Below, in pieces: positions 1 through 53,269 of a stretch of DNA of 53,269 nt. Both the position numbers and the translations under genes were made by a program. The notes beneath the pieces were generated by a model that worked only from the letters and a program-made list of their open reading frames with translations, ran no database searches and was not told the origin of the DNA. Position 1 is the stretch's first letter. Each line of letters starts with the position of its first letter. The DNA is from an uncultured Geobacter sp. (GTDB taxonomy: Bacteria > Desulfobacterota > Desulfuromonadia > Geobacterales > Geobacteraceae): positions 1 through 53,269 of the forward strand of contig CAIYDQ010000151.1 in NCBI GenBank assembly GCA_903925075.1, in the 5' to 3' direction.

Positions 1-225
1 GGGGGCACTGCCGTTAAGTTAAGGATTGGGCGCATCAAAAAGCCCCCTCTCCCTTGATGGGAGAGGGCTCGGGAGAGGGTGAAAAGCCCGCGAAAGCTCT
101 CCCTCCCCCCAACCACTGGCCGTTAAGTTAAGGCCTTTGCCGAGGACTCCCCCTCCCGCAAGGGGAGGGGGAACTTTTCATAGTCGTGTTTCCTCAGCTT
201 AACGGCAGTGGTTCCGGCTGCCATC
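1..225. repeat. Intergenic C-tract/G-tract repeat cluster
   Basis: No gene is seen here. The stretch carries three copies of a short motif containing CCGTTAAGTTAAGG (near 11-24 and 119-133, and inverted near 195-210). Between them are hairpins built from C-tracts and G-tracts, such as CCCTCTCCC followed by GGGAGAGGG near 47-68. The same motif set recurs at about 13812, 22092, 25260 and 45001, so this is a dispersed non-coding repeat family. Confidence 0.6.
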
Positions 226-230
226 CTCCG

Positions 231-734
231 CTAACGCCGCTTTCGCACACTTGTCTCCTGGAAATACCTCGCCACCACCTTGGTGTGCATGCTGAAGCCC
301 AACTCCAGGGGGCGGTCGATCAGCAGCACTTCCTGGGTCTCGTCCGAGACGAACGGTTGCAACGCGCTCGCCGGCTGCGGCTCGGTCAGGCCGAACACGA
401 TCAGGGTGCCATCCAGCCCGTTCATCACCTCGTAGAGAGTCAGCTCGCCGTCGCCGAGATCGATGCCGGTTTCCTCGAAAAATTCCCGTTTTCCCCCTTC
501 CTGCCAGGACTCGCCGTAGTCCAGATAGCCCCCCGGAAGGGTGAGGGTTCCCTTCTGCGGTTCGATGTTCCTTCTGATCACCACCAGCCCGTCGTCGATC
601 GGCGCCAGCACGACCACGACCGGGATCGGGTTGAGATAGGATTTGTTGCCGCAGGCGCGGCACTCCCTTGGCCAGACTTCCCCGGCCGCGAATCGCTCTC
701 CGCAATAGGAACAATGTTCGTTTTTTCCGTGCAT
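231..734 (-). CDS. NUDIX hydrolase with N-terminal zinc ribbon
   Basis: A 167-residue NUDIX-superfamily pyrophosphohydrolase, probably acting on a nucleoside diphosphate-linked substrate; the exact substrate cannot be read from sequence. The N-terminus carries two Cys pairs (C8/C11 and C25/C28) that look like a small zinc ribbon. The NUDIX box is complete: G69, E75, R83-E84, E87-E88 and G90 fit the G-x5-E-x7-R-E-U-x-E-E-x-G-U pattern. It lies 43 bp downstream of the LysR gene on the same strand and could be co-transcribed with it. Length is normal for a single-domain NUDIX enzyme. The family call is secure; a link to the mycofactocin locus is only positional. Confidence 0.9.
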   Translation of the reverse strand: MHGKNEHCSYCGERFAAGEVWPRECRACGNKSYLNPIPVVVVLAPIDDGLVVIRRNIEPQKGTLTLPGGYLDYGESWQEGGKREFFEETGIDLGDGELTLYEVMNGLDGTLIVFGLTEPQPASALQPFVSDETQEVLLIDRPLELGFSMHTKVVARYFQETSVRKRR

Positions 735-777
735 GCCGCCGCCTTTATCCTGATGTTTGTATCGCTGCCAGCACGAC

Positions 778-1722
778 CTATGCCAAGGTGCGCGCGACCT
801 CCAGGACCAGCTTGCGAAACCATACGTGCTGCGGGTCCTTGTTGAAGCGCTCGTGCCAGTACTGGTAGACGAAGAACGGCGGCAAAGCCACCGGCACCTC
901 TACGATGGATATCAAGCCCGCTTCCACGAGCGGCATGACCACGCGTTTGGGCAGTATGGAGATCATCTCCGTGTGGGCTACCGTGTGAGCCGCCAGGGCG
1001 AAACTGGGAACGAAGACCTTGATGCGGCGCGATACGCCGTGCGCGGCCAGCGTCTCGTTGATCAGGCCGGGGTCGGGGCCGGTGATGTTCACCCAGACAT
1101 GATCGAGCTCGCCCAGCTTTTTCAGGGAGAGCGAGCGCTGCGCCACCGGATGACCGGCCGCGGCGATGCAGACGGTGGTCTCGTCCAATAACCTCTGTTG
1201 ATAGAGGCCGGAGTGGGTTTTCTTGAAGGCGGTCAGGATCAGGTGCGCGTCGCCGTTGATCACCGGGGAAAAATCCAGGCCTTCTCTGGCGGTCATGGTC
1301 GGGGCTATGGTCCAGACGGTAAGGCCCGGCGCTTCCTTGCAAATTCTGGAGACGATCTTGGGGAGCATGGTGGCCAGCTCGTAATCGAGGGCGATGATGC
1401 GAAAGTCGCCCTTTGCCGAAGCGGGATCGAACAGCGGCGGCACCACGATGTTCTGAATGTCGAACAGCACCTGCCGCAAGGCCATGTCTATGGCGGCGGC
1501 GCGCGGGCTCAATTCGTAGCCGTGCTCCAGCTTCACCAGCAAAGGATCGTTGAACATCGATCTCAGGCGCTGCAGCGCGCGGCTCATGCCGGGCTGGCTC
1601 AGGCCGGATTTCTCCGCCGCCCGCGAGACGTTGCGTTCGTCCAGCAAAGCCCGCAAGGTCACCAGCAGGTTCAGGTCCAAAGAGCGCAACTCGCTGACGA
1701 TTGACGGTGACTTGCTTTTCAT
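778..1722 (-). CDS. LysR-family transcriptional regulator
   Basis: A 314-residue LysR-type regulator. The N-terminal winged helix-turn-helix occupies about residues 15-75 (LDLNLLVTLRALLDERNVSR, then SQPGMSRALQRLR), and the rest is a substrate-binding-protein-like effector domain resembling NodD/NahR-type members. The ATG at 1722 was chosen because AAGGAA lies about 8 bases upstream; the frame stays open far upstream only as an antisense shadow of the dehydrogenase gene. It is divergent from the iron-type alcohol dehydrogenase, and the 153-bp gap contains a long dyad (1770-1804). The usual LysR layout suggests control of the dehydrogenase and of itself. Its effector is unknown. Confidence 0.92.
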   Translation of the reverse strand: MKSKSPSIVSELRSLDLNLLVTLRALLDERNVSRAAEKSGLSQPGMSRALQRLRSMFNDPLLVKLEHGYELSPRAAAIDMALRQVLFDIQNIVVPPLFDPASAKGDFRIIALDYELATMLPKIVSRICKEAPGLTVWTIAPTMTAREGLDFSPVINGDAHLILTAFKKTHSGLYQQRLLDETTVCIAAAGHPVAQRSLSLKKLGELDHVWVNITGPDPGLINETLAAHGVSRRIKVFVPSFALAAHTVAHTEMISILPKRVVMPLVEAGLISIVEVPVALPPFFVYQYWHERFNKDPQHVWFRKLVLEVARTLA

Positions 1723-1769
1723 TACGCTGTTCCTTGTTTTACGGGGGACTAATGCCTTGGACGCATACC

Positions 1770-1804
1770 GGTTATCCCAAAAATGCATTTCAGGCATGAT
1801 AACC
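1770..1804. promoter_or_regulatory. Candidate LysR operator (35-bp dyad)
   Basis: A perfect 7-bp inverted repeat, GGTTATC at 1770-1776 and GATAACC at 1798-1804, flanks a central 10-bp palindrome AAATGCATTT (1781-1790). It lies between the divergent LysR and alcohol dehydrogenase genes. Position and symmetry fit a LysR-type operator; this is inference, since no binding data are available. Confidence 0.5.
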
Positions 1805-1875
1805 TTTCTGTTACTTTGAGACAACGTTTTATTGTCTGCTGTGAATCTCTTTAACCCAAACCCGGAGGAACAGTC

Positions 1876-3090
1876 ATGGTCAACATGGAAAGAAAGCAAT
1901 TCCCGCTCTTGTATGTGCATCAGCATGCGCGGGGCATCGTCGGCTGGGGCGCCCACAAAGTGGCGGGGCAGGAGTGCCTGATGTACGGCATCAAGCACGC
2001 GCTGCTGGTGACCACCGGTCTGCAAGGGACCGGCATCGTCGACGAGGTCGAGGGGGTGCTGAAGCAGGCCGGCGTCGCGGTAACCATCTTCGACGGCGTC
2101 ACCTCGAATCCCAAGGACTACGAGGTAGCCGCCGGCACCAGGATGTATCTGGAAGCGGGCTGCGACGGCGTGGTGACGGTCGGCGGCGGCAGTGCCCACG
2201 ACGCCGGCAAGGGCATCCGCATCATGCTGACCAACAGCGGCGCCGACACCCGACTGCGCGATTTCGCTGCCGTGCTGGAGCCGCACTACACGACGCGGAT
2301 TCCCACCTACAAACCGGTCAATATCCCCCATGTGGCGATCAACACCACCTCCGGCACCGGCGCCGATTGCACCGCCTTCGCCATCATCAACGACGAGGAG
2401 CTGGTGTACAAGCTGATCCTGGTGGTGCCAGGGGTGGCGCCCAACGTCGGCATCAGCGAGCCGGCCTTCATGCGGCTGCAGCCGCCGCAATTGGTCGCCT
2501 GGACCGGCATGGACGCCTTTTGCCACGCCATCGAGCCGTTCATCGGCCGGCTCAACCTCCCCATTTCCCACGGCACCAGCCTGCGCGCCATCAAGCTCTT
2601 GAGCGAGAACCTGCGGCAGGGGTACGCCAATCCCAAGAACGACGTGGCGCTGGAAAACCTGATCTGGGCGCAGTTCATCGCCTCCATGTCCTACAACATG
2701 GGGGGCGGCATGGGGATGGTGCACGGCCTGGCGCACATGGTGTCGGTCATCAAGGGGCTGCATCACGGCTACGCCAACGCGCTCATGGTGCTGCCGGTGG
2801 AGAGGTTCAACTCCATCGCCTGTCCCGAGCGTTTCAAGGAGGTGGGCGAGGCCATGGGGCTGGACGTCCGACACCTGAGCCCGGTGCAGGCGACGGACAA
2901 GACCCTGGAAGAAATAGAGCGTCTGAGAAACGACGTCGGCATTCCCGCGGTCTCCCTGAGCGAGTTCGACTTCAGCGAGGCCGACATCGAGCATACCGTC
3001 AAGTGGGCCAGCAACGACCTCTCCATGGAAGCCAATCCCAGGGACATGAGTCCCGATCAGATAAGAACGATCCTGCGCAGTTGCATGTAG
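1876..3090 (+). CDS. Iron-type (group III) alcohol dehydrogenase, probably mycofactocin-linked
   Basis: A 404-residue iron-containing alcohol dehydrogenase. The nucleotide-binding loop VGGGSAHDAGKG is present, and the metal ligands align as D213 and H217 (MDAFCHAIE) with H283 and H297 (VHGLAH, HHGYANA), spaced as in FucO. CCGGAGGAACAGTC supplies the ribosome binding site before ATG 1876. It should interconvert a primary alcohol and an aldehyde; the substrate is unknown. Iron-type dehydrogenases with tightly bound NAD (nicotinoproteins) are known partners in mycofactocin clusters, and mftA begins 386 bp downstream. I therefore infer that electrons pass to mycofactocin rather than to free NAD. 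A hairpin follows the stop and mftA has its own promoter, so the gene is probably a separate transcription unit. Confidence 0.9.
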   Translation: MVNMERKQFPLLYVHQHARGIVGWGAHKVAGQECLMYGIKHALLVTTGLQGTGIVDEVEGVLKQAGVAVTIFDGVTSNPKDYEVAAGTRMYLEAGCDGVVTVGGGSAHDAGKGIRIMLTNSGADTRLRDFAAVLEPHYTTRIPTYKPVNIPHVAINTTSGTGADCTAFAIINDEELVYKLILVVPGVAPNVGISEPAFMRLQPPQLVAWTGMDAFCHAIEPFIGRLNLPISHGTSLRAIKLLSENLRQGYANPKNDVALENLIWAQFIASMSYNMGGGMGMVHGLAHMVSVIKGLHHGYANALMVLPVERFNSIACPERFKEVGEAMGLDVRHLSPVQATDKTLEEIERLRNDVGIPAVSLSEFDFSEADIEHTVKWASNDLSMEANPRDMSPDQIRTILRSCM

Positions 3091-3097
3091 ACCAACA

Positions 3098-3126
3098 GGG
3101 GACTGGCTCCGCAGGTGCCAGTCCCC
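3098..3126 (+). terminator. Strong hairpin after the alcohol dehydrogenase
   Basis: GGGGACTGGC (3098-3107) and GCCAGTCCCC (3117-3126) form a perfect 10-bp stem with a 9-base loop just after the dehydrogenase stop. No clear T-run follows, so it may be a weak terminator, an mRNA-stabilising hairpin or a small dispersed palindrome. Confidence 0.55.
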
Positions 3127-3174
3127 CTGCCTGCGCGGATTCAGATTCAACAGCGACCGTGGCAACATTGCGAC

Positions 3175-3203
3175 GTCGCGTTTCGTACCTCAACGCGACC
3201 TAC
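3175..3203 (-). repeat. Single REP hairpin (GTAG-headed)
   Basis: Read on the minus strand, this is GTAG followed by the palindrome arms GTCGCGTT and AAACGCGAC around an 8-base loop. It matches one arm of the larger paired elements at 13971, 22266 and 45254. The remaining sequence of the 3127-3400 gap shows no gene. Confidence 0.7.
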
Positions 3204-3400
3204 GGAAATGGGTGCCGGATGCGGACCGAGTTTCCGCTGTGGACAAATTACCCGTTGGGGAAAAACGCCACAACCGGCATTTTGAGCCAGTACTTTCTTT
3301 TCCCGCGAATCGCCCCTTTTCTCCACACATCATCGCAAGCCGCGCCGCCTCCCTCAAGGGCAAACCCGCCTGCAGAGGCCATAAATCGGCGTTTTATCGG

Positions 3401-3418
3401 TTGGCATCGCCGTTGCAT
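3401..3418 (+). promoter_or_regulatory. Sigma-54 (-24/-12) promoter of the mycofactocin operon
   Basis: TTGGCATCGCCGTTGCAT matches the sigma-54 consensus: GG at -24 and GC at -12 separated by exactly ten bases, with TTGCA at the -12 element. Transcription would begin near 3428, giving a leader of about 48 bases before mftA. Sigma-54 promoters need an ATP-driven enhancer-binding protein; none is encoded in the window. Confidence 0.75.
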
Positions 3419-3475
3419 AATGGGATGACAACAGTGAAGCATCCACGAGGATGCAAAAACAAAAAGGAGAAGCAA

Positions 3476-3583
3476 ATGGAAAACCAGATCGAAGCAGTTG
3501 AAGTTGGCACCGAAGAACCCTGCATCCTGGAAGAAATCAACGTCGAGGAACTGGCCATAGACGGCATCTGCGGGGTGTACTGA
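3476..3583 (+). CDS. mftA: Mycofactocin precursor peptide MftA
   Basis: A 35-residue ribosomal peptide ending IDGICGVY, against the family ending IDGMCGVY. In the characterised actinobacterial system the C-terminal Val-Tyr is decarboxylated and cross-linked by MftC, cut out by MftE and converted to the redox cofactor mycofactocin. The acidic leader (about residues 1-27, rich in Glu) is the expected part recognised by MftB. AAAAAGGAGAAGCAA gives a very strong ribosome binding site before ATG 3476, fitting a peptide made in excess. The core has Ile31 where many precursors have Met. It is immediately followed by mftB and mftC, which makes the assignment firm despite its size. Confidence 0.95.
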   Translation: MENQIEAVEVGTEEPCILEEINVEELAIDGICGVY

Positions 3584-3584
3584 G

Positions 3585-3833
3585 ATGGCGGCGGCAGGCA
3601 TAGCGCTGCATCCCGCCTGCCGCGTTCGGCGTGAAGGGTTCGGCCTCCTGTTTTACGATTTACGGGGGCCGCGCCTGCTTTTCGCCGAAACCGGCGACTT
3701 GATCCCGGTCGACTTTTTCGAGGCGCCGCGAGGGATGGACGAATTCCCGGACGGCGTCTCGGCTCGACAAAAAACGGTGTTGCAGAAGTTCGTCAAACAG
3801 CTTCTTGATAAAGGATTCCTCCGTGAGCAATAA
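3585..3833 (+). CDS. mftB: Mycofactocin peptide chaperone MftB (PqqD-like RRE)
   Basis: An 82-residue RiPP recognition element. The segment VRREGFGLLFYDLRG (about residues 14-28) is the typical start of the MftB/PqqD fold, and the C-terminal part is helical (SARQKTVLQKFVKQLLDKG). MftB binds the MftA leader and presents it to MftC. It begins one base after the mftA stop and its last codons overlap mftC, so the three are expected to be translated together. Length is within the small size range of stand-alone RREs. Confidence 0.92.
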   Translation: MAAAGIALHPACRVRREGFGLLFYDLRGPRLLFAETGDLIPVDFFEAPRGMDEFPDGVSARQKTVLQKFVKQLLDKGFLREQ

Positions 3834-4866
3834 ATACGTTGAGATGGGGCTGAGAGCCCCGGTAAATCTGACCTGGGAAGTCTCCCTGGCCTGCAACCTG
3901 CGCTGCACGACCTGCCTTTCCTCGTCTGGCGAGCCGGCGGCGGGCGAGTTGACCACGGCCGAGGCGCTCGACCTGGTGGAGCAGGTGCATCAGGCCCGGG
4001 TCTTCCAGATCAACTTCGGCGGCGGCGAGCCGTTCATGCGCCCGGACTTCGAGCAGATCCTGGACGCCTGCCATTCCCGGGGGATCATGACCTGCATCTC
4101 CACCAACGGCACGCTGATCGACGCCGAGCGGGTGGCGAGGCTCTCCAAGACCAAGCTGGTGGCGATCCAGGTGAGCCTGGACGGGGCGAGTCCCGCGACC
4201 TGCGACGCCGTCCGCGGCAAGGGCGTGTTCAACCGGGCGGTCGAGGCGGTCAAGCTCTTGGCCGCCTCCGAGATCCCGACCAGCATCAACACGGTGCTCA
4301 CCACCCAGAACGCCGGCGAAATACCGGCCATGTACGAGTTGGCCCGCTCCCTTTCCGTGTCGCTCAGGGTGAGCCGCTTCCGTCCTTCGGGCAGGGGCGC
4401 CGACAACTGGGAGCAGCTGCGCCCGACCCCGAGCCAACTGCTGGAGTTTTCCGACTGGCTGGCCAAAAGCGGCGACGTCAGGACCGGCGACAGCTTCTTC
4501 TCGCTTACCTCTCAGGAGCGCCAGGGGTTGGGACTGAACCTGTGCGGCGCCGCCAAGCTCACCTGCTGCGTCGGCCCCACCGGCAACATGTACCCTTGCG
4601 CCTTCCTGCAGACGGACCGCTTCTTCGCAGGGAGCCTGCGCGAGCGGAGCTTCCAGCAGATCTGGGACGACTCGGAGATCTACGATTCCTTCCGCAGCCT
4701 CCGGATCCACTCCTGCGAGGAGTGCACGCGCTTCGACCAGTGCCACGGCGGCTGCCCGGCGGTGGCCTGGCATCTGAAAAACGACATCAACGGCGGAGAC
4801 CCGGAGTGCCTGGAGCGCTGCGTGACCTCTATCGCGGACACGGCCAGGATCGCTGCCGCCGCCTGA
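3823..4866 (+). CDS. mftC: Mycofactocin maturase MftC (radical SAM/SPASM)
   Basis: A 347-residue radical S-adenosylmethionine enzyme. The SAM-cluster motif CNLRCTTC (C24, C28, C31) sits near the N-terminus, followed by the glycine-rich INFGGGEPF strand. The C-terminal SPASM domain holds C248/C249 and the cluster C298, C301, C307, C311 for auxiliary iron-sulfur clusters. It oxidatively decarboxylates the terminal Tyr of MftA and then forms a Val-Tyr carbon-carbon bond. GTG 3823 is preferred because AAAGGA lies seven bases upstream; it overlaps mftB by 11 bases. An in-frame TTG at 3805 is the alternative start. Confidence 0.95.
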   Translation: MSNKYVEMGLRAPVNLTWEVSLACNLRCTTCLSSSGEPAAGELTTAEALDLVEQVHQARVFQINFGGGEPFMRPDFEQILDACHSRGIMTCISTNGTLIDAERVARLSKTKLVAIQVSLDGASPATCDAVRGKGVFNRAVEAVKLLAASEIPTSINTVLTTQNAGEIPAMYELARSLSVSLRVSRFRPSGRGADNWEQLRPTPSQLLEFSDWLAKSGDVRTGDSFFSLTSQERQGLGLNLCGAAKLTCCVGPTGNMYPCAFLQTDRFFAGSLRERSFQQIWDDSEIYDSFRSLRIHSCEECTRFDQCHGGCPAVAWHLKNDINGGDPECLERCVTSIADTARIAAAA

Positions 4867-4894
4867 TAAAAAACTTAAAGCCAGGAGTTAGCCA

Positions 4895-6856
4895 ATGATG
4901 TTTCCGAACCTGTTTTCACCCTTAAAGATCGGCACGGTAGAGGTGAAGAACCGCATCTCGTTCCAGCCGCACCTGACCAACTTCGCGGTGAACTGCCTGC
5001 CCAGCGAACGCCAGATGTACTACTGGGGCGAGCGGGCCAAGGGTGGGGCCGGCCTCATCATCACCGAAGAGATGAGCGTGCATCCGACGGACATGGCCTA
5101 CGAGAAGCTGATCGACGTCTACCATGCCGAGGTGATCCCCGGCTTCAAGAAGATCACCGACTACGTGCACCAGTTCGACGCCAAGATCTTCGCGCAGTTG
5201 AACCACAACGGCCAGCAGTGCGACGGCGCCATCTCCAGGCTTCCGGTCTGGGCCCCCTCGCCCATGCCCGACGTGCTCTTTCGCGAGACCCCCAAGGAGA
5301 TGGAGCCGGAGGACATCGAGGAGGTGGCCCGCTACTTCGCCAAGAGCGCCATTCACGTGCGGGAAGGGGGCTTCGACGGCATCGAGCTGCAGTTCGGGCA
5401 TTCCAGCCTGTCGCGCCAGTTCCTCTCGCCGCTCACCAACTTCCGCACCGACGAGTACGGCGGCTGCCTGGAGAACCGCATGCGGGCGCCGCTCAAGTTC
5501 ATCGCCGCCGTGCGCCGCGCCATGGGGAACGACTTCACCATCGGCATCAGGATGTGCGCCGACGAGATGATCCCCGGCGGCCTCGACCTGGCGCAGGTCC
5601 AGGAGATCTGCGCGCGCTTCGAGGCGAGCGGCCTGATCGACTTCGTGGACCTCTCCATCGCCACCTTCTACAACCTCTACCTGGTGGAAGGCTCCATGCA
5701 CACTCCGCTCGGCTACACCATACCGCTTGCCGCCGGCATCCGGGAAAGGGTGAAGCTGCCGGTCTTCTGCACCGGCCGCGTCAACGATCCGGTGATGGCC
5801 GAAAAGGTGCTCGCCAACGGCCAGGCGGACATGATCGGCATGTGCCGGGCGCTCATCTGCGACCCCTTCCTCCCCAAGAAGGCCTTCGAGGGGAGGATGG
5901 ACGACATCCGCTACTGCGTGGCCGACAACCAGGGGTGCATCGGCCGCATGGGGGTGGGCAAGTCGCTGGGCTGCATCCAGAACCCGGCCGTCGGCCGCGA
6001 GAAGGAGTGGGGCGAGGGGAGCCTGCAAAAGGCGAGCGTCAAGAAGAAGGTCACGGTGGTCGGCGGCGGGCCCGGCGGGATGTGGGCCGCCAAGATGGCG
6101 GGACGCCGCGGGCATCAGGTGACCCTGCACGAGCGCAACGAGGCCCTGGGCGGGCAGGTGCTGACCGCCATGAAGGGAGCGGGGCGCGACGAGTTCGGCG
6201 TCATCGTCAGAAACGAGAAGACCCAGGTGGAGAAGGCCGGGGTCAGCGTGCGGCTGGGGAGCGAGTTGAACCGCGAGCAGGTGCTGGCCGGCCGCCCCGA
6301 CGTGGTGATCGTCGCCACCGGCAGTCAGCCCAAGTCCCACCCGGTGGGAGGGGCGGACGGTCCGGCGGTCTACAACGTCTGGGAGGTGCTGAACGGCAAG
6401 CCCGAACTGGGCGACAACGTCTGCGTGATCGACTACGACGGCCACCACCGCGCCTCGGCCACGGTCGAGTTCCTGGCCAACCAGGGGAAGAAGGTGCACG
6501 TGATCACCCCGAGCCTCTTCATCGGCGCCGAACTCGGCCCGACCCAGGACCTTTACCTGACCAGGCAGCGGCTGCTGCAAAAGGGGGTGACCCTCACCCC
6601 GGACATCGCGGTGATGGAGGTCGGCGGCGAGGCCGGCGCCAAGAAGGTCAAGGGGGTCAACGTCTATTCCAACGTCTGGAACGAGTGGGGTCCCTTCGAT
6701 TCGCTGGTGCTCGCCATGGGGCAGAAGGCCGACGACGATCTCTACCTGTCGCTCAAGGGGCAGGTCCCGGAGCTGTACCGGATCGGCGACAGCGTCGCTC
6801 CCCGCAAGGTGGACATGGCGATCTGGGAAGGGCACCGGGTCGGGAGGGAGATCTGA
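4895..6856 (+). CDS. OYE/2,4-dienoyl-CoA reductase-type flavoprotein of the mycofactocin cluster
   Basis: A 653-residue iron-sulfur flavoprotein. The N-terminal Old Yellow Enzyme barrel (about 1-335, FMN) carries QFLSPLTNFRTDEYGG and LENRMR. A [4Fe-4S] site links it to a C-terminal FAD/NAD(P) region with VVGGGPGGMWAA near residue 389 and the closing GD-x2-AP FAD motif. OYE-family oxidoreductases are recurrent members of mycofactocin clusters, so it may exchange electrons with the cofactor. Oddly, the cluster motif reads C341-V-A-D344-N-Q-G-C348 and C360: an Asp stands where dienoyl-CoA reductase has its second Cys. It lies 28 bases after mftC with a good binding site (CAGGAG) and overlaps ETF alpha by one base. 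Confidence 0.9.
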   Translation: MMFPNLFSPLKIGTVEVKNRISFQPHLTNFAVNCLPSERQMYYWGERAKGGAGLIITEEMSVHPTDMAYEKLIDVYHAEVIPGFKKITDYVHQFDAKIFAQLNHNGQQCDGAISRLPVWAPSPMPDVLFRETPKEMEPEDIEEVARYFAKSAIHVREGGFDGIELQFGHSSLSRQFLSPLTNFRTDEYGGCLENRMRAPLKFIAAVRRAMGNDFTIGIRMCADEMIPGGLDLAQVQEICARFEASGLIDFVDLSIATFYNLYLVEGSMHTPLGYTIPLAAGIRERVKLPVFCTGRVNDPVMAEKVLANGQADMIGMCRALICDPFLPKKAFEGRMDDIRYCVADNQGCIGRMGVGKSLGCIQNPAVGREKEWGEGSLQKASVKKKVTVVGGGPGGMWAAKMAGRRGHQVTLHERNEALGGQVLTAMKGAGRDEFGVIVRNEKTQVEKAGVSVRLGSELNREQVLAGRPDVVIVATGSQPKSHPVGGADGPAVYNVWEVLNGKPELGDNVCVIDYDGHHRASATVEFLANQGKKVHVITPSLFIGAELGPTQDLYLTRQRLLQKGVTLTPDIAVMEVGGEAGAKKVKGVNVYSNVWNEWGPFDSLVLAMGQKADDDLYLSLKGQVPELYRIGDSVAPRKVDMAIWEGHRVGREI

Positions 6857-7860
6857 TGGCGCTCCAAGGCAAGATCCTGGTCTTTGTCGATCTCCCGGAC
6901 GGGGAGCTTGACGAGACCGGCCGCGGGCTCCTTTCCTACGGGGGGCGCCTGGCCGGGATCGCGGGCCTTCCCTGGGAGGCGGTGGTCCCGGTAGCGCCCG
7001 GCGAGGAGGCGCGCACCGATTTCGCCCGCTTCGGCGCGCCGGCGGTGACCCAGCTCAACGAGGGCGCAGCACTCCTGGATGCGCCGGCGCACCTGGCGCA
7101 CGCCCTCTCTTCGCTGGCGAAAGAAGCCGGCGCAACCCTGCTGTTGCTCCCCCACAACGATCTGGGCGCGACGCTCGCCCCGATGGCGGCGGCCCGGCTG
7201 GGCGCGGCGCTTCTGACCGAGGTGGTCTCGGTGAAGAAGGGCGAGGGCGCGCTGGAACTCTCCCGACCGCTCCTCGGCCTTAGGCTTGCCGAGACCCGAA
7301 GCTGGGACGGCGCGGGTTCGCTGGTGATGACCGTTCCCGCCCGCTCCCTGAGCCAGGTGCTGCTGGCGACCGTGCGGCCGAGCGCGCCGGTCTTCTCCCG
7401 GTTCGCCGTCAAGGAGCCGTGCGCGGCCGATACGGCGCGGGTCACCGGGCGCATCCCGCCCGATCCGCAGACCGTCGACCTGAGCGACGCCGAGGTGATC
7501 TTCAGCGTCGGCAAGGGGTGCGATCCGGCGACCTTCGGCCAGTTGCAGGAACTTTGCCGCCTTTTGAACGTCTCCTGCGGGGTCACCCGTCCGGTATACG
7601 ACCTCGGCTGGACCGGCTTCGAGCGCATGGTGGGGCAGACCGGGCGCACCGTCACCCCGAGGCTCTACCTGGCGCTGGGCATTTCCGGCTCCATGCATCA
7701 CGTAGGCGGGATCAAGGACTCGCGCCGGATCGTTTCGGTGAACCTGGATCCGAAGGCGCCGATCTTTCCCAACTCCAACGAGGGGTACGTGGCCGATCTC
7801 AAGGAGATCCTGCCGCGCCTGATCGACCTGGCCAAAAACGCCCCGGGAGGTGCAGCATGA
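6856..7860 (+). CDS. etfA: Electron transfer flavoprotein alpha subunit
   Basis: A 334-residue ETF alpha subunit. The C-terminal FAD-binding signature is clear: GQTGRTVTPRLYLALGISGS, HHVGGIKDSRRIV and NLDPKAPIFPNSNEGYVADL. The N-terminal half is the weaker adenine-nucleotide-type domain. Its ATG overlaps the OYE stop (TGATG), and its end overlaps fixC (ATGA), so translation is coupled on both sides. ETF carries electrons between flavoprotein dehydrogenases and a membrane quinone reductase. The partner beta subunit is three genes downstream, which is an unusual split. Most likely partners here are the OYE-type protein or mycofactocin itself. Confidence 0.93.
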   Translation: MALQGKILVFVDLPDGELDETGRGLLSYGGRLAGIAGLPWEAVVPVAPGEEARTDFARFGAPAVTQLNEGAALLDAPAHLAHALSSLAKEAGATLLLLPHNDLGATLAPMAAARLGAALLTEVVSVKKGEGALELSRPLLGLRLAETRSWDGAGSLVMTVPARSLSQVLLATVRPSAPVFSRFAVKEPCAADTARVTGRIPPDPQTVDLSDAEVIFSVGKGCDPATFGQLQELCRLLNVSCGVTRPVYDLGWTGFERMVGQTGRTVTPRLYLALGISGSMHHVGGIKDSRRIVSVNLDPKAPIFPNSNEGYVADLKEILPRLIDLAKNAPGGAA

Positions 7861-9155
7861 GTAGATCGTTTCAGGCCATCGTGGTGGGCGCAGGCCCCGC
7901 CGGCTCCTCCGCGGCGCTGACCATGGCGCGGGCGGGACTGGATGTCGCGCTGGTCGAGCGGGGCAGCTTCCCCGGCGAGAAGAACATGTTCGGCGGGGTG
8001 CTGCACCGGCTCCCCTCCTTGGAAAAGATCTTCCCGGATTTCTGGGAGCGGGCGCCTCTGGAGCGGCACATCGTCAAGAAGGGGGTCACCTTCATGACCG
8101 GCGACTCCAGTTTCAACACCACCATCGAGGCGGGGAGCTTCGACCGGCCCCCCTTCAACGGCTACACCATCTTCCGGCCGCGCTTCGACCGCTGGCTGGC
8201 CGAAGAGGCCGTCAAAGCAGGGGCGACCCTGATCACCCGCGCCAGCGTCGACGAGGTGCTGCAGAGCGACGGCCAGGTGACCGGCGTCACCATCCTGGAT
8301 CGCAAGGGCGCGCTGAAGGCGCCGGTGGTGGTGGCGGCCGACGGCGTGCTCTCCTTCACCGCGCTGAAGGCGGGGCTCAGGCGGCCGAGCTTCGATCCGG
8401 GGCAGATGGCGGTCGGCGTCAAGGCGCTGATCGATCTCGAAAGCGACCTGATCGACGAGCGTTTCGGCCTGGTCCGCGAGCAGGGCTTCGCCAACGAATT
8501 CGTCGGCTGCACGGCAGGCGTTCGCGGCGGCGGCTTTCTCTATACCAACTACGATTCGCTCTCCGTAGGCCTCGTCTTCCACCTGGCGAGCCTGAAGGGG
8601 AGCGGCAAGACCCCCTACGATCTCTTGAACGCCTTTCTCGAGCAGCCGCAGGTCGCCAAGATGGTGCGCGGCGGCAGGTTGCAGGAGTATTCGGCGCACC
8701 TGATCCCGGAGGGGGGGTACGACATGATCCCCGAGCTTTACGGTGCCGGCATCCTGGTGGCCGGAGACGCGGCGGCCCTTTGCAACGCCACCGGGCTGAA
8801 CCTGGAGGGGATCAACCTCGCCTCGCAGTCGGGGGTACTGGCGGGGGAGGCGGCGATCGCCGCGCACAAGGCGCGGGATTTCAGCCGCAAGGGGCTGTCG
8901 ATCTACAAGAGCCTGCTGGACGAAAGCTACGTGATGAAGGACCTGAAGAGCTACCGGCGCGCGCCGCAGATGCTGCACAACAACCGGATCTACAACGAGT
9001 ATCCGGAGCTGGTCTGCAGCCTGATGGAGCAGTTGTACCGGATCGAGGGGACGCCCAAGGAGAACCTGTCCAAGCTGTTCCTGAAGGCGGCCCGCGACAA
9101 GGTCGGGCTCAAGAACCTGGCGGCGGACGGCTTCAGCGCATGGAGAGCACTATGA
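7857..9155 (+). CDS. fixC: ETF-quinone oxidoreductase, FixC type
   Basis: A 432-residue FAD-dependent geranylgeranyl-reductase-like protein of the FixC/ETF-QO family. The N-terminal dinucleotide-binding motif IVVGAGPAGSSAAL is followed by NMFGGVLHRL. The second FAD motif ILVAGDAAALCNATGLNLEG near residue 300 and the C-terminal region match FixC. FixC passes electrons from ETF to quinone and needs the FixX ferredoxin, whose gene overlaps the fixC stop. A GGGAGGTG ribosome binding site precedes ATG 7857. No transmembrane helix is evident, so it is probably a peripheral membrane protein. Confidence 0.93.
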   Translation: MSRSFQAIVVGAGPAGSSAALTMARAGLDVALVERGSFPGEKNMFGGVLHRLPSLEKIFPDFWERAPLERHIVKKGVTFMTGDSSFNTTIEAGSFDRPPFNGYTIFRPRFDRWLAEEAVKAGATLITRASVDEVLQSDGQVTGVTILDRKGALKAPVVVAADGVLSFTALKAGLRRPSFDPGQMAVGVKALIDLESDLIDERFGLVREQGFANEFVGCTAGVRGGGFLYTNYDSLSVGLVFHLASLKGSGKTPYDLLNAFLEQPQVAKMVRGGRLQEYSAHLIPEGGYDMIPELYGAGILVAGDAAALCNATGLNLEGINLASQSGVLAGEAAIAAHKARDFSRKGLSIYKSLLDESYVMKDLKSYRRAPQMLHNNRIYNEYPELVCSLMEQLYRIEGTPKENLSKLFLKAARDKVGLKNLAADGFSAWRAL

Positions 9156-9430
9156 ACATCGACGAGATCTTCGACTTCACCAGTTTCAACATCGACCGCG
9201 AGCCGCACATCGTGCTGGATGCCGGAGTCTGTGTCGAGTGCGACAGCCGGGGCTGCACCAACTCCTGCCCGGCCCGCTGCTACACCTGGAACGAGGAGGA
9301 GCGCAAGATGACCTTCGTGCACGACGGCTGCCTGGAGTGCGGCACCTGCTACGTGGTCTGCCAGCGCAAGGCCTTCACCCGCTGGCGCTATCCCAGGGGT
9401 GGCTTCGGCGTAGCCTACCGGATGACCTGA
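9152..9430 (+). CDS. fixX: FixX-type ferredoxin
   Basis: A 92-residue iron-sulfur protein. C60-x2-C63-x2-C66-x3-C70 binds one [4Fe-4S] cluster in the FixX manner (GCLECGTCYVVC). The N-terminal part has five more Cys (C27, C30, C35, C39, C43), of which C-P at 39-40 belongs to the usual FixX pattern. It is the detached equivalent of the C-terminal ferredoxin domain of eukaryotic ETF-QO and should work with the adjacent FixC. The overlap ATGA with fixC supports one complex. It is followed by the only sizeable gap inside the operon. Confidence 0.93.
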   Translation: MNIDEIFDFTSFNIDREPHIVLDAGVCVECDSRGCTNSCPARCYTWNEEERKMTFVHDGCLECGTCYVVCQRKAFTRWRYPRGGFGVAYRMT

Positions 9431-9454
9431 GACGAAAAGACGAAAAAGCCCGTT

Positions 9455-9528
9455 AAAAAGTCCATGAAGTCCACAAAGTCCACAAAGTCCACAAAGTCCA
9501 CAAAGTCCACAAAGTCCACGGACTTTTT
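9455..9528. repeat. 9-bp tandem repeat bounded by an inverted repeat
   Basis: Seven back-to-back 9-bp units (9458-9520) of the type AAGTCCACA, with AAGTCCATG first and AAGTCCACG last. The array is closed by AAAAAGTCC (9455-9463) and GGACTTTTT (9520-9528), so the transcript can form a hairpin across the whole array. It lies in the 119-bp gap between fixX and ETF beta, where all surrounding genes overlap. Copy number may vary between strains. Confidence 0.9.
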
Positions 9529-9549
9529 AGATACTTACGGAGTTGGCCA

Positions 9550-10443
9550 ATGACCTTCACAAACCTCGACATACTCGTACTGCTCCGGGAAGTGAGCGAC
9601 CCCAGGCCCCCCGCGCGTTGCACCGCCCGCGGCGCCGGCGTCAGCGACCGCGGCCTCAGGCGCTTCCCCAACCCGGCCGATCTCTCCGCCCTGGAGGAGG
9701 CTCTCTGCCTCAAGGACTCGCTCGGCGCAAAGGTGACGGTGCTCGCCGTGGGGGAGGAGAGCCAGGACGACCTGCTGCGGCTCGCTTTTTCCATGGGCGC
9801 TGACCGGGCGATACGCTGCTGGGACCACGGCATGGACGGAGGGGACGCCGCGGCCGACGCCCGCGTGCTGGCCCGGATACTGGAGATCCTGAAACCGACG
9901 CTCTTTCTCTCCGGCAACCGCCTGGCCGACCGGGGCGACGATCCGGCGCCGGCCCTGGCCGCCGCCCTGAACGGCGCTCCCTGCATCTCCTCGGCCGTCT
10001 CGCTGGCGCTCAAAACCGGCGTGGTCGAGGTGCTCAGAAAAGGGGACCGCGGCTCACGGCAGACGGTGACCGCCCTCTTCCCCTGCGCCGTCCTTTGCGA
10101 GGAGGCGCGCACACCGCGCTACCCTGCCGTCGACGCGGTGATCGCCTCCCTCGGCGGCTCCATCGAGCGCTGGGGGCTCCCTGAACTGGGGTTGCCGTTC
10201 TGGGAGATCGGCGCTACCGGTGCCCTCCTTCCCGTCGCGCGCGTCGGTACGCCGCGTCCCGACCCGGTCCGGCTGGTGACTCCGGATCCCGAGCTTCCCG
10301 CCTTCGAGCGGATTCTTTCGCTTTTGTCCGGCGGCATCAAGGCGCGCGAGGGGCGGGTGCAGGCGCTTTCCGCCGACGACACGGCGGCGGCGCTTTGGGA
10401 TCTTTTCCGCCAGGAAGGTGTTGCGCCCGAGGCCTCGCTATGA
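9550..10443 (+). CDS. etfB: Electron transfer flavoprotein beta subunit
   Basis: A 297-residue ETF beta-type subunit. The N-terminus LDILVLLREVSDPRP and the central NPADLSALEEALCLKDSLGAKVTVLAVGEE follow the ETF-beta plan, with the GADRAIRC segment after it. Beta subunits bind AMP or, in bifurcating ETFs, an extra FAD; which applies cannot be decided here. It would pair with the alpha subunit at 6856. Its C-terminus (about residues 215-297) diverges from canonical ETF beta. It follows the 9-bp repeat gap and overlaps mftF by ATGA, tying electron transfer to cofactor glycosylation. Confidence 0.87.
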   Translation: MTFTNLDILVLLREVSDPRPPARCTARGAGVSDRGLRRFPNPADLSALEEALCLKDSLGAKVTVLAVGEESQDDLLRLAFSMGADRAIRCWDHGMDGGDAAADARVLARILEILKPTLFLSGNRLADRGDDPAPALAAALNGAPCISSAVSLALKTGVVEVLRKGDRGSRQTVTALFPCAVLCEEARTPRYPAVDAVIASLGGSIERWGLPELGLPFWEIGATGALLPVARVGTPRPDPVRLVTPDPELPAFERILSLLSGGIKAREGRVQALSADDTAAALWDLFRQEGVAPEASL

Positions 10444-11873
10444 AATACCGCATGCTGCCGGAGATAGAGCTTTTGGAGCGCGACGGCGGGAGTTTCCTGA
10501 TGGCCAAGACTCCCCTGACGCTGTTGCGCTTGAACGCCCCCCTGCTGGCGCTCGCCAGGCGCGCCATGGCCGGTCCGATCTCGGCCGCCGGAGCCGCCGA
10601 GGAGAAGGTGCTGGAACAGCTTGCCCTGAAGGGCTTTGCGGAGCGCTTGCAGGAGGCGGCGCCTGCGCAGGCCGCGCTTCCCTCCATCAGCATCGTGATC
10701 CCGGTGCTGGACAGGGAAGAGGAGCTGGAGCGCTGCCTTGCATCCATCGCCCGCCTCGATTATCCGGGGGACAAGATCCAGGTGATCGTGGTGGACGACG
10801 GCTGCCGGGACGGTTCAGCGCAGGTCGCCAGGAACCGCGGCGCGCTGGTGGTTTCCTCGGGAGGCGTCAGGCGCGGCCCGGCGGCGGCCCGCAACGTCGG
10901 CGCCGCCCGGGCGAGCGGCGAATTGCTCGCCTTCATAGATTCGGATTGCTCGGCCTCGACGGGGTGGTTGGCGCAACTGGTGCCGATTTTCGGCGACACG
11001 CGGATCGCGGCGGTCGGCGGGATGGTCGACGGCATGTGCAGCGCCTCCGGCGTCGATCGCTACGAGGCGGTCATGTCCAGCCTGTCGCTTGGCTCCCGCG
11101 AGCGCTTCGGCGGCTCCGGCGACGACACCTTCTATCTGCCGAGCTGCAACCTGCTGGTGCGGCGGGCGCTCTTTCTGGCCGTCAACGGCTTCGTGGACAG
11201 CATGCATGTCGGCGAGGACGTGGATCTTACCTGGAGGCTGCGCGATGCGGGCTGGACCATCGCCTACCTCCCCGCCGGCAACATCCTGCACGAGCACAGA
11301 AGTTCGCTGCGCTCCTTCATGTCGCGGCGCTTCGACTACGGCACCTCCGAGGGGATGCTGCAAAAACTCCATCCTCAAAGGCGCAAGCGCTTCGTGCTGC
11401 CGCCGCTTCTGGGGCTGGTGGCGGCCCTTTGCCTGCTGGCCCCTTTTTGCGGCTGGTGGCCGGTCCCGGTGGCCGCCGCGCTTTTGCTCGGCGACGCCTC
11501 GGTGTACCGCCTGCGGCTGGCGCGCCGGGGCGCTCCGCTGGGGCTGTCGGCGATACTTGCCGGGCGGCTGCGGGCGCTGGGTGGACTTTGCTATTACCTC
11601 AGTTATCATCTGCTGCGCTACTACGCCTTGGCGATGGCCGGCCTGGCGCTGGTGCTGCCGGTCCTCTGGGCGCTCCCGGTAGCCTGCCTGCTGATCAGCG
11701 CCGGGGTCGACTATCGCATCAAAAAGCCGCGCCTGTCGCCGTTGGCCTTCACCGGCATCTACCTGCTGGAGCAGGTCGCCTACGGCGCCGGCGTCTTCTG
11801 GGGCTGTCTGCGCGGCCGCGAATTTGCCAGCTACCGCGTGACCGTCCTCAGCAGGATGGAACTCGCCGCATAA
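10440..11873 (+). CDS. mftF: Mycofactocin glycosyltransferase MftF
   Basis: A 477-residue membrane-attached family-2 glycosyltransferase. The first 60 residues (KYRMLPEIELLERDGGSFLM, then TPLTLLRLN) match the MftF-specific N-terminal region. The GT-A domain begins near residue 81 (SISIVIPVLDREEELERCL) with VVDDG, a FIDSDCS motif near 165 and the acceptor-side GEDVDLTWRLRDAG. Several hydrophobic helices follow from about residue 316. In mycobacteria MftF adds an oligoglucose chain to the matured peptide. ATG 10440 was chosen because it overlaps the ETF beta stop; the frame is open a little upstream. It confirms that the locus makes glycosylated mycofactocin. Confidence 0.92.
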   Translation: MKYRMLPEIELLERDGGSFLMAKTPLTLLRLNAPLLALARRAMAGPISAAGAAEEKVLEQLALKGFAERLQEAAPAQAALPSISIVIPVLDREEELERCLASIARLDYPGDKIQVIVVDDGCRDGSAQVARNRGALVVSSGGVRRGPAAARNVGAARASGELLAFIDSDCSASTGWLAQLVPIFGDTRIAAVGGMVDGMCSASGVDRYEAVMSSLSLGSRERFGGSGDDTFYLPSCNLLVRRALFLAVNGFVDSMHVGEDVDLTWRLRDAGWTIAYLPAGNILHEHRSSLRSFMSRRFDYGTSEGMLQKLHPQRRKRFVLPPLLGLVAALCLLAPFCGWWPVPVAAALLLGDASVYRLRLARRGAPLGLSAILAGRLRALGGLCYYLSYHLLRYYALAMAGLALVLPVLWALPVACLLISAGVDYRIKKPRLSPLAFTGIYLLEQVAYGAGVFWGCLRGREFASYRVTVLSRMELAA

Positions 11874-11892
11874 TCGAAAAACGCAGCATCTT

Positions 11893-11984
11893 TCTCCGAG
11901 CCTTTGCCGCCTACCGGGTATATCCCCACGGCGACGGGCCTACGGGTTTCGCGGGAAACCGCGGCGCCTCCCTTTGGAAAGGAG
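11893..11984 (+). promoter_or_regulatory. Moco/Tuco-type riboswitch candidate
   Basis: The 162-base leader of the AOR gene contains CTCCGAGCC at its start, a CCGGG...CCC hairpin, a perfect GGTTTC/GAAACC stem (11945-11960), the segment GCGGCGCCTCCC, and a closing CTCC...GGAG hairpin ending GGAAAGGAG. From memory this order matches the molybdenum/tungsten-cofactor RNA motif, whose Tuco variants precede tungsten-enzyme genes. A further GNRA-capped hairpin (GCGGC-GCGA-GCCGC) follows near 11992-12006, before the AOR binding site. Confirmation needs a covariance-model search. Confidence 0.65.
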
Positions 11985-12035
11985 AATTCACGCGGCGCGA
12001 GCCGCACTATTCAACCAAGGGAAAGGAGTAGAAAA

Positions 12036-13772
12036 ATGGACAAGATTGCACGCATCGACATGGGGGCCGCAGGCGGCCCGACGGTAACCGTAGGACCTTT
12101 GGGCGAGTACCAGGGACTGGGCGGGCGCGCCATGACCTCTATCGTGGTCGCCGCCGAGGTCCATCCGCTGGCCCATGCGCTGGGAGCGGAGAACAAGCTG
12201 GTGATCGCGCCGGGGATGCTGAGCGGCACCACCGGCTCCATGACCGGCAGGCTGTCGGTCGGCTGCAAGAGCCCGCTCACCGGCACCATCAAGGAGTCGA
12301 ACGCGGGCGGCCAGGCGGCTCAAGTGCTGGCGCGTCTGGGCTACGCCGCCGTCATCATCGAGGGGAAGCCGACCGGCAGCGATCTGTACAAGATCGTCAT
12401 CAACAAGGACGGCATCCAGGTGATCGTCGACAACAGCCTGAAACTCATGGACAACTACCCGCTGGTGGCCAAACTGCGCGGCGAGTACGGGGACAAGGTG
12501 GCCTACATGACCATCGGCAGCGCCGGCGAGCGCATGCTGTTGGCGGCCTCCATCGCCTGCACCGATCCCGAACTGCGCCCGACCAGGCATTGCGGGCGCG
12601 GCGGCGTGGGCGCGGTCATGGGCGCCAAGGGGATCAAGGCAATCATCCTGGACGACGCGGGCATGAAGATGCGCCCGCCGGTCGATCCCCAAAAGTACCG
12701 GGACGCCAACCGCAAGTTCGTGGAAGGGTTGAGAAAGCATCCGGTCACCGGCGAGGGGCTTCCCGCCTACGGCACCAACGTGCTCACCAACGTCCTCAAC
12801 GAGGCCGGCGGCTATCCGACCAGGAACTTCAAGTCCGGCCAGTTCGAAGGGGCGGCCAGCTTGAGCGGCGAGGCCCAGGCCGAGCTGGAGATCAAGAGGG
12901 GAGGGAGCGCCACCCACGGCTGCCATCGCGGCTGCGTCATCCAGTGCTCCGGCATCTACAACGACAAGGACGGCAACTACCTCACCAAACAGCCGGAATA
13001 CGAGACCGTCTGGTCCCACGGCGGGCACTGCGGCATCTCCAACCTGGACACCGTGGCGACCCTCGATTACATGGACGACAACATCGGGGTCGACACCATC
13101 GAGATGGGGGTCACCATCGGCGTCGCCATGGACGCCGGCATCATCGAGTTCGGCGACGAGGCGGGCGCCATCAGGCTGATGGAGGAAGTGGGCAAGGGGA
13201 CTCCGCTCGGGCGCGTGCTCGGCTGCGGCGCCTCGGTCACCGGCAAGGTCTTTGCCGTCGAGCGGGTGCCGGTCGTCAAGGACCAGGCTCTCCCCGCCTA
13301 CGATCCGCGCGCCATCCAGGGGATCGGCGTCACCTACGCCACCACCACCCAGGGGGCCGACCATACCGCCGGCTACGCCATCGCCACCAACATCCTCAAG
13401 GTGGGCGGCGACGTGGACCCGCTGAAGACCGAGGGACAGGTCGATCTTTCCCGCAACCTGCAAATTGCCACCGCCGCCATCGACTCGACCGGCATGTGCC
13501 TGTTCATCGCCTTCGCCATCATGGATCAGCCCGAGACCTTCCAGGCGCTGCTCGACATGCTCGGCGGCTTCCACGGCATCGAGATGACCGGCGACGACGT
13601 GGTGGCGCTGGGTAAGAAGGTGCTGCTCGCCGAGCGCGACTTCAACACCCGCGCCGGTTTCACCAAGCACCATGACCGGCTGCCGCGCTTTTTCTACAAC
13701 GAGACGATCGCGCCGCACGACCAGACCTTCATGATGAAGGACGAGGAACTGGACGAAGTTTTCAACTTTTAG
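12036..13772 (+). CDS. aor: Aldehyde:ferredoxin oxidoreductase (tungsten/molybdenum)
   Basis: A 578-residue member of the AOR family, which oxidises aldehydes to carboxylates with a bis-pterin tungsten or molybdenum centre and one [4Fe-4S] cluster. Cluster ligands are C296, C300 and C304 (CHRGCVIQC) plus C488 (STGMCLF). The first spacing is three residues rather than the two of Pyrococcus AOR, as I recall for YdhV-like members. N-terminal pterin-binding landmarks include GGRAMTSIVVAAEV and the GRLSVGCKSPLTG segment. The binding site GGAAAGGAGTAG precedes ATG 12036; the frame is open further upstream only through the leader RNA. It probably removes the aldehyde made by the alcohol dehydrogenase. 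Confidence 0.93.
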   Translation: MDKIARIDMGAAGGPTVTVGPLGEYQGLGGRAMTSIVVAAEVHPLAHALGAENKLVIAPGMLSGTTGSMTGRLSVGCKSPLTGTIKESNAGGQAAQVLARLGYAAVIIEGKPTGSDLYKIVINKDGIQVIVDNSLKLMDNYPLVAKLRGEYGDKVAYMTIGSAGERMLLAASIACTDPELRPTRHCGRGGVGAVMGAKGIKAIILDDAGMKMRPPVDPQKYRDANRKFVEGLRKHPVTGEGLPAYGTNVLTNVLNEAGGYPTRNFKSGQFEGAASLSGEAQAELEIKRGGSATHGCHRGCVIQCSGIYNDKDGNYLTKQPEYETVWSHGGHCGISNLDTVATLDYMDDNIGVDTIEMGVTIGVAMDAGIIEFGDEAGAIRLMEEVGKGTPLGRVLGCGASVTGKVFAVERVPVVKDQALPAYDPRAIQGIGVTYATTTQGADHTAGYAIATNILKVGGDVDPLKTEGQVDLSRNLQIATAAIDSTGMCLFIAFAIMDQPETFQALLDMLGGFHGIEMTGDDVVALGKKVLLAERDFNTRAGFTKHHDRLPRFFYNETIAPHDQTFMMKDEELDEVFNF

Positions 13773-13811
13773 CAGGCGCTTTAGCCCGCGGGAAGCTGAT
13801 CCTCACCACAT

Positions 13812-13905
13812 CCCCACTGCCGTTAACTCAAGCTTTTGCCGAGACTCCCCCTCCCCTTCCGGGAGGGGGCTGGGGGGTGGGGGAAGGCGCCACGTCAGCA
13901 AATAT
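13812..13905. repeat. C-tract/G-tract repeat element
   Basis: This copy begins with ACTGCCGTTAACTCAAGC and continues with GCTTTTGCCGAGACTCC, then a CCCCCTCCCC / GGGAGGGGGC hairpin and GGGGGAAGGCGCCA. The copy at about 25324 is nearly identical over its length. Together with the BIME at 13971 it fills much of the gene-free gap 13773-14255. Confidence 0.7.
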
Positions 13906-13970
13906 TGGTAATTCCCCCCCCTGACCCATACACTCGCAAGGGGAGGGCGGATCCTTTGGTGCAAAGCTCC

Positions 13971-14079
13971 GTAGGTCGCGTTGAGGTACGAAACGCGACG
14001 TTGCCATGCCGGCCATGGCGGTAATGTTTGCGATATCGCTGCGTTGCGTTTCACGATAAACCCGTTCAACGCAACCTAC
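13971..14079. repeat. BIME-like pair of GTAG-headed REP hairpins
   Basis: The element starts GTAGGTCGCGTTGAGG and ends TCAACGCAACCTAC, giving inverted ends. Each end is itself a hairpin: GTCGCGTT/AAACGCGAC on the left and GTTGCGTT/AACGCAAC on the right, each preceded by GTAG when read outward-in. GTAG plus a palindrome is the hallmark of REPs mobilised by the single-strand TnpA-REP (RAYT) transposases. Confidence 0.8.
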
Positions 14080-14255
14080 CGGATTGTTTTCCTTCAAAAC
14101 CAGAGGGGCTCAAACCCCGACGAATTTTTTCTTTGCAGGTTGCCGGGCTTGCTGCTATAGCTTGCTTTTCTTGTTATAGCAGGCATTTCGCCTGTTGATG
14201 TCGACGCCGCGTAGCTGTCGACGCGGGGTGGCGAGGACGCCGACCAGGAGTGTCT

Positions 14256-14873
14256 ATGGAGCAGACTCTGGATGACCAAGGAATCGGCCAAACGCATCTG
14301 GAGCGTGGCCAGCCTGTCTGCGAGAGCGTTGCACTCAAGGTAGGGGAGGAGCAGCTCAGCGCCTTTTTCCCGCTGCTGCAGCGCGGCGTGACCATACCGG
14401 CCCAGGTGGGCTGCTCGCTCCAGGAGCTCCTCTGCGATCAGTTGGGGATTCCCGCCGACTATGTCGCCGGACGCATCACCACCATCTTCCTGGACAACCG
14501 TCCCGTCGACGCTCTCGGCGCTCTCATCGGTGAAGGCGCGAGGATCGCCCTCTCGGCGGCCATGCCCGGACTGGTCGGGGCGGTGATGCGGCGCTCCGGC
14601 TTCTATGCGGCGCTGCGCCAGGGGATCACCCACGCGGAGAACTCCGGCGCGCTCAAGGCTGGCAGCGGCACGGTCAGCATCAAGCTGTTCAACCTCCTGC
14701 TGCCGGAGATCGGTCCGCTTATTCTGGCGCACGGGGTTTTTTTGCAGCGACCGGAGCTCACCGTGCTGCTGGAGGAACTCTCTTCCTCCGGCCGCGCCGA
14801 GATTGTATTCTCCAACCCCTGCGGGCCTAACGCCGTGGGAGCGGTGCTGCTTACGGCCACACTGATCCAATAG
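14256..14873 (+). CDS. Protein of unknown function in the AOR cluster
   Basis: A 205-residue soluble-looking protein that I do not recognise. It has no signal peptide and no convincing membrane helix, though LGALIGEGARIALSAAMPGL is fairly hydrophobic. The C-terminus (FSNPCGPNAVGAVLLTATLI) is glycine- and alanine-rich; two Cys near the N-terminal half (VCES, VGCSLQELLC) could bind metal but form no clear motif. ATG 14256 follows AGGAG by five bases. It sits 35 bases before a MoaD-like gene and after the AOR, so a role in tungsto-/molybdopterin handling or AOR maturation is a reasonable guess. It is not a creatininase-type MftE. Confidence 0.75.
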   Translation: MEQTLDDQGIGQTHLERGQPVCESVALKVGEEQLSAFFPLLQRGVTIPAQVGCSLQELLCDQLGIPADYVAGRITTIFLDNRPVDALGALIGEGARIALSAAMPGLVGAVMRRSGFYAALRQGITHAENSGALKAGSGTVSIKLFNLLLPEIGPLILAHGVFLQRPELTVLLEELSSSGRAEIVFSNPCGPNAVGAVLLTATLIQ

Positions 14874-14908
14874 CATCGCCGTCGAACATCGGAAAAGGAG
14901 CGAGCATC

Positions 14909-15133
14909 ATGCAGGTCACCGTCAAACTTTTCGCCAGCTTTCGCACTGGCCGCCTCCCCATCGAGGTCTGCGAATATCCGGTAGGCGCCACCGTGGCCGA
15001 CGTGGTCGCGGACAAAGGTATTCCGGTGGCGGAGCTTGGCATCATGTTGATCAACAGCCGCCACGTAGCCTTGGACCGGGAACTAGCCGAGGGCGACATC
15101 CTGGCCATTTTCCCGCTGCTGGGAGGGGGGTGA
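14909..15133 (+). CDS. MoaD/ThiS-family sulfur carrier
   Basis: A 74-residue ubiquitin-like protein with the MoaD start (VTVKLFASFRTG) and end (DGDILAIFP-type, here EGDILAIFPLLGGG). The C-terminal glycines are adenylated and thiocarboxylated so that sulfur can be delivered to the pterin dithiolene. The protein ends in three glycines rather than the usual two. Anaerobes often carry an extra MoaD beside AOR genes, presumably dedicated to the tungsten cofactor. AAAAGGAGCGAGCATC supplies the binding site. The gene ends the cluster, 61 bases before a strong terminator. Confidence 0.9.
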   Translation: MQVTVKLFASFRTGRLPIEVCEYPVGATVADVVADKGIPVAELGIMLINSRHVALDRELAEGDILAIFPLLGGG

Positions 15134-15194
15134 CTTGGTTTTGAAGGCCTCTGAATCAGGAGAGCGGCTTAGCAGGATTGAAGCGATACAAATA

Positions 15195-15232
15195 AAAAGG
15201 GATTGCCAGTCGTTGAACTGGCAATCCCTTTT
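15195..15232 (+). terminator. Rho-independent terminator of the mycofactocin/AOR cluster
   Basis: A perfect 16-bp stem, AAAAGGGATTGCCAGT and ACTGGCAATCCCTTTT, with a 6-base loop. The A-run and T-run on either side let it work in both directions, so it also serves the convergent DUF2950 gene. Confidence 0.95.
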
Positions 15233-15275
15233 ATCGTTGTTGCAAGGCCTCGTATTTCCCCCTCCCTTTACGACC

Positions 15276-16241
15276 TCACTCCACCAGCTTCCAGCTCTGA
15301 TCGGGGTTGTACGCCTGCATCTTGCGCGCTAACTCGGCGGTCTTCGGACCCAAATTCTTCTGATACACCCTGCCGCTTTGGTTGACGATGAAGGTCATCA
15401 CTCCTGAAGCGCCCCAGCGGCTGGGATAGGCCACCAGCGCATATCCGGCGACCATGTTGCCGTTGATCAGGTAATTGAATTTCCCGCCCGGAGCACTTTT
15501 CTCCTGTTTCTTGAGGATCTTGAAAAAATAGCCGTGGAAAGGGCGTCGCCCACGCTCGCCTTCCTTTCTCGGCTGCATGTACCCTTCTTCCTTGGCCTTG
15601 GCCACCAGCGGGCCGAGCGGGCTTTCCTTGGCCCCGGGAGCGGTGGGCCAGTAAAGACCGTTCCTTTTGCCTGGTCGGCTGATCATGTGCTGCGCGTACT
15701 TGGGAATCTGATCGCCGTCGGGATCGTGCATGTTGTAGTATTCGCGCTGCGCATCGACATAGGCCCGGCAGACATTAATAGCGAGCAGTTCGTTGTGGCC
15801 GATGCGCCTGGTGACGATCTCCTTGCGCCCAGCCTCGGTGTCGAAGAGCCAGGTGTTCCCCGTCTTGACGATCGGGATGGGAAACGGCCACTTCTCCGCT
15901 CCTATCTGCACGATCGCCTTGGAGTCCCCTTCCTTGACGAGTTCCGTCCCCTCTAGCACGTGAGCGGAAAAGTGTTCAAACTCGGCGGCCTCCTCCACGG
16001 GATCTCCCGGCGCCATGTCCCGCAGCGCCGGTCCGAGCAGACCCGCGAGCTGCTGCCGATCCTTGGTCTGAACCGCCGCGACCAGCGCTTGGCGAGCTTC
16101 TTCGGCTGAGGCGAAGCTGCGTTGCGCTTGCTGCGCCGGACTGGCCAGACACTGCTCCGAGAGCGCCGGCAGTGCCAAGAGCAGCGCCCAGATGCATAAC
16201 AATCCCAAATTGCGGTAAAGGATCCTCGGTGTGGTTGTCAT
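15276..16241 (-). CDS. DUF2950 family exported protein
   Basis: A 321-residue protein with an N-terminal signal peptide (NLGLLCIWALLLALPALSEQ, then CLASPAQ). The mature part matches the DUF2950 family, including NICRAYVDAQREYY-like text (NVCRAYVDAQREYYNMHD), the GLYWPTAPGAKESPLGPL segment and the C-terminal NLGPKTAELARKMQAYNPD. No enzymatic role is known. ATG 16241 is preferred with AAGGA upstream; the longer open frame is spurious. It lies just downstream of a DUF3300 gene on the same strand, a pairing seen in many genomes, so both probably act together in the periplasm. Confidence 0.88.
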   Translation of the reverse strand: MTTTPRILYRNLGLLCIWALLLALPALSEQCLASPAQQAQRSFASAEEARQALVAAVQTKDRQQLAGLLGPALRDMAPGDPVEEAAEFEHFSAHVLEGTELVKEGDSKAIVQIGAEKWPFPIPIVKTGNTWLFDTEAGRKEIVTRRIGHNELLAINVCRAYVDAQREYYNMHDPDGDQIPKYAQHMISRPGKRNGLYWPTAPGAKESPLGPLVAKAKEEGYMQPRKEGERGRRPFHGYFFKILKKQEKSAPGGKFNYLINGNMVAGYALVAYPSRWGASGVMTFIVNQSGRVYQKNLGPKTAELARKMQAYNPDQSWKLVE

Positions 16242-16317
16242 GATGGTTACATTCCTTTTTATCGGCGGATGCCGTTGCAGTTCTTGCTGATAAAGTCCGC
16301 TTCGGGCGTTCGTGGCG

Positions 16318-17985
16318 CTATTTCTTTTCCTGCGCTGCCGGATGCGGAGCCGCTGGTCTTGGGGCCGACGGAGCCGCGGCGGCGGGCGGTCTCGGCGCCA
16401 TCGCCGGGCGCGGAGCCGGCGCGGCGGCGGGCCTGGGCGCGGCAACCGGTGCGGCGGCGGGCCGTGGCGCAGGGGCTACTACGGGGCGAGGAGCCGGCGC
16501 TGCACTGGGCGGGGCTGCTGCCGGCCGGGTGGTCTGCCGCATTTGTTCCTGGCTGGCCTGGCCACGCTGCCGATAGATGGTGGCATCACTGCCGCTTCCG
16601 TAGCCGCCGTAGCCGGAGTGGGAGGCCGGCTGTGCCCGCTGCACGTCGCGGCCGCGGAATACGTCGGTTGCGGTCGTCGGTCGCGTTTCAGTCCGTTTTC
16701 CGGCTGCCGCCGGCTGTCGTCCTGCGGTCGGGGCCGTCTGCGGGCTGATTGCGGCGGCTGGAGGCTGGATTGCCGGAGCGGCCGTTTGGCCGGTGGCGGG
16801 AGCGGGTTGTCTGGTCCCCGCACGGTCGCGGCCTCCTCGCGCCGGAGCGACTTGCCCGCCGCCGGCGGCGAAAGGCTGAACCGTTGCCGGAACCGGCTGC
16901 TGGGCCGGAGCGGTCCGGGTGGTTACCGGAGCTGGCTGGGCGGTTACCGGAGCAGGTCGAGTGGTTGCCGGAGCTGGCTGAGTTCTGGAGTCGAGCCCCC
17001 GCTGGCGCCCGGCCTCGGGCTCGCGTTGCCGTCCACGTTCAGTCGGACGCGGTTGGTTCCCTCCCTGGGGCCTCTGAGGTTCGATCCGGCCCGGGCGAGG
17101 CTGGTTGGCCCGAGGCGCAACCGGCATGCGGTGCTCCTCACGCTGCCGTAGCGCGTCGCTTCTCAATTCCTGGCGGAAACGACTGTTGTCGTGCTGCAGC
17201 ACTTTCTTGTTGACGTTGATGACGGTCAAGTTTTTGTTGATGTAAATATTGGTATTGCCCCTTTCGCGTATCTGGGGCCGCGAGCGGCTGATCCAACCCC
17301 CGCCGCGCCAGCCGTGGTAATAGACGCGGTGTTGGCCCCAGTCGAAGTCGCGGTTCAGCCAAGCGCCGATGGCGAGTCCTACGCCGAAGGTGATCAACGG
17401 ATAGGAAGGGTCGTAGCGCTCCACGTACACCACCTGCGGGTCGTACACGGGCACGTATACATATTCGGGCGCGGCGGGCACGATCCTGATGCCGTCAGGG
17501 TCGTCGATCACCTGCTGCTGCGCGGTTGAAAACAGGTTCCCCTGTTCCAGTGCATCGGCGCGCAGCCTCTGGATCGCGTCCATCACGTCCTGCTCCTGAT
17601 CGATGAAGGCCTGCCCCAGCGAGACGGTCCAGTCGTACTTCTGGTCCATCATGAAAAGCACGTCGGGGTAATGCGCCACGGCCTTGACGCTCACGTCCCA
17701 GGGCTGCACGTCGATGCGCGCTGCCCTGCCGTATTGCCTGACATAGCGCGCCGCCTCGTCGATCTGATCGACGAAGGTCGCGGCCGGCAGTATCTGGGCG
17801 ATCAGCGGATCGGGATAGAGCGCGATGGGGGCTAGCAGGTCGTCCAATTCTTCGGGAGTGAGCAGGTTGGCCTGATCGGCGGCGTCGTAATATCCGGGCG
17901 GGTAGCTTTCCGCCCAGGATGCTTGTCCGGGTCCGAGGGCGAGGAACAAAAATGAAGCGGTAATGGCGAATGCGATCTTTTTCAT
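16318..17985 (-). CDS. DUF3300 family exported protein with Pro/Ala-rich tail
   Basis: A 555-residue exported protein. After a signal peptide (MKKIAFAITASFLFLALG) comes the DUF3300 domain, with LLAPIALYPDPLIAQILPAA, VAHYPDVLFMMDQ and YVPVYDPQVVYV, to about residue 210. From about residue 300 the chain is low-complexity, rich in Pro, Ala, Arg and Gln (for example PAPVTAQPAPVTTR), and is probably disordered and periplasmic. GGAGATACCGA precedes ATG 17985. Function is unknown; the DUF2950 neighbour is the main clue. GC-rich repeats in the tail could make its length variable between strains. Confidence 0.88.
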   Translation of the reverse strand: MKKIAFAITASFLFLALGPGQASWAESYPPGYYDAADQANLLTPEELDDLLAPIALYPDPLIAQILPAATFVDQIDEAARYVRQYGRAARIDVQPWDVSVKAVAHYPDVLFMMDQKYDWTVSLGQAFIDQEQDVMDAIQRLRADALEQGNLFSTAQQQVIDDPDGIRIVPAAPEYVYVPVYDPQVVYVERYDPSYPLITFGVGLAIGAWLNRDFDWGQHRVYYHGWRGGGWISRSRPQIRERGNTNIYINKNLTVINVNKKVLQHDNSRFRQELRSDALRQREEHRMPVAPRANQPRPGRIEPQRPQGGNQPRPTERGRQREPEAGRQRGLDSRTQPAPATTRPAPVTAQPAPVTTRTAPAQQPVPATVQPFAAGGGQVAPARGGRDRAGTRQPAPATGQTAAPAIQPPAAAISPQTAPTAGRQPAAAGKRTETRPTTATDVFRGRDVQRAQPASHSGYGGYGSGSDATIYRQRGQASQEQMRQTTRPAAAPPSAAPAPRPVVAPAPRPAAAPVAAPRPAAAPAPRPAMAPRPPAAAAPSAPRPAAPHPAAQEKK

Positions 17986-18166
17986 TCGGTATCTCCATGC
18001 AGACGTGCTGCGACCAGCCACAGTCTAGCAGAAGTCGTCTGATTAGCATAGCGTAATCGATGGGACGGCATGCTATGACAGTTCAACGCGCCAAAACCCG
18101 GATGATATACAGAGGCACGTCCTGCTGAAAGCAATTGACACTCTGCAGCGCATCTTGTATCAATTA

Positions 18167-18194
18167 CGTGTTACTGAAATTATATTCGTGTTAC
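18167..18194. promoter_or_regulatory. Direct repeat CGTGTTAC upstream of cbiM
   Basis: CGTGTTAC occurs at 18167-18174 and again at 18187-18194, exactly 20 bp apart, in the AT-rich stretch before cbiM. GTGTTAC resembles the half-site reported for NikR in deltaproteobacteria, though there it is paired as an inverted repeat. A metal-responsive operator is a guess. No cobalamin riboswitch was recognised here. Confidence 0.4.
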
Positions 18195-18229
18195 CGTCGA
18201 TAGGTAAAGCCCCAAAAGGAGCAAGCGGC

Positions 18230-19273
18230 ATGCACATGGCCGATGCGCTGATATCGCCTGCCGTTGCGGGAGCCATGTGGGTCGCCTCGGCCGGCGCCAT
18301 CGCCTGCAGCTCGGCCAGACTTGGCAGAGAGCAGGACGACCGGAAGGCGCCGCTGATGGGCGTGTTGGGAGCCTTCCTGTTCGCCGCGCAGATGATCAAT
18401 TTCTCCATTCCGGCGACCGGTTCCAGCGGGCATTTAGGCGGAGGGCTGTTGCTCTCCATCCTGCTCGGTCCCTGCGCCGCCTTTCTCACCATCGCCTCCG
18501 TGCTGGTCGTGCAGGCGCTTTTTTTTGCCGACGGAGGGCTGCTAGCCCTTGGCTGCAACATCTTCAACATGGGGTTTATTCCCGCATTCGTCGTTTTTCC
18601 CCTCTGCTACCGAAGCATGCTCGGTGTCGATCCGGGCAGGATACGATCGACCGTGGTCACCATGTTTTCGGCCGTGGTCGCGCTGCAGTTGGGGGCCTTC
18701 ACTGTGGTTGCCGAGACGTTCTGCTCCGGGGTCTCATCGCTCCCCTTTTCGACCTTCGCGCTGTTGATGCAGCCGATCCATCTGGCTATCGGGCTGGTCG
18801 AAGGCGTCGTCACCCTGGCCATCGTCTCTTTCGTAGCCAGAGCCCGCCCGGAGATCCTGCTGGGGACGCTTCAGGCGCGCCCGTTTGGCAATGGCTCGCT
18901 GAGAAAAACGCTGATAGTGTTTTTCGCCGGAGCGGTGATTATCGCCGGCGGCTTGTCGTTGTTTGCTTCCAAGGACCCGGATGGCCTGGAATGGTCCATC
19001 GCCCGGGCAGCGGGCAAAGCCGAGCTCAAGGCGAATGACGAGGTGCATGGCGCAGTCGCCGCCTTGCAGGAGAAGGTGGCCTTATTCCCGGGTTATGCGT
19101 TCAGGAAATCGTCTCAGGTGCCGGTCAACGTCTCCGGGACAACCGCAGGCAACGGCAAAGAGAGCGCCGAAGCAGGGACCAGCGTAGCCGGAATGGTCGG
19201 CACGCTCCTTACCCTTGCGATCGCCTTCTGCGCCGGAGCGCTGCTGAAGAAGAGGAAACGAGCGGCCAACTGA
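18230..19273 (+). CDS. cbiM: Cobalt/nickel ECF transporter substrate-binding subunit CbiM with PDGLE domain
   Basis: A 347-residue membrane protein. It begins MHMADALISPAV, the CbiM/NikM N-terminus whose amino group and His2 bind the metal. About seven hydrophobic segments follow, and near residue 245 the sequence SKDPDGLEWSI marks a fused PDGLE (CbiN/NikN-like) domain with a last helix and a basic tail (LLKKRKRAAN). AAAAGGAGCAAGCGGC is the binding site. It forms an ECF uptake system with the following cbiQ and cbiO. Metal (Co or Ni) cannot be decided from sequence; the lack of a recognised cobalamin riboswitch slightly favours nickel. Confidence 0.92.
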   Translation: MHMADALISPAVAGAMWVASAGAIACSSARLGREQDDRKAPLMGVLGAFLFAAQMINFSIPATGSSGHLGGGLLLSILLGPCAAFLTIASVLVVQALFFADGGLLALGCNIFNMGFIPAFVVFPLCYRSMLGVDPGRIRSTVVTMFSAVVALQLGAFTVVAETFCSGVSSLPFSTFALLMQPIHLAIGLVEGVVTLAIVSFVARARPEILLGTLQARPFGNGSLRKTLIVFFAGAVIIAGGLSLFASKDPDGLEWSIARAAGKAELKANDEVHGAVAALQEKVALFPGYAFRKSSQVPVNVSGTTAGNGKESAEAGTSVAGMVGTLLTLAIAFCAGALLKKRKRAAN

Positions 19274-19294
19274 GGCGAAGCAAGATGGAGTGAT

Positions 19295-20107
19295 ATGGCA
19301 TCGATCGACGGCGCATTGCTGGATCTCAAGCGGCTGGACCGCCTTGCTGCCGGGGGATCGGCCGTGCACCGGCTCGATCCCCGGACCAAGCTGCTGACGA
19401 CGCTGGCCTTCATGGTGACGGTGGTCTCTTTTGGCAGATACGAAATATCCGCCCTGATCCCTTTTTTCATTTTCCCCGCGGTTCTCATCGGTCTCGGCGA
19501 TCTGCCGGTCGCTTACCTACTCCGAAAGGTTGCGCTGGTTTGTCCCTTCGCGCTGCTGGTCGGGATTTTCAATCCCATCTTCGACCGCGCCGTCGCGCTG
19601 CACCTGGGTCCGCTTGCCATCACGGGGGGGTGGATCTCCTGCGCTTCCATCGTGGTCCGCGCCGCCCTTACCGTGAGCGCGGCCGTGATTTTAGTGGCAG
19701 TCACCGGCTTTCCCGCCATCTGCCGGGCCATGGAAGCGCTGGGGATGCCCAAGGCGTTCGCGGTGCAACTGCTCTTTCTCTACCGCTATCTCTTCGTGCT
19801 TACCGAGGAAGGGGGGCGCGCCTCGCGGGCGCGCGAACTCCGCTCTTTCGGGAAGAAGGGGCGCGGCATAGCCAGCTACGGCTCGCTGCTCGGACATCTG
19901 CTGTTGCGGACCTGGCTGCGCGCCGAGCGCATTCACATGGCGATGCTGGCCCGCGGCTTCAGCGGAGCCTTTCGCGCCAGCAACCACTCTCGCTTCGGAG
20001 CGCCGGACCTGCTTTTTCTTGCCGGCTGGTCCGTCTTCTTCGCCACGCTGCGGCTGCACAACGCGGCGCAACTGCTCGGCTCGCTGGTCACGGGATTATT
20101 CAAATGA
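19295..20107 (+). CDS. cbiQ: Cobalt/nickel ECF transporter transmembrane subunit CbiQ
   Basis: A 270-residue T-component with several hydrophobic helices. The family motifs are RLDPRTKLL at the N-terminus and the two coupling segments, seen here as EGGRASRARELRSFG and ERIHMAMLARGFSG, which contact the ATPase. It lies 21 bases after cbiM and overlaps cbiO by ATGA, so the three subunits are made from one message. Confidence 0.93.
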   Translation: MASIDGALLDLKRLDRLAAGGSAVHRLDPRTKLLTTLAFMVTVVSFGRYEISALIPFFIFPAVLIGLGDLPVAYLLRKVALVCPFALLVGIFNPIFDRAVALHLGPLAITGGWISCASIVVRAALTVSAAVILVAVTGFPAICRAMEALGMPKAFAVQLLFLYRYLFVLTEEGGRASRARELRSFGKKGRGIASYGSLLGHLLLRTWLRAERIHMAMLARGFSGAFRASNHSRFGAPDLLFLAGWSVFFATLRLHNAAQLLGSLVTGLFK

Positions 20108-20871
20108 GTCACCATATCGTAGAAGTCAAAGACCTGCGTCATGTCTATCCGGACGGCACCGCCGCCCTCGGGGGCATCTCCTTTCGCATCACCCACGGCG
20201 AATCCGTCGCCATCATCGGCGCCAACGGCGCGGGTAAATCGACGCTGCTGCTGCATCTGAACGGCTACCTGACTCCCAGCGCCGGCGCGGTGCGCATCGG
20301 CGATTTCCCGCTGACCAAGGGGACCTTGCCCGAAATCCGGCGCACGGTGGGCATGGTTTTCCAGGACCCCGACGACCAACTTTTCATGCCGACCGTTTAC
20401 GAAGACGTCGCCTTCGGTCCCATGAACCTCGGGCTTTCGGGAACTGAACTGGAGAGCTGCGTCACCGGCGCGCTCGACCGGGTCGATGCCGGCCATCTGG
20501 CGAAAAAGGCTCCCTACCACCTTTCCGTCGGCGAGAAAAAGCGGGTCGCCATCGCCACGGTCCTCTCCATGTCGCCCGACATTCTGGTCATGGACGAGCC
20601 GACCAACGGGCTCGACCCGTACGCGCGCCGGCAGTTGATCGCCCTGTTAAAAGAGTTCAGCCATACCAAGATCTTCACCAGTCACGACCTCGACATGGTG
20701 CTCGAGTTGTGCGAGCGGACCATCGTACTGAACAACGGAGAGGTGAGGGCGGACGGGCCGACGCGGGAGATCTTTCAAAATGAGGCGCTGCTCGCCGAAT
20801 GCCGGCTGGAAAAGCCGCTTTCCATGCAGGGGTGCCCCGTGTGCGGCAAAGGGCTAAGGGCGGTGAGCTAA
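20104..20871 (+). CDS. cbiO: Cobalt/nickel ECF transporter ATPase CbiO
   Basis: A 255-residue ABC ATPase. Walker A is GANGAGKST, the Q-loop is VFQDPDDQLFMPTV, the signature is LSVGEKKRVAIA (the CbiO form of LSGGQ) and Walker B is ILVMDEPTNGLDP followed by the switch His in FTSHDLDM. It drives metal uptake through CbiM and CbiQ. The C-terminus has a CPVCGKG pair of cysteines, an uncommon extra that might bind metal. Confidence 0.95.
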   Translation: MSHHIVEVKDLRHVYPDGTAALGGISFRITHGESVAIIGANGAGKSTLLLHLNGYLTPSAGAVRIGDFPLTKGTLPEIRRTVGMVFQDPDDQLFMPTVYEDVAFGPMNLGLSGTELESCVTGALDRVDAGHLAKKAPYHLSVGEKKRVAIATVLSMSPDILVMDEPTNGLDPYARRQLIALLKEFSHTKIFTSHDLDMVLELCERTIVLNNGEVRADGPTREIFQNEALLAECRLEKPLSMQGCPVCGKGLRAVS

Positions 20872-21013
20872 GGGCCAGATACAACATCCAGGTCAGGGGA
20901 CAAAGTTAAACTCAATCGGCGCTATCGCATTGGCAACAGCATAAAATGAGGCATACTTGACGGCGGCTTTTCCGTGCCAATGGCCACGGACCTACTGACA
21001 GTCAGGAGAGCTT

Positions 21014-21964
21014 ATGAAATCGACCCTCATTTCGGCATCCAATGCTTGTGTCCGCCGAATGGCAACCGCTCTGCTCCTCATTTCGCTCCTCGGCTTGGCT
21101 GGTCCGGGCTTTGCCGAATCGGACAACCCGAGTAAACCTGACTCCGCCGACGGCCCGACAAAGGCGCGCTGGTCATGGAGAAGGGCGAGTCTGGCCGAAC
21201 TCGCCGGCATCGCGGTCGCCGCCGGCGGCACGCTGTATTCGGAGGCAGCTTACGGCGACCCGAAGCGGCCGAATTGGACGTCGACCAACAGGTTCGACGA
21301 CGGCATCAGGAACGCGCTCCGTCTGGACAGCGCTTCGGCGCGAGACGCCGCAGGCAGTATCGGTGACGGTCTGATGGGGTTGCTGATCGCCGAGCCCATT
21401 GTCGACTCCATCTACACGTTGGGTTACCGGGATCGGAATTGGGACGCGCTCTGGCAGACCTCGGTGATCAACCTGGAATCCTTCACCTTTACGGCGCTTG
21501 TTTCCAGCGTGGCGCAAAACTCCATCAAGCGTCAGAAACCCTTCATCCGGGAATGTCCTGATGGCAGTTGTTCCAATGAGCAGCCCAACCGCGGCATGCC
21601 CAGCGGCCATGTGGCTTTTGCTCTAACCGGCGCCGGTTTGTATTGTACCCATCATGCCTATCAATCCCTTTACGATCCAGCGACCGCGCGAGCCATTTGC
21701 GCCACCTCTCTCGGCCTCGCCGCGGTAGACGGCGTGGTGCGGATAATGGCCGACCGCCATTATGCCACCGACGTCATCGCCGGCAGCGCAATCGGGCTTT
21801 TCTCCGGGTTCCTGCTGCCTCGCTTGCTGCACTATTGGTCGGAAAGCGAGCCGGAGAAAACCGGCGCAAAGAGCACGAGCGACGATTCCTTCTTGAAGCA
21901 TGTCAGCCTGACCCCGCAGATCTTGAACGGTGGCGGCTCGCTGAACTGCGACGTCAAGTTCTAG
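21014..21964 (+). CDS. Secreted PAP2-family phosphatase
   Basis: A 316-residue PAP2 superfamily acid phosphatase with an N-terminal signal peptide (residues about 16-36, MATALLLISLLGLAGPGFAE). The catalytic triad of motifs is seen: KRQKPF, PSGHVAFAL and the later RIMADRHYATDVIAGSAIG. The family removes phosphate from lipids such as undecaprenyl pyrophosphate or phosphatidate. Two to three moderately hydrophobic helices surround the motifs. It stands alone between the ECF transporter and a repeat-rich gap. Substrate unknown. Confidence 0.9.
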   Translation: MKSTLISASNACVRRMATALLLISLLGLAGPGFAESDNPSKPDSADGPTKARWSWRRASLAELAGIAVAAGGTLYSEAAYGDPKRPNWTSTNRFDDGIRNALRLDSASARDAAGSIGDGLMGLLIAEPIVDSIYTLGYRDRNWDALWQTSVINLESFTFTALVSSVAQNSIKRQKPFIRECPDGSCSNEQPNRGMPSGHVAFALTGAGLYCTHHAYQSLYDPATARAICATSLGLAAVDGVVRIMADRHYATDVIAGSAIGLFSGFLLPRLLHYWSESEPEKTGAKSTSDDSFLKHVSLTPQILNGGGSLNCDVKF

Positions 21965-22040
21965 CGCCAGCCGCGACCTTCCCAGCATATTTCAACCTCC
22001 TCCGGCCTCTTGCGTGTCCGATCAGTCTCTTGGCTTTCAG

Positions 22041-22091
22041 GCGAGAAACGCGACCTTGGTGATGTCAGCTAGTCGTGGTGATGTCACCGAG
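22041..22091. repeat. Truncated copy of the BIME element
   Basis: GAAACGCGACC, GGTGATGTCAGCTAGT and GTGGTGATG line up with the interior of the full element at 22266, but the GTAG end is missing. It lies in the gene-free gap 21965-22499 together with a G-tract element and a complete BIME. Confidence 0.55.
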
Positions 22092-22255
22092 GCTTCCCTC
22101 CCCTTGCGGGAGGGGGCTGGCAGGCACTGCCGTTGAGTTAAGCTTGGCCTTAGTTGTTCTCCCCCTCCCTCCTTCGCCAAGGCTTCGGCGGACGAGCCCT
22201 CTCCCATCAAGGGAGAGGGGGCTTTTGGATTCACCCAACTCCTAAACTTAATGGC
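22092..22255. repeat. C-tract/G-tract repeat element (compound)
   Basis: Contains CACTGCCGTTGAGTTAAGC, runs of CCCCTCC and GGGAGAGGGGGC, and an inverted end TAAACTTAATGGCAG. It belongs to the same family as the elements at 1, 13812, 25260 and 45001. Confidence 0.6.
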
Positions 22256-22265
22256 AGCTTAGTGG

Positions 22266-22375
22266 GTAGGTCGCGTCGAGGCACGAAACGCGACGCTGCG
22301 GTGATGCCACCTAGTTGTGGCGATGGCGCTGAGGTAATGTTGCGTTTCACGGTGCACCCGTTCAACGCAACCTAC
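22266..22375. repeat. BIME-like pair of GTAG-headed REP hairpins
   Basis: Starts GTAGGTCGCGTCGAGG and ends TTCAACGCAACCTAC, with the same two-hairpin layout as 13971-14079. The arms differ by a few substitutions that mostly keep the stems paired. Confidence 0.78.
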
Positions 22376-22499
22376 GCGTGGGAGAGGCGGGAGGGTCCGG
22401 TTGCGGACATCGGAAATGGTCGGGATTATTCAGAAATTGAAGGGGGGATAAGAGGGACGCTGCCGGTCCGACAGCATGAATCTAGGTAAACTGCGGCAG

Positions 22500-24299
22500 T
22501 TAAACTGCGGCGATTTCCGCCGCGCCGGTTGCTCCTGCCGCGCCGGACGAGGGTATCCGAGCGCTCGGCGCGTGGGATGCCGCCGCTTTTTGCTCGTAGG
22601 TAAATCCAGCCATCTCCTCCTGCAAAAGCGCCACTTGGCGCGAGAGGCCGTTCACCGCCCTGTTGATTACTCGGGTGGTTTCCACGTTGCCCTGCGAAGA
22701 ATGCTGGATGTTTTCCATCGCCTGCACGATCATCTTGCTGCTCGACGCCTCGTCCGCGCACGCCTGACGCAGGTTGCCGATGGTGGCCGTGATGTCTTCG
22801 GTGGCGCAGACGATGTGGTTGCTCGCTTCGCTCTGCGCCCGCGTCGAGACGCGCACCTCGGAAGTAAATCCCTTCATCCGCTCCACCGCGGAAATGATCT
22901 GCTCGCTGCCGCGCCCCTGCTCCCTGGTGGCTTTGGCGATCTGCCGCACCATATCGGCCACCCGCTTCATGGCCTGGCTCATGTTCTGGCTCAGTCGGGA
23001 CTGGGACTCGGTGAACTGCGCGATCTCGTTCACCTGGGTGGTCGCCTGCTGCACGCCGGCCACGATCTTGTGCAGGGCCTCGCCGGAGCGCTGCGACAGC
23101 TTTTCCCCTTCGACGATCCGCTGCTCGGATAGCTTGATGGCGATCACCACGCGCTGGGTTTCTTCCTGCACCCCTTTGGTGATGCCCGATATCTCCTGCG
23201 TGGAGCGGCTGGTGCGTCGCGCCAGTTCCTTGATTTCATCGGCCACCACGGCGAACCCTTTGCCGTGCTCGCCGGCCTGCGCGGCGATGATCGACGCGTT
23301 CAGGGCCAGCAGCTTGGTTTGTTCCGCCACTTCGTCGATCACGGAGAGGATCTTGCCGATGTCGGCGGCGCGCATCGAGAGGTTCTCGATGGCCTCCACG
23401 GTGGAGCGGGAGGAGCGCCGGATCTCGTTGATGCCGGTGATGGTCGCCTCGACGGCCTCGCGTCCGTCTTCGGCGTCCTTGCGCACGGTCTGGGAAATGG
23501 CCGCGCTCTGGACGGCGTTCTCGCCTACCTGCTTGATGGAAATGTCCAGGTCGGCCACCAGGGAGGAGGCCGTGGTAGATTCGCGCATCAGACTGTTGGC
23601 GCTCTCGCCGATCTGCTTTTCCGCGGCGGTCATCTCGATGATGGAGGCGCTGACTTCGTCGACGGTGTTGGACAACGCCTCGACGTGCAGGTTCACCGCT
23701 TCGATGCTGGCCGACATCTCCAGGATGGAGGAGGCGTTGCCGGTGGCAGATTTGGAGAGCCCTTCCACCCACTGCGCTATCTGGAGCACCGCCTGGTTGA
23801 TCTCTTGTACCGCCTCGGAGGCGCCGTTCACCCCTTCGGACTGCAACTCGGCCGCCGTCAGGCCGTTCTTGGCGACGTCGTTGATGTCGGCGGCGATTTG
23901 TCTGAGTTCCCAAATGGACTGGTTCACCCTGCTCACCACTCCGGAGAGCTTTTCCATCATCACGTTGAAGTTTTCGTTGAGCCTGCCGAACTCGTCGTCG
24001 GAGGTGACTTCCAGGCTGGTGGTCAGGTCGCCGTCCGCGCCGCGGTTCAGGGCTCCGGCCAATATTTTTACCCGTTTGGCCAGTTTCCTGGCGGCCAAAA
24101 GTCCGAAGACCGCCACCATCAGCACCCCGTCCAGGGCGAAGAAGAACATGGAGGCGAGGGCGTAGGCGCGCGCTCCGTCTTGGCCCGCGCCGAGTGCGAC
24201 GATCTGGCTGGCGCAGTAGACGCCGGCAAGGGAGATGACGAACCCGCTGATCAGAGACGTGCGGATGAAGTTGTAGCCATGACGAAGGTTTGGAGCCAT
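22500..24299 (-). CDS. Methyl-accepting chemotaxis protein without a periplasmic sensor domain
   Basis: A 599-residue chemoreceptor. Two hydrophobic segments (about residues 13-35 and 45-68) are separated by only a short loop, so there is no room for a periplasmic ligand domain. A HAMP-like region follows (about 70-125), then a long helical signalling domain with the conserved tip [20 protein letters not shown] and [15 protein letters not shown] near residues 323-358. The C-terminus is Ala/Pro-rich with no CheR-binding pentapeptide. It probably senses a membrane, cytoplasmic or energy-related signal. Unlinked to other chemotaxis genes except the distant cheW and cheX. Confidence 0.93.
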
Positions 24300-24561
24300 G
24301 ATCTGTTCTCTCTATTGATTAAGAGTGCCGCCGAGTGAGTTTAAAACCGGATATTAGCGGCAAATTACTGGATGCGCAACTCAAATCATTACAGGAACTG
24401 ATCAGGAGGTTCTTTATCTCGTCTCCCCGGCGGTTGTCGTAGCGTTTTCAGCCAATCGGCAATTGATGCACTTGGCGCCCATTTAACTAAGACAAAATAA
24501 TCGGCCGGTCGGCTGGATTGAAGCCATATCGTTTTCACAGCGGATGATTGCGCTTTTAGAG

Positions 24562-24578
24562 CAGGCTTGCCTTTTGCA
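24562..24578 (+). promoter_or_regulatory. Possible sigma-54 promoter before the THUMP gene
   Basis: CAGGCTTGCCTTTTGCA has GG and GC ten bases apart and TTGCA at -12, but the -24 box lacks the usual T before GG. It lies about 57 bases before the start codon at 24635. The rest of the 24300-24634 gap shows nothing else. Confidence 0.35.
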
Positions 24579-24634
24579 CATCTCCTGTTTTACTTGATGC
24601 TTTGACGGCAATCGACCCATTAAAGGAGAACTCC

Positions 24635-25174
24635 ATGCAAGACTGGAACGCAGTAATAACAGTGCAAGACGGTGGCTACAATCAGGCCCTCAAACTTCTG
24701 GAGCCTTTCGGACCGGTTGCCCGCACCGATTACTACAACATTCTGGTGATGCGCAGCGGCGATCCGTTGCAGCTTTTGGATGCGCTGATCGCAGAGGGGG
24801 AACGCGCGCCTGGCATCGCTACCTGTTTGGCGCGGGTCGTGCCGGTAACGATGACCTTCGTCTTTCAGTCGCCGGCGGAGTTCGAGGAAAATGCGCGTCA
24901 GGCGGTGACTTCCTTTCTGCCCAGCCTTGGCGGCAAGAGTTTTCATCTGCGCATGCACCGCAGGGGATTCAAGGGGAAACTGTCCGGCATGGAGGAGGAG
25001 CAGTTCCTTGACGCATATTTGCTGCTATCCCTGGAAAAGGCGGGCAATCCGGGGCGGATTACTTTTGAGGATCCCGATGCCGTCATCGCCTTGGAGACCG
25101 TTGGGCAGCGCGCGGGGCTGGCGCTTTGGAATCGGGAGGAACTGCGGCGTTACCCGCTGCTTCATATCGATTGA
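24635..25174 (+). CDS. THUMP-domain protein
   Basis: A 179-residue protein made almost entirely of a THUMP-like RNA-binding fold. The start (WNAVITVQDGGYNQALKLLEPFG) and the LRMHRRGFKGKL segment near residue 105 followed by the acidic EEEQFLDAYLL match stand-alone THUMP proteins. No methyltransferase or other catalytic domain is attached. AAAGGAGAACTCC is the binding site. A role in tRNA or rRNA recognition is inferred from the family only. Confidence 0.75.
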   Translation: MQDWNAVITVQDGGYNQALKLLEPFGPVARTDYYNILVMRSGDPLQLLDALIAEGERAPGIATCLARVVPVTMTFVFQSPAEFEENARQAVTSFLPSLGGKSFHLRMHRRGFKGKLSGMEEEQFLDAYLLLSLEKAGNPGRITFEDPDAVIALETVGQRAGLALWNREELRRYPLLHID

Positions 25175-25259
25175 GGCCGCAAAGGCGCGTTCAAAAAAAC
25201 ACTATTCCCCCCGGCCTCACTACCATCCACTTCGCCTCGTCCCGTACACGCTAACCTCC

Positions 25260-25445
25260 CCCATTAACGGGGGCACCGCCGTCAATTTGAGAATCGACGT
25301 GAATCAAAAGCTCCCTCCCCCTCGTTGGGCACTGACGCTAAGCTTTTGCCGACAACTCCCCCTCCCCTTGCGGGAGGGGGCTGGGGGGTGGGGGAAGGCG
25401 CCATGTCTGCAAATGTGGCCAATTCCATCCGCCGAAGCCTAGGCG
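25260..25445. repeat. C-tract/G-tract repeat element
   Basis: Contains ACTGACGCTAAGCTTTTGCC, the CCCCCTCCCC / GGGAGGGGGC hairpin and GGGGGAAGGCGCCATGTC, nearly identical to 13817-13905. A shorter piece with an inverted layout precedes it (GGGGGCACCGCCGTC). It occupies most of the gene-free gap 25175-25615. Confidence 0.65.
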
Positions 25446-25518
25446 AAGGAGGGAGGGGGAGAAATGATTATATTTCTTCGTAAACAATGGAAGATGGTTT
25501 ATCATATGCCGCTGCCGC

Positions 25519-25580
25519 TGGGACGGGCAGGGGAGGGGAGGAGAGGAGAGGAGAGGAGAGACTCCCGGCCTGTCCCCGCT
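25519..25580. repeat. Purine-run repeat inside a hairpin
   Basis: A GGAGA-type purine microsatellite (about 25530-25560) lies between GGGACGGGC and GGCCTGTCCC, which can pair as a stem. It sits 36 bases before the next gene. Confidence 0.55.
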
Positions 25581-25615
25581 GCAAATTCTTACCCGGGCCA
25601 CCAAAGGAGTTGTAA

Positions 25616-25957
25616 ATGATTTACCTTGTCATGCTGTTGAAGTGCGTCGCCTGGCTTTTCGCCTTTCGCTCCGGAATCGACTCCAATTTGCGCGGCATGC
25701 TGCTATGGGCGGCCGGGATCGCTGTTTTGCTCACGCTGGCCGACAAGGTGAGCGTCGCCAGCAACCTGACGTTTTCCGCCATCCTCCTCACCTTGCTGCT
25801 CTACGCGCTGATGTCCTTTATCCTGCTGCCGGTGGCTTGGAAGGTGAAAAACCTGGTCGTCTCCGCGATCTGCAACGTCGTCGGTTTGCTGGGCGCCTTC
25901 GCAGCGGTGAACTTCACCATGGATTTCCTCCGCGGATTGCCTGCATTCTTGAAATAA
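25616..25957 (+). CDS. Small membrane protein of unknown function
   Basis: A 113-residue protein with three to four hydrophobic helices (starting MIYLVMLLKCVAWLFAF, then MLLWAAGIAVLLTLAD and later FSAILLTLLLYALMSFILLP). No family is recognised. CAAAGGAGTTGTAA is a good binding site. It ends 25 bases before the UPF0182 gene and is probably co-transcribed with it, suggesting a membrane partner. Confidence 0.75.
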   Translation: MIYLVMLLKCVAWLFAFRSGIDSNLRGMLLWAAGIAVLLTLADKVSVASNLTFSAILLTLLLYALMSFILLPVAWKVKNLVVSAICNVVGLLGAFAAVNFTMDFLRGLPAFLK

Positions 25958-25982
25958 CCCAAAAAACTTCAGGGAGTGCCCG

Positions 25983-28691
25983 ATGTTAACGAAAAACCGG
26001 TTAGTGGTCGTCCTGGTCGCGGCGTTGGTGATCCTCCCCTTATTCTCCTCTCTGACCGGCGTCTATACGGATTGGCTCTTCTTCTCCGAAACGGGATTCG
26101 CCTCGGTGATGACCACCACCATCCTCGCCAAGATTGGCTCCGGCGTCTTTTTTGGCGCCGTCTTCCTGGTCTTCGCCCTGGTCAACCTGCACTTCGCTTA
26201 CTGGGCGCCCGTCTCCTCGCCGCGCCTCTCCCTTCGCAGCGGCAACGTCTTTCGCCTCAAGCAGGAAGAGTTCACCCGTCTGATCAAGCCGGTGAGCATC
26301 CTGGCGTGCGTGATCTTGGCCTTGCTGGCCGCCAACTGGGGCGCCCTGCAGTGGCAGGAGGTGCTGCTGTTCGTCAACCGGGTAACCGTCGGCATCAGCG
26401 ATCCGGTGCTCGGCAAGGACCTCGGCTTCTACCTGTTCAGCATCCCTTTTATCGAGTTGATAAACGCCTTCGCAAGTTTCCTGGTGCCGGCGACGGCGCT
26501 GATGGTTGCGGTGCTCTATTTTCTGCGCGGCGGCGTCATGCTGACGGAGCGGGGCGCCGTGCTCGACGAGAAGCTGAGAAAGCATCTTGCCCTGTTGGCC
26601 GGCCTCTACCTGCTTTGCCTTGCCGTCGGTTTCTATCTGGCCGGCTTCGATCTGCTGCTCTCCGGCAACAACGCCAGCTTTCCGGGCGCAGGCTACGCCG
26701 ACGTTAATGCCAGGCTTTGGGGCTATCGCGCGCTGACCGCGCTCACCCCGATCGCCGCCGCGGTCCTCGCCAGCGCGATTTGGAAAGGGACCTGGCGCCT
26801 GGCCATCGTCCCTCCGGTCCTGTTGTTCGCCGTCTACGGCATCGGCATCGTCGCCTATCCGGCGCTGCTGCAGAAGTTCAAGGTGGCCCCCAACGAGCTC
26901 GACCTGGAGACTCCCTACATTCAAAACAGCATCAAGTTCACCCGTCTGGGCTACAACCTGGAGAACATCGAGACCATTCCCTTCGACGCCGATCTGAAAC
27001 TGACCGCCGCCGACATCGCCAAGAACGAGGCCACCATCAAGAACATCCGGCTTTGGGACACCGACCCGCTCTTGAAGACCTACAGCCAACTGCAGCAGAT
27101 CAGGACCTATTACAAATTTTTCGACGTCGACTCCGATCGCTATCTGGTGAACGGCCAGTACACGCAGGTGATGCTCTCGCCGCGCGAACTCTCTTACGCC
27201 GACCTCCCCAGCCGCAACTGGATCAACGAGCGGCTCATCTTCACCCACGGCAACGGCCTCACCATGGGACCGGTAAGCCGGATCAGCAAGGAAGGGCTGC
27301 CGGAGTTCTTCATCAAGGACATCCCGCCGGTGAGCCTGATCGACCTGAAGGTGACCAGACCCGAGATCTATTACGGCGAACTCTCCAACGAATACGTGAT
27401 CGTCGGCACCAAGGTCCCCGAGTTCAGCTACCCCACCGCCACGGGCAACATCAATACCACCTACACCGGAAAAGGAGGCGTGGCGATCCGCTCTTTGGCC
27501 GACAAGGCGCTCTTCGCCGCGCGCTTCAAGGCGGAAAAGATCCTGCTCTCTTCCGACATCACCGAAAAGAGCCGCATCCTGTACTACCGCAACATCAACG
27601 AGCGGGTGCGCACCCTGGCGCCTTTTCTGCGCTTCGACGTCGACCCGTACCTGGTGGTGAACAAGTCGGGCGGCCTCACCTGGATCATCGACGCCTACAC
27701 CTCCTCCAATCGGCTTCCTTATTCCAAGCCCTTGCGGGGCGGCATCAACTACATGAGGAACTCGGTCAAGGTGACCGTGGACGCCTATGACGGCTCGGTC
27801 AACTTTTACCTGATCGACAGCGGCGACGTGATGGCCAAGGTCTACGGCCGCATCTATCCCGGCCTTTTCAAGCCGATCACGGCCCTGCCGGAAGATCTGC
27901 GCCGGCACCTGCGCTATCCGCATCAGTTTCTGCAACTGCAGGCCTCCATCTTCGCCTCCTATCACATGACCGATCCCAAGGTCTTCTACAACAAGGAGAA
28001 CCTCTGGGAGATCCCGGTGCTGGGCGAAAAGCCGATGGAGCCGTACTACACGGTGATGAAGCTGCCGGGCGAGACGCGCGAGGAATATATCCTGCTGCTC
28101 CCCTTCGCCCCCTCCAAGCGCGACAACCTGGCGGCCTGGCTCACGGCTCGCTGCGACGGCGCCAACTACGGAAAGATCCAGGCCTACACCTTCCCGCGCG
28201 ACCGCCTGATCTACGGACCCAAGCAGATCGACGCGCGCATCAATCAGGATGCTTTCATTTCCCAGCAGTTGACCCTCTGGAACCAGCGGGGTTCCGAGGT
28301 GATCCGCGGCAGCATGCTGGTGATCCCGATAGAGAAGTCGCTGCTCTACGTGCAGCCGTTGTACCTGGTGGCAGACAAGGCCGGGCTTCCCGAACTGCGC
28401 CGGGTGATCGTCGCCTACGGGGACGAGGTGGTCATGGAGCAGACCCTGGAACTGGCCCTGCAACGGATATTCGGCGGAAAAAAGCCGGCGGAGGGCTCTG
28501 CCGCCGCTCCCCCGGCTGCCGGCGCCGCTGCCGCGCCGGGCGCCGCCGGCGCGGGTTCCTCCGCCCAACTCGCCCGCGAGGCGATGGCGATCTTCGAGCG
28601 GGCCACAAACCTGCAGCGCCAGGGGGATTGGGCCGGCTACGGCGAGGAGCTGCGCAAGCTGCAGCAGGTGTTGAAGCGGATGGCGCAATAA
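25983..28691 (+). CDS. UPF0182 family large membrane protein
   Basis: A 902-residue protein of the UPF0182 (COG1615) family, of unknown function. The N-terminal 300 residues carry about seven transmembrane helices, with the family motif YTDWLFFSETGFASVM near residue 24. The large remainder is extracytoplasmic and includes APNELDLETPYIQNSIKFTR and NLAAWLTARCDG. The last 80 residues begin with an Ala/Pro/Gly linker and end in a helical segment. CAGGGAGTGCCCG precedes ATG 25983. Full length for the family, with no sign of damage. Confidence 0.92.
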   Translation: MLTKNRLVVVLVAALVILPLFSSLTGVYTDWLFFSETGFASVMTTTILAKIGSGVFFGAVFLVFALVNLHFAYWAPVSSPRLSLRSGNVFRLKQEEFTRLIKPVSILACVILALLAANWGALQWQEVLLFVNRVTVGISDPVLGKDLGFYLFSIPFIELINAFASFLVPATALMVAVLYFLRGGVMLTERGAVLDEKLRKHLALLAGLYLLCLAVGFYLAGFDLLLSGNNASFPGAGYADVNARLWGYRALTALTPIAAAVLASAIWKGTWRLAIVPPVLLFAVYGIGIVAYPALLQKFKVAPNELDLETPYIQNSIKFTRLGYNLENIETIPFDADLKLTAADIAKNEATIKNIRLWDTDPLLKTYSQLQQIRTYYKFFDVDSDRYLVNGQYTQVMLSPRELSYADLPSRNWINERLIFTHGNGLTMGPVSRISKEGLPEFFIKDIPPVSLIDLKVTRPEIYYGELSNEYVIVGTKVPEFSYPTATGNINTTYTGKGGVAIRSLADKALFAARFKAEKILLSSDITEKSRILYYRNINERVRTLAPFLRFDVDPYLVVNKSGGLTWIIDAYTSSNRLPYSKPLRGGINYMRNSVKVTVDAYDGSVNFYLIDSGDVMAKVYGRIYPGLFKPITALPEDLRRHLRYPHQFLQLQASIFASYHMTDPKVFYNKENLWEIPVLGEKPMEPYYTVMKLPGETREEYILLLPFAPSKRDNLAAWLTARCDGANYGKIQAYTFPRDRLIYGPKQIDARINQDAFISQQLTLWNQRGSEVIRGSMLVIPIEKSLLYVQPLYLVADKAGLPELRRVIVAYGDEVVMEQTLELALQRIFGGKKPAEGSAAAPPAAGAAAAPGAAGAGSSAQLAREAMAIFERATNLQRQGDWAGYGEELRKLQQVLKRMAQ

Positions 28692-28805
28692 ACGGGGGCG
28701 GGTCATGGTGTTGAGGTTAAAAATTCTTTACTATGGTAATTTTTCAAAATCAGTACAATGTGGGTTTAACGCCGCCGGTCCCCATGTCCGGCAAAAGGAG
28801 TAGCA

Positions 28806-31301
28806 ATGACGCTGAAAAAAGAAATAAAGCCCGTGCGCGGTCCGGTGCTCGCCGATCTGCCGCCCCTCCCGATGGATGCGCCCGGCCTGGTCCATGACTT
28901 CATACACCATTACTCCCACCACTTGGGACGCGACCAATACTGCCGGTTCGGACGCTATCAATACCAGGCCCTGGCCTTCACCATACGCGAACGGATTATC
29001 GAGCGCTGGAACAATACCCGTTACGCCTACATAAACTCCGGCTGCAAGACCGGCTACTATCTGTCGCTGGAGTTCCTGATGGGGCGGGCGCTGGGCAACG
29101 CCATGTTGAACCTGGGCGTCACCGACGCCGCCACCCAGGCGATGCAGCAGATCGGCATCTCCCTTGAGGAACTTGCCGGGGAGGAGATCGACGCGGGACT
29201 CGGCAACGGCGGTCTCGGGCGCCTGGCCGCCTGCTTTCTCGACAGCTGCGCCACCCTGCAACTGCCGGTCATGGGCTACGGCATCCGTTACGAGTACGGC
29301 ATGTTCCGGCAAAGCATCAAGGACGGCCGCCAGGTGGAGGAGCCGGACCACTGGCTGCGCGACGGCAACCCCTGGGAGCTGGAGCGCCCCGAATACACCC
29401 AGCGCATCCGTTTCGGCGGCAACTGCGAGTATTACCGGACCGCCGACGGCGGCTACGCCCATCGTTGGGTGAACACCCGCGACGTGCTGGCCGTGCCCTA
29501 CGACATCCCGATTCCGGGCTACCGAAACGGTACGGTCAACAACCTGAGGCTCTGGAAGGCCGCCGCCACCGACGTCTTCGACCTGGGCGAGTTCAACGCC
29601 GGCAGTTACACCGAATCGGTCGCCACCAAGAACGAGGCCGAGAACATCACCATGGTGCTCTACCCCAACGACGCCAGCGAAAACGGCAAGGCGCTGAGGC
29701 TGCGCCAGCAGTACTTCCTCGCCTCCGCGAGCCTCCAGGACGTGATCGCCCGCTGGTGCGCGCGGCGCGGCAGCGATTTCAGCGTATTCGCCGAGAACAA
29801 CTGCTTTCAGTTGAACGACACCCACCCGAGCTGCGCGGTCCCGGAGCTGATGCGTCTGTTGATGGACGAGCAGGGGATGGGGTGGGACGCAGCCTGGGCC
29901 ATCACCAGCCGCACCATGGCCTACACCAATCACACCTTGCTTCCCGAGGCCCTGGAGAAGTGGCCGGTGCCGCTGTTCGGCCAGCTTCTGCCGCGCATCC
30001 TGGAAATCGTCCTGGAGATCAACGCCCGTTTTCTCTCCGAAGTGTCCAGCCGCTGGCCCGGCGACAGCCAGAGACTGCGGCAGATGTCGATCATCGAGGA
30101 GGGTGGGGTGCCGCAGGTGCGCATGGCCTACCTGGCCATCGTCGGCAGCTTCTCGGTGAACGGCGTAGCCGCTCTCCATTCGCAACTGCTGGTCCAGGGG
30201 TTGTTCCGCGATTTCTACCAGCTGTGGCCGGAGAAATTCAACAACAAGACCAACGGCGTCACGCCGCGCCGCTGGCTCGCCTGGTGCAATCCCGGCTTGA
30301 GCGCCCTGATCGCCGAGAAGATCGGCGACGGCTTCGTGGCCGATCTCGGCAAGATCGAGCAAATCGCGAGCTTTGCCGACGACCCCGACTTCCGCGACCG
30401 CTGGCGGCAGGTCAAGCAGGAGAACAAGGGGCGGCTGGCGGCCCTGGTGCTCGACCAGTGCGGCGTCGCCTTCCCGATCTCCGGGCTGTTCGACGTCCAG
30501 GTAAAGCGCATCCACGAATACAAGCGTCAGCTTTTGAACATCCTGCATGTGATCCATCTCTACAGCCGGATCAAGCGCGGCGATACCGCTAACTGGAGCG
30601 ACCGCTGCGTGCTGATCGGCGGCAAGGCCGCCCCCGGCTATTTCATCGCCAAGCTGATCATCAAGCTGATCTCCAACGTCGCCAAGGTGGTGAACGACGA
30701 TCCGGAGGTCGGCGACCGACTGAAAGTGGCCTTCCTCCCCAACTACCGGGTGACCGCCATGGAAGTGATCTGCCCGGGGACCGATCTTTCCGAGCAGATT
30801 TCCACCGCAGGCAAAGAGGCCTCGGGGACCGGCAACATGAAGTTCATGATGAACGGCGCCATCACCATCGGCACCTTGGACGGGGCCAACATCGAAATCA
30901 GAGAGGAGGTCGGGGACGAGAACTTCTTCGTTTTCGGACTGACCGCCGAAGAGGTCGAGGCGCGGCGGCTAAGTTACGATCCGGCCGGCGTCATCGCGGC
31001 CGACCCGGATCTTGAGCGGGTCATGCAGCTTTTGAGAAGCGGTCATTTCAACATGTTCGAAAACGGCATATTCGACCCCATCATCGCCGCCATCACCAAC
31101 CCTCACGATCCCTGGATGGTGGCCGCCGACTTCCGCAGTTTCATCGACGCCCAGAAGCGGGTAGGGGAGGCCTATCTTGACCGCGAGGGGTGGACCCGGA
31201 TGAGCATCGTCAACAGCGCCAAGAGCGGAAAATTTTCCACCGACCGCACCATCATGGAGTACAATAACGAAATTTGGCACCTGAAGCCGATAACCGTTTA
31301 A
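28806..31301 (+). CDS. glgP: Glycogen phosphorylase
   Basis: An 831-residue alpha-glucan phosphorylase, releasing glucose-1-phosphate from glycogen. The N-terminal YYLSLEFLMGRALGNAMLNL segment, NGGLGRLAACFLDS and the PLP region EASGTGNMKFMMNGA with Lys679 as the Schiff-base lysine are all present; length matches the mammalian and E. coli enzymes. AAAAGGAGTAGCA is the binding site. It stands alone on the plus strand, without glgA, glgB or glgC nearby. Confidence 0.97.
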   Translation: MTLKKEIKPVRGPVLADLPPLPMDAPGLVHDFIHHYSHHLGRDQYCRFGRYQYQALAFTIRERIIERWNNTRYAYINSGCKTGYYLSLEFLMGRALGNAMLNLGVTDAATQAMQQIGISLEELAGEEIDAGLGNGGLGRLAACFLDSCATLQLPVMGYGIRYEYGMFRQSIKDGRQVEEPDHWLRDGNPWELERPEYTQRIRFGGNCEYYRTADGGYAHRWVNTRDVLAVPYDIPIPGYRNGTVNNLRLWKAAATDVFDLGEFNAGSYTESVATKNEAENITMVLYPNDASENGKALRLRQQYFLASASLQDVIARWCARRGSDFSVFAENNCFQLNDTHPSCAVPELMRLLMDEQGMGWDAAWAITSRTMAYTNHTLLPEALEKWPVPLFGQLLPRILEIVLEINARFLSEVSSRWPGDSQRLRQMSIIEEGGVPQVRMAYLAIVGSFSVNGVAALHSQLLVQGLFRDFYQLWPEKFNNKTNGVTPRRWLAWCNPGLSALIAEKIGDGFVADLGKIEQIASFADDPDFRDRWRQVKQENKGRLAALVLDQCGVAFPISGLFDVQVKRIHEYKRQLLNILHVIHLYSRIKRGDTANWSDRCVLIGGKAAPGYFIAKLIIKLISNVAKVVNDDPEVGDRLKVAFLPNYRVTAMEVICPGTDLSEQISTAGKEASGTGNMKFMMNGAITIGTLDGANIEIREEVGDENFFVFGLTAEEVEARRLSYDPAGVIAADPDLERVMQLLRSGHFNMFENGIFDPIIAAITNPHDPWMVAADFRSFIDAQKRVGEAYLDREGWTRMSIVNSAKSGKFSTDRTIMEYNNEIWHLKPITV

Positions 31302-31319
31302 GAAGGTCGCGCCGTAAAG

Positions 31320-31395
31320 GAAACATGCAGGAAAAAACAAAGAAAACGTGCAGGTAAAAACAAAGCGAACATGCAGGGAAAAACGTACAGGAACA
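31320..31395. repeat. Degenerate 23-bp tandem repeat after glgP
   Basis: Three and a partial unit of the type AAACATGCAGGAAAAAACAA, beginning at 31321, 31343 and 31366, with the final piece AACGTACAGGAACAT. They lie between glgP and cheW. No hairpin terminator is obvious in the same gap. Confidence 0.65.
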
Positions 31396-31489
31396 TATTT
31401 TCCAGAGTGCCGAGAATTATTGCATCCCGCAGGACGGTCCCGCGGGATCCCCGGTGAAACGAAATAATTGACAAGCAGGAGGGACGAAA

Positions 31490-31984
31490 ATGTCGACAGC
31501 CATCGTACCAGTGAAGAAGGGTGAAGCGCAGCACGAACTGATCCAACTGGTGAGCTTTAGCCTGGGGGCCGAGGAATACGCGGTCGAAGTGCTCAAGGTT
31601 CGGGAGATCATCCGGATGACCTCGATCACCCACATCCCCAACACGCCGCCCAGCATCGAAGGGATCATCAACCTGCGCGGCAAGGTGATTCCCATCGTCT
31701 CGCTCAGAAACAGGTTCAGCATGATGAGCTCGGACAACGACCAACACACCCGCATCATCGTCATGGACATCGCCGGCAAGCTGATGGGGTTCATCGTGGA
31801 CGGCGTTTCCGAGGTAATCCGCATCTCCAGCGGCGAAATTCAGGCTCCGCCCAGCATGGTGGCCGGCGGCACCGATCAGGATTTCATCTGCGGAGTGATC
31901 CATCACGGCGAGCAACTGCTGCTTATGCTGCAACTGGACCGCATGTTCTCCAGCGACGAGCAGGACGCCTTCGCCGGCATCTGA
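31490..31984 (+). CDS. cheW: Chemotaxis coupling protein CheW
   Basis: A 164-residue CheW, the scaffold linking chemoreceptors to the CheA kinase. The central VREIIRMTSITHIPNTPPSIEGIINLRGKVIPIVSLR segment is diagnostic (residues about 38-74). AGCAGGAGGGACGAAA precedes ATG 31490. It has no linked cheA or cheY here, and stands between glgP and a terminator. Confidence 0.96.
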   Translation: MSTAIVPVKKGEAQHELIQLVSFSLGAEEYAVEVLKVREIIRMTSITHIPNTPPSIEGIINLRGKVIPIVSLRNRFSMMSSDNDQHTRIIVMDIAGKLMGFIVDGVSEVIRISSGEIQAPPSMVAGGTDQDFICGVIHHGEQLLLMLQLDRMFSSDEQDAFAGI

Positions 31985-32014
31985 TCCGGCCGGAAAAATA
32001 GCCGCAGTAAAAAT

Positions 32015-32050
32015 AAATGGGACCCGGCGCACAGCCTCGGGTCCCATTTT
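32015..32050. terminator. Rho-independent terminator between cheW and ppx
   Basis: AAATGGGACCC (32015-32025) pairs with GGGTCCCATTT (32039-32049), followed by more Ts. It can terminate both converging genes. Confidence 0.93.
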
Positions 32051-32071
32051 TGTTTCTAAAGAAGCAGCCCC

Positions 32072-33610
32072 TTACGGCAAATTCTGCGGCTCGATGATCA
32101 GCTTCAGGTTGAAGGCTTCCTGGAACAGATCGCTTTTGGCCTTGGCGCCGAAGAGTTCGACGGAGATGTCGTCGCGTCCGATCAGGCCGATGCGCAGCGC
32201 GTTGTTGGAGAGCGCGCAGTCGAGCTCCTCCACCACGCCGTTTCGGCGCCGGTCCAAACCGTCGCAGAGCCTGAGGATGCCGCCGAGTCTGGAGACCAGG
32301 AGCTGGTCGCTCGCCGCCAGCCGGACGAACTGCTCGTGTTTCTTCTTGGGCATCGATTTTCTGTGGTAGCGGGCGACATTGGCGATCAACTCGCGCTCGC
32401 GCGGGGTGAAGCCGAACAGATCGGCGTGGCGGATCAGGTGGTAGGAATGCTTGTGATGGCTTGAGTAGTTGATGAAGTAGCCGACGTCGTGCAAAAGCGC
32501 CGCGGCTTCCAGCAGGCGCCGCTCCTTGTCGGTGAACCCGAAGCGGACGGTGAGCGCGTCCAGGATGGTCAGCGCCAGCTTGCCCACGTGCTGCGCATGC
32601 TTTTCGTCCATGTGGCAGGAACGGGCGAACTCCAGGGCGGAGTCGCGCCAGGAACGAAGCGGCTTGTCCTTGGGAAGCAGACTCTGCCTGCGCAGCCCGC
32701 GCAGGATCAGCCCCTCGCGGATGCCGCGCTCGTTCACCTTCAAATTGTTGACCTGGAAGAAATCCATCAACTCGTCGACGACGGTGACCCCGGCGATGAT
32801 GATGTCGGATCGGTCCGGGTTGAGACCGGCCAGCGAGCGGCGTTCCTTGTCGCTTTTTCTGAGCAGCATCGCCAAGAGGTGCACCACCTCCGAGCGCAGC
32901 AGCTCGTAGCCGTGAATGGAGTCGTAGCGCTCGCGGCGCAGGGCCGTCACCATGGCCGCGATCGAGGTGATGGTGCCGCCCGAGCCGACCAGGCACTGCA
33001 TGCCGGTTCGATCGCCCGTGTACGAGTTCTTCAGCGTCTTGCGGATGTACTTGCGCAGTTTCTGATGTTCGTCGGGGTTCACCGGATCGGACTTCAGGAA
33101 GGTCTCGGTGAGAAACACCGCGCCCAGCTCAAGGGACAGCAACTGTTCCATGTGGTTGCCGAGGGCGGTGATCAACTCCAGGCTGCCGCCGCCGATGTCG
33201 ATGATCAGATGGCGCACCCCTTCCAGGTCGAAGTTGTGAAAGGCGCTGTAGGCCGCAAGTTCCGCCTCCTCCTCGCCGCTGATGACCTCGACCTGCAAGC
33301 CGATCCGGCTCTTGATGGCGCGGATCAAGTCGGCGCCGTTGGCTGCCTTGCGCACCGCGCTGGTCGCCACCGCTTCGATCGATTCCACCTGGTAGCCGTC
33401 GATGATCTTCTTCTGGCGGGAGAGCGCCTCCATGGCTCGCTCCCAGGCCGCTGGGGCGATGCTTCCCGTCTGGTTCAGCCCCTCGCCCAGGCGCACCATG
33501 ACCTTTTCGTCGTCCAGGATGCGGTACTTTCCGGCGGCCAGCGGTTCTATGACGATGCTGCGTATGGAGTTGGTGCCGATATCGATGGCGGCTAACCGTT
33601 TTGGTTTCAA
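32072..33610 (-). CDS. ppx: Ppx/GppA-type phosphatase
   Basis: A 512-residue exopolyphosphatase/guanosine pentaphosphate phosphatase. The actin-like fold motifs AAIDIGTNSIRSIVIEP near the start, ISGEEEAELA and IIDIGGGSLEL are present. The C-terminal third is an HD-type helical domain (LLHDVGYFINYSSHHKHSYH near residue 375). The start is TTG 33610, with GGGGAG seven bases upstream. It is followed upstream on the same strand by a helix-hairpin-helix gene and a SixA-type phosphatase, a phosphate-related set. Confidence 0.94.
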   Translation of the reverse strand: MKPKRLAAIDIGTNSIRSIVIEPLAAGKYRILDDEKVMVRLGEGLNQTGSIAPAAWERAMEALSRQKKIIDGYQVESIEAVATSAVRKAANGADLIRAIKSRIGLQVEVISGEEEAELAAYSAFHNFDLEGVRHLIIDIGGGSLELITALGNHMEQLLSLELGAVFLTETFLKSDPVNPDEHQKLRKYIRKTLKNSYTGDRTGMQCLVGSGGTITSIAAMVTALRRERYDSIHGYELLRSEVVHLLAMLLRKSDKERRSLAGLNPDRSDIIIAGVTVVDELMDFFQVNNLKVNERGIREGLILRGLRRQSLLPKDKPLRSWRDSALEFARSCHMDEKHAQHVGKLALTILDALTVRFGFTDKERRLLEAAALLHDVGYFINYSSHHKHSYHLIRHADLFGFTPRERELIANVARYHRKSMPKKKHEQFVRLAASDQLLVSRLGGILRLCDGLDRRRNGVVEELDCALSNNALRIGLIGRDDISVELFGAKAKSDLFQEAFNLKLIIEPQNLP

Positions 33611-33756
33611 TAGAACTCCCCGAGGCTTTCGGTCTTTCCGGCCGGGATGAAGTCCCGCGGGGGTATGACCGATTATTCAGTAATTTTCTACAGATAGTAA
33701 CAAAAAGGGTCACCGAATGGCAACCCCAATGTGTCTATCCATGCAATCCGTTCAGG

Positions 33757-34278
33757 TCAGCTGAGCACCTTGAGCACCGTCTTTCGTGCCCTTTTCACCC
33801 CTTTGCGGAGCTTCTTCAGGCCGACATCCTCAAGACCGGTGATGCGCTTCTGGGCTTTGAGCAGCGCTTTCCCCGTGCGCTTGACGTGCTTGGAGCCGTC
33901 GCCGTCGATGCGCGCCAGAGCGTCCTCGATCCGGATCAAATCCGCCGAGAGTTTTTTGCCGACCTTTCCCGACAACTCCTCCTGGAAGCGGTCGCGGGCT
34001 GCCAGGGCGAGGGTCTGGACCTTATCCCTCACCTCCGACAGTTGCTTTTTCATCGCTTCGCCGCGTTCCGAATCTTCCCGGGGAATCTGCGAGAGCTGTT
34101 TCGCCTGCTCGATGATGGAACGGATCGCCCGCGGCGGCATGCCGCGCACTTTTTTCAGCTCCTCCTCGTCTGCTTGCGCGATTTTGGCGAAATCGTCAAA
34201 ACCCGCGCCCAGCAAACGCTTCGCCAGCACCGTGCCGACCCCTTTCAACTGTTGCAGATCCGTCGCCGTTTGCGTCAT
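33757..34278 (-). CDS. Helix-hairpin-helix protein of unknown role
   Basis: A 173-residue protein whose first 50 residues form a helix-hairpin-helix repeat of the DNA-binding kind (LQQLKGVGTVLAKRLLGAGF, KKVRGMPPRAI). The remainder is predicted helical and charged, with a lysine/arginine-rich end (RKGVKRARKTVLKVLS). It starts one base after the sixA stop, so the two are one unit. Function unknown; nucleic-acid binding is inferred. Confidence 0.78.
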   Translation of the reverse strand: MTQTATDLQQLKGVGTVLAKRLLGAGFDDFAKIAQADEEELKKVRGMPPRAIRSIIEQAKQLSQIPREDSERGEAMKKQLSEVRDKVQTLALAARDRFQEELSGKVGKKLSADLIRIEDALARIDGDGSKHVKRTGKALLKAQKRITGLEDVGLKKLRKGVKRARKTVLKVLS

Positions 34279-34279
34279 G

Positions 34280-34849
34280 TCAGGCGCCCCCTTTTTGTTT
34301 ATGAGTTTCCTTCTCGGCCGTTCCGTGCGCGTTTTCGTCTTGCAATCGCACCAGAGCCTTGCCGCGCGAGGTGACGATCTTGCCGCCGCCGGTCACGAGT
34401 TGGACGAAATCGGCCTTGCCCTTGTCTCCTGCCGCTCTCTGGAAGGAGATCACCGCGCCCTTTTTCAGCGTGCAGGGAACATCCGTCGCGAGCAGGGCTT
34501 GCGCGAGCGCGCCCAGATCGGGTTCATGCCCGACGATGGCGATCTCCCGGGCTTCAGGGTAGCCGTCAAGCAGCTCGTCCAGCGATTCCGGTTTGAAATG
34601 TTTGCCCAACTGCTCAGCGACCGCCAACTCGCCTTTATAGCGCAGCGTCTCGGCAAGGATATCGGCGGTTTGCACGGCGCGCACCATCGGACTGGTGAGG
34701 ATCATGTCCAGGCTGGCGTCGAGTTTTTTCAAGCTATTGGCGATTTTGCGAAAGCGTTTTCGACCGCGGCGGGTGAGAAAACGGTGCTCTTCCGGGATAT
34801 CCGAGGAACGTTCGACTGCTTCGGCGTGGCGCACGATGTGGATTATCAT
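34280..34849 (-). CDS. sixA: SixA-type histidine phosphatase
   Basis: A 189-residue member of the phosphoglycerate-mutase/histidine phosphatase superfamily. The RH motif is IIHIVRHAEAVERS with His8, the second arm LTSPMVRAVQTADIL follows near residue 55, and the second catalytic His is in IVGHEPDLG. E. coli SixA dephosphorylates phosphohistidine proteins and is about 160 residues; this one carries a basic, Lys-rich C-terminal extension. It forms a pair with the helix-hairpin-helix gene. Confidence 0.88.
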   Translation of the reverse strand: MIIHIVRHAEAVERSSDIPEEHRFLTRRGRKRFRKIANSLKKLDASLDMILTSPMVRAVQTADILAETLRYKGELAVAEQLGKHFKPESLDELLDGYPEAREIAIVGHEPDLGALAQALLATDVPCTLKKGAVISFQRAAGDKGKADFVQLVTGGGKIVTSRGKALVRLQDENAHGTAEKETHKQKGGA

Positions 34850-35034
34850 GATAGAGGCCCCTTTAATGACACCGGAGACTCTAGCGAACTTCTCCTGGTT
34901 TGCAACAGAAAAGTCGTTTTTTTTGGGTTCGCCACGGAAAGTTCACGCCACCGTAACAATAGAGGAGCCGAGCGGCCGAGGCAGATGCGGCTGAAGTCGG
35001 AGCTGACAGCCTCGGGCTGCCGTGCCGGCAGGTT

Positions 35035-35451
35035 TTATACGAATCCCAACTCCACTCTTTTCCCGAACACGCGCGCTATTTTCTCCAAGGTCTTCACGGT
35101 GGGGTTGGCTTTGCGGGGATTTTCCAGGCGTTGGTAGACCTGGTAGGAGATTTTGAGCTGCCGCGCTATCTCAGCCTGAGATCGATCCGCACGCAGGGAG
35201 CGCAGCATGATGGCAATGGCTATGTGCGGAGCAACCGGGACGTTGAAGTTTCCTTCCCCTGAAACGGCTGAAGGAGCCGGAATGGAGAAATTCCGTTCGA
35301 AATCGGATTCGATGCAGCCGTTGAGGGCTTGTTCGGCGTTATGGAGAGCCTCCTCAACCGTGCCTCCATAGGACATGACATTCTCCAGGTCAGGGAAGGT
35401 AACAATAAAGCCGTCGTCTTCTTTCCTAATGCATGCCGGATATGACAACAT
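35035..35451 (-). CDS. hicB: HicB-type antitoxin with C-terminal HTH
   Basis: A 138-residue HicB. The N-terminal partial RNase-H-like domain reads MLSYPACIRKEDDGFIVTFP and EEALHNAEQALNGCIE; the C-terminal 60 residues are an XRE-like helix-turn-helix (SQAEIARQLKISYQVYQRLE). It normally binds and neutralises HicA and represses the operon. GGAGTAAAAGCG precedes ATG 35451. The gene appears intact, while the hicA upstream is frameshifted. Confidence 0.92.
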   Translation of the reverse strand: MLSYPACIRKEDDGFIVTFPDLENVMSYGGTVEEALHNAEQALNGCIESDFERNFSIPAPSAVSGEGNFNVPVAPHIAIAIMLRSLRADRSQAEIARQLKISYQVYQRLENPRKANPTVKTLEKIARVFGKRVELGFV

Positions 35452-35456
35452 CGCTT

Positions 35457-35640
35457 TTACTCCTTTAATCCCGCCTGCTTGAGGACGGCATGAACAAGTC
35501 CCTTGGGCAGGTCGGTCGAACCGTGAACCGGAATGGGGATGGAGCGGCACCCTTCGCGGATCATGATGATGGCTGCCGGAAATGCGGTCAAGCTGCCAGC
35601 CATGTTCTTCCAGAAATCGTTTTAACTGTTTTCCTGTCAT
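35457..35640 (-). pseudogene. hicA: Frameshifted HicA toxin
   Basis: The first frame encodes MTGKQLKRFLEEHGWQLDRI and SGSHH, a HicA start with the catalytic His. Then the sense continues in another frame: IMIREGCRSIPIPV, HGSTDLPKGLVHAVLKQAGL, KE and stop. The total of 184 bases is two short of a whole number of codons, so two bases were most likely lost in the CATCATCAT run near 35568-35576. The toxin should be inactive unless ribosomes shift frame or the base calls are wrong. Confidence 0.85.
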
Positions 35641-35789
35641 AAGGTACACAGTATAAATGATGTGTGTCAAGGGGGTTGTGGCTCGATTGGATGATTTGCA
35701 GTCATGGGTATATCCGGCAAAAAGGCGCCGATTACGCGTTTCTCAGAAGTCCTCGGAATTTTTCCGTGGCAACGGCTTTGTTTTTTCTC

Positions 35790-36272
35790 TTATTCCGTTT
35801 TAACAGCCACGCAGCCGCTGCCGACAGGTTTCAAATAGAAACTGCTCCCTTTCTCCGACACCAACTTGATCACGTCTTTAATGGTTTTTACATATTTCCA
35901 CTCCTTCAAAGTCCTTTCCCGCAATTCCGTGCAGTTTGTGTTTGCGGTGAATACCTGCAGCAAGGAAAGATCGCATTCGGTTCCATATGGCGACACGGTT
36001 GCTGAGGCAAGCGAAGTCGTGCCGTCGCTAAATTGTTTTATGATGACGCTGTTGTACATCCTGTTGTCCGCATCTTTGCTGAAAGCCGAGTCGGATACCG
36101 AGTAAATGGAAGAGGGCAATTCCAAATAGGTAGCCACCTCCCCAAGCTTTGGCAAGCACTTCACCACGCCGGATTTTCGTGCTGTCGATAGAATCGCTTC
36201 CTCTTCGGCCTTCGCGGCATCGACAACGGGAATTACCGTCAACAAGATCGCAATGATCAAAGCTTTTCTCAT
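35790..36272 (-). CDS. Exported protein of unknown function
   Basis: A 160-residue protein with a signal peptide (MRKALIIAILLTVIPVVDA). The mature part has four Cys (VKCLPK, TECDLS, NTNCTE, GSGCVAV) that could form two disulfides in the periplasm. No family is recognised. GAGGAGGCATT is a strong binding site before ATG 36272. Base composition is lower in GC than most neighbours, hinting at recent acquisition. Confidence 0.78.
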   Translation of the reverse strand: MRKALIIAILLTVIPVVDAAKAEEEAILSTARKSGVVKCLPKLGEVATYLELPSSIYSVSDSAFSKDADNRMYNSVIIKQFSDGTTSLASATVSPYGTECDLSLLQVFTANTNCTELRERTLKEWKYVKTIKDVIKLVSEKGSSFYLKPVGSGCVAVKTE

Positions 36273-36685
36273 AATGCCTCCTCATGGGTAGCGCCATCAG
36301 ACGACCCTAAAGGTTACAACGGCCGAGATTGTTGTCTAGCGAGAGAATTTGTAAGCATATGTAGTCATGCGACTATTGCAGGCATGGCAGAGGGTTTGCT
36401 CCGGCAAGGGCAGGGCATGAACCGATAATCGCCATTGCCATCTGCAACATTACTGGCTTTTTAAAGAAAACTGTTTTAGTATGCAGGAGTTTTTTCAGGT
36501 ATTCCCGGTTCTGGCGCAAAGGCTTGAGGGCGGGATCAGCAGATACGCAGGCTCGGCGCGCAATTAGAATGAATCGACGTTTCCAAAGATGACAGGTGGC
36601 GCAAGGGCTTGTCGGCTGCATAAGAGGCCGGACCGGGGGGCTTGGCGAAGGGAAGGCGAAGGGAAGATCAAGACAGGGTCGGTCG
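36273..36685. other. Intergenic region without a recognised gene
   Basis: About 410 bases. A minus-strand frame of 82 codons exists (36373-36621) but has no good start and no recognisable product. No terminator, repeat or RNA gene was seen. Confidence 0.5.
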
Positions 36686-37216
36686 TCAATGCAGGGTCTT
36701 GTTCTCCGCTAAAGGGAAAAAGGAAAGGGCGCTCTGTTGAACCGTCGGTTTGGGGACGCTCCAGTCGGTGGTTTTGATTACTTCGCCGAGTAGCTTGTAA
36801 AAACCCGCCGCCAACTTCGAGTCGAAGTTGATGGTCAAAGTTTGGTTGGTCGACAATTCAAAGACCCCGGCGATACGGCCGGACTCTTTTTTGATGCTTG
36901 CCTTCGTCACCAGCACCGGGGCCTCCCCCAGCGGATAACTCGCCGCTTCAGCTGCGAAACTGGTGGTTAAGTCGGCCTGCGCGGCCAAGGCCGCTTGCTC
37001 GAAATGTTGCACCGCCTGAAGCTGCGCCGCATTGACCGCATCCGCATGAACGGCCGTGGACAACTGCGACTGTGCCTGGGACAAAGTAGAGGAGAGCTGG
37101 ATATAGACCCGGCGGGTCAACCAAAACCTGATTTCAGCCCGGTCATTGGTATTGATGCGCATCATGATGCGGTCCTCGACCGGCATGTAGGCGAGGTTGA
37201 TCTGACTTATGTTCAT
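36686..37216 (-). CDS. Conserved-looking protein of unknown function
   Basis: A 176-residue protein. The N-terminal block LAYMPVEDRIMMRINTNDRA followed by EIRFWLTRRVY looks like a compact beta domain, then a long Ala/Gln-rich helical stretch, then a second beta-like block (GVFELSTNQTLTINFDSKLA). GGAGACAGC precedes ATG 37216. It diverges from cheX. I do not recognise the family; a signalling context is suggested only by its neighbours. Confidence 0.72.
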   Translation of the reverse strand: MNISQINLAYMPVEDRIMMRINTNDRAEIRFWLTRRVYIQLSSTLSQAQSQLSTAVHADAVNAAQLQAVQHFEQAALAAQADLTTSFAAEAASYPLGEAPVLVTKASIKKESGRIAGVFELSTNQTLTINFDSKLAAGFYKLLGEVIKTTDWSVPKPTVQQSALSFFPLAENKTLH

Positions 37217-37326
37217 GCTGTCTCCGTAACGAATGTCGTCGTGTCTGTTTCTGATTTCGCAAGGCAGGACAAACTATCAAGTTGGCGGATAAAAGTCAAA
37301 AAGGAAAATATTTAGGAGGCGGGTGA

Positions 37327-37839
37327 ATGGCGGGAATCTCTTTTGATGAAGTTTTGACCACGATTATGAATGCGACGATTGAAACCTTCAAGTCCTATAT
37401 GGACATCGACTTGTTGTCCGGCGACGCGGAAAAAAACCTGGGCTCCGTCGAATCCGACTTCACCGGGATAGTCGGCATCGGGGGCGACAGGGTCGGCTAT
37501 ATCATCATTGCCGCCACCGAGGGGACGGCGCGCCTGGTGGCCCAGCAGATGCTGATGGCGGACGATCCCCAGGAAGACGACATCACCGACGCGATAGGCG
37601 AGCTTGCCAACAACATCGCCGGGGCCGTCAAGACCAACCATTCGCACTGCGGCAACGTCGCGCTGGGGTTGCCTCTGATTGTCGCCGGGCCGCTTCGGGC
37701 CATACCGGAGCTGTCCGCCGGGGCCGGCGGCGGCGACGGCGAGGGCGACGCTTCGCTTCGCGTGCAGTGCAAGGGGGTCACCATACCGTTTCACACCGCC
37801 TGCGGCAGGGTGTCGTTGAAAGTCATGGTGTACATGTAG
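37327..37839 (+). CDS. cheX: CheX-type chemotaxis phosphatase
   Basis: A 170-residue CheX/CheC-like protein that should speed removal of phosphate from CheY-P. The conserved active helix is present as ITDAIGELANNIAGAVK (E and N pair). The N-terminal part begins FDEVLTTIMNATIETFKSYM. A Gly-rich loop (SAGAGGGDGEGDA) is inserted before the last two strands. AGGAGGCGGGTGA precedes ATG 37327. It is followed by a PilZ-PP2C protein and may act with it. Confidence 0.88.
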   Translation: MAGISFDEVLTTIMNATIETFKSYMDIDLLSGDAEKNLGSVESDFTGIVGIGGDRVGYIIIAATEGTARLVAQQMLMADDPQEDDITDAIGELANNIAGAVKTNHSHCGNVALGLPLIVAGPLRAIPELSAGAGGGDGEGDASLRVQCKGVTIPFHTACGRVSLKVMVYM

Positions 37840-37964
37840 GCTGCGCAGGGAGCTCTGTCAGAAGTTGTGAGAAATTGCAAGTTTTTGTGGGTATCATTCG
37901 CTGCGGCTTAGTAGTATATTTCCACGATTGTGCAGGACTACCACTGAGCGAAGGTAAAAAGTAT

Positions 37965-39461
37965 ATGGAATATCATGCCGTAAATTTCGCAGCCTCGCCC
38001 GATCACGACCAGAGCTCCATCTTATCCGCCTTTAAAGCCATAAATAAATTCATGCCGGACATCGAGTTCTCCTTTAGCAACGTCTACCGGGAACTACCCA
38101 TCGTCAACAATGCGCTGCTGCATGAGATAAACGACGACGACAGCGTGCAATTCAAGGCTTCCTCCCTGCAGCTCGCCGCCATTCACCACAGCGGCGAAAC
38201 CGTCATCCAGGCCCCGCTTTTGAACGCCAGCGTGGTCGGCAAACTCACCCATCTCGATGCCTCCCGCAGCATCGTGTCTCTGCGCGATTTCAGCTACGCC
38301 AAGCTCTCCTTGAACAAGCGCATGGCCGTCCGCGTGCAGCTTGTCAAACCGATAAACGTGCTGCTAAGCGCCGACGGGCGCAAACTGTCGGGCATGCTGA
38401 ACGACATCTCTCTTGGCGGCTGCAAGATCGTTTGCGCCGCGGGGATGGTGCTCGAACAGGCGAAAAGCTTGTGTCTGCACCTGAAGATGTTCCACGAAAA
38501 CACCGTCATGCAGGCCGACATCCCGTGCTCCCAGCAGCGGATCGAAGGGAACTGCGTTTCCAACAAGCTGGCTCTGGTGTTCGATCACAGCAGCGAAACC
38601 AAGAACTTCCTGTCGTTGTTCATTTTCAAGCACCAGCACGACATCATCCACGAACTGAAGCAAAAGGAGTTCCCGCAGGGAATGCTGCACCAAGAAAAGA
38701 CTCCCCTCGATATCCGCGACCAATACGCCGTGCTCTCGTGTCAAATGCACGAAATGCTCGACAAGATGCAGCGCGCCCAGCAGGGCATCCTGACTCATCC
38801 CGAGGACCTGCCGGAGGCCTCGTTCGCGGTCTGCTACCGGCCGGTGCTGGCCGCCGGAGGGGACTTCTACGACGTTATCCTTAACGACGACGACAGCCAC
38901 AGCTATTTTGTGGCCGACATCTCCGGCCACGACCTGGAGGCTTCCTTTAGCACCTCCGCGTTGAAGGCCATTTTCCGGCAGAGCGCGGAAGCCGCCCGAT
39001 CACCGCTGACCGCGATGCGCGCCATAAACAGGGGGATCGTGCCGTTTTTTAAGGACGGCATGCACCTGACCGCCAGCCTCGTCCAGCTGGACCGGGCCAA
39101 AGGCGTAGCCACCCTGGTCAACGCTGGGCACCTGCCGGTCATTCACCAGAGGGTCGAGGACGGCTCGATCGACTTGATCAGCACCGAAGGCGATATCCTG
39201 GGGATTTTCGACGAGGTCTTTCTCACCTCGCACACGCGCCCCGTTGCCAAGGGGGACCGCTTGTTCCTTTACACCGACGGATTGGTGGAACGGTCGGATA
39301 GCCTGTTTGAGCGCAGCAGCGGCATCGAGGCCGTAGTCGAGATCTGTCGGGAAACGCGGCGGTTGCCGATCGACCAGGCGGTGCAAGCGGTCATCGCGCG
39401 GTTGTTCGGCAAGGGGGTGGTGCCGGAGGACGACATCATCCTGCTCGGCATCGAGGTTTGA
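37965..39461 (+). CDS. PilZ-domain PP2C/SpoIIE-type phosphatase
   Basis: A 498-residue two-module signalling protein. Residues about 1-120 resemble the YcgR N-terminal domain, and about 125-220 a PilZ domain with the c-di-GMP motifs RMAVR and NDISLGG. The C-terminal half is a SpoIIE-like Ser/Thr phosphatase with metal-binding AAGGDFYDVI, FVADISGHD and PEDDIILLGIE. It probably turns c-di-GMP level into dephosphorylation of an anti-sigma-factor antagonist or a motility protein; the target is not in the window. ATG 37965 is preferred with GAAGG upstream; the longer open frame overlaps cheX and is unlikely. Confidence 0.92.
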   Translation: MEYHAVNFAASPDHDQSSILSAFKAINKFMPDIEFSFSNVYRELPIVNNALLHEINDDDSVQFKASSLQLAAIHHSGETVIQAPLLNASVVGKLTHLDASRSIVSLRDFSYAKLSLNKRMAVRVQLVKPINVLLSADGRKLSGMLNDISLGGCKIVCAAGMVLEQAKSLCLHLKMFHENTVMQADIPCSQQRIEGNCVSNKLALVFDHSSETKNFLSLFIFKHQHDIIHELKQKEFPQGMLHQEKTPLDIRDQYAVLSCQMHEMLDKMQRAQQGILTHPEDLPEASFAVCYRPVLAAGGDFYDVILNDDDSHSYFVADISGHDLEASFSTSALKAIFRQSAEAARSPLTAMRAINRGIVPFFKDGMHLTASLVQLDRAKGVATLVNAGHLPVIHQRVEDGSIDLISTEGDILGIFDEVFLTSHTRPVAKGDRLFLYTDGLVERSDSLFERSSGIEAVVEICRETRRLPIDQAVQAVIARLFGKGVVPEDDIILLGIEV

Positions 39462-39548
39462 GACCGGCAAACGCCTGCCTTCTGGGCGCATAGAGGATAA
39501 GGAGGAAAGGAGGAAAGTAGGAACCGTTTGGTTGAGGAAACGCTTGGT

Positions 39549-39941
39549 CTACAAACGCGTCACCGGCGGGTGTAAAGACAACTTTTTCGCCCGCGCTTTG
39601 AATGCCGAGTCAAAGGTCGCAAAGCTGTCGGCCCGCTGGCTAGACGCCAGGTGCAGGGCATCCGCAAAATCCATACCGTTCAGATGCGAGTCAAGAGCTG
39701 CAAACAGCGTCGCTTCGTCTTCTATTGCCACCCGTTCCAACGATAGCAGTGCTCGCAGGGCAGCGTTCACCCGCGACCGCTCAAGCTGGTAGACCCCGCG
39801 CAACACCCACTCTGTTTCCAGAACAACCGTCTTGGGAATAAAAACCTCTTGGCCGGTGAAGAGCGCAACCGCCTTTTTAGTTTGCGCCGGATCGTCATTC
39901 ACCAGCAATCGAACTGCAATGTTGGTGTCTATCGCAACCAT
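39549..39941 (-). CDS. vapC: VapC-type PIN-domain toxin
   Basis: A 130-residue PIN-domain nuclease. Acidic active-site positions fall in VAIDTNIAVRLL, VVLETEWVL, GMDFADALHLA and TFDSAFKARAK. Such toxins cleave tRNA or rRNA. It overlaps the antitoxin gene by 13 bases, the usual order of antitoxin first. No damage is seen. Confidence 0.93.
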   Translation of the reverse strand: MVAIDTNIAVRLLVNDDPAQTKKAVALFTGQEVFIPKTVVLETEWVLRGVYQLERSRVNAALRALLSLERVAIEDEATLFAALDSHLNGMDFADALHLASSQRADSFATFDSAFKARAKKLSLHPPVTRL

Positions 39942-40192
39942 GATTCCGCCTGCTTACGCGCTTCCTCCACAACTCCCGCATCCATTTCCGCCAGGGTTTT
40001 TTTAGCGCCGACATACCCTGCGCATCCGATAACGTCCTTGATAGTAACCGACGTCTTGCTGACTACCGGTTTTAGTATCAAGCTGTCCCCGTCATCGATG
40101 ATTGTGAAGGCGACACCCGGCCGCCAACCGTGGCTTTGCCTGATCTGCCGAGGTATAACAATTTGTCCTTTGCTGGAAAGCCTTGTTTCCAT
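39929..40192 (-). CDS. vapB: AbrB/SpoVT-type antitoxin (VapB)
   Basis: An 87-residue protein with an N-terminal swapped-hairpin DNA-binding domain (METRLSSKGQIVIPRQIRQS, then GVAFTI). The C-terminal part is the toxin-binding helix. ATG 40192 was chosen because GGAG lies eight bases upstream; the frame is open 21 codons further with no better start. It should pair with the PIN toxin and repress the operon. Confidence 0.9.
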   Translation of the reverse strand: METRLSSKGQIVIPRQIRQSHGWRPGVAFTIIDDGDSLILKPVVSKTSVTIKDVIGCAGYVGAKKTLAEMDAGVVEEARKQAESWLR

Positions 40193-40296
40193 ATGGAATT
40201 CTCCGTTGGTAAGATGATGTAAGGCAATGCTATCATCCAGGCAAAGGGTCTGCAATGTTTTTATGCCCCGAGCAAAATCCGAAACCTCGAACCGTT

Positions 40297-44928
<4,632 letters not shown>

Positions 44929-45000
44929 CGGGAGGCCTTTGTGTTGTCGGGTGGCGTTGGCAGTGACGGGCAAAGTTAAGGAACCGCGACACTCAAACAG

Positions 45001-45060
45001 TCCCCCCTCCCCTTGCGGGAGGGTGAGCTCTTGGCAAAAGCTTAACTTAACGACGCTTGC
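45001..45060. repeat. C-tract/G-tract repeat element (inverted)
   Basis: TCCCCCCTCCCC, GCGGGAGGGTGAGCTC and GGCAAAAGCTTAACTTAACG are the reverse-oriented form of the dispersed element. It lies in the 565-bp gap between gltB and the sulfotransferase, which also holds the BIME at 45254. Confidence 0.6.
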
Positions 45061-45253
45061 AGGGACGGAGGGCCGACAGCGAAGCGGATCGCGGCGAAGG
45101 CTCCTTGGTCCGGCTGACGGCTGGTGGCAAAAAGAGCGTGAGCAAGAGTATCAATGATGGCTAAAATTTCCAATGAAAAAAAGCGGCGGGGGAGGGGCCG
45201 GGAGAGGGATGTGACACTAAAGTATTAATGTAACCGTTCAGCCACAGTTCCCC

Positions 45254-45345
45254 GTAGGTCGCGTTGAGGTACAAAACGCGACGCAGCGATCTCGCCACCC
45301 ACGGTAATGTCGCGTTTCACGATCAGGCCGTTCAACGCGACCTAC
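45254..45345. repeat. BIME-like pair of GTAG-headed REP hairpins (short form)
   Basis: Starts GTAGGTCGCGTTGAGG and ends TTCAACGCGACCTAC; its two arms are closer together (92 bp overall) than in the copies at 13971 and 22266. Each arm folds on itself. Confidence 0.8.
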
Positions 45346-45493
45346 ATATACATATTGCCAGTGGTGAATAGTTGCCGTCAATTTGACAAATCGGTCGTGC
45401 TTGCTGTTGCAAATCGAGCGTCTCTCGGTAGTATTGGTCTTTGCTAATTTTGATGGGGATGAAAACCCACCAAAAAAAATCGCGGAGACGCTC

Positions 45494-46807
45494 GTGAAAC
45501 AAGGGACAGCGCAATCATCGATGGTGGACCGCCTGGCCGAATCGACCGCCGCCAAGAGGCTGCTGGCGCAATTTGGCTCCGGAATGCTCAAGGCAGTGAA
45601 CGCCGTGAGCCGCTTGGCACTGAACGACGGCCGCTTCTTCGTCAAGCTGGACCAGGAAACGCTGCTGGAAAAAAGCCAACGGCTGACCGGGTTGAGCGAT
45701 TTCGGAGACATGGCGTTCATGACGCCCATGGACATTCTGCTCCGATCATTCGAGCGGGACGCCCAACTGAACCTGATCGGCCGCATTACCGTGCATTGCG
45801 AGATGCTGCGGGTGCTTTGCAACAGGCTGTCGATGCAGCGCGATCGGCAACTGTTCCCGCAGATCGCCCTGGAAGAGATCAGGCGGCCGATCTTCATCAC
45901 GGGGCTCCCCAGAAGCGGCACCACCTTTTTGCACGCGCTGCTCTCCCGCGATCCGGCTTGCCGCGCGCCGCTGGTCTGGGAGGTGATGCATCCCTCTCCG
46001 CCGCCGGAAACCGCCTCGTACCTGGTGGATGAGCGCATTCGCCGGACCCGCAGGGAACTGAGCTGGATCGACGTGCTGATGCCCGGTTTCGACAAGTGCC
46101 ACACCATCGAGGCGCTGCTGCCGCAAGAGTGCATCGCCATGACCGATCATTCCTTCTTGAGCTACGTCTTCGAATCGATGTATTACGTCACCTCGTACCG
46201 CACCTGGCACGACGCGCAGGACAAGCGCCCGGCTTACCAGTACCACCGGCGCTTCCTGCAACACCTGCAGTATCGCTGTCCCGGCGCACATTGGGTGCTC
46301 AAGGCGCCCAGCCACTTGATGGCGCTGGATTCCCTCTTTCAGGTCTACCCCGACGCGCAAATCGTCATGACCCATCGCGACCCGCTCAAAGTGCTCCCCT
46401 CGTGCGCCAGTTTCGCCCAAGTGCTGCGCGCTCCCTTTACCAGCCCGATCAACGCCAAGGTGCTGGGCGCCGAGGTGAGTCGGCGCTGGGCCGACAGCGC
46501 GCTGCTGGTTACGCGGATGCGATCGGAGCAAAAGGAGCTCGATAGCCGCTTTTTCGACGTAGGCTACCCGGAGCTGATCCGCGATCCGATGGTGGTGGTG
46601 CGGGGCATCTACCGGCATTTTCGGCGCGAACTCTCCGCGGAGGCGTCGGAGGCCATGCAACTCTTCATCTCAACCCACCCAAAAGACAAGGCGGGAGCGC
46701 ATCGTTATTCCCTGGAACAGTTCGGGTTGGATCCCGTCAGCGAACGGCGTCGCTTCCAGGACTACACGGACTATTTCCGGGTAGCTCCGGAGAGTTTGGT
46801 TTCCTGA
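45494..46807 (+). CDS. Sulfotransferase family protein
   Basis: A 437-residue PAPS-dependent sulfotransferase. The 5'-phosphosulfate loop is IFITGLPRSGTTFLHALLS (near residue 135), and the 3'-phosphate site is the later IVMTHRDPLKVLPS. It adds sulfate to a small molecule, lipid or glycan; the acceptor is unknown. GTG 45494 was chosen for GGAGA five bases upstream; ATG 45521 is an alternative. It ends two bases before a flippase-like gene, so it is the first gene of a probable three-gene unit. Confidence 0.9.
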   Translation: MKQGTAQSSMVDRLAESTAAKRLLAQFGSGMLKAVNAVSRLALNDGRFFVKLDQETLLEKSQRLTGLSDFGDMAFMTPMDILLRSFERDAQLNLIGRITVHCEMLRVLCNRLSMQRDRQLFPQIALEEIRRPIFITGLPRSGTTFLHALLSRDPACRAPLVWEVMHPSPPPETASYLVDERIRRTRRELSWIDVLMPGFDKCHTIEALLPQECIAMTDHSFLSYVFESMYYVTSYRTWHDAQDKRPAYQYHRRFLQHLQYRCPGAHWVLKAPSHLMALDSLFQVYPDAQIVMTHRDPLKVLPSCASFAQVLRAPFTSPINAKVLGAEVSRRWADSALLVTRMRSEQKELDSRFFDVGYPELIRDPMVVVRGIYRHFRRELSAEASEAMQLFISTHPKDKAGAHRYSLEQFGLDPVSERRRFQDYTDYFRVAPESLVS

Positions 46808-46809
46808 GG

Positions 46810-47811
46810 ATGGATTCCGGCCGATCCCTCTTGCAGCGGGTTCCTGCCATGCGTCGTCTCAATATGATGCTGCTGGGAGTTGCCTCCATCGTCCTTTTCC
46901 TGCTGCTCAGGCGAATCGACTGGCCGGAACTCATGCGCTCTTTTTTGCAGGGGGGACGCTATTGGCCGCTGTTGATCGTCCCTTACGGCATCACCAGCTA
47001 TTTCTGGGCGCTTTCCTGGCGCTTTCTGCTGGTCAGCAGCGTTGGGCGGCCATCGCTGCGCCGGCTGTTTTTCATGCGTCTGGCCGGCGAGTCGCTCAAT
47101 CAGTTGACCCCAACGGCCTCTTTGGGAGGCGAGCCGTTCAAGGCCGCCTGCCTCCACTCCGGCGGCGTGGCCTGGCAGGAAGCCGCGGCGTCGCTGGTGA
47201 TCCACAAGGCTTTGATGGTCATCAGCCTGGTTCTTTACATTTTCATCAGTTTCGCGCTCATCCCCGTCACCTTGCCCGGCATCTCGCACCGCCTCGCGCT
47301 GTTCAGTTGCCTGGGCACCCTGTTGCTGACCGTTTTCGGCCTCGCTTTTGTGATCGTCCAGCGCCGCAGTCCCTGCACGTCGATGCTGAAGGTGCTGCAC
47401 AAGTTCGGCGTCTGCCCCGCGGCGTTGGCGGCGAAAAAGGCGCAACTGGCAAGCCTGGACGCCTTCTTGGCCGCCTTCTACCGCGAGCATCCCGGCGCCG
47501 GCCTGATGTCGCTTTTCTTTTTCTTGTTGGGGTGGCTGGTGCATGCGTTGGAGGTCTGTCTGATCTTTTGGCTCTTGGGGCACCCGATCGGTTTCGGCAC
47601 CGCCCTTTGCCTGGACGCCCTCTCGCAACTGGTGGCGGGTCTGGGCTTCATGATCCCGGCATCGCTGGGCGTGCAGGACGGGGGGAACATCCTGCTCGCG
47701 CTCGGTTTCAATCTGGGATCGACCCTCGGCGCCGGCTTCAGCATCTTGCGGCGCTTTCGCGAGGTTTTTTGGCTGCTGCTCGGGCTGCTGGTCGCGGCCC
47801 GTGAAAAGTGA
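46810..47811 (+). CDS. Lysylphosphatidylglycerol synthase-like membrane (flippase) protein
   Basis: A 333-residue integral membrane protein of the UPF0104/LPG_synthase_TM family (the flippase part of MprF and HpnL-like proteins). About eight hydrophobic helices are visible, and the family motif RLAGESLNQLTPTASLGGEP near residue 92 is strong, as is FMIPASLGVQDGGNILLA near the end. It should move a polar lipid across the inner membrane. It begins two bases after the sulfotransferase and overlaps or abuts the barrel gene. Confidence 0.9.
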   Translation: MDSGRSLLQRVPAMRRLNMMLLGVASIVLFLLLRRIDWPELMRSFLQGGRYWPLLIVPYGITSYFWALSWRFLLVSSVGRPSLRRLFFMRLAGESLNQLTPTASLGGEPFKAACLHSGGVAWQEAAASLVIHKALMVISLVLYIFISFALIPVTLPGISHRLALFSCLGTLLLTVFGLAFVIVQRRSPCTSMLKVLHKFGVCPAALAAKKAQLASLDAFLAAFYREHPGAGLMSLFFFLLGWLVHALEVCLIFWLLGHPIGFGTALCLDALSQLVAGLGFMIPASLGVQDGGNILLALGFNLGSTLGAGFSILRRFREVFWLLLGLLVAAREK

Positions 47812-47830
47812 GATGAGGAAACCGGCGTCT

Positions 47831-49063
47831 ATGCACCGATTGCTAACTATTTTGCTGCTCGGCGTGCTGGTCGGCTGCACCTATCAGGTCCCGCGCAAAT
47901 ACCTCCCCTATCCGGTTTCCACCGACAGCTTCAGCGATCCGACCGAGATGGTGGCGATCCCGCTCCCCGTCATCGCATCGAGTCCCAATGAAGGCATCAC
48001 CTACGGAACCCTGGCCGCCTTTTTGCTGCACAACGCAAGCGACGAAGTGAGCACGCTGATTGTGCCGCAGACGAACTACAACGATTTTTTCGGCGAGACC
48101 TTCACCCTTTACGGCGCCTTCTATCCCTCCGCCGACCAAAGCCTCAAGGTCAACCTTTCCCAAGCGACCAAGATAAACAAAGAGTACCGGGTGCGTTACG
48201 AGGATCAGCAGTTTCTCCGGGAGCGTCTCAACCTCACCCTGAACGCCTACGATTACGCCGACGGCTCGGCGAGGTTTTTCGGGTTCCAGTCCCATTCATC
48301 CCGGCAAAACGAGACTAATTACACCGACCAGCAAGGCGGCTTCACGGCTTCCGCAGGCTACCGGCTGGGTGAATTCCGGGTGGTTTTCGGGGAGCGCTAC
48401 AAAAAGGTCAGCATTGGCAGAGGCGCCGTGCCGAGCGTGCCGTTCATAACCGATGTCTTTGCGCCGGGGAGCGTTCCCGGCGTCCAAGGCTACGGCGTTC
48501 ACGGCCAAAAGTTGTCGCTGGTCTATTCCACCCTGGACTCGATCGGCATGCCGACTACCGGCTCATTTGCCAGGGTTTCCGTCGAAAGCAGCTCCAAGGC
48601 GCTGGGGAGCGACGCCGATTTCATAGGATACGAGGCGGAGGCCAAGTGGTATCTGCCTGCGGTCGAGGGGCGCTTCGTGTCGGTGCTGCGTTTTGCCTGG
48701 AACCACACCGAGGGGAGCAATGTCCCGTTTCTCGAACAGAGCATCCTCGGCGGGGAAACCACCCTGCGAGGCTACGGCCAGAATCGGTTCATCGACAAAA
48801 GCTCCCTGCTTCTCAACCTGGAGGAGCGGATCAGGCTGTTTCGCTGGGAGATCTTCAACGTGACGGCGGATTGGGAAGTGGCGCCATTCATCGATTTCGG
48901 CTCGGTAATGGGGAATTTCTTCGCGGCAACGCCGTCGAGTTTCGAGTTCAATCCGGGCCTGGGCATACGGACCGTGGTGCGCCCCAATATCGTCGGGCGT
49001 ATCGATGTCGGCGTCGGCAAAGACGGCCCGGCGGTCTTTGTCGGTTTGGGATATCCCTTCTAA
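47831..49063 (+). CDS. Outer-membrane beta-barrel lipoprotein, Omp85/BamA-type
   Basis: A 410-residue protein with a lipoprotein signal peptide (MHRLLTILLLGVLVGC) and a C-terminal barrel ending GLGYPF, the aromatic end typical of outer-membrane proteins. The ILGGETTLRGYGQNRF segment near residue 313 is the Omp85 family L6/VRGF-like signature (here LRGYG). There is no room for many POTRA domains. ATG 47831 fits the lipoprotein start and AGGAAA nine bases upstream; GTG 47801 or ATG 47813 are alternatives. Together with the sulfotransferase and flippase it suggests transport of a sulfated lipid or glycan to the surface. Confidence 0.82.
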   Translation: MHRLLTILLLGVLVGCTYQVPRKYLPYPVSTDSFSDPTEMVAIPLPVIASSPNEGITYGTLAAFLLHNASDEVSTLIVPQTNYNDFFGETFTLYGAFYPSADQSLKVNLSQATKINKEYRVRYEDQQFLRERLNLTLNAYDYADGSARFFGFQSHSSRQNETNYTDQQGGFTASAGYRLGEFRVVFGERYKKVSIGRGAVPSVPFITDVFAPGSVPGVQGYGVHGQKLSLVYSTLDSIGMPTTGSFARVSVESSSKALGSDADFIGYEAEAKWYLPAVEGRFVSVLRFAWNHTEGSNVPFLEQSILGGETTLRGYGQNRFIDKSSLLLNLEERIRLFRWEIFNVTADWEVAPFIDFGSVMGNFFAATPSSFEFNPGLGIRTVVRPNIVGRIDVGVGKDGPAVFVGLGYPF

Positions 49064-49176
49064 TAGGCAAGCGGACGCTTTTATTGGCCGCCCAACAGTA
49101 AAGCGCTAACGGCCGAATGTTGCGTTCTTTTTTTCGCTGGTTATACTAGGCCAGTGTTTTCGGAAAAGGCATTTGG

Positions 49177-49340
49177 CCACAAAAAGGCACAAAAGGCGCA
49201 AAAGAAATAAAAAATCGTAAGGATATTCAAAACAGAGGCGGGCCATCACAAGGTTCACCCTGACGAATTGCAGTTCGCCTCTACGAATTGCAGTTAGATC
49301 TAAAAAGGTTTATTTTTGTGAGTTTTGTGCCTTTTTGTGG
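49177..49340. repeat. Inverted-repeat element (MITE-like)
   Basis: Perfect 18-bp inverted ends, CCACAAAAAGGCACAAAA at 49177-49194 and TTTTGTGCCTTTTTGTGG at 49323-49340, enclose 128 bases. Inside, ACGAATTGCAGTT occurs twice. No gene lies in the 49064-49390 gap. Confidence 0.75.
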
Positions 49341-49390
49341 CAAGTAAGATTTTGGTTAGCTGTAGTTTCTTTCAAAAAGGGGTCTGTGGC

Positions 49391-49669
49391 ATGAACGAAA
49401 TCGGCTTGCAGATGATGACGAGATTGCAGCAGGCCCTGCCGGAGGCAAGGGTGTATTGGGAGAGGGAACCGGACGGCGAATTGCACGGTTCGGTGCTCAG
49501 CGCGGAGTTTAAACACAGAAAATTCACCATACATTTCGAAAGCGGCAACTCGGCGGCGGATCCCGAGGAAAATCCGGACTACTCGCTCGTGGAGCAGGTG
49601 GTGGACGACTTCGTCGACTTCTTCGCGCGCTCCATCTATCCCAAAGAAAAATTCACCAGGATCATCTGA
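49391..49669 (+). CDS. Small protein of unknown function
   Basis: A 92-residue protein, acidic in the C-terminal half (YSLVEQVVDDFVDFFARSIY). The N-terminus is amphipathic. No family recognised, no signal peptide. The start ATG 49391 is preceded by a weak GGTCTGTGGC. It stands between a repeat element and the convergent acyl-carrier-protein phosphodiesterase gene. Coding potential is supported by length and codon use only. Confidence 0.6.
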   Translation: MNEIGLQMMTRLQQALPEARVYWEREPDGELHGSVLSAEFKHRKFTIHFESGNSAADPEENPDYSLVEQVVDDFVDFFARSIYPKEKFTRII

Positions 49670-49691
49670 ACGAATCCATGGACCGCGGCTC

Positions 49692-50270
49692 TCAACCGGC
49701 CAGGAAATGCGCGCAGAATTGCCGCGCCGCAGGCAAAAACTCCAGAAAATCCTCATGCAGACCCTGGTAGTGCCGGGAAAGCTCCGCGCCTCCGCCAGCC
49801 AGCGGGTTCGACCGTTTAACTCTTTTCGACATGCGCGCCAGCGCTCTGCCCACCCCGTCCACCTCCAGATAGGACGGGATCATGTTCTCGAAGATGATGG
49901 GTATGATTTCCTGGAGCCGCTCCGGCAGCTTATCCCTTCTCGCCTCGACCGTCATCCTTGTCCGCCGCAGGTAATCCGTCAAAGGTTCGCTCGACCACAG
50001 ATGCCAGTTCGCGGCCAAAAAATGGTCGTAAAAGACATCGACCAGGATGCCGCGGTAAAGACCGAACTCCGCGCCGAGCCGCAGCCTGCTGCGCGTGAAT
50101 TGCGGCTGTTGTTGCGCGAAGGAGTCGATGCGCCGGTGCAGTTCGATGCCGCGACGCAACGGGGGAGGGTAGGCGTCGCCAAGCGGCCCCTTGACGAAGT
50201 CGCCCATGAAGTTGCCGGTGAGCGTGTCGGGGTCGTCGCCGGAGAGATAGAGATGGAAGAGGTAGTTCAA
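49692..50270 (-). CDS. acpH: Acyl carrier protein phosphodiesterase
   Basis: A 192-residue member of the AcpH family, close to the 193 residues of the E. coli enzyme, which removes the 4'-phosphopantetheine group from acyl carrier protein. The N-terminal NYLFHLYLSGDDPDTLTGNF block, the metal-binding HRRIDSFAQ region and the later FYDHFLAANWHLWS are typical (HD-like His/Asp residues). TTG 50270 is taken as the start from this alignment with GGAAA upstream; the open frame continues further but without family sequence. Confidence 0.85.
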   Translation of the reverse strand: MNYLFHLYLSGDDPDTLTGNFMGDFVKGPLGDAYPPPLRRGIELHRRIDSFAQQQPQFTRSRLRLGAEFGLYRGILVDVFYDHFLAANWHLWSSEPLTDYLRRTRMTVEARRDKLPERLQEIIPIIFENMIPSYLEVDGVGRALARMSKRVKRSNPLAGGGAELSRHYQGLHEDFLEFLPAARQFCAHFLAG

Positions 50271-50448
50271 TGTATTTCCGTAACTTGCGGCCAAAGTGCC
50301 GGTAGCTGTTCCGGCCATCTTCACACAATCCGAGCCGTATGTCCACCCAAAGGGCGGCTTGAACGCTGTCGAAGCAGACACGGCGGGCGTGCAATCTATG
50401 CCGCTTTGCGCTATGCTGTTCAAGATTTTTTTATGAGGAGGCCCAGGG

Positions 50449-51324
50449 ATGCGCATACTTATTATCATGCTGTTGGCAGCCATCGGTTGTGGTTACGGCG
50501 CAGGTTGCACGCGCAAAGAGGCGCCGCCGCCCAACAAGGCGACCAGAATTTCCGCAACCAAGGCCTTCGAGTCCTATTTCGGACCCGCCCCGACCACGGA
50601 CAAGGGGACCTGCTACGCCTTCGTGATCTATTTCCCCGCCGCCAAAGAGCCCGGCAAGGTGGTGCCGTTCCCTTTTTTCACCTTCGACGAGGCCAGCCTG
50701 AAAAAGGTTGCGCTTCAGCGGCTGATGGGCGGGATGGTTGAGAAAAGTTATGCCGCCGATTTACCGCAGTTATTCCCGACCGGGTGTCGGTTGCTGTCCG
50801 TCACCGAGCAAAAAGGCCTGGTCACCGCAGATTTCGGCAAGGAGCTGCGACCCGTAGCCGCCGCGGCGACTACCGGCGACGCGCTGTTCAATGCCATCAC
50901 CCTGACCGCGCTGCAGTTCGGCGGCGTATCCGGAGTCCGGATACTCAGCGAAGGGAGCGAGCTTTTCCCGGGGCGCCAGCCGCCGGTCGAGGCGTCCGCT
51001 GTGCTGCAACCGTCCGCGCCGCGGCTGCTGAATGTGGTCGCCATGAAGGAGACGGCGGCGGGTCCCGTGCAGGAGGTGGACGCGCTGTTTGACCGGCCGG
51101 TGGACATTAGCGAGTGCCGCTTCACCACCCTTAACGGCCAAACGCTCACCGGCGACGTCTTCCATTCCATGTTCGATATGGCTGCAGTTCTCAAACCAAA
51201 GGAGCCCGGTAAGCTGGCGGACGGGGCGAAGATCAAGGTGGCCTGGAAGGTGACCGACAAGAAGGGACGAAGCGCGGCAGGGGAGGAGACGTTAACACTG
51301 GAGGTAAAGGTGCATCAGGATTAG
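50449..51324 (+). CDS. GerMN-domain lipoprotein
   Basis: A 291-residue lipoprotein with a signal peptide and lipobox (ILIIMLLAAIGCGYGAGC, Cys at about residue 20). A GerMN domain (about 50-180) begins CYAFVIYFPAAKE and holds LQRLMGGMVEKS; the C-terminal part is a second beta domain (VEDALFDRPVDISE-like, VWKVTDKKGRS). In sporulating bacteria GerM-type proteins are envelope factors; here a cell-envelope role is inferred. AGGAGGCCCAGGG precedes ATG 50449. It diverges from acpH. Confidence 0.82.
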   Translation: MRILIIMLLAAIGCGYGAGCTRKEAPPPNKATRISATKAFESYFGPAPTTDKGTCYAFVIYFPAAKEPGKVVPFPFFTFDEASLKKVALQRLMGGMVEKSYAADLPQLFPTGCRLLSVTEQKGLVTADFGKELRPVAAAATTGDALFNAITLTALQFGGVSGVRILSEGSELFPGRQPPVEASAVLQPSAPRLLNVVAMKETAAGPVQEVDALFDRPVDISECRFTTLNGQTLTGDVFHSMFDMAAVLKPKEPGKLADGAKIKVAWKVTDKKGRSAAGEETLTLEVKVHQD

Positions 51325-51386
51325 CGAAGCGGCCAGCTCTACGCCAACAGCCCCTGGCTCTAATCCATCGGCATCGGGAGGACTTC

Positions 51387-52169
51387 ATGCTCGGCTCACT
51401 GACCGGCGACATCGTCGGCTCCATCTACGAGTGGAACAACATAAAGACCACGGATTTCCCGCTGTTCCAGGATCACTGCCACTTTACCGATGACACGGTG
51501 CTGACGGTGGCGCTGGCGGAATCGATCCTCACCGGCGAGGGATATGCGGATCTACTGAAGCGCTACTGTCGCAACTACCCGGACGCCGGCTATGGGCGCA
51601 ATTTCTTGGACTGGGCGCAAAGCGAAAGCGCCTGCTCCTACAACAGTTGGGGAAACGGCGCCGCCATGCGCATAACGCCGGTAGCCTGGGCCTTCGATTC
51701 CCTGGAAGAAGTGCTGCGAAAGGCCGCCGAGTACAGCATGCCGACCCACGATCATCCGGAGGGAATCAAGGGTGCCCGGGCCACGGCGGCAGCCGCCTAT
51801 CTGGCGCGCGCCGGCGCATCCAAAGACGAGATCCGCAGCTACGTCTCCGACACCTTCTGTTACGACCTCGCTCGCAGTTGTGACCAGATCAGGCCCGACT
51901 ACAGCTTCGACGTTTCCTGTCAGGGCACCGTACCTCAGGCGCTGATAGCCTTCCTGGAGTCGTCGGATTTTGAAAGCGCTATCCGTCTGGCGATCTCGCT
52001 GGGAGGAGATTCCGACACACTGGCCGCCATCACCGGCGGCGTCGCGCAGGCCTTCTACCGCGGAGTGCCGCCGGCCATAGCCGACCGGACCCTGCTTTTC
52101 CTGGACGAGGCGCTCAGGAAGGTGACGCTGCAATTCGAAGAGACCTATGTAACAAACCGCATCTCCTAA
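51387..52169 (+). CDS. ADP-ribosylglycohydrolase family protein
   Basis: A 260-residue protein of the DraG/ARH fold, which removes ADP-ribose from proteins or small molecules. The two-metal site residues lie in FTDDTVLTVAL (residues about 33-43), MPTHDHPEGIKGA and ISLGGDSDTLAAITGG near residue 216. GGGAGGACTTC precedes ATG 51387. It could be DraG-like (nitrogenase control) but no draT or nif genes are in the window; a general ADP-ribose role is safer. Confidence 0.93.
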   Translation: MLGSLTGDIVGSIYEWNNIKTTDFPLFQDHCHFTDDTVLTVALAESILTGEGYADLLKRYCRNYPDAGYGRNFLDWAQSESACSYNSWGNGAAMRITPVAWAFDSLEEVLRKAAEYSMPTHDHPEGIKGARATAAAAYLARAGASKDEIRSYVSDTFCYDLARSCDQIRPDYSFDVSCQGTVPQALIAFLESSDFESAIRLAISLGGDSDTLAAITGGVAQAFYRGVPPAIADRTLLFLDEALRKVTLQFEETYVTNRIS

Positions 52170-52183
52170 AAAACACCTTTGAA

Positions 52184-52303
52184 CCGCAGAGACGCGAAGG
52201 GCGCGAAGAAAAACCATACGGTTGCCAAAAATCCTTTTCACTAAATCGTTTGGATCCCCTTTTCAAGTATTTGAACTTCTTCTCGTTCTTCGCGTCTCTG
52301 CGG
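52184..52303. repeat. Inverted-repeat element
   Basis: CCGCAGAGACGCGAAG (52184-52199) and CTTCGCGTCTCTGCGG (52288-52303) are perfect 16-bp inverted ends around 88 bases. Short CGCAGAGACGC-type sequences are widespread in bacterial intergenic regions. It lies between the ADP-ribosylglycohydrolase and the XRE gene. Confidence 0.7.
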
Positions 52304-52446
52304 TGAGTCCATGACTTTTCTAGGGGCATAAAGCCTCTCTTCCACTCATTTTCTTCTGCCGTGATCAACCGTTGACGGGATACACGAGAAAGGTATATTT
52401 TGTGCGTATGTTACCGACGAAGGGATAATGCTTGTGGAGGTCACGT

Positions 52447-52803
52447 ATGTTGGAACGCACGAAAAAGCACCCTACTGACAAGCCGCAAGAAGCCCATTTC
52501 GTCGGCTCTTACGACAAGATTATCCAGTTGCGTGAAATGGCGAAAAGCCTTGGGCTGCAAGATGCATCAGAATCCGTGACCATTGAAGAGGCGTTCCCCG
52601 GTTATGGGGATAATTCGCTCGGCATGGCGCTGAAAGGAGCGCGGAGCAGGGAAGGATTGACACAGCGGCAGCTTGCCGAAGTGACCGGGATGCCTCAGCG
52701 CCACATCAGCGAGATGGAGAGCGGGAAGCGGCAGATCGGCAGGGAGCGAGCCAAAAAGCTGGCCGAAGCTCTCCACGTTTCGGACTACCGGGTTTTTCTG
52801 TAG
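52447..52803 (+). CDS. XRE-family helix-turn-helix protein
   Basis: A 118-residue protein. The N-terminal half is charged and of unknown fold (YDKIIQLREMAKSLGLQDAS), and the C-terminal half is an XRE helix-turn-helix (LTQRQLAEVTGMPQRHISEM and ESGKRQIGRERA). GGAGGTCACGT precedes ATG 52447. The layout resembles antitoxins of HigA type, but no toxin gene is adjacent, so it may be an orphan antitoxin or a stand-alone regulator. Confidence 0.85.
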   Translation: MLERTKKHPTDKPQEAHFVGSYDKIIQLREMAKSLGLQDASESVTIEEAFPGYGDNSLGMALKGARSREGLTQRQLAEVTGMPQRHISEMESGKRQIGRERAKKLAEALHVSDYRVFL

Positions 52804-52856
52804 GCCGCGGCACTATATGGAGCAAGCGCCTTCGTCATTCTCCGGGAGTCGTCGAC

Positions 52857-53127
52857 TTCAGGTTGGAAATGATCGTGCCTGGAGCAAAATTGTCGAGATC
52901 GAAACGGGAATAGTCGCTTCGGGAAAAATGTCGACGGTTCCTGAATGGAAATGATTGCGTCGGAAGAAAGATCGTCGATGTCTGAGAGGAAACGATCGCG
53001 TCGGGAAAAAGAGATCTATTTCGGAATGGAAATGATCACGTCGGAAAAAACATCGTCGATGTCGTCACGGGAATGAACACGTTGGAAAAAATGAAATCGA
53101 TTTCGGAATGGAAATCATCGCGTCGGA
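52857..53127. repeat. Degenerate 41-bp tandem repeat array
   Basis: The core GGAAATGATCGCGTCGGAAA (or a close variant) recurs at about 52865, 52906, 52947, 52988, 53028, 53069 and 53110, a steady 40-42 bp step. Units 3, 5 and 7 are more alike (TCGGAATGGAAAT) than the even ones, suggesting a doubled 82-bp unit. There is no open frame through it and no unique spacers, so it is not a CRISPR array. It stops abruptly where the IS256-like end begins. Confidence 0.85.
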
Positions 53128-53130
53128 TAG

Positions 53131-53269
53131 AGGGTGTAAAAAGGTTTGTGTAAATGGCCATTCCGGGGTAATCATCTTCCCCCAAGGAGCTGCCATGACC
53201 ATTGACCTCGCCGTAATCGATGACCTACTGAAAAAGTATCAGACCCCGGAAGAGATTCTCGGGGAAAAC
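53131..53269 (+). mobile_element. Left end of an IS256-family insertion sequence (cut by window edge)
   Basis: AGGGTGTAAAAAGGTTTGTG at 53131 resembles the end repeats of IS256-family elements, which carry GTGTAAA tracts. The transposase gene starts 64 bases inside. The right end lies beyond the window, so size and target duplication cannot be checked. Confidence 0.7.
53195..53269 (+). CDS. IS256-family transposase, N-terminal fragment
   Basis: The first 25 codons read MTIDLAVIDDLLKKYQTPEE followed by ILGEN, the usual start of IS256/mutator-type DDE transposases (compare their KSPEDLIGENG). CCAAGGAGCTGCC is the binding site. The gene is incomplete only because the window ends. Call rests on a short stretch plus the end-like sequence upstream. 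Confidence 0.75.
   Translation, partial: MTIDLAVIDDLLKKYQTPEEILGEN

What the first reader, a model, noticed from the sequence alone, without database searches (positions are those of the whole stretch)
1876..15133. Mycofactocin locus rewired to ETF/FixCX and an aldehyde oxidoreductase, lacking mftD, mftE, mftG and mftR
mftA, mftB, mftC and mftF are clear, yet the dehydrogenase (MftD), the creatininase-type peptidase (MftE), the GMC-type oxidase (MftG) and the TetR regulator of the actinobacterial system are absent from the window. In their place sit an OYE-type flavoprotein, ETF alpha and beta, FixC and FixX in an overlapping operon, flanked by an iron alcohol dehydrogenase and an AOR. This suggests an anaerobic respiratory version: alcohol to aldehyde to acid, with mycofactocin electrons entering the quinone pool through ETF.
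Basis: partly seen in the sequence, partly recalled or inferred. Interest (0 to 1): 0.78.

Follow-up and report, generated by a model that had tools for sequence, protein, structure and literature searches.

The report
Mycofactocin cluster with swapped maturation enzymes
This bacterium carries genes for the redox cofactor mycofactocin in which one standard maturation enzyme seems to be replaced by a flavoprotein chain that may pass electrons to the respiratory membrane.

Summary
The window carries variant mftA, mftB, mftC, an OYE_2 flavoprotein, ETF-alpha, FixC, FixX, ETF-beta, mftF and an AOR in one direction. MftE, MftD, MftG and MftR are absent from the 99.97%-complete genome at model cut-off. 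The layout recurs in 29 of 29 related loci as far as contigs reach.

The interpretation needs changing. The OYE-ETF-FixCX set also sits in mft loci on Streptomyces and haloarchaeal plasmids, where MftE is kept, so it is not an anaerobic speciality. In 12 mftC plasmid records MftD (4) and the set (8) never co-occur; in 48 genomes of the phylum MftD (1) and OYE_2 (43) never co-occur; the states swap repeatedly on the MftC tree. OYE_2 resembles ETF-linked amine dehydrogenases, but also reductases. Best reading: the set replaces MftD, with ETF and quinone as acceptors, and may also re-oxidise the cofactor. MftE loss is a separate trait.

Haft 2011 shows the Geobacter cluster; BGCFlow 2024 shows mftD-less, OYE-bearing Saccharopolyspora clusters. 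Nothing here is tested experimentally.

The parts
1876..3090 (+). Iron-type alcohol dehydrogenase with the TSNPKDYE motif that Haft 2011 tied to mycofactocin nicotinoproteins
   Evidence: Pfam PF00465/PF25137; motif; motif source PMC3023750; motif also in one genome without an MftF match (G391)
3476..3583 (+). mftA precursor, variant type, C-terminus IDGICGVY
   Evidence: NF040489 and TIGR03969 over cut-off; start
3585..3833 (+). mftB chaperone
   Evidence: TIGR03967 64.5 bits, cut-off 33
3823..4866 (+). mftC radical SAM maturase (GTG start likely; ORF open from 3805)
   Evidence: TIGR03962 349.6 bits, cut-off 265
4895..6856 (+). OYE_2: FMN/4Fe-4S-type flavoenzyme, proposed AHDP dehydrogenase in MftD's place
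   Evidence: TIGR03997 976 bits, cut-off 793; full-length to NCR, TMADH, histamine dehydrogenase; residue alignment
6856..7860 (+). ETF alpha subunit
   Evidence: PF00766, PF01012; NF038209 132 bits, below cut-off 240; PDB ETF-alpha matches
7857..9155 (+). FixC-type ETF:quinone oxidoreductase
   Evidence: NF007450/NF007542 below their cut-offs; closest solved 7koe_C FixC 273 bits
9152..9430 (+). FixX-type ferredoxin-like protein
   Evidence: NF011993 58 bits, below cut-off 166; 7koe_D
9457..9519 (+). 9-bp tandem repeat AAAGTCCAC, 7 copies, in the FixX/ETF-beta gap
   Evidence: TRF
9550..10443 (+). ETF beta subunit
   Evidence: PF01012; TIGR04503 63 bits, below cut-off 200
10440..11873 (+). mftF glycosyltransferase
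   Evidence: TIGR03965 355.9 bits, cut-off 280; start
12036..13772 (+). Aldehyde ferredoxin oxidoreductase (AOR)
   Evidence: PF01314/PF02730; 9mqx, 1aor
14256..14873 (+). Conserved protein of unknown family that travels with the AOR
   Evidence: homologs after the AOR in 15 of 18 related loci that show an AOR (two of the other three are cut); alignment; no Pfam, NCBIfam or PDB match
14909..15133 (+). MoaD/ThiS-like sulfur carrier
   Evidence: PF02597

Best explanation
The cluster makes mycofactocin by a route in which MftD, the FMN enzyme that oxidatively deaminates AHDP, is replaced by a five-gene chain. OYE_2 takes two electrons from the C-N bond of the AHDP-type core (free amine to keto amide), passes them through its 4Fe-4S cluster to the dedicated ETF, and FixC/FixX pass them to menaquinone. 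Shown here: the genes, their order, the genome-wide absence of MftD/E/G/R at cut-off, the exclusion between MftD and this set in the records examined, the repeated swap, and the homology of OYE_2 to ETF-linked amine dehydrogenases. Inferred: the substrate, the direction of electron flow and the quinone as acceptor. The same chain may also re-oxidise reduced mycofactocin. The peptidase step must be done by an unlinked peptidase, which I did not identify. The Fe-ADH and AOR are the cofactor's likely users (alcohol to aldehyde to acid).
For: (1) Slot: in Geobacterales and Streptomyces the set lies between mftC and mftF, where mftD lies in canonical loci. (2) Exclusion: of 12 mftC plasmid records, 4 have MftD, 8 have the set, 0 both (chance 0.002 with fixed margins, ignoring kinship). 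Of 48 genomes with MftC or MftF, 1 has MftD over cut-off (G410), 43 have OYE_2 over cut-off, 0 both; G410's mft cluster lacks the set. (3) Swaps: on the MftC tree the MftD label needs 4 changes, at least 3 forced by well-supported branches, and G410 is nested among set-bearing loci. (4) MftE is kept with the set in 5 of 5 annotated Streptomyces records and in Haloterrigena, with a creatininase just under cut-off in Halolamina, so the set stands in for MftD, not MftE. (5) OYE_2 is full-length related to TMADH and histamine dehydrogenase, which use ETF (PMC6502838 passages). It keeps the TMADH His172 position in 46 of 46 readable OYE_2-type rows, and like those two has no GxGxxG in the second Rossmann domain. 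(6) Deleting mftD in M. smegmatis abolishes mycofactocin (PMC7491314 passages), yet Saccharopolyspora clusters lack mftD, carry TIGR03997, and S. erythraea is reported to make a methylated mycofactocin (PMC11162802 passages). (7) Precedent: Pno, a TMADH-family enzyme with non-covalent FMN, EtfAB and clustered ETF:QO, does the reaction of an unrelated amine oxidase (PMC7688666 passages).
Against: The best-scoring solved relatives of OYE_2 are two reductases, NCR (319 bits) and FadH (260), ahead of TMADH (235). NCR also lacks an NADPH site (PMC6502838), so that lack does not single out amine dehydrogenases. TMADH's Cys30, Trp264 and Asp267 are not kept. The best solved matches of both ETF subunits are not TMADH's ETF (third for beta, tenth for alpha). 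A whole ETF and ETF:QO looks costly for one low-flux step and would suit a recycling role. The set also excludes MftG (0 of 7 annotated set-bearing plasmid loci in the stretches seen; 2 of 4 MftD loci have it), so exclusion alone does not choose between MftD and MftG. G076's cluster L079 has mftABCF without the set beside it (its OYE_2 is on another contig); G171 and G197 show neither enzyme over cut-off. In Streptomyces SAT1 the OYE_2 match is split over two frames. NCBIfam's text for TIGR03997 (recalled) names Rhodococcus, and R. jostii has MftD, so exclusion may not be universal.
Confidence: 0.55

Rival explanations
1. One reading: OYE_2-ETF-FixCX re-oxidises reduced mycofactocin and feeds its electrons to quinone, doing MftG's work; AHDP deamination is done by some unlinked enzyme.
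For: MftG over cut-off in 0 of 48 genomes; about 25% of mftC genomes lack MftG and its substitute is called an open question (PMC11778925 passages); PMFT midpoint -255 mV (PMC7491314 passages) is well below menaquinone (recalled); a full respiratory chain suits high flux.
Against: Leaves the MftD step without an enzyme; G410 has MftD, no set in its cluster and no MftG over cut-off, so the set is not needed for recycling there; the family precedents that use ETF are amine dehydrogenases.
Confidence: 0.22
2. One chain, both jobs: the set oxidises AHDP during synthesis and reduced mycofactocin during use. Where OYE_1 and OYE_2 are paired, the two may have split the tasks.
For: Exclusion of both MftD and MftG by the set; OYE_1 plus OYE_2 pairs annotated in Streptomyces and paired OYE genes in some Desulfobacterota loci (L082, L085, L091, L093).
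Against: The Geobacterales-type loci show a single OYE_2 in the cluster; no test here separates the two substrates.
Confidence: 0.15
3. The ETF/FixC/FixX part is an EtfABCX-type bifurcating complex, and OYE_2 a reductase fed by it.
For: FixC and FixX are closest to the solved FixC and ferredoxin-like chains of 7koe (273 and 67 bits); the best solved matches of ETF-beta and ETF-alpha, 4kpu and 5ol2, are bifurcating ETFs (recalled); OYE_2 scores best with reductases.
Against: ETF-beta has GNRLxDRGDDPxPALAA in most related loci where 4kpu and 5ol2 have a GDTAQVGP stretch (that this marks bifurcation is recalled); 7koe is only seventh best for ETF-beta.
Confidence: 0.08

Closest known systems
Mycofactocin cluster of Geobacter uraniireducens and Pelotomaculum (Haft 2011, PMC3023750; found passages and section 9 read)
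   Same: Same system; the paper draws the G. uraniireducens cluster, notes a clustered Fe-ADH, and says that MftD, MftE and the TetR regulator are not in all species.
   Different: The passages read do not mention ETF, FixC/FixX, AOR or an exclusion between MftD and OYE_2; the roles of MftD and MftE were then unknown. Figure 2 itself could not be seen.
mftD-less Saccharopolyspora mycofactocin clusters (BGCFlow 2024, PMC11162802; found passages read)
   Same: mftD missing, TIGR03997 present, mycofactocin production cited for S. erythraea.
   Different: 'Electron transfer' has 0 hits in the text and no replacement mechanism is stated in the passages; MftE appears kept, since at least six of seven genes are matched with mftD the exception.
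NCBIfam 'mycofactocin-associated ETF alpha/beta' and 'FadH/OYE oxidoreductase 1/2'
   Same: The families exist and name these genes in Streptomyces plasmid records.
   Different: Window ETF subunits fall below the ETF cut-offs (132 of 240; 63 of 200); OYE_2 is above its cut-off.
TMADH, histamine dehydrogenase and Pno with ETF and ETF:QO
   Same: Three-domain FMN/4Fe-4S architecture, conserved His, no NAD(P) motif, ETF and quinone oxidoreductase genes nearby as for Pno.
   Different: No covalent-FMN Cys, pocket residues differ, substrate here unknown.

Membership tests
Mycofactocin biosynthesis system | MftA, MftB, MftC and MftF together, each over its NCBIfam cut-off | tested here: met
   NF040489 46.1/30, TIGR03967 64.5/33, TIGR03962 349.6/265, TIGR03965 355.9/280
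Canonical actinobacterial mft operon | MftD, MftE, MftG and MftR present | tested here: not met
   None over cut-off in own genome. Positive controls: MftE of two Streptomyces 302-315 bits and G410 MftD 648 bits; no positive control was run for the MftG and MftR models
TIGR03997 mycofactocin OYE_2 | Score over cut-off 793 | tested here: met
   976 bits
NF038209/TIGR04503 mycofactocin-associated ETF | Scores over cut-offs 240 and 200 | tested here: not met
   132 and 63 bits, though each is the best match of its protein
ETF-linked amine dehydrogenase (TMADH/histamine dehydrogenase/Pno) | Full-length three-domain homology | tested here: met
   1djn residues 9-695, 3k30 13-669
ETF-linked amine dehydrogenase (TMADH/histamine dehydrogenase/Pno) | His172 of TMADH, and no GxGxxG in second Rossmann domain | tested here: met
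   (residue roles recalled); NCR, a reductase, also lacks an NADPH site
ETF-linked amine dehydrogenase (TMADH/histamine dehydrogenase/Pno) | TMADH Cys30 (covalent FMN), Trp264, Asp267 | tested here: not met
   Leu, Leu and Val in the window; Pno also binds FMN non-covalently
ETF-linked amine dehydrogenase (TMADH/histamine dehydrogenase/Pno) | Amine oxidation with ETF as acceptor | not testable with these tools
   Needs enzyme assay
EtfABCX bifurcating complex | FixC and FixX homology | tested here: met
   7koe_C 273 bits, 7koe_D 67 bits
EtfABCX bifurcating complex | GDTAQVGP-type motif of the second FAD in ETF-beta | tested here: not met
   GNRLADRGDDPAPALAAAL in the window; same pattern in most relatives; meaning of motif recalled
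Mycofactocin-linked Fe-ADH | TSNPKDYE motif | tested here: met
   not specific, since G391, without an MftF match, has it too

The most novel reading that the evidence does not exclude
Nature has two interchangeable ways to finish mycofactocin: a lactate-dehydrogenase-type enzyme (MftD), and a TMADH-type amine dehydrogenase wired through its own ETF and ETF:quinone oxidoreductase to the membrane. The second both builds the cofactor and recycles it, needs no oxygen, and has been swapped with the first several times in evolution. In Desulfobacterota the dedicated peptidase has also been dropped.
Probability: 0.35. Interest if true: 0.75.

Novelty: new variant of a known kind. Interest (0 to 1): 0.6.

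Why it matters
It gives a testable proposal for how mftD-less organisms that are reported to make mycofactocin can do so, and a candidate for the open question of what, if anything, replaces MftG in the quarter of mftC genomes without it (PMC11778925). It extends mycofactocin chemistry to Geobacter-type metal reducers and names an enzyme system (OYE_2, ETF, FixCX) that could be assayed with synthetic AHDP and reduced premycofactocin. Cluster-finding rules that demand MftD miss this type, as BGCFlow noted for antiSMASH 6.1.1.

Tried and rejected
Unlinked creatininase as MftE: the window's genome has none. Sub-cut-off creatininases (95-128 bits, plus one 31-bit fragment; cut-off 172) occur in 30 of 48 mft genomes but also in 9 of 12 genomes of the same class without an MftF match. 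One, L040, sits beside a QueE-like radical SAM gene (identity by eye) and scores the same with the general creatininase model (121 and 120 bits). Rejected as MftE, though the haloarchaeal MftE-type proteins at 159-177 bits show that divergent forms score low.

Unlinked FMN_dh as MftD: only partial hits in the own genome (53.6 bits at best; at most 23.7 with the MftD model). Rejected.

AlphaFold model of OYE_2: mean pLDDT 46, not used and not searched. Model of the 14256-14873 protein: pLDDT 74 but no convincing PDB fold match (best E 0.18).

RNA fold of the FixX/ETF-beta gap: z -0.2. Promoter and terminator scans: about as many as in shuffles.

Wider survey of Actinomycetota genomes: not possible, so exclusion rests on 12 plasmid records and 48 genomes. 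Rows dropped: in the OYE alignment, ORFs under 550 residues and two OYE_1 reading frames run together with mftC; in the MftC tree, loci with MftC under 300 residues or under 38% identity, and L079 uncounted.

Paper searches: mycofactocin + mftE + Geobacter 0 papers; mycofactocin + trimethylamine dehydrogenase 0 papers; further mycofactocin searches. Two papers that might bear on it (PMC9679996, PMC6449177) are not held. 'Not in print' here means only: not found in these searches.


Full report
What is there. The window is contig C151 of a 6.55 Mb genome, 99.97% complete with 2.68% contamination. Between 1876 and 15133, all on the + strand, lie Fe-ADH, mftA, mftB, mftC, OYE_2, ETF-alpha, FixC, FixX, ETF-beta, mftF, AOR, an orphan protein and a MoaD-like protein. 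MftA, MftB, MftC, MftF and OYE_2 each pass their NCBIfam cut-off; the two ETF subunits, FixC and FixX match their families below cut-off. OYE_2, ETF-alpha, FixC and FixX overlap by 1-4 bases. A 119-base gap with a 9-bp tandem repeat separates FixX from ETF-beta. Co-transcription is thus likely but not shown; promoter and terminator scans gave about as many sites as shuffles.

What is missing. In the own genome there is no creatininase, no MftE, no MftD beyond fragments of at most 23.7 bits, no MftG and no MftR at E 1e-10. Positive controls: MftE of two Streptomyces plasmids scores 302-315, the haloarchaeal homologs 177 and 159, and G410's MftD 648. None was run for MftG and MftR.

How widespread. 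A protein-guided scan of the genome collection with mftC gave 29 loci, titled as Geobacter, Geobacteraceae, Desulfuromonadales, Pelobacter, Trichlorobacter or unclassified Deltaproteobacteria. The gene order from mftA to mftF is the same in 29 of 29 as far as each contig reaches (L013 reaches only mftC); 15 of 29 show all ten genes mftA to AOR. An Fe-ADH of 88-89% identity beside mftA is seen in 2 (L006, L007). A draw of 395 genomes of the phylum found 19, own included, with MftF over cut-off. I therefore searched 48 genomes (own, 29 by MftC, 18 by MftF). For 7 of the 18 (G112, G324, G281, G171, G197, G237, G309) the stretch fetched shows no close mftC, mostly because it is cut. MftE over cut-off: 0 of 48. 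MftD: 1 of 48. MftG: 0 of 48. MftR: 0 of 48. OYE_2 was over cut-off in 43 of these 48 and in 0 of 12 genomes of the class without an MftF match. The five without: G013 and G309 have partial hits (678 and 736 bits), G410 and G171 only more distant paralogs (462 and 525), G197 none at E 1e-100.

Exclusion of MftD and the OYE-ETF-FixCX set. Twelve plasmid records hold a good mftC match. Four have mftD and no such set in the stretch seen: Thermomicrobium, M. chubuense, Streptomyces NBC_00080, Tsukamurella. Seven annotated records have the set and no mftD: Haloterrigena, Halolamina and five Streptomyces; in SAT1 the OYE_2 match is unannotated and split over two frames. S. lavendulae is unannotated and counted with them, because its OYE_1, OYE_2 and ETF-alpha match as in S. 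yangpuensis. A direct search for MftD in all plasmids finds the same four mft records and two Sphingopyxis ones without an annotated gene at the place. No mft record has both. In the phylum, the one MftD genome, G410, has an mft cluster (L083) without the set; its MftD lies about 19 kb from mftF on the same contig and is 62% identical to a Streptomyces MftD. On a 50-row MftC tree the MftD label needs 4 changes, 3 forced by well-supported branches, with G410 inside a starred group of 35 whose other rows are set-bearing. That tree is a quick one with some long branches; L013's label comes from its genome's OYE_2, and L079 was not counted.

MftE is a separate matter. With the set, Streptomyces keep MftE (5 of 5 annotated records) and Haloterrigena has it next to mftA; Halolamina has a creatininase just under the cut-off. 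The 48 genomes of the phylum lack it at cut-off whether they have the set or MftD. M. smegmatis without mftE still makes mycofactocin at lower level, which the authors ascribe to an unknown peptidase (PMC7491314 passages), so the loss need not block synthesis.

What OYE_2 probably does. Its solved relatives are NCR, FadH, TMADH and histamine dehydrogenase, in that order of score; that the two reductases lead speaks against the amine-dehydrogenase reading. Three things speak for it. His stands at the TMADH His172 position in 39 of 39 Desulfobacterota (window included), 5 of 5 readable Streptomyces and 2 of 2 haloarchaeal OYE_2-type rows, against 0 of 4 Streptomyces OYE_1 rows and 0 of 1 OYE_1-like Desulfobacterota row. 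The second Rossmann domain has no GxGxxG (IDYDGHH in the window), as in TMADH and histamine dehydrogenase, which bind ADP and pass electrons from the cluster to ETF; NCR too lacks an NADPH site and is thought to take electrons from ferredoxin (PMC6502838 passages). And OYE_2 has its own ETF and ETF:quinone oxidoreductase genes. The pocket differs from TMADH, so the substrate must differ. The nicotine enzyme Pno is a precedent for a TMADH-type enzyme with EtfAB and ETF:QO doing the reaction of an unrelated amine oxidase (PMC7688666 passages). MftD's reaction is an oxidative deamination, and without mftD M. smegmatis makes no mycofactocin (PMC7491314). Saccharopolyspora clusters lack mftD, carry TIGR03997, and S. 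erythraea is reported to make the cofactor (PMC11162802 passages; the primary paper is not held). That MftD uses oxygen in vitro is my recollection and was not found in the passages read.

What remains open. The set also excludes MftG (annotated in 2 of 4 MftD plasmid loci, 0 of 7 annotated set-bearing loci, in the stretches seen), so a recycling role is not ruled out, alone or in addition. G410, with MftD but neither the set in its cluster nor MftG over cut-off, argues mildly against recycling as the set's essential role. The ETF-beta motif does not look like that of bifurcating ETFs, but FixC and FixX are closest to the 7koe complex and the best solved ETF matches are 4kpu and 5ol2, bifurcating by recollection; I raised that rival from 0.06 to 0.08 for this. 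Nothing here is experimental.

Verdict. The parts are known to annotators; the exclusion, the repeated swap and the amine-dehydrogenase reading were not found in the paper searches listed.

Noticed in passing
window 14256-14873: Conserved protein of about 200 residues that follows the AOR in 15 of 18 related loci showing an AOR; no Pfam, NCBIfam, PDB-sequence or PDB-fold match. AMPGLVGA is invariant in the 14 aligned rows.
   Followed up: partly
window 4895-6856 (residue 344 of OYE_2): The second of four Fe-S cluster cysteines is Asp in 16 of 39 Desulfobacterota OYE_2 rows, the window among them, and Cys in the other 23.
   Followed up: partly
L117 (G000:C87:1-20000): Second alcohol-oxidation locus in the same genome: two Fe-ADHs, histidine kinase, sigma-54 response regulator, MoaA-type protein and another AOR.
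   Followed up: partly
window 778-1722, - strand: LysR-like regulator (by eye) pointing away from the Fe-ADH.
   Followed up: no
window 231-734, - strand: NUDIX protein; a similar protein (by eye) also sits next to mftA in G410 (L083 13143-13673). Haft 2011 lists an NADH pyrophosphatase among mft-profile hits.
   Followed up: no
L079 12894-13100: MftA of G076 ends GICGIY, an Ile-Tyr core instead of Val-Tyr.
   Followed up: no
window 9457-9519: Seven copies of AAAGTCCAC between FixX and ETF-beta.
   Followed up: no
L082, L085, L091, L093: Some Desulfobacterota clusters carry two OYE genes in tandem, as Streptomyces do with OYE_1 and OYE_2.
   Followed up: no
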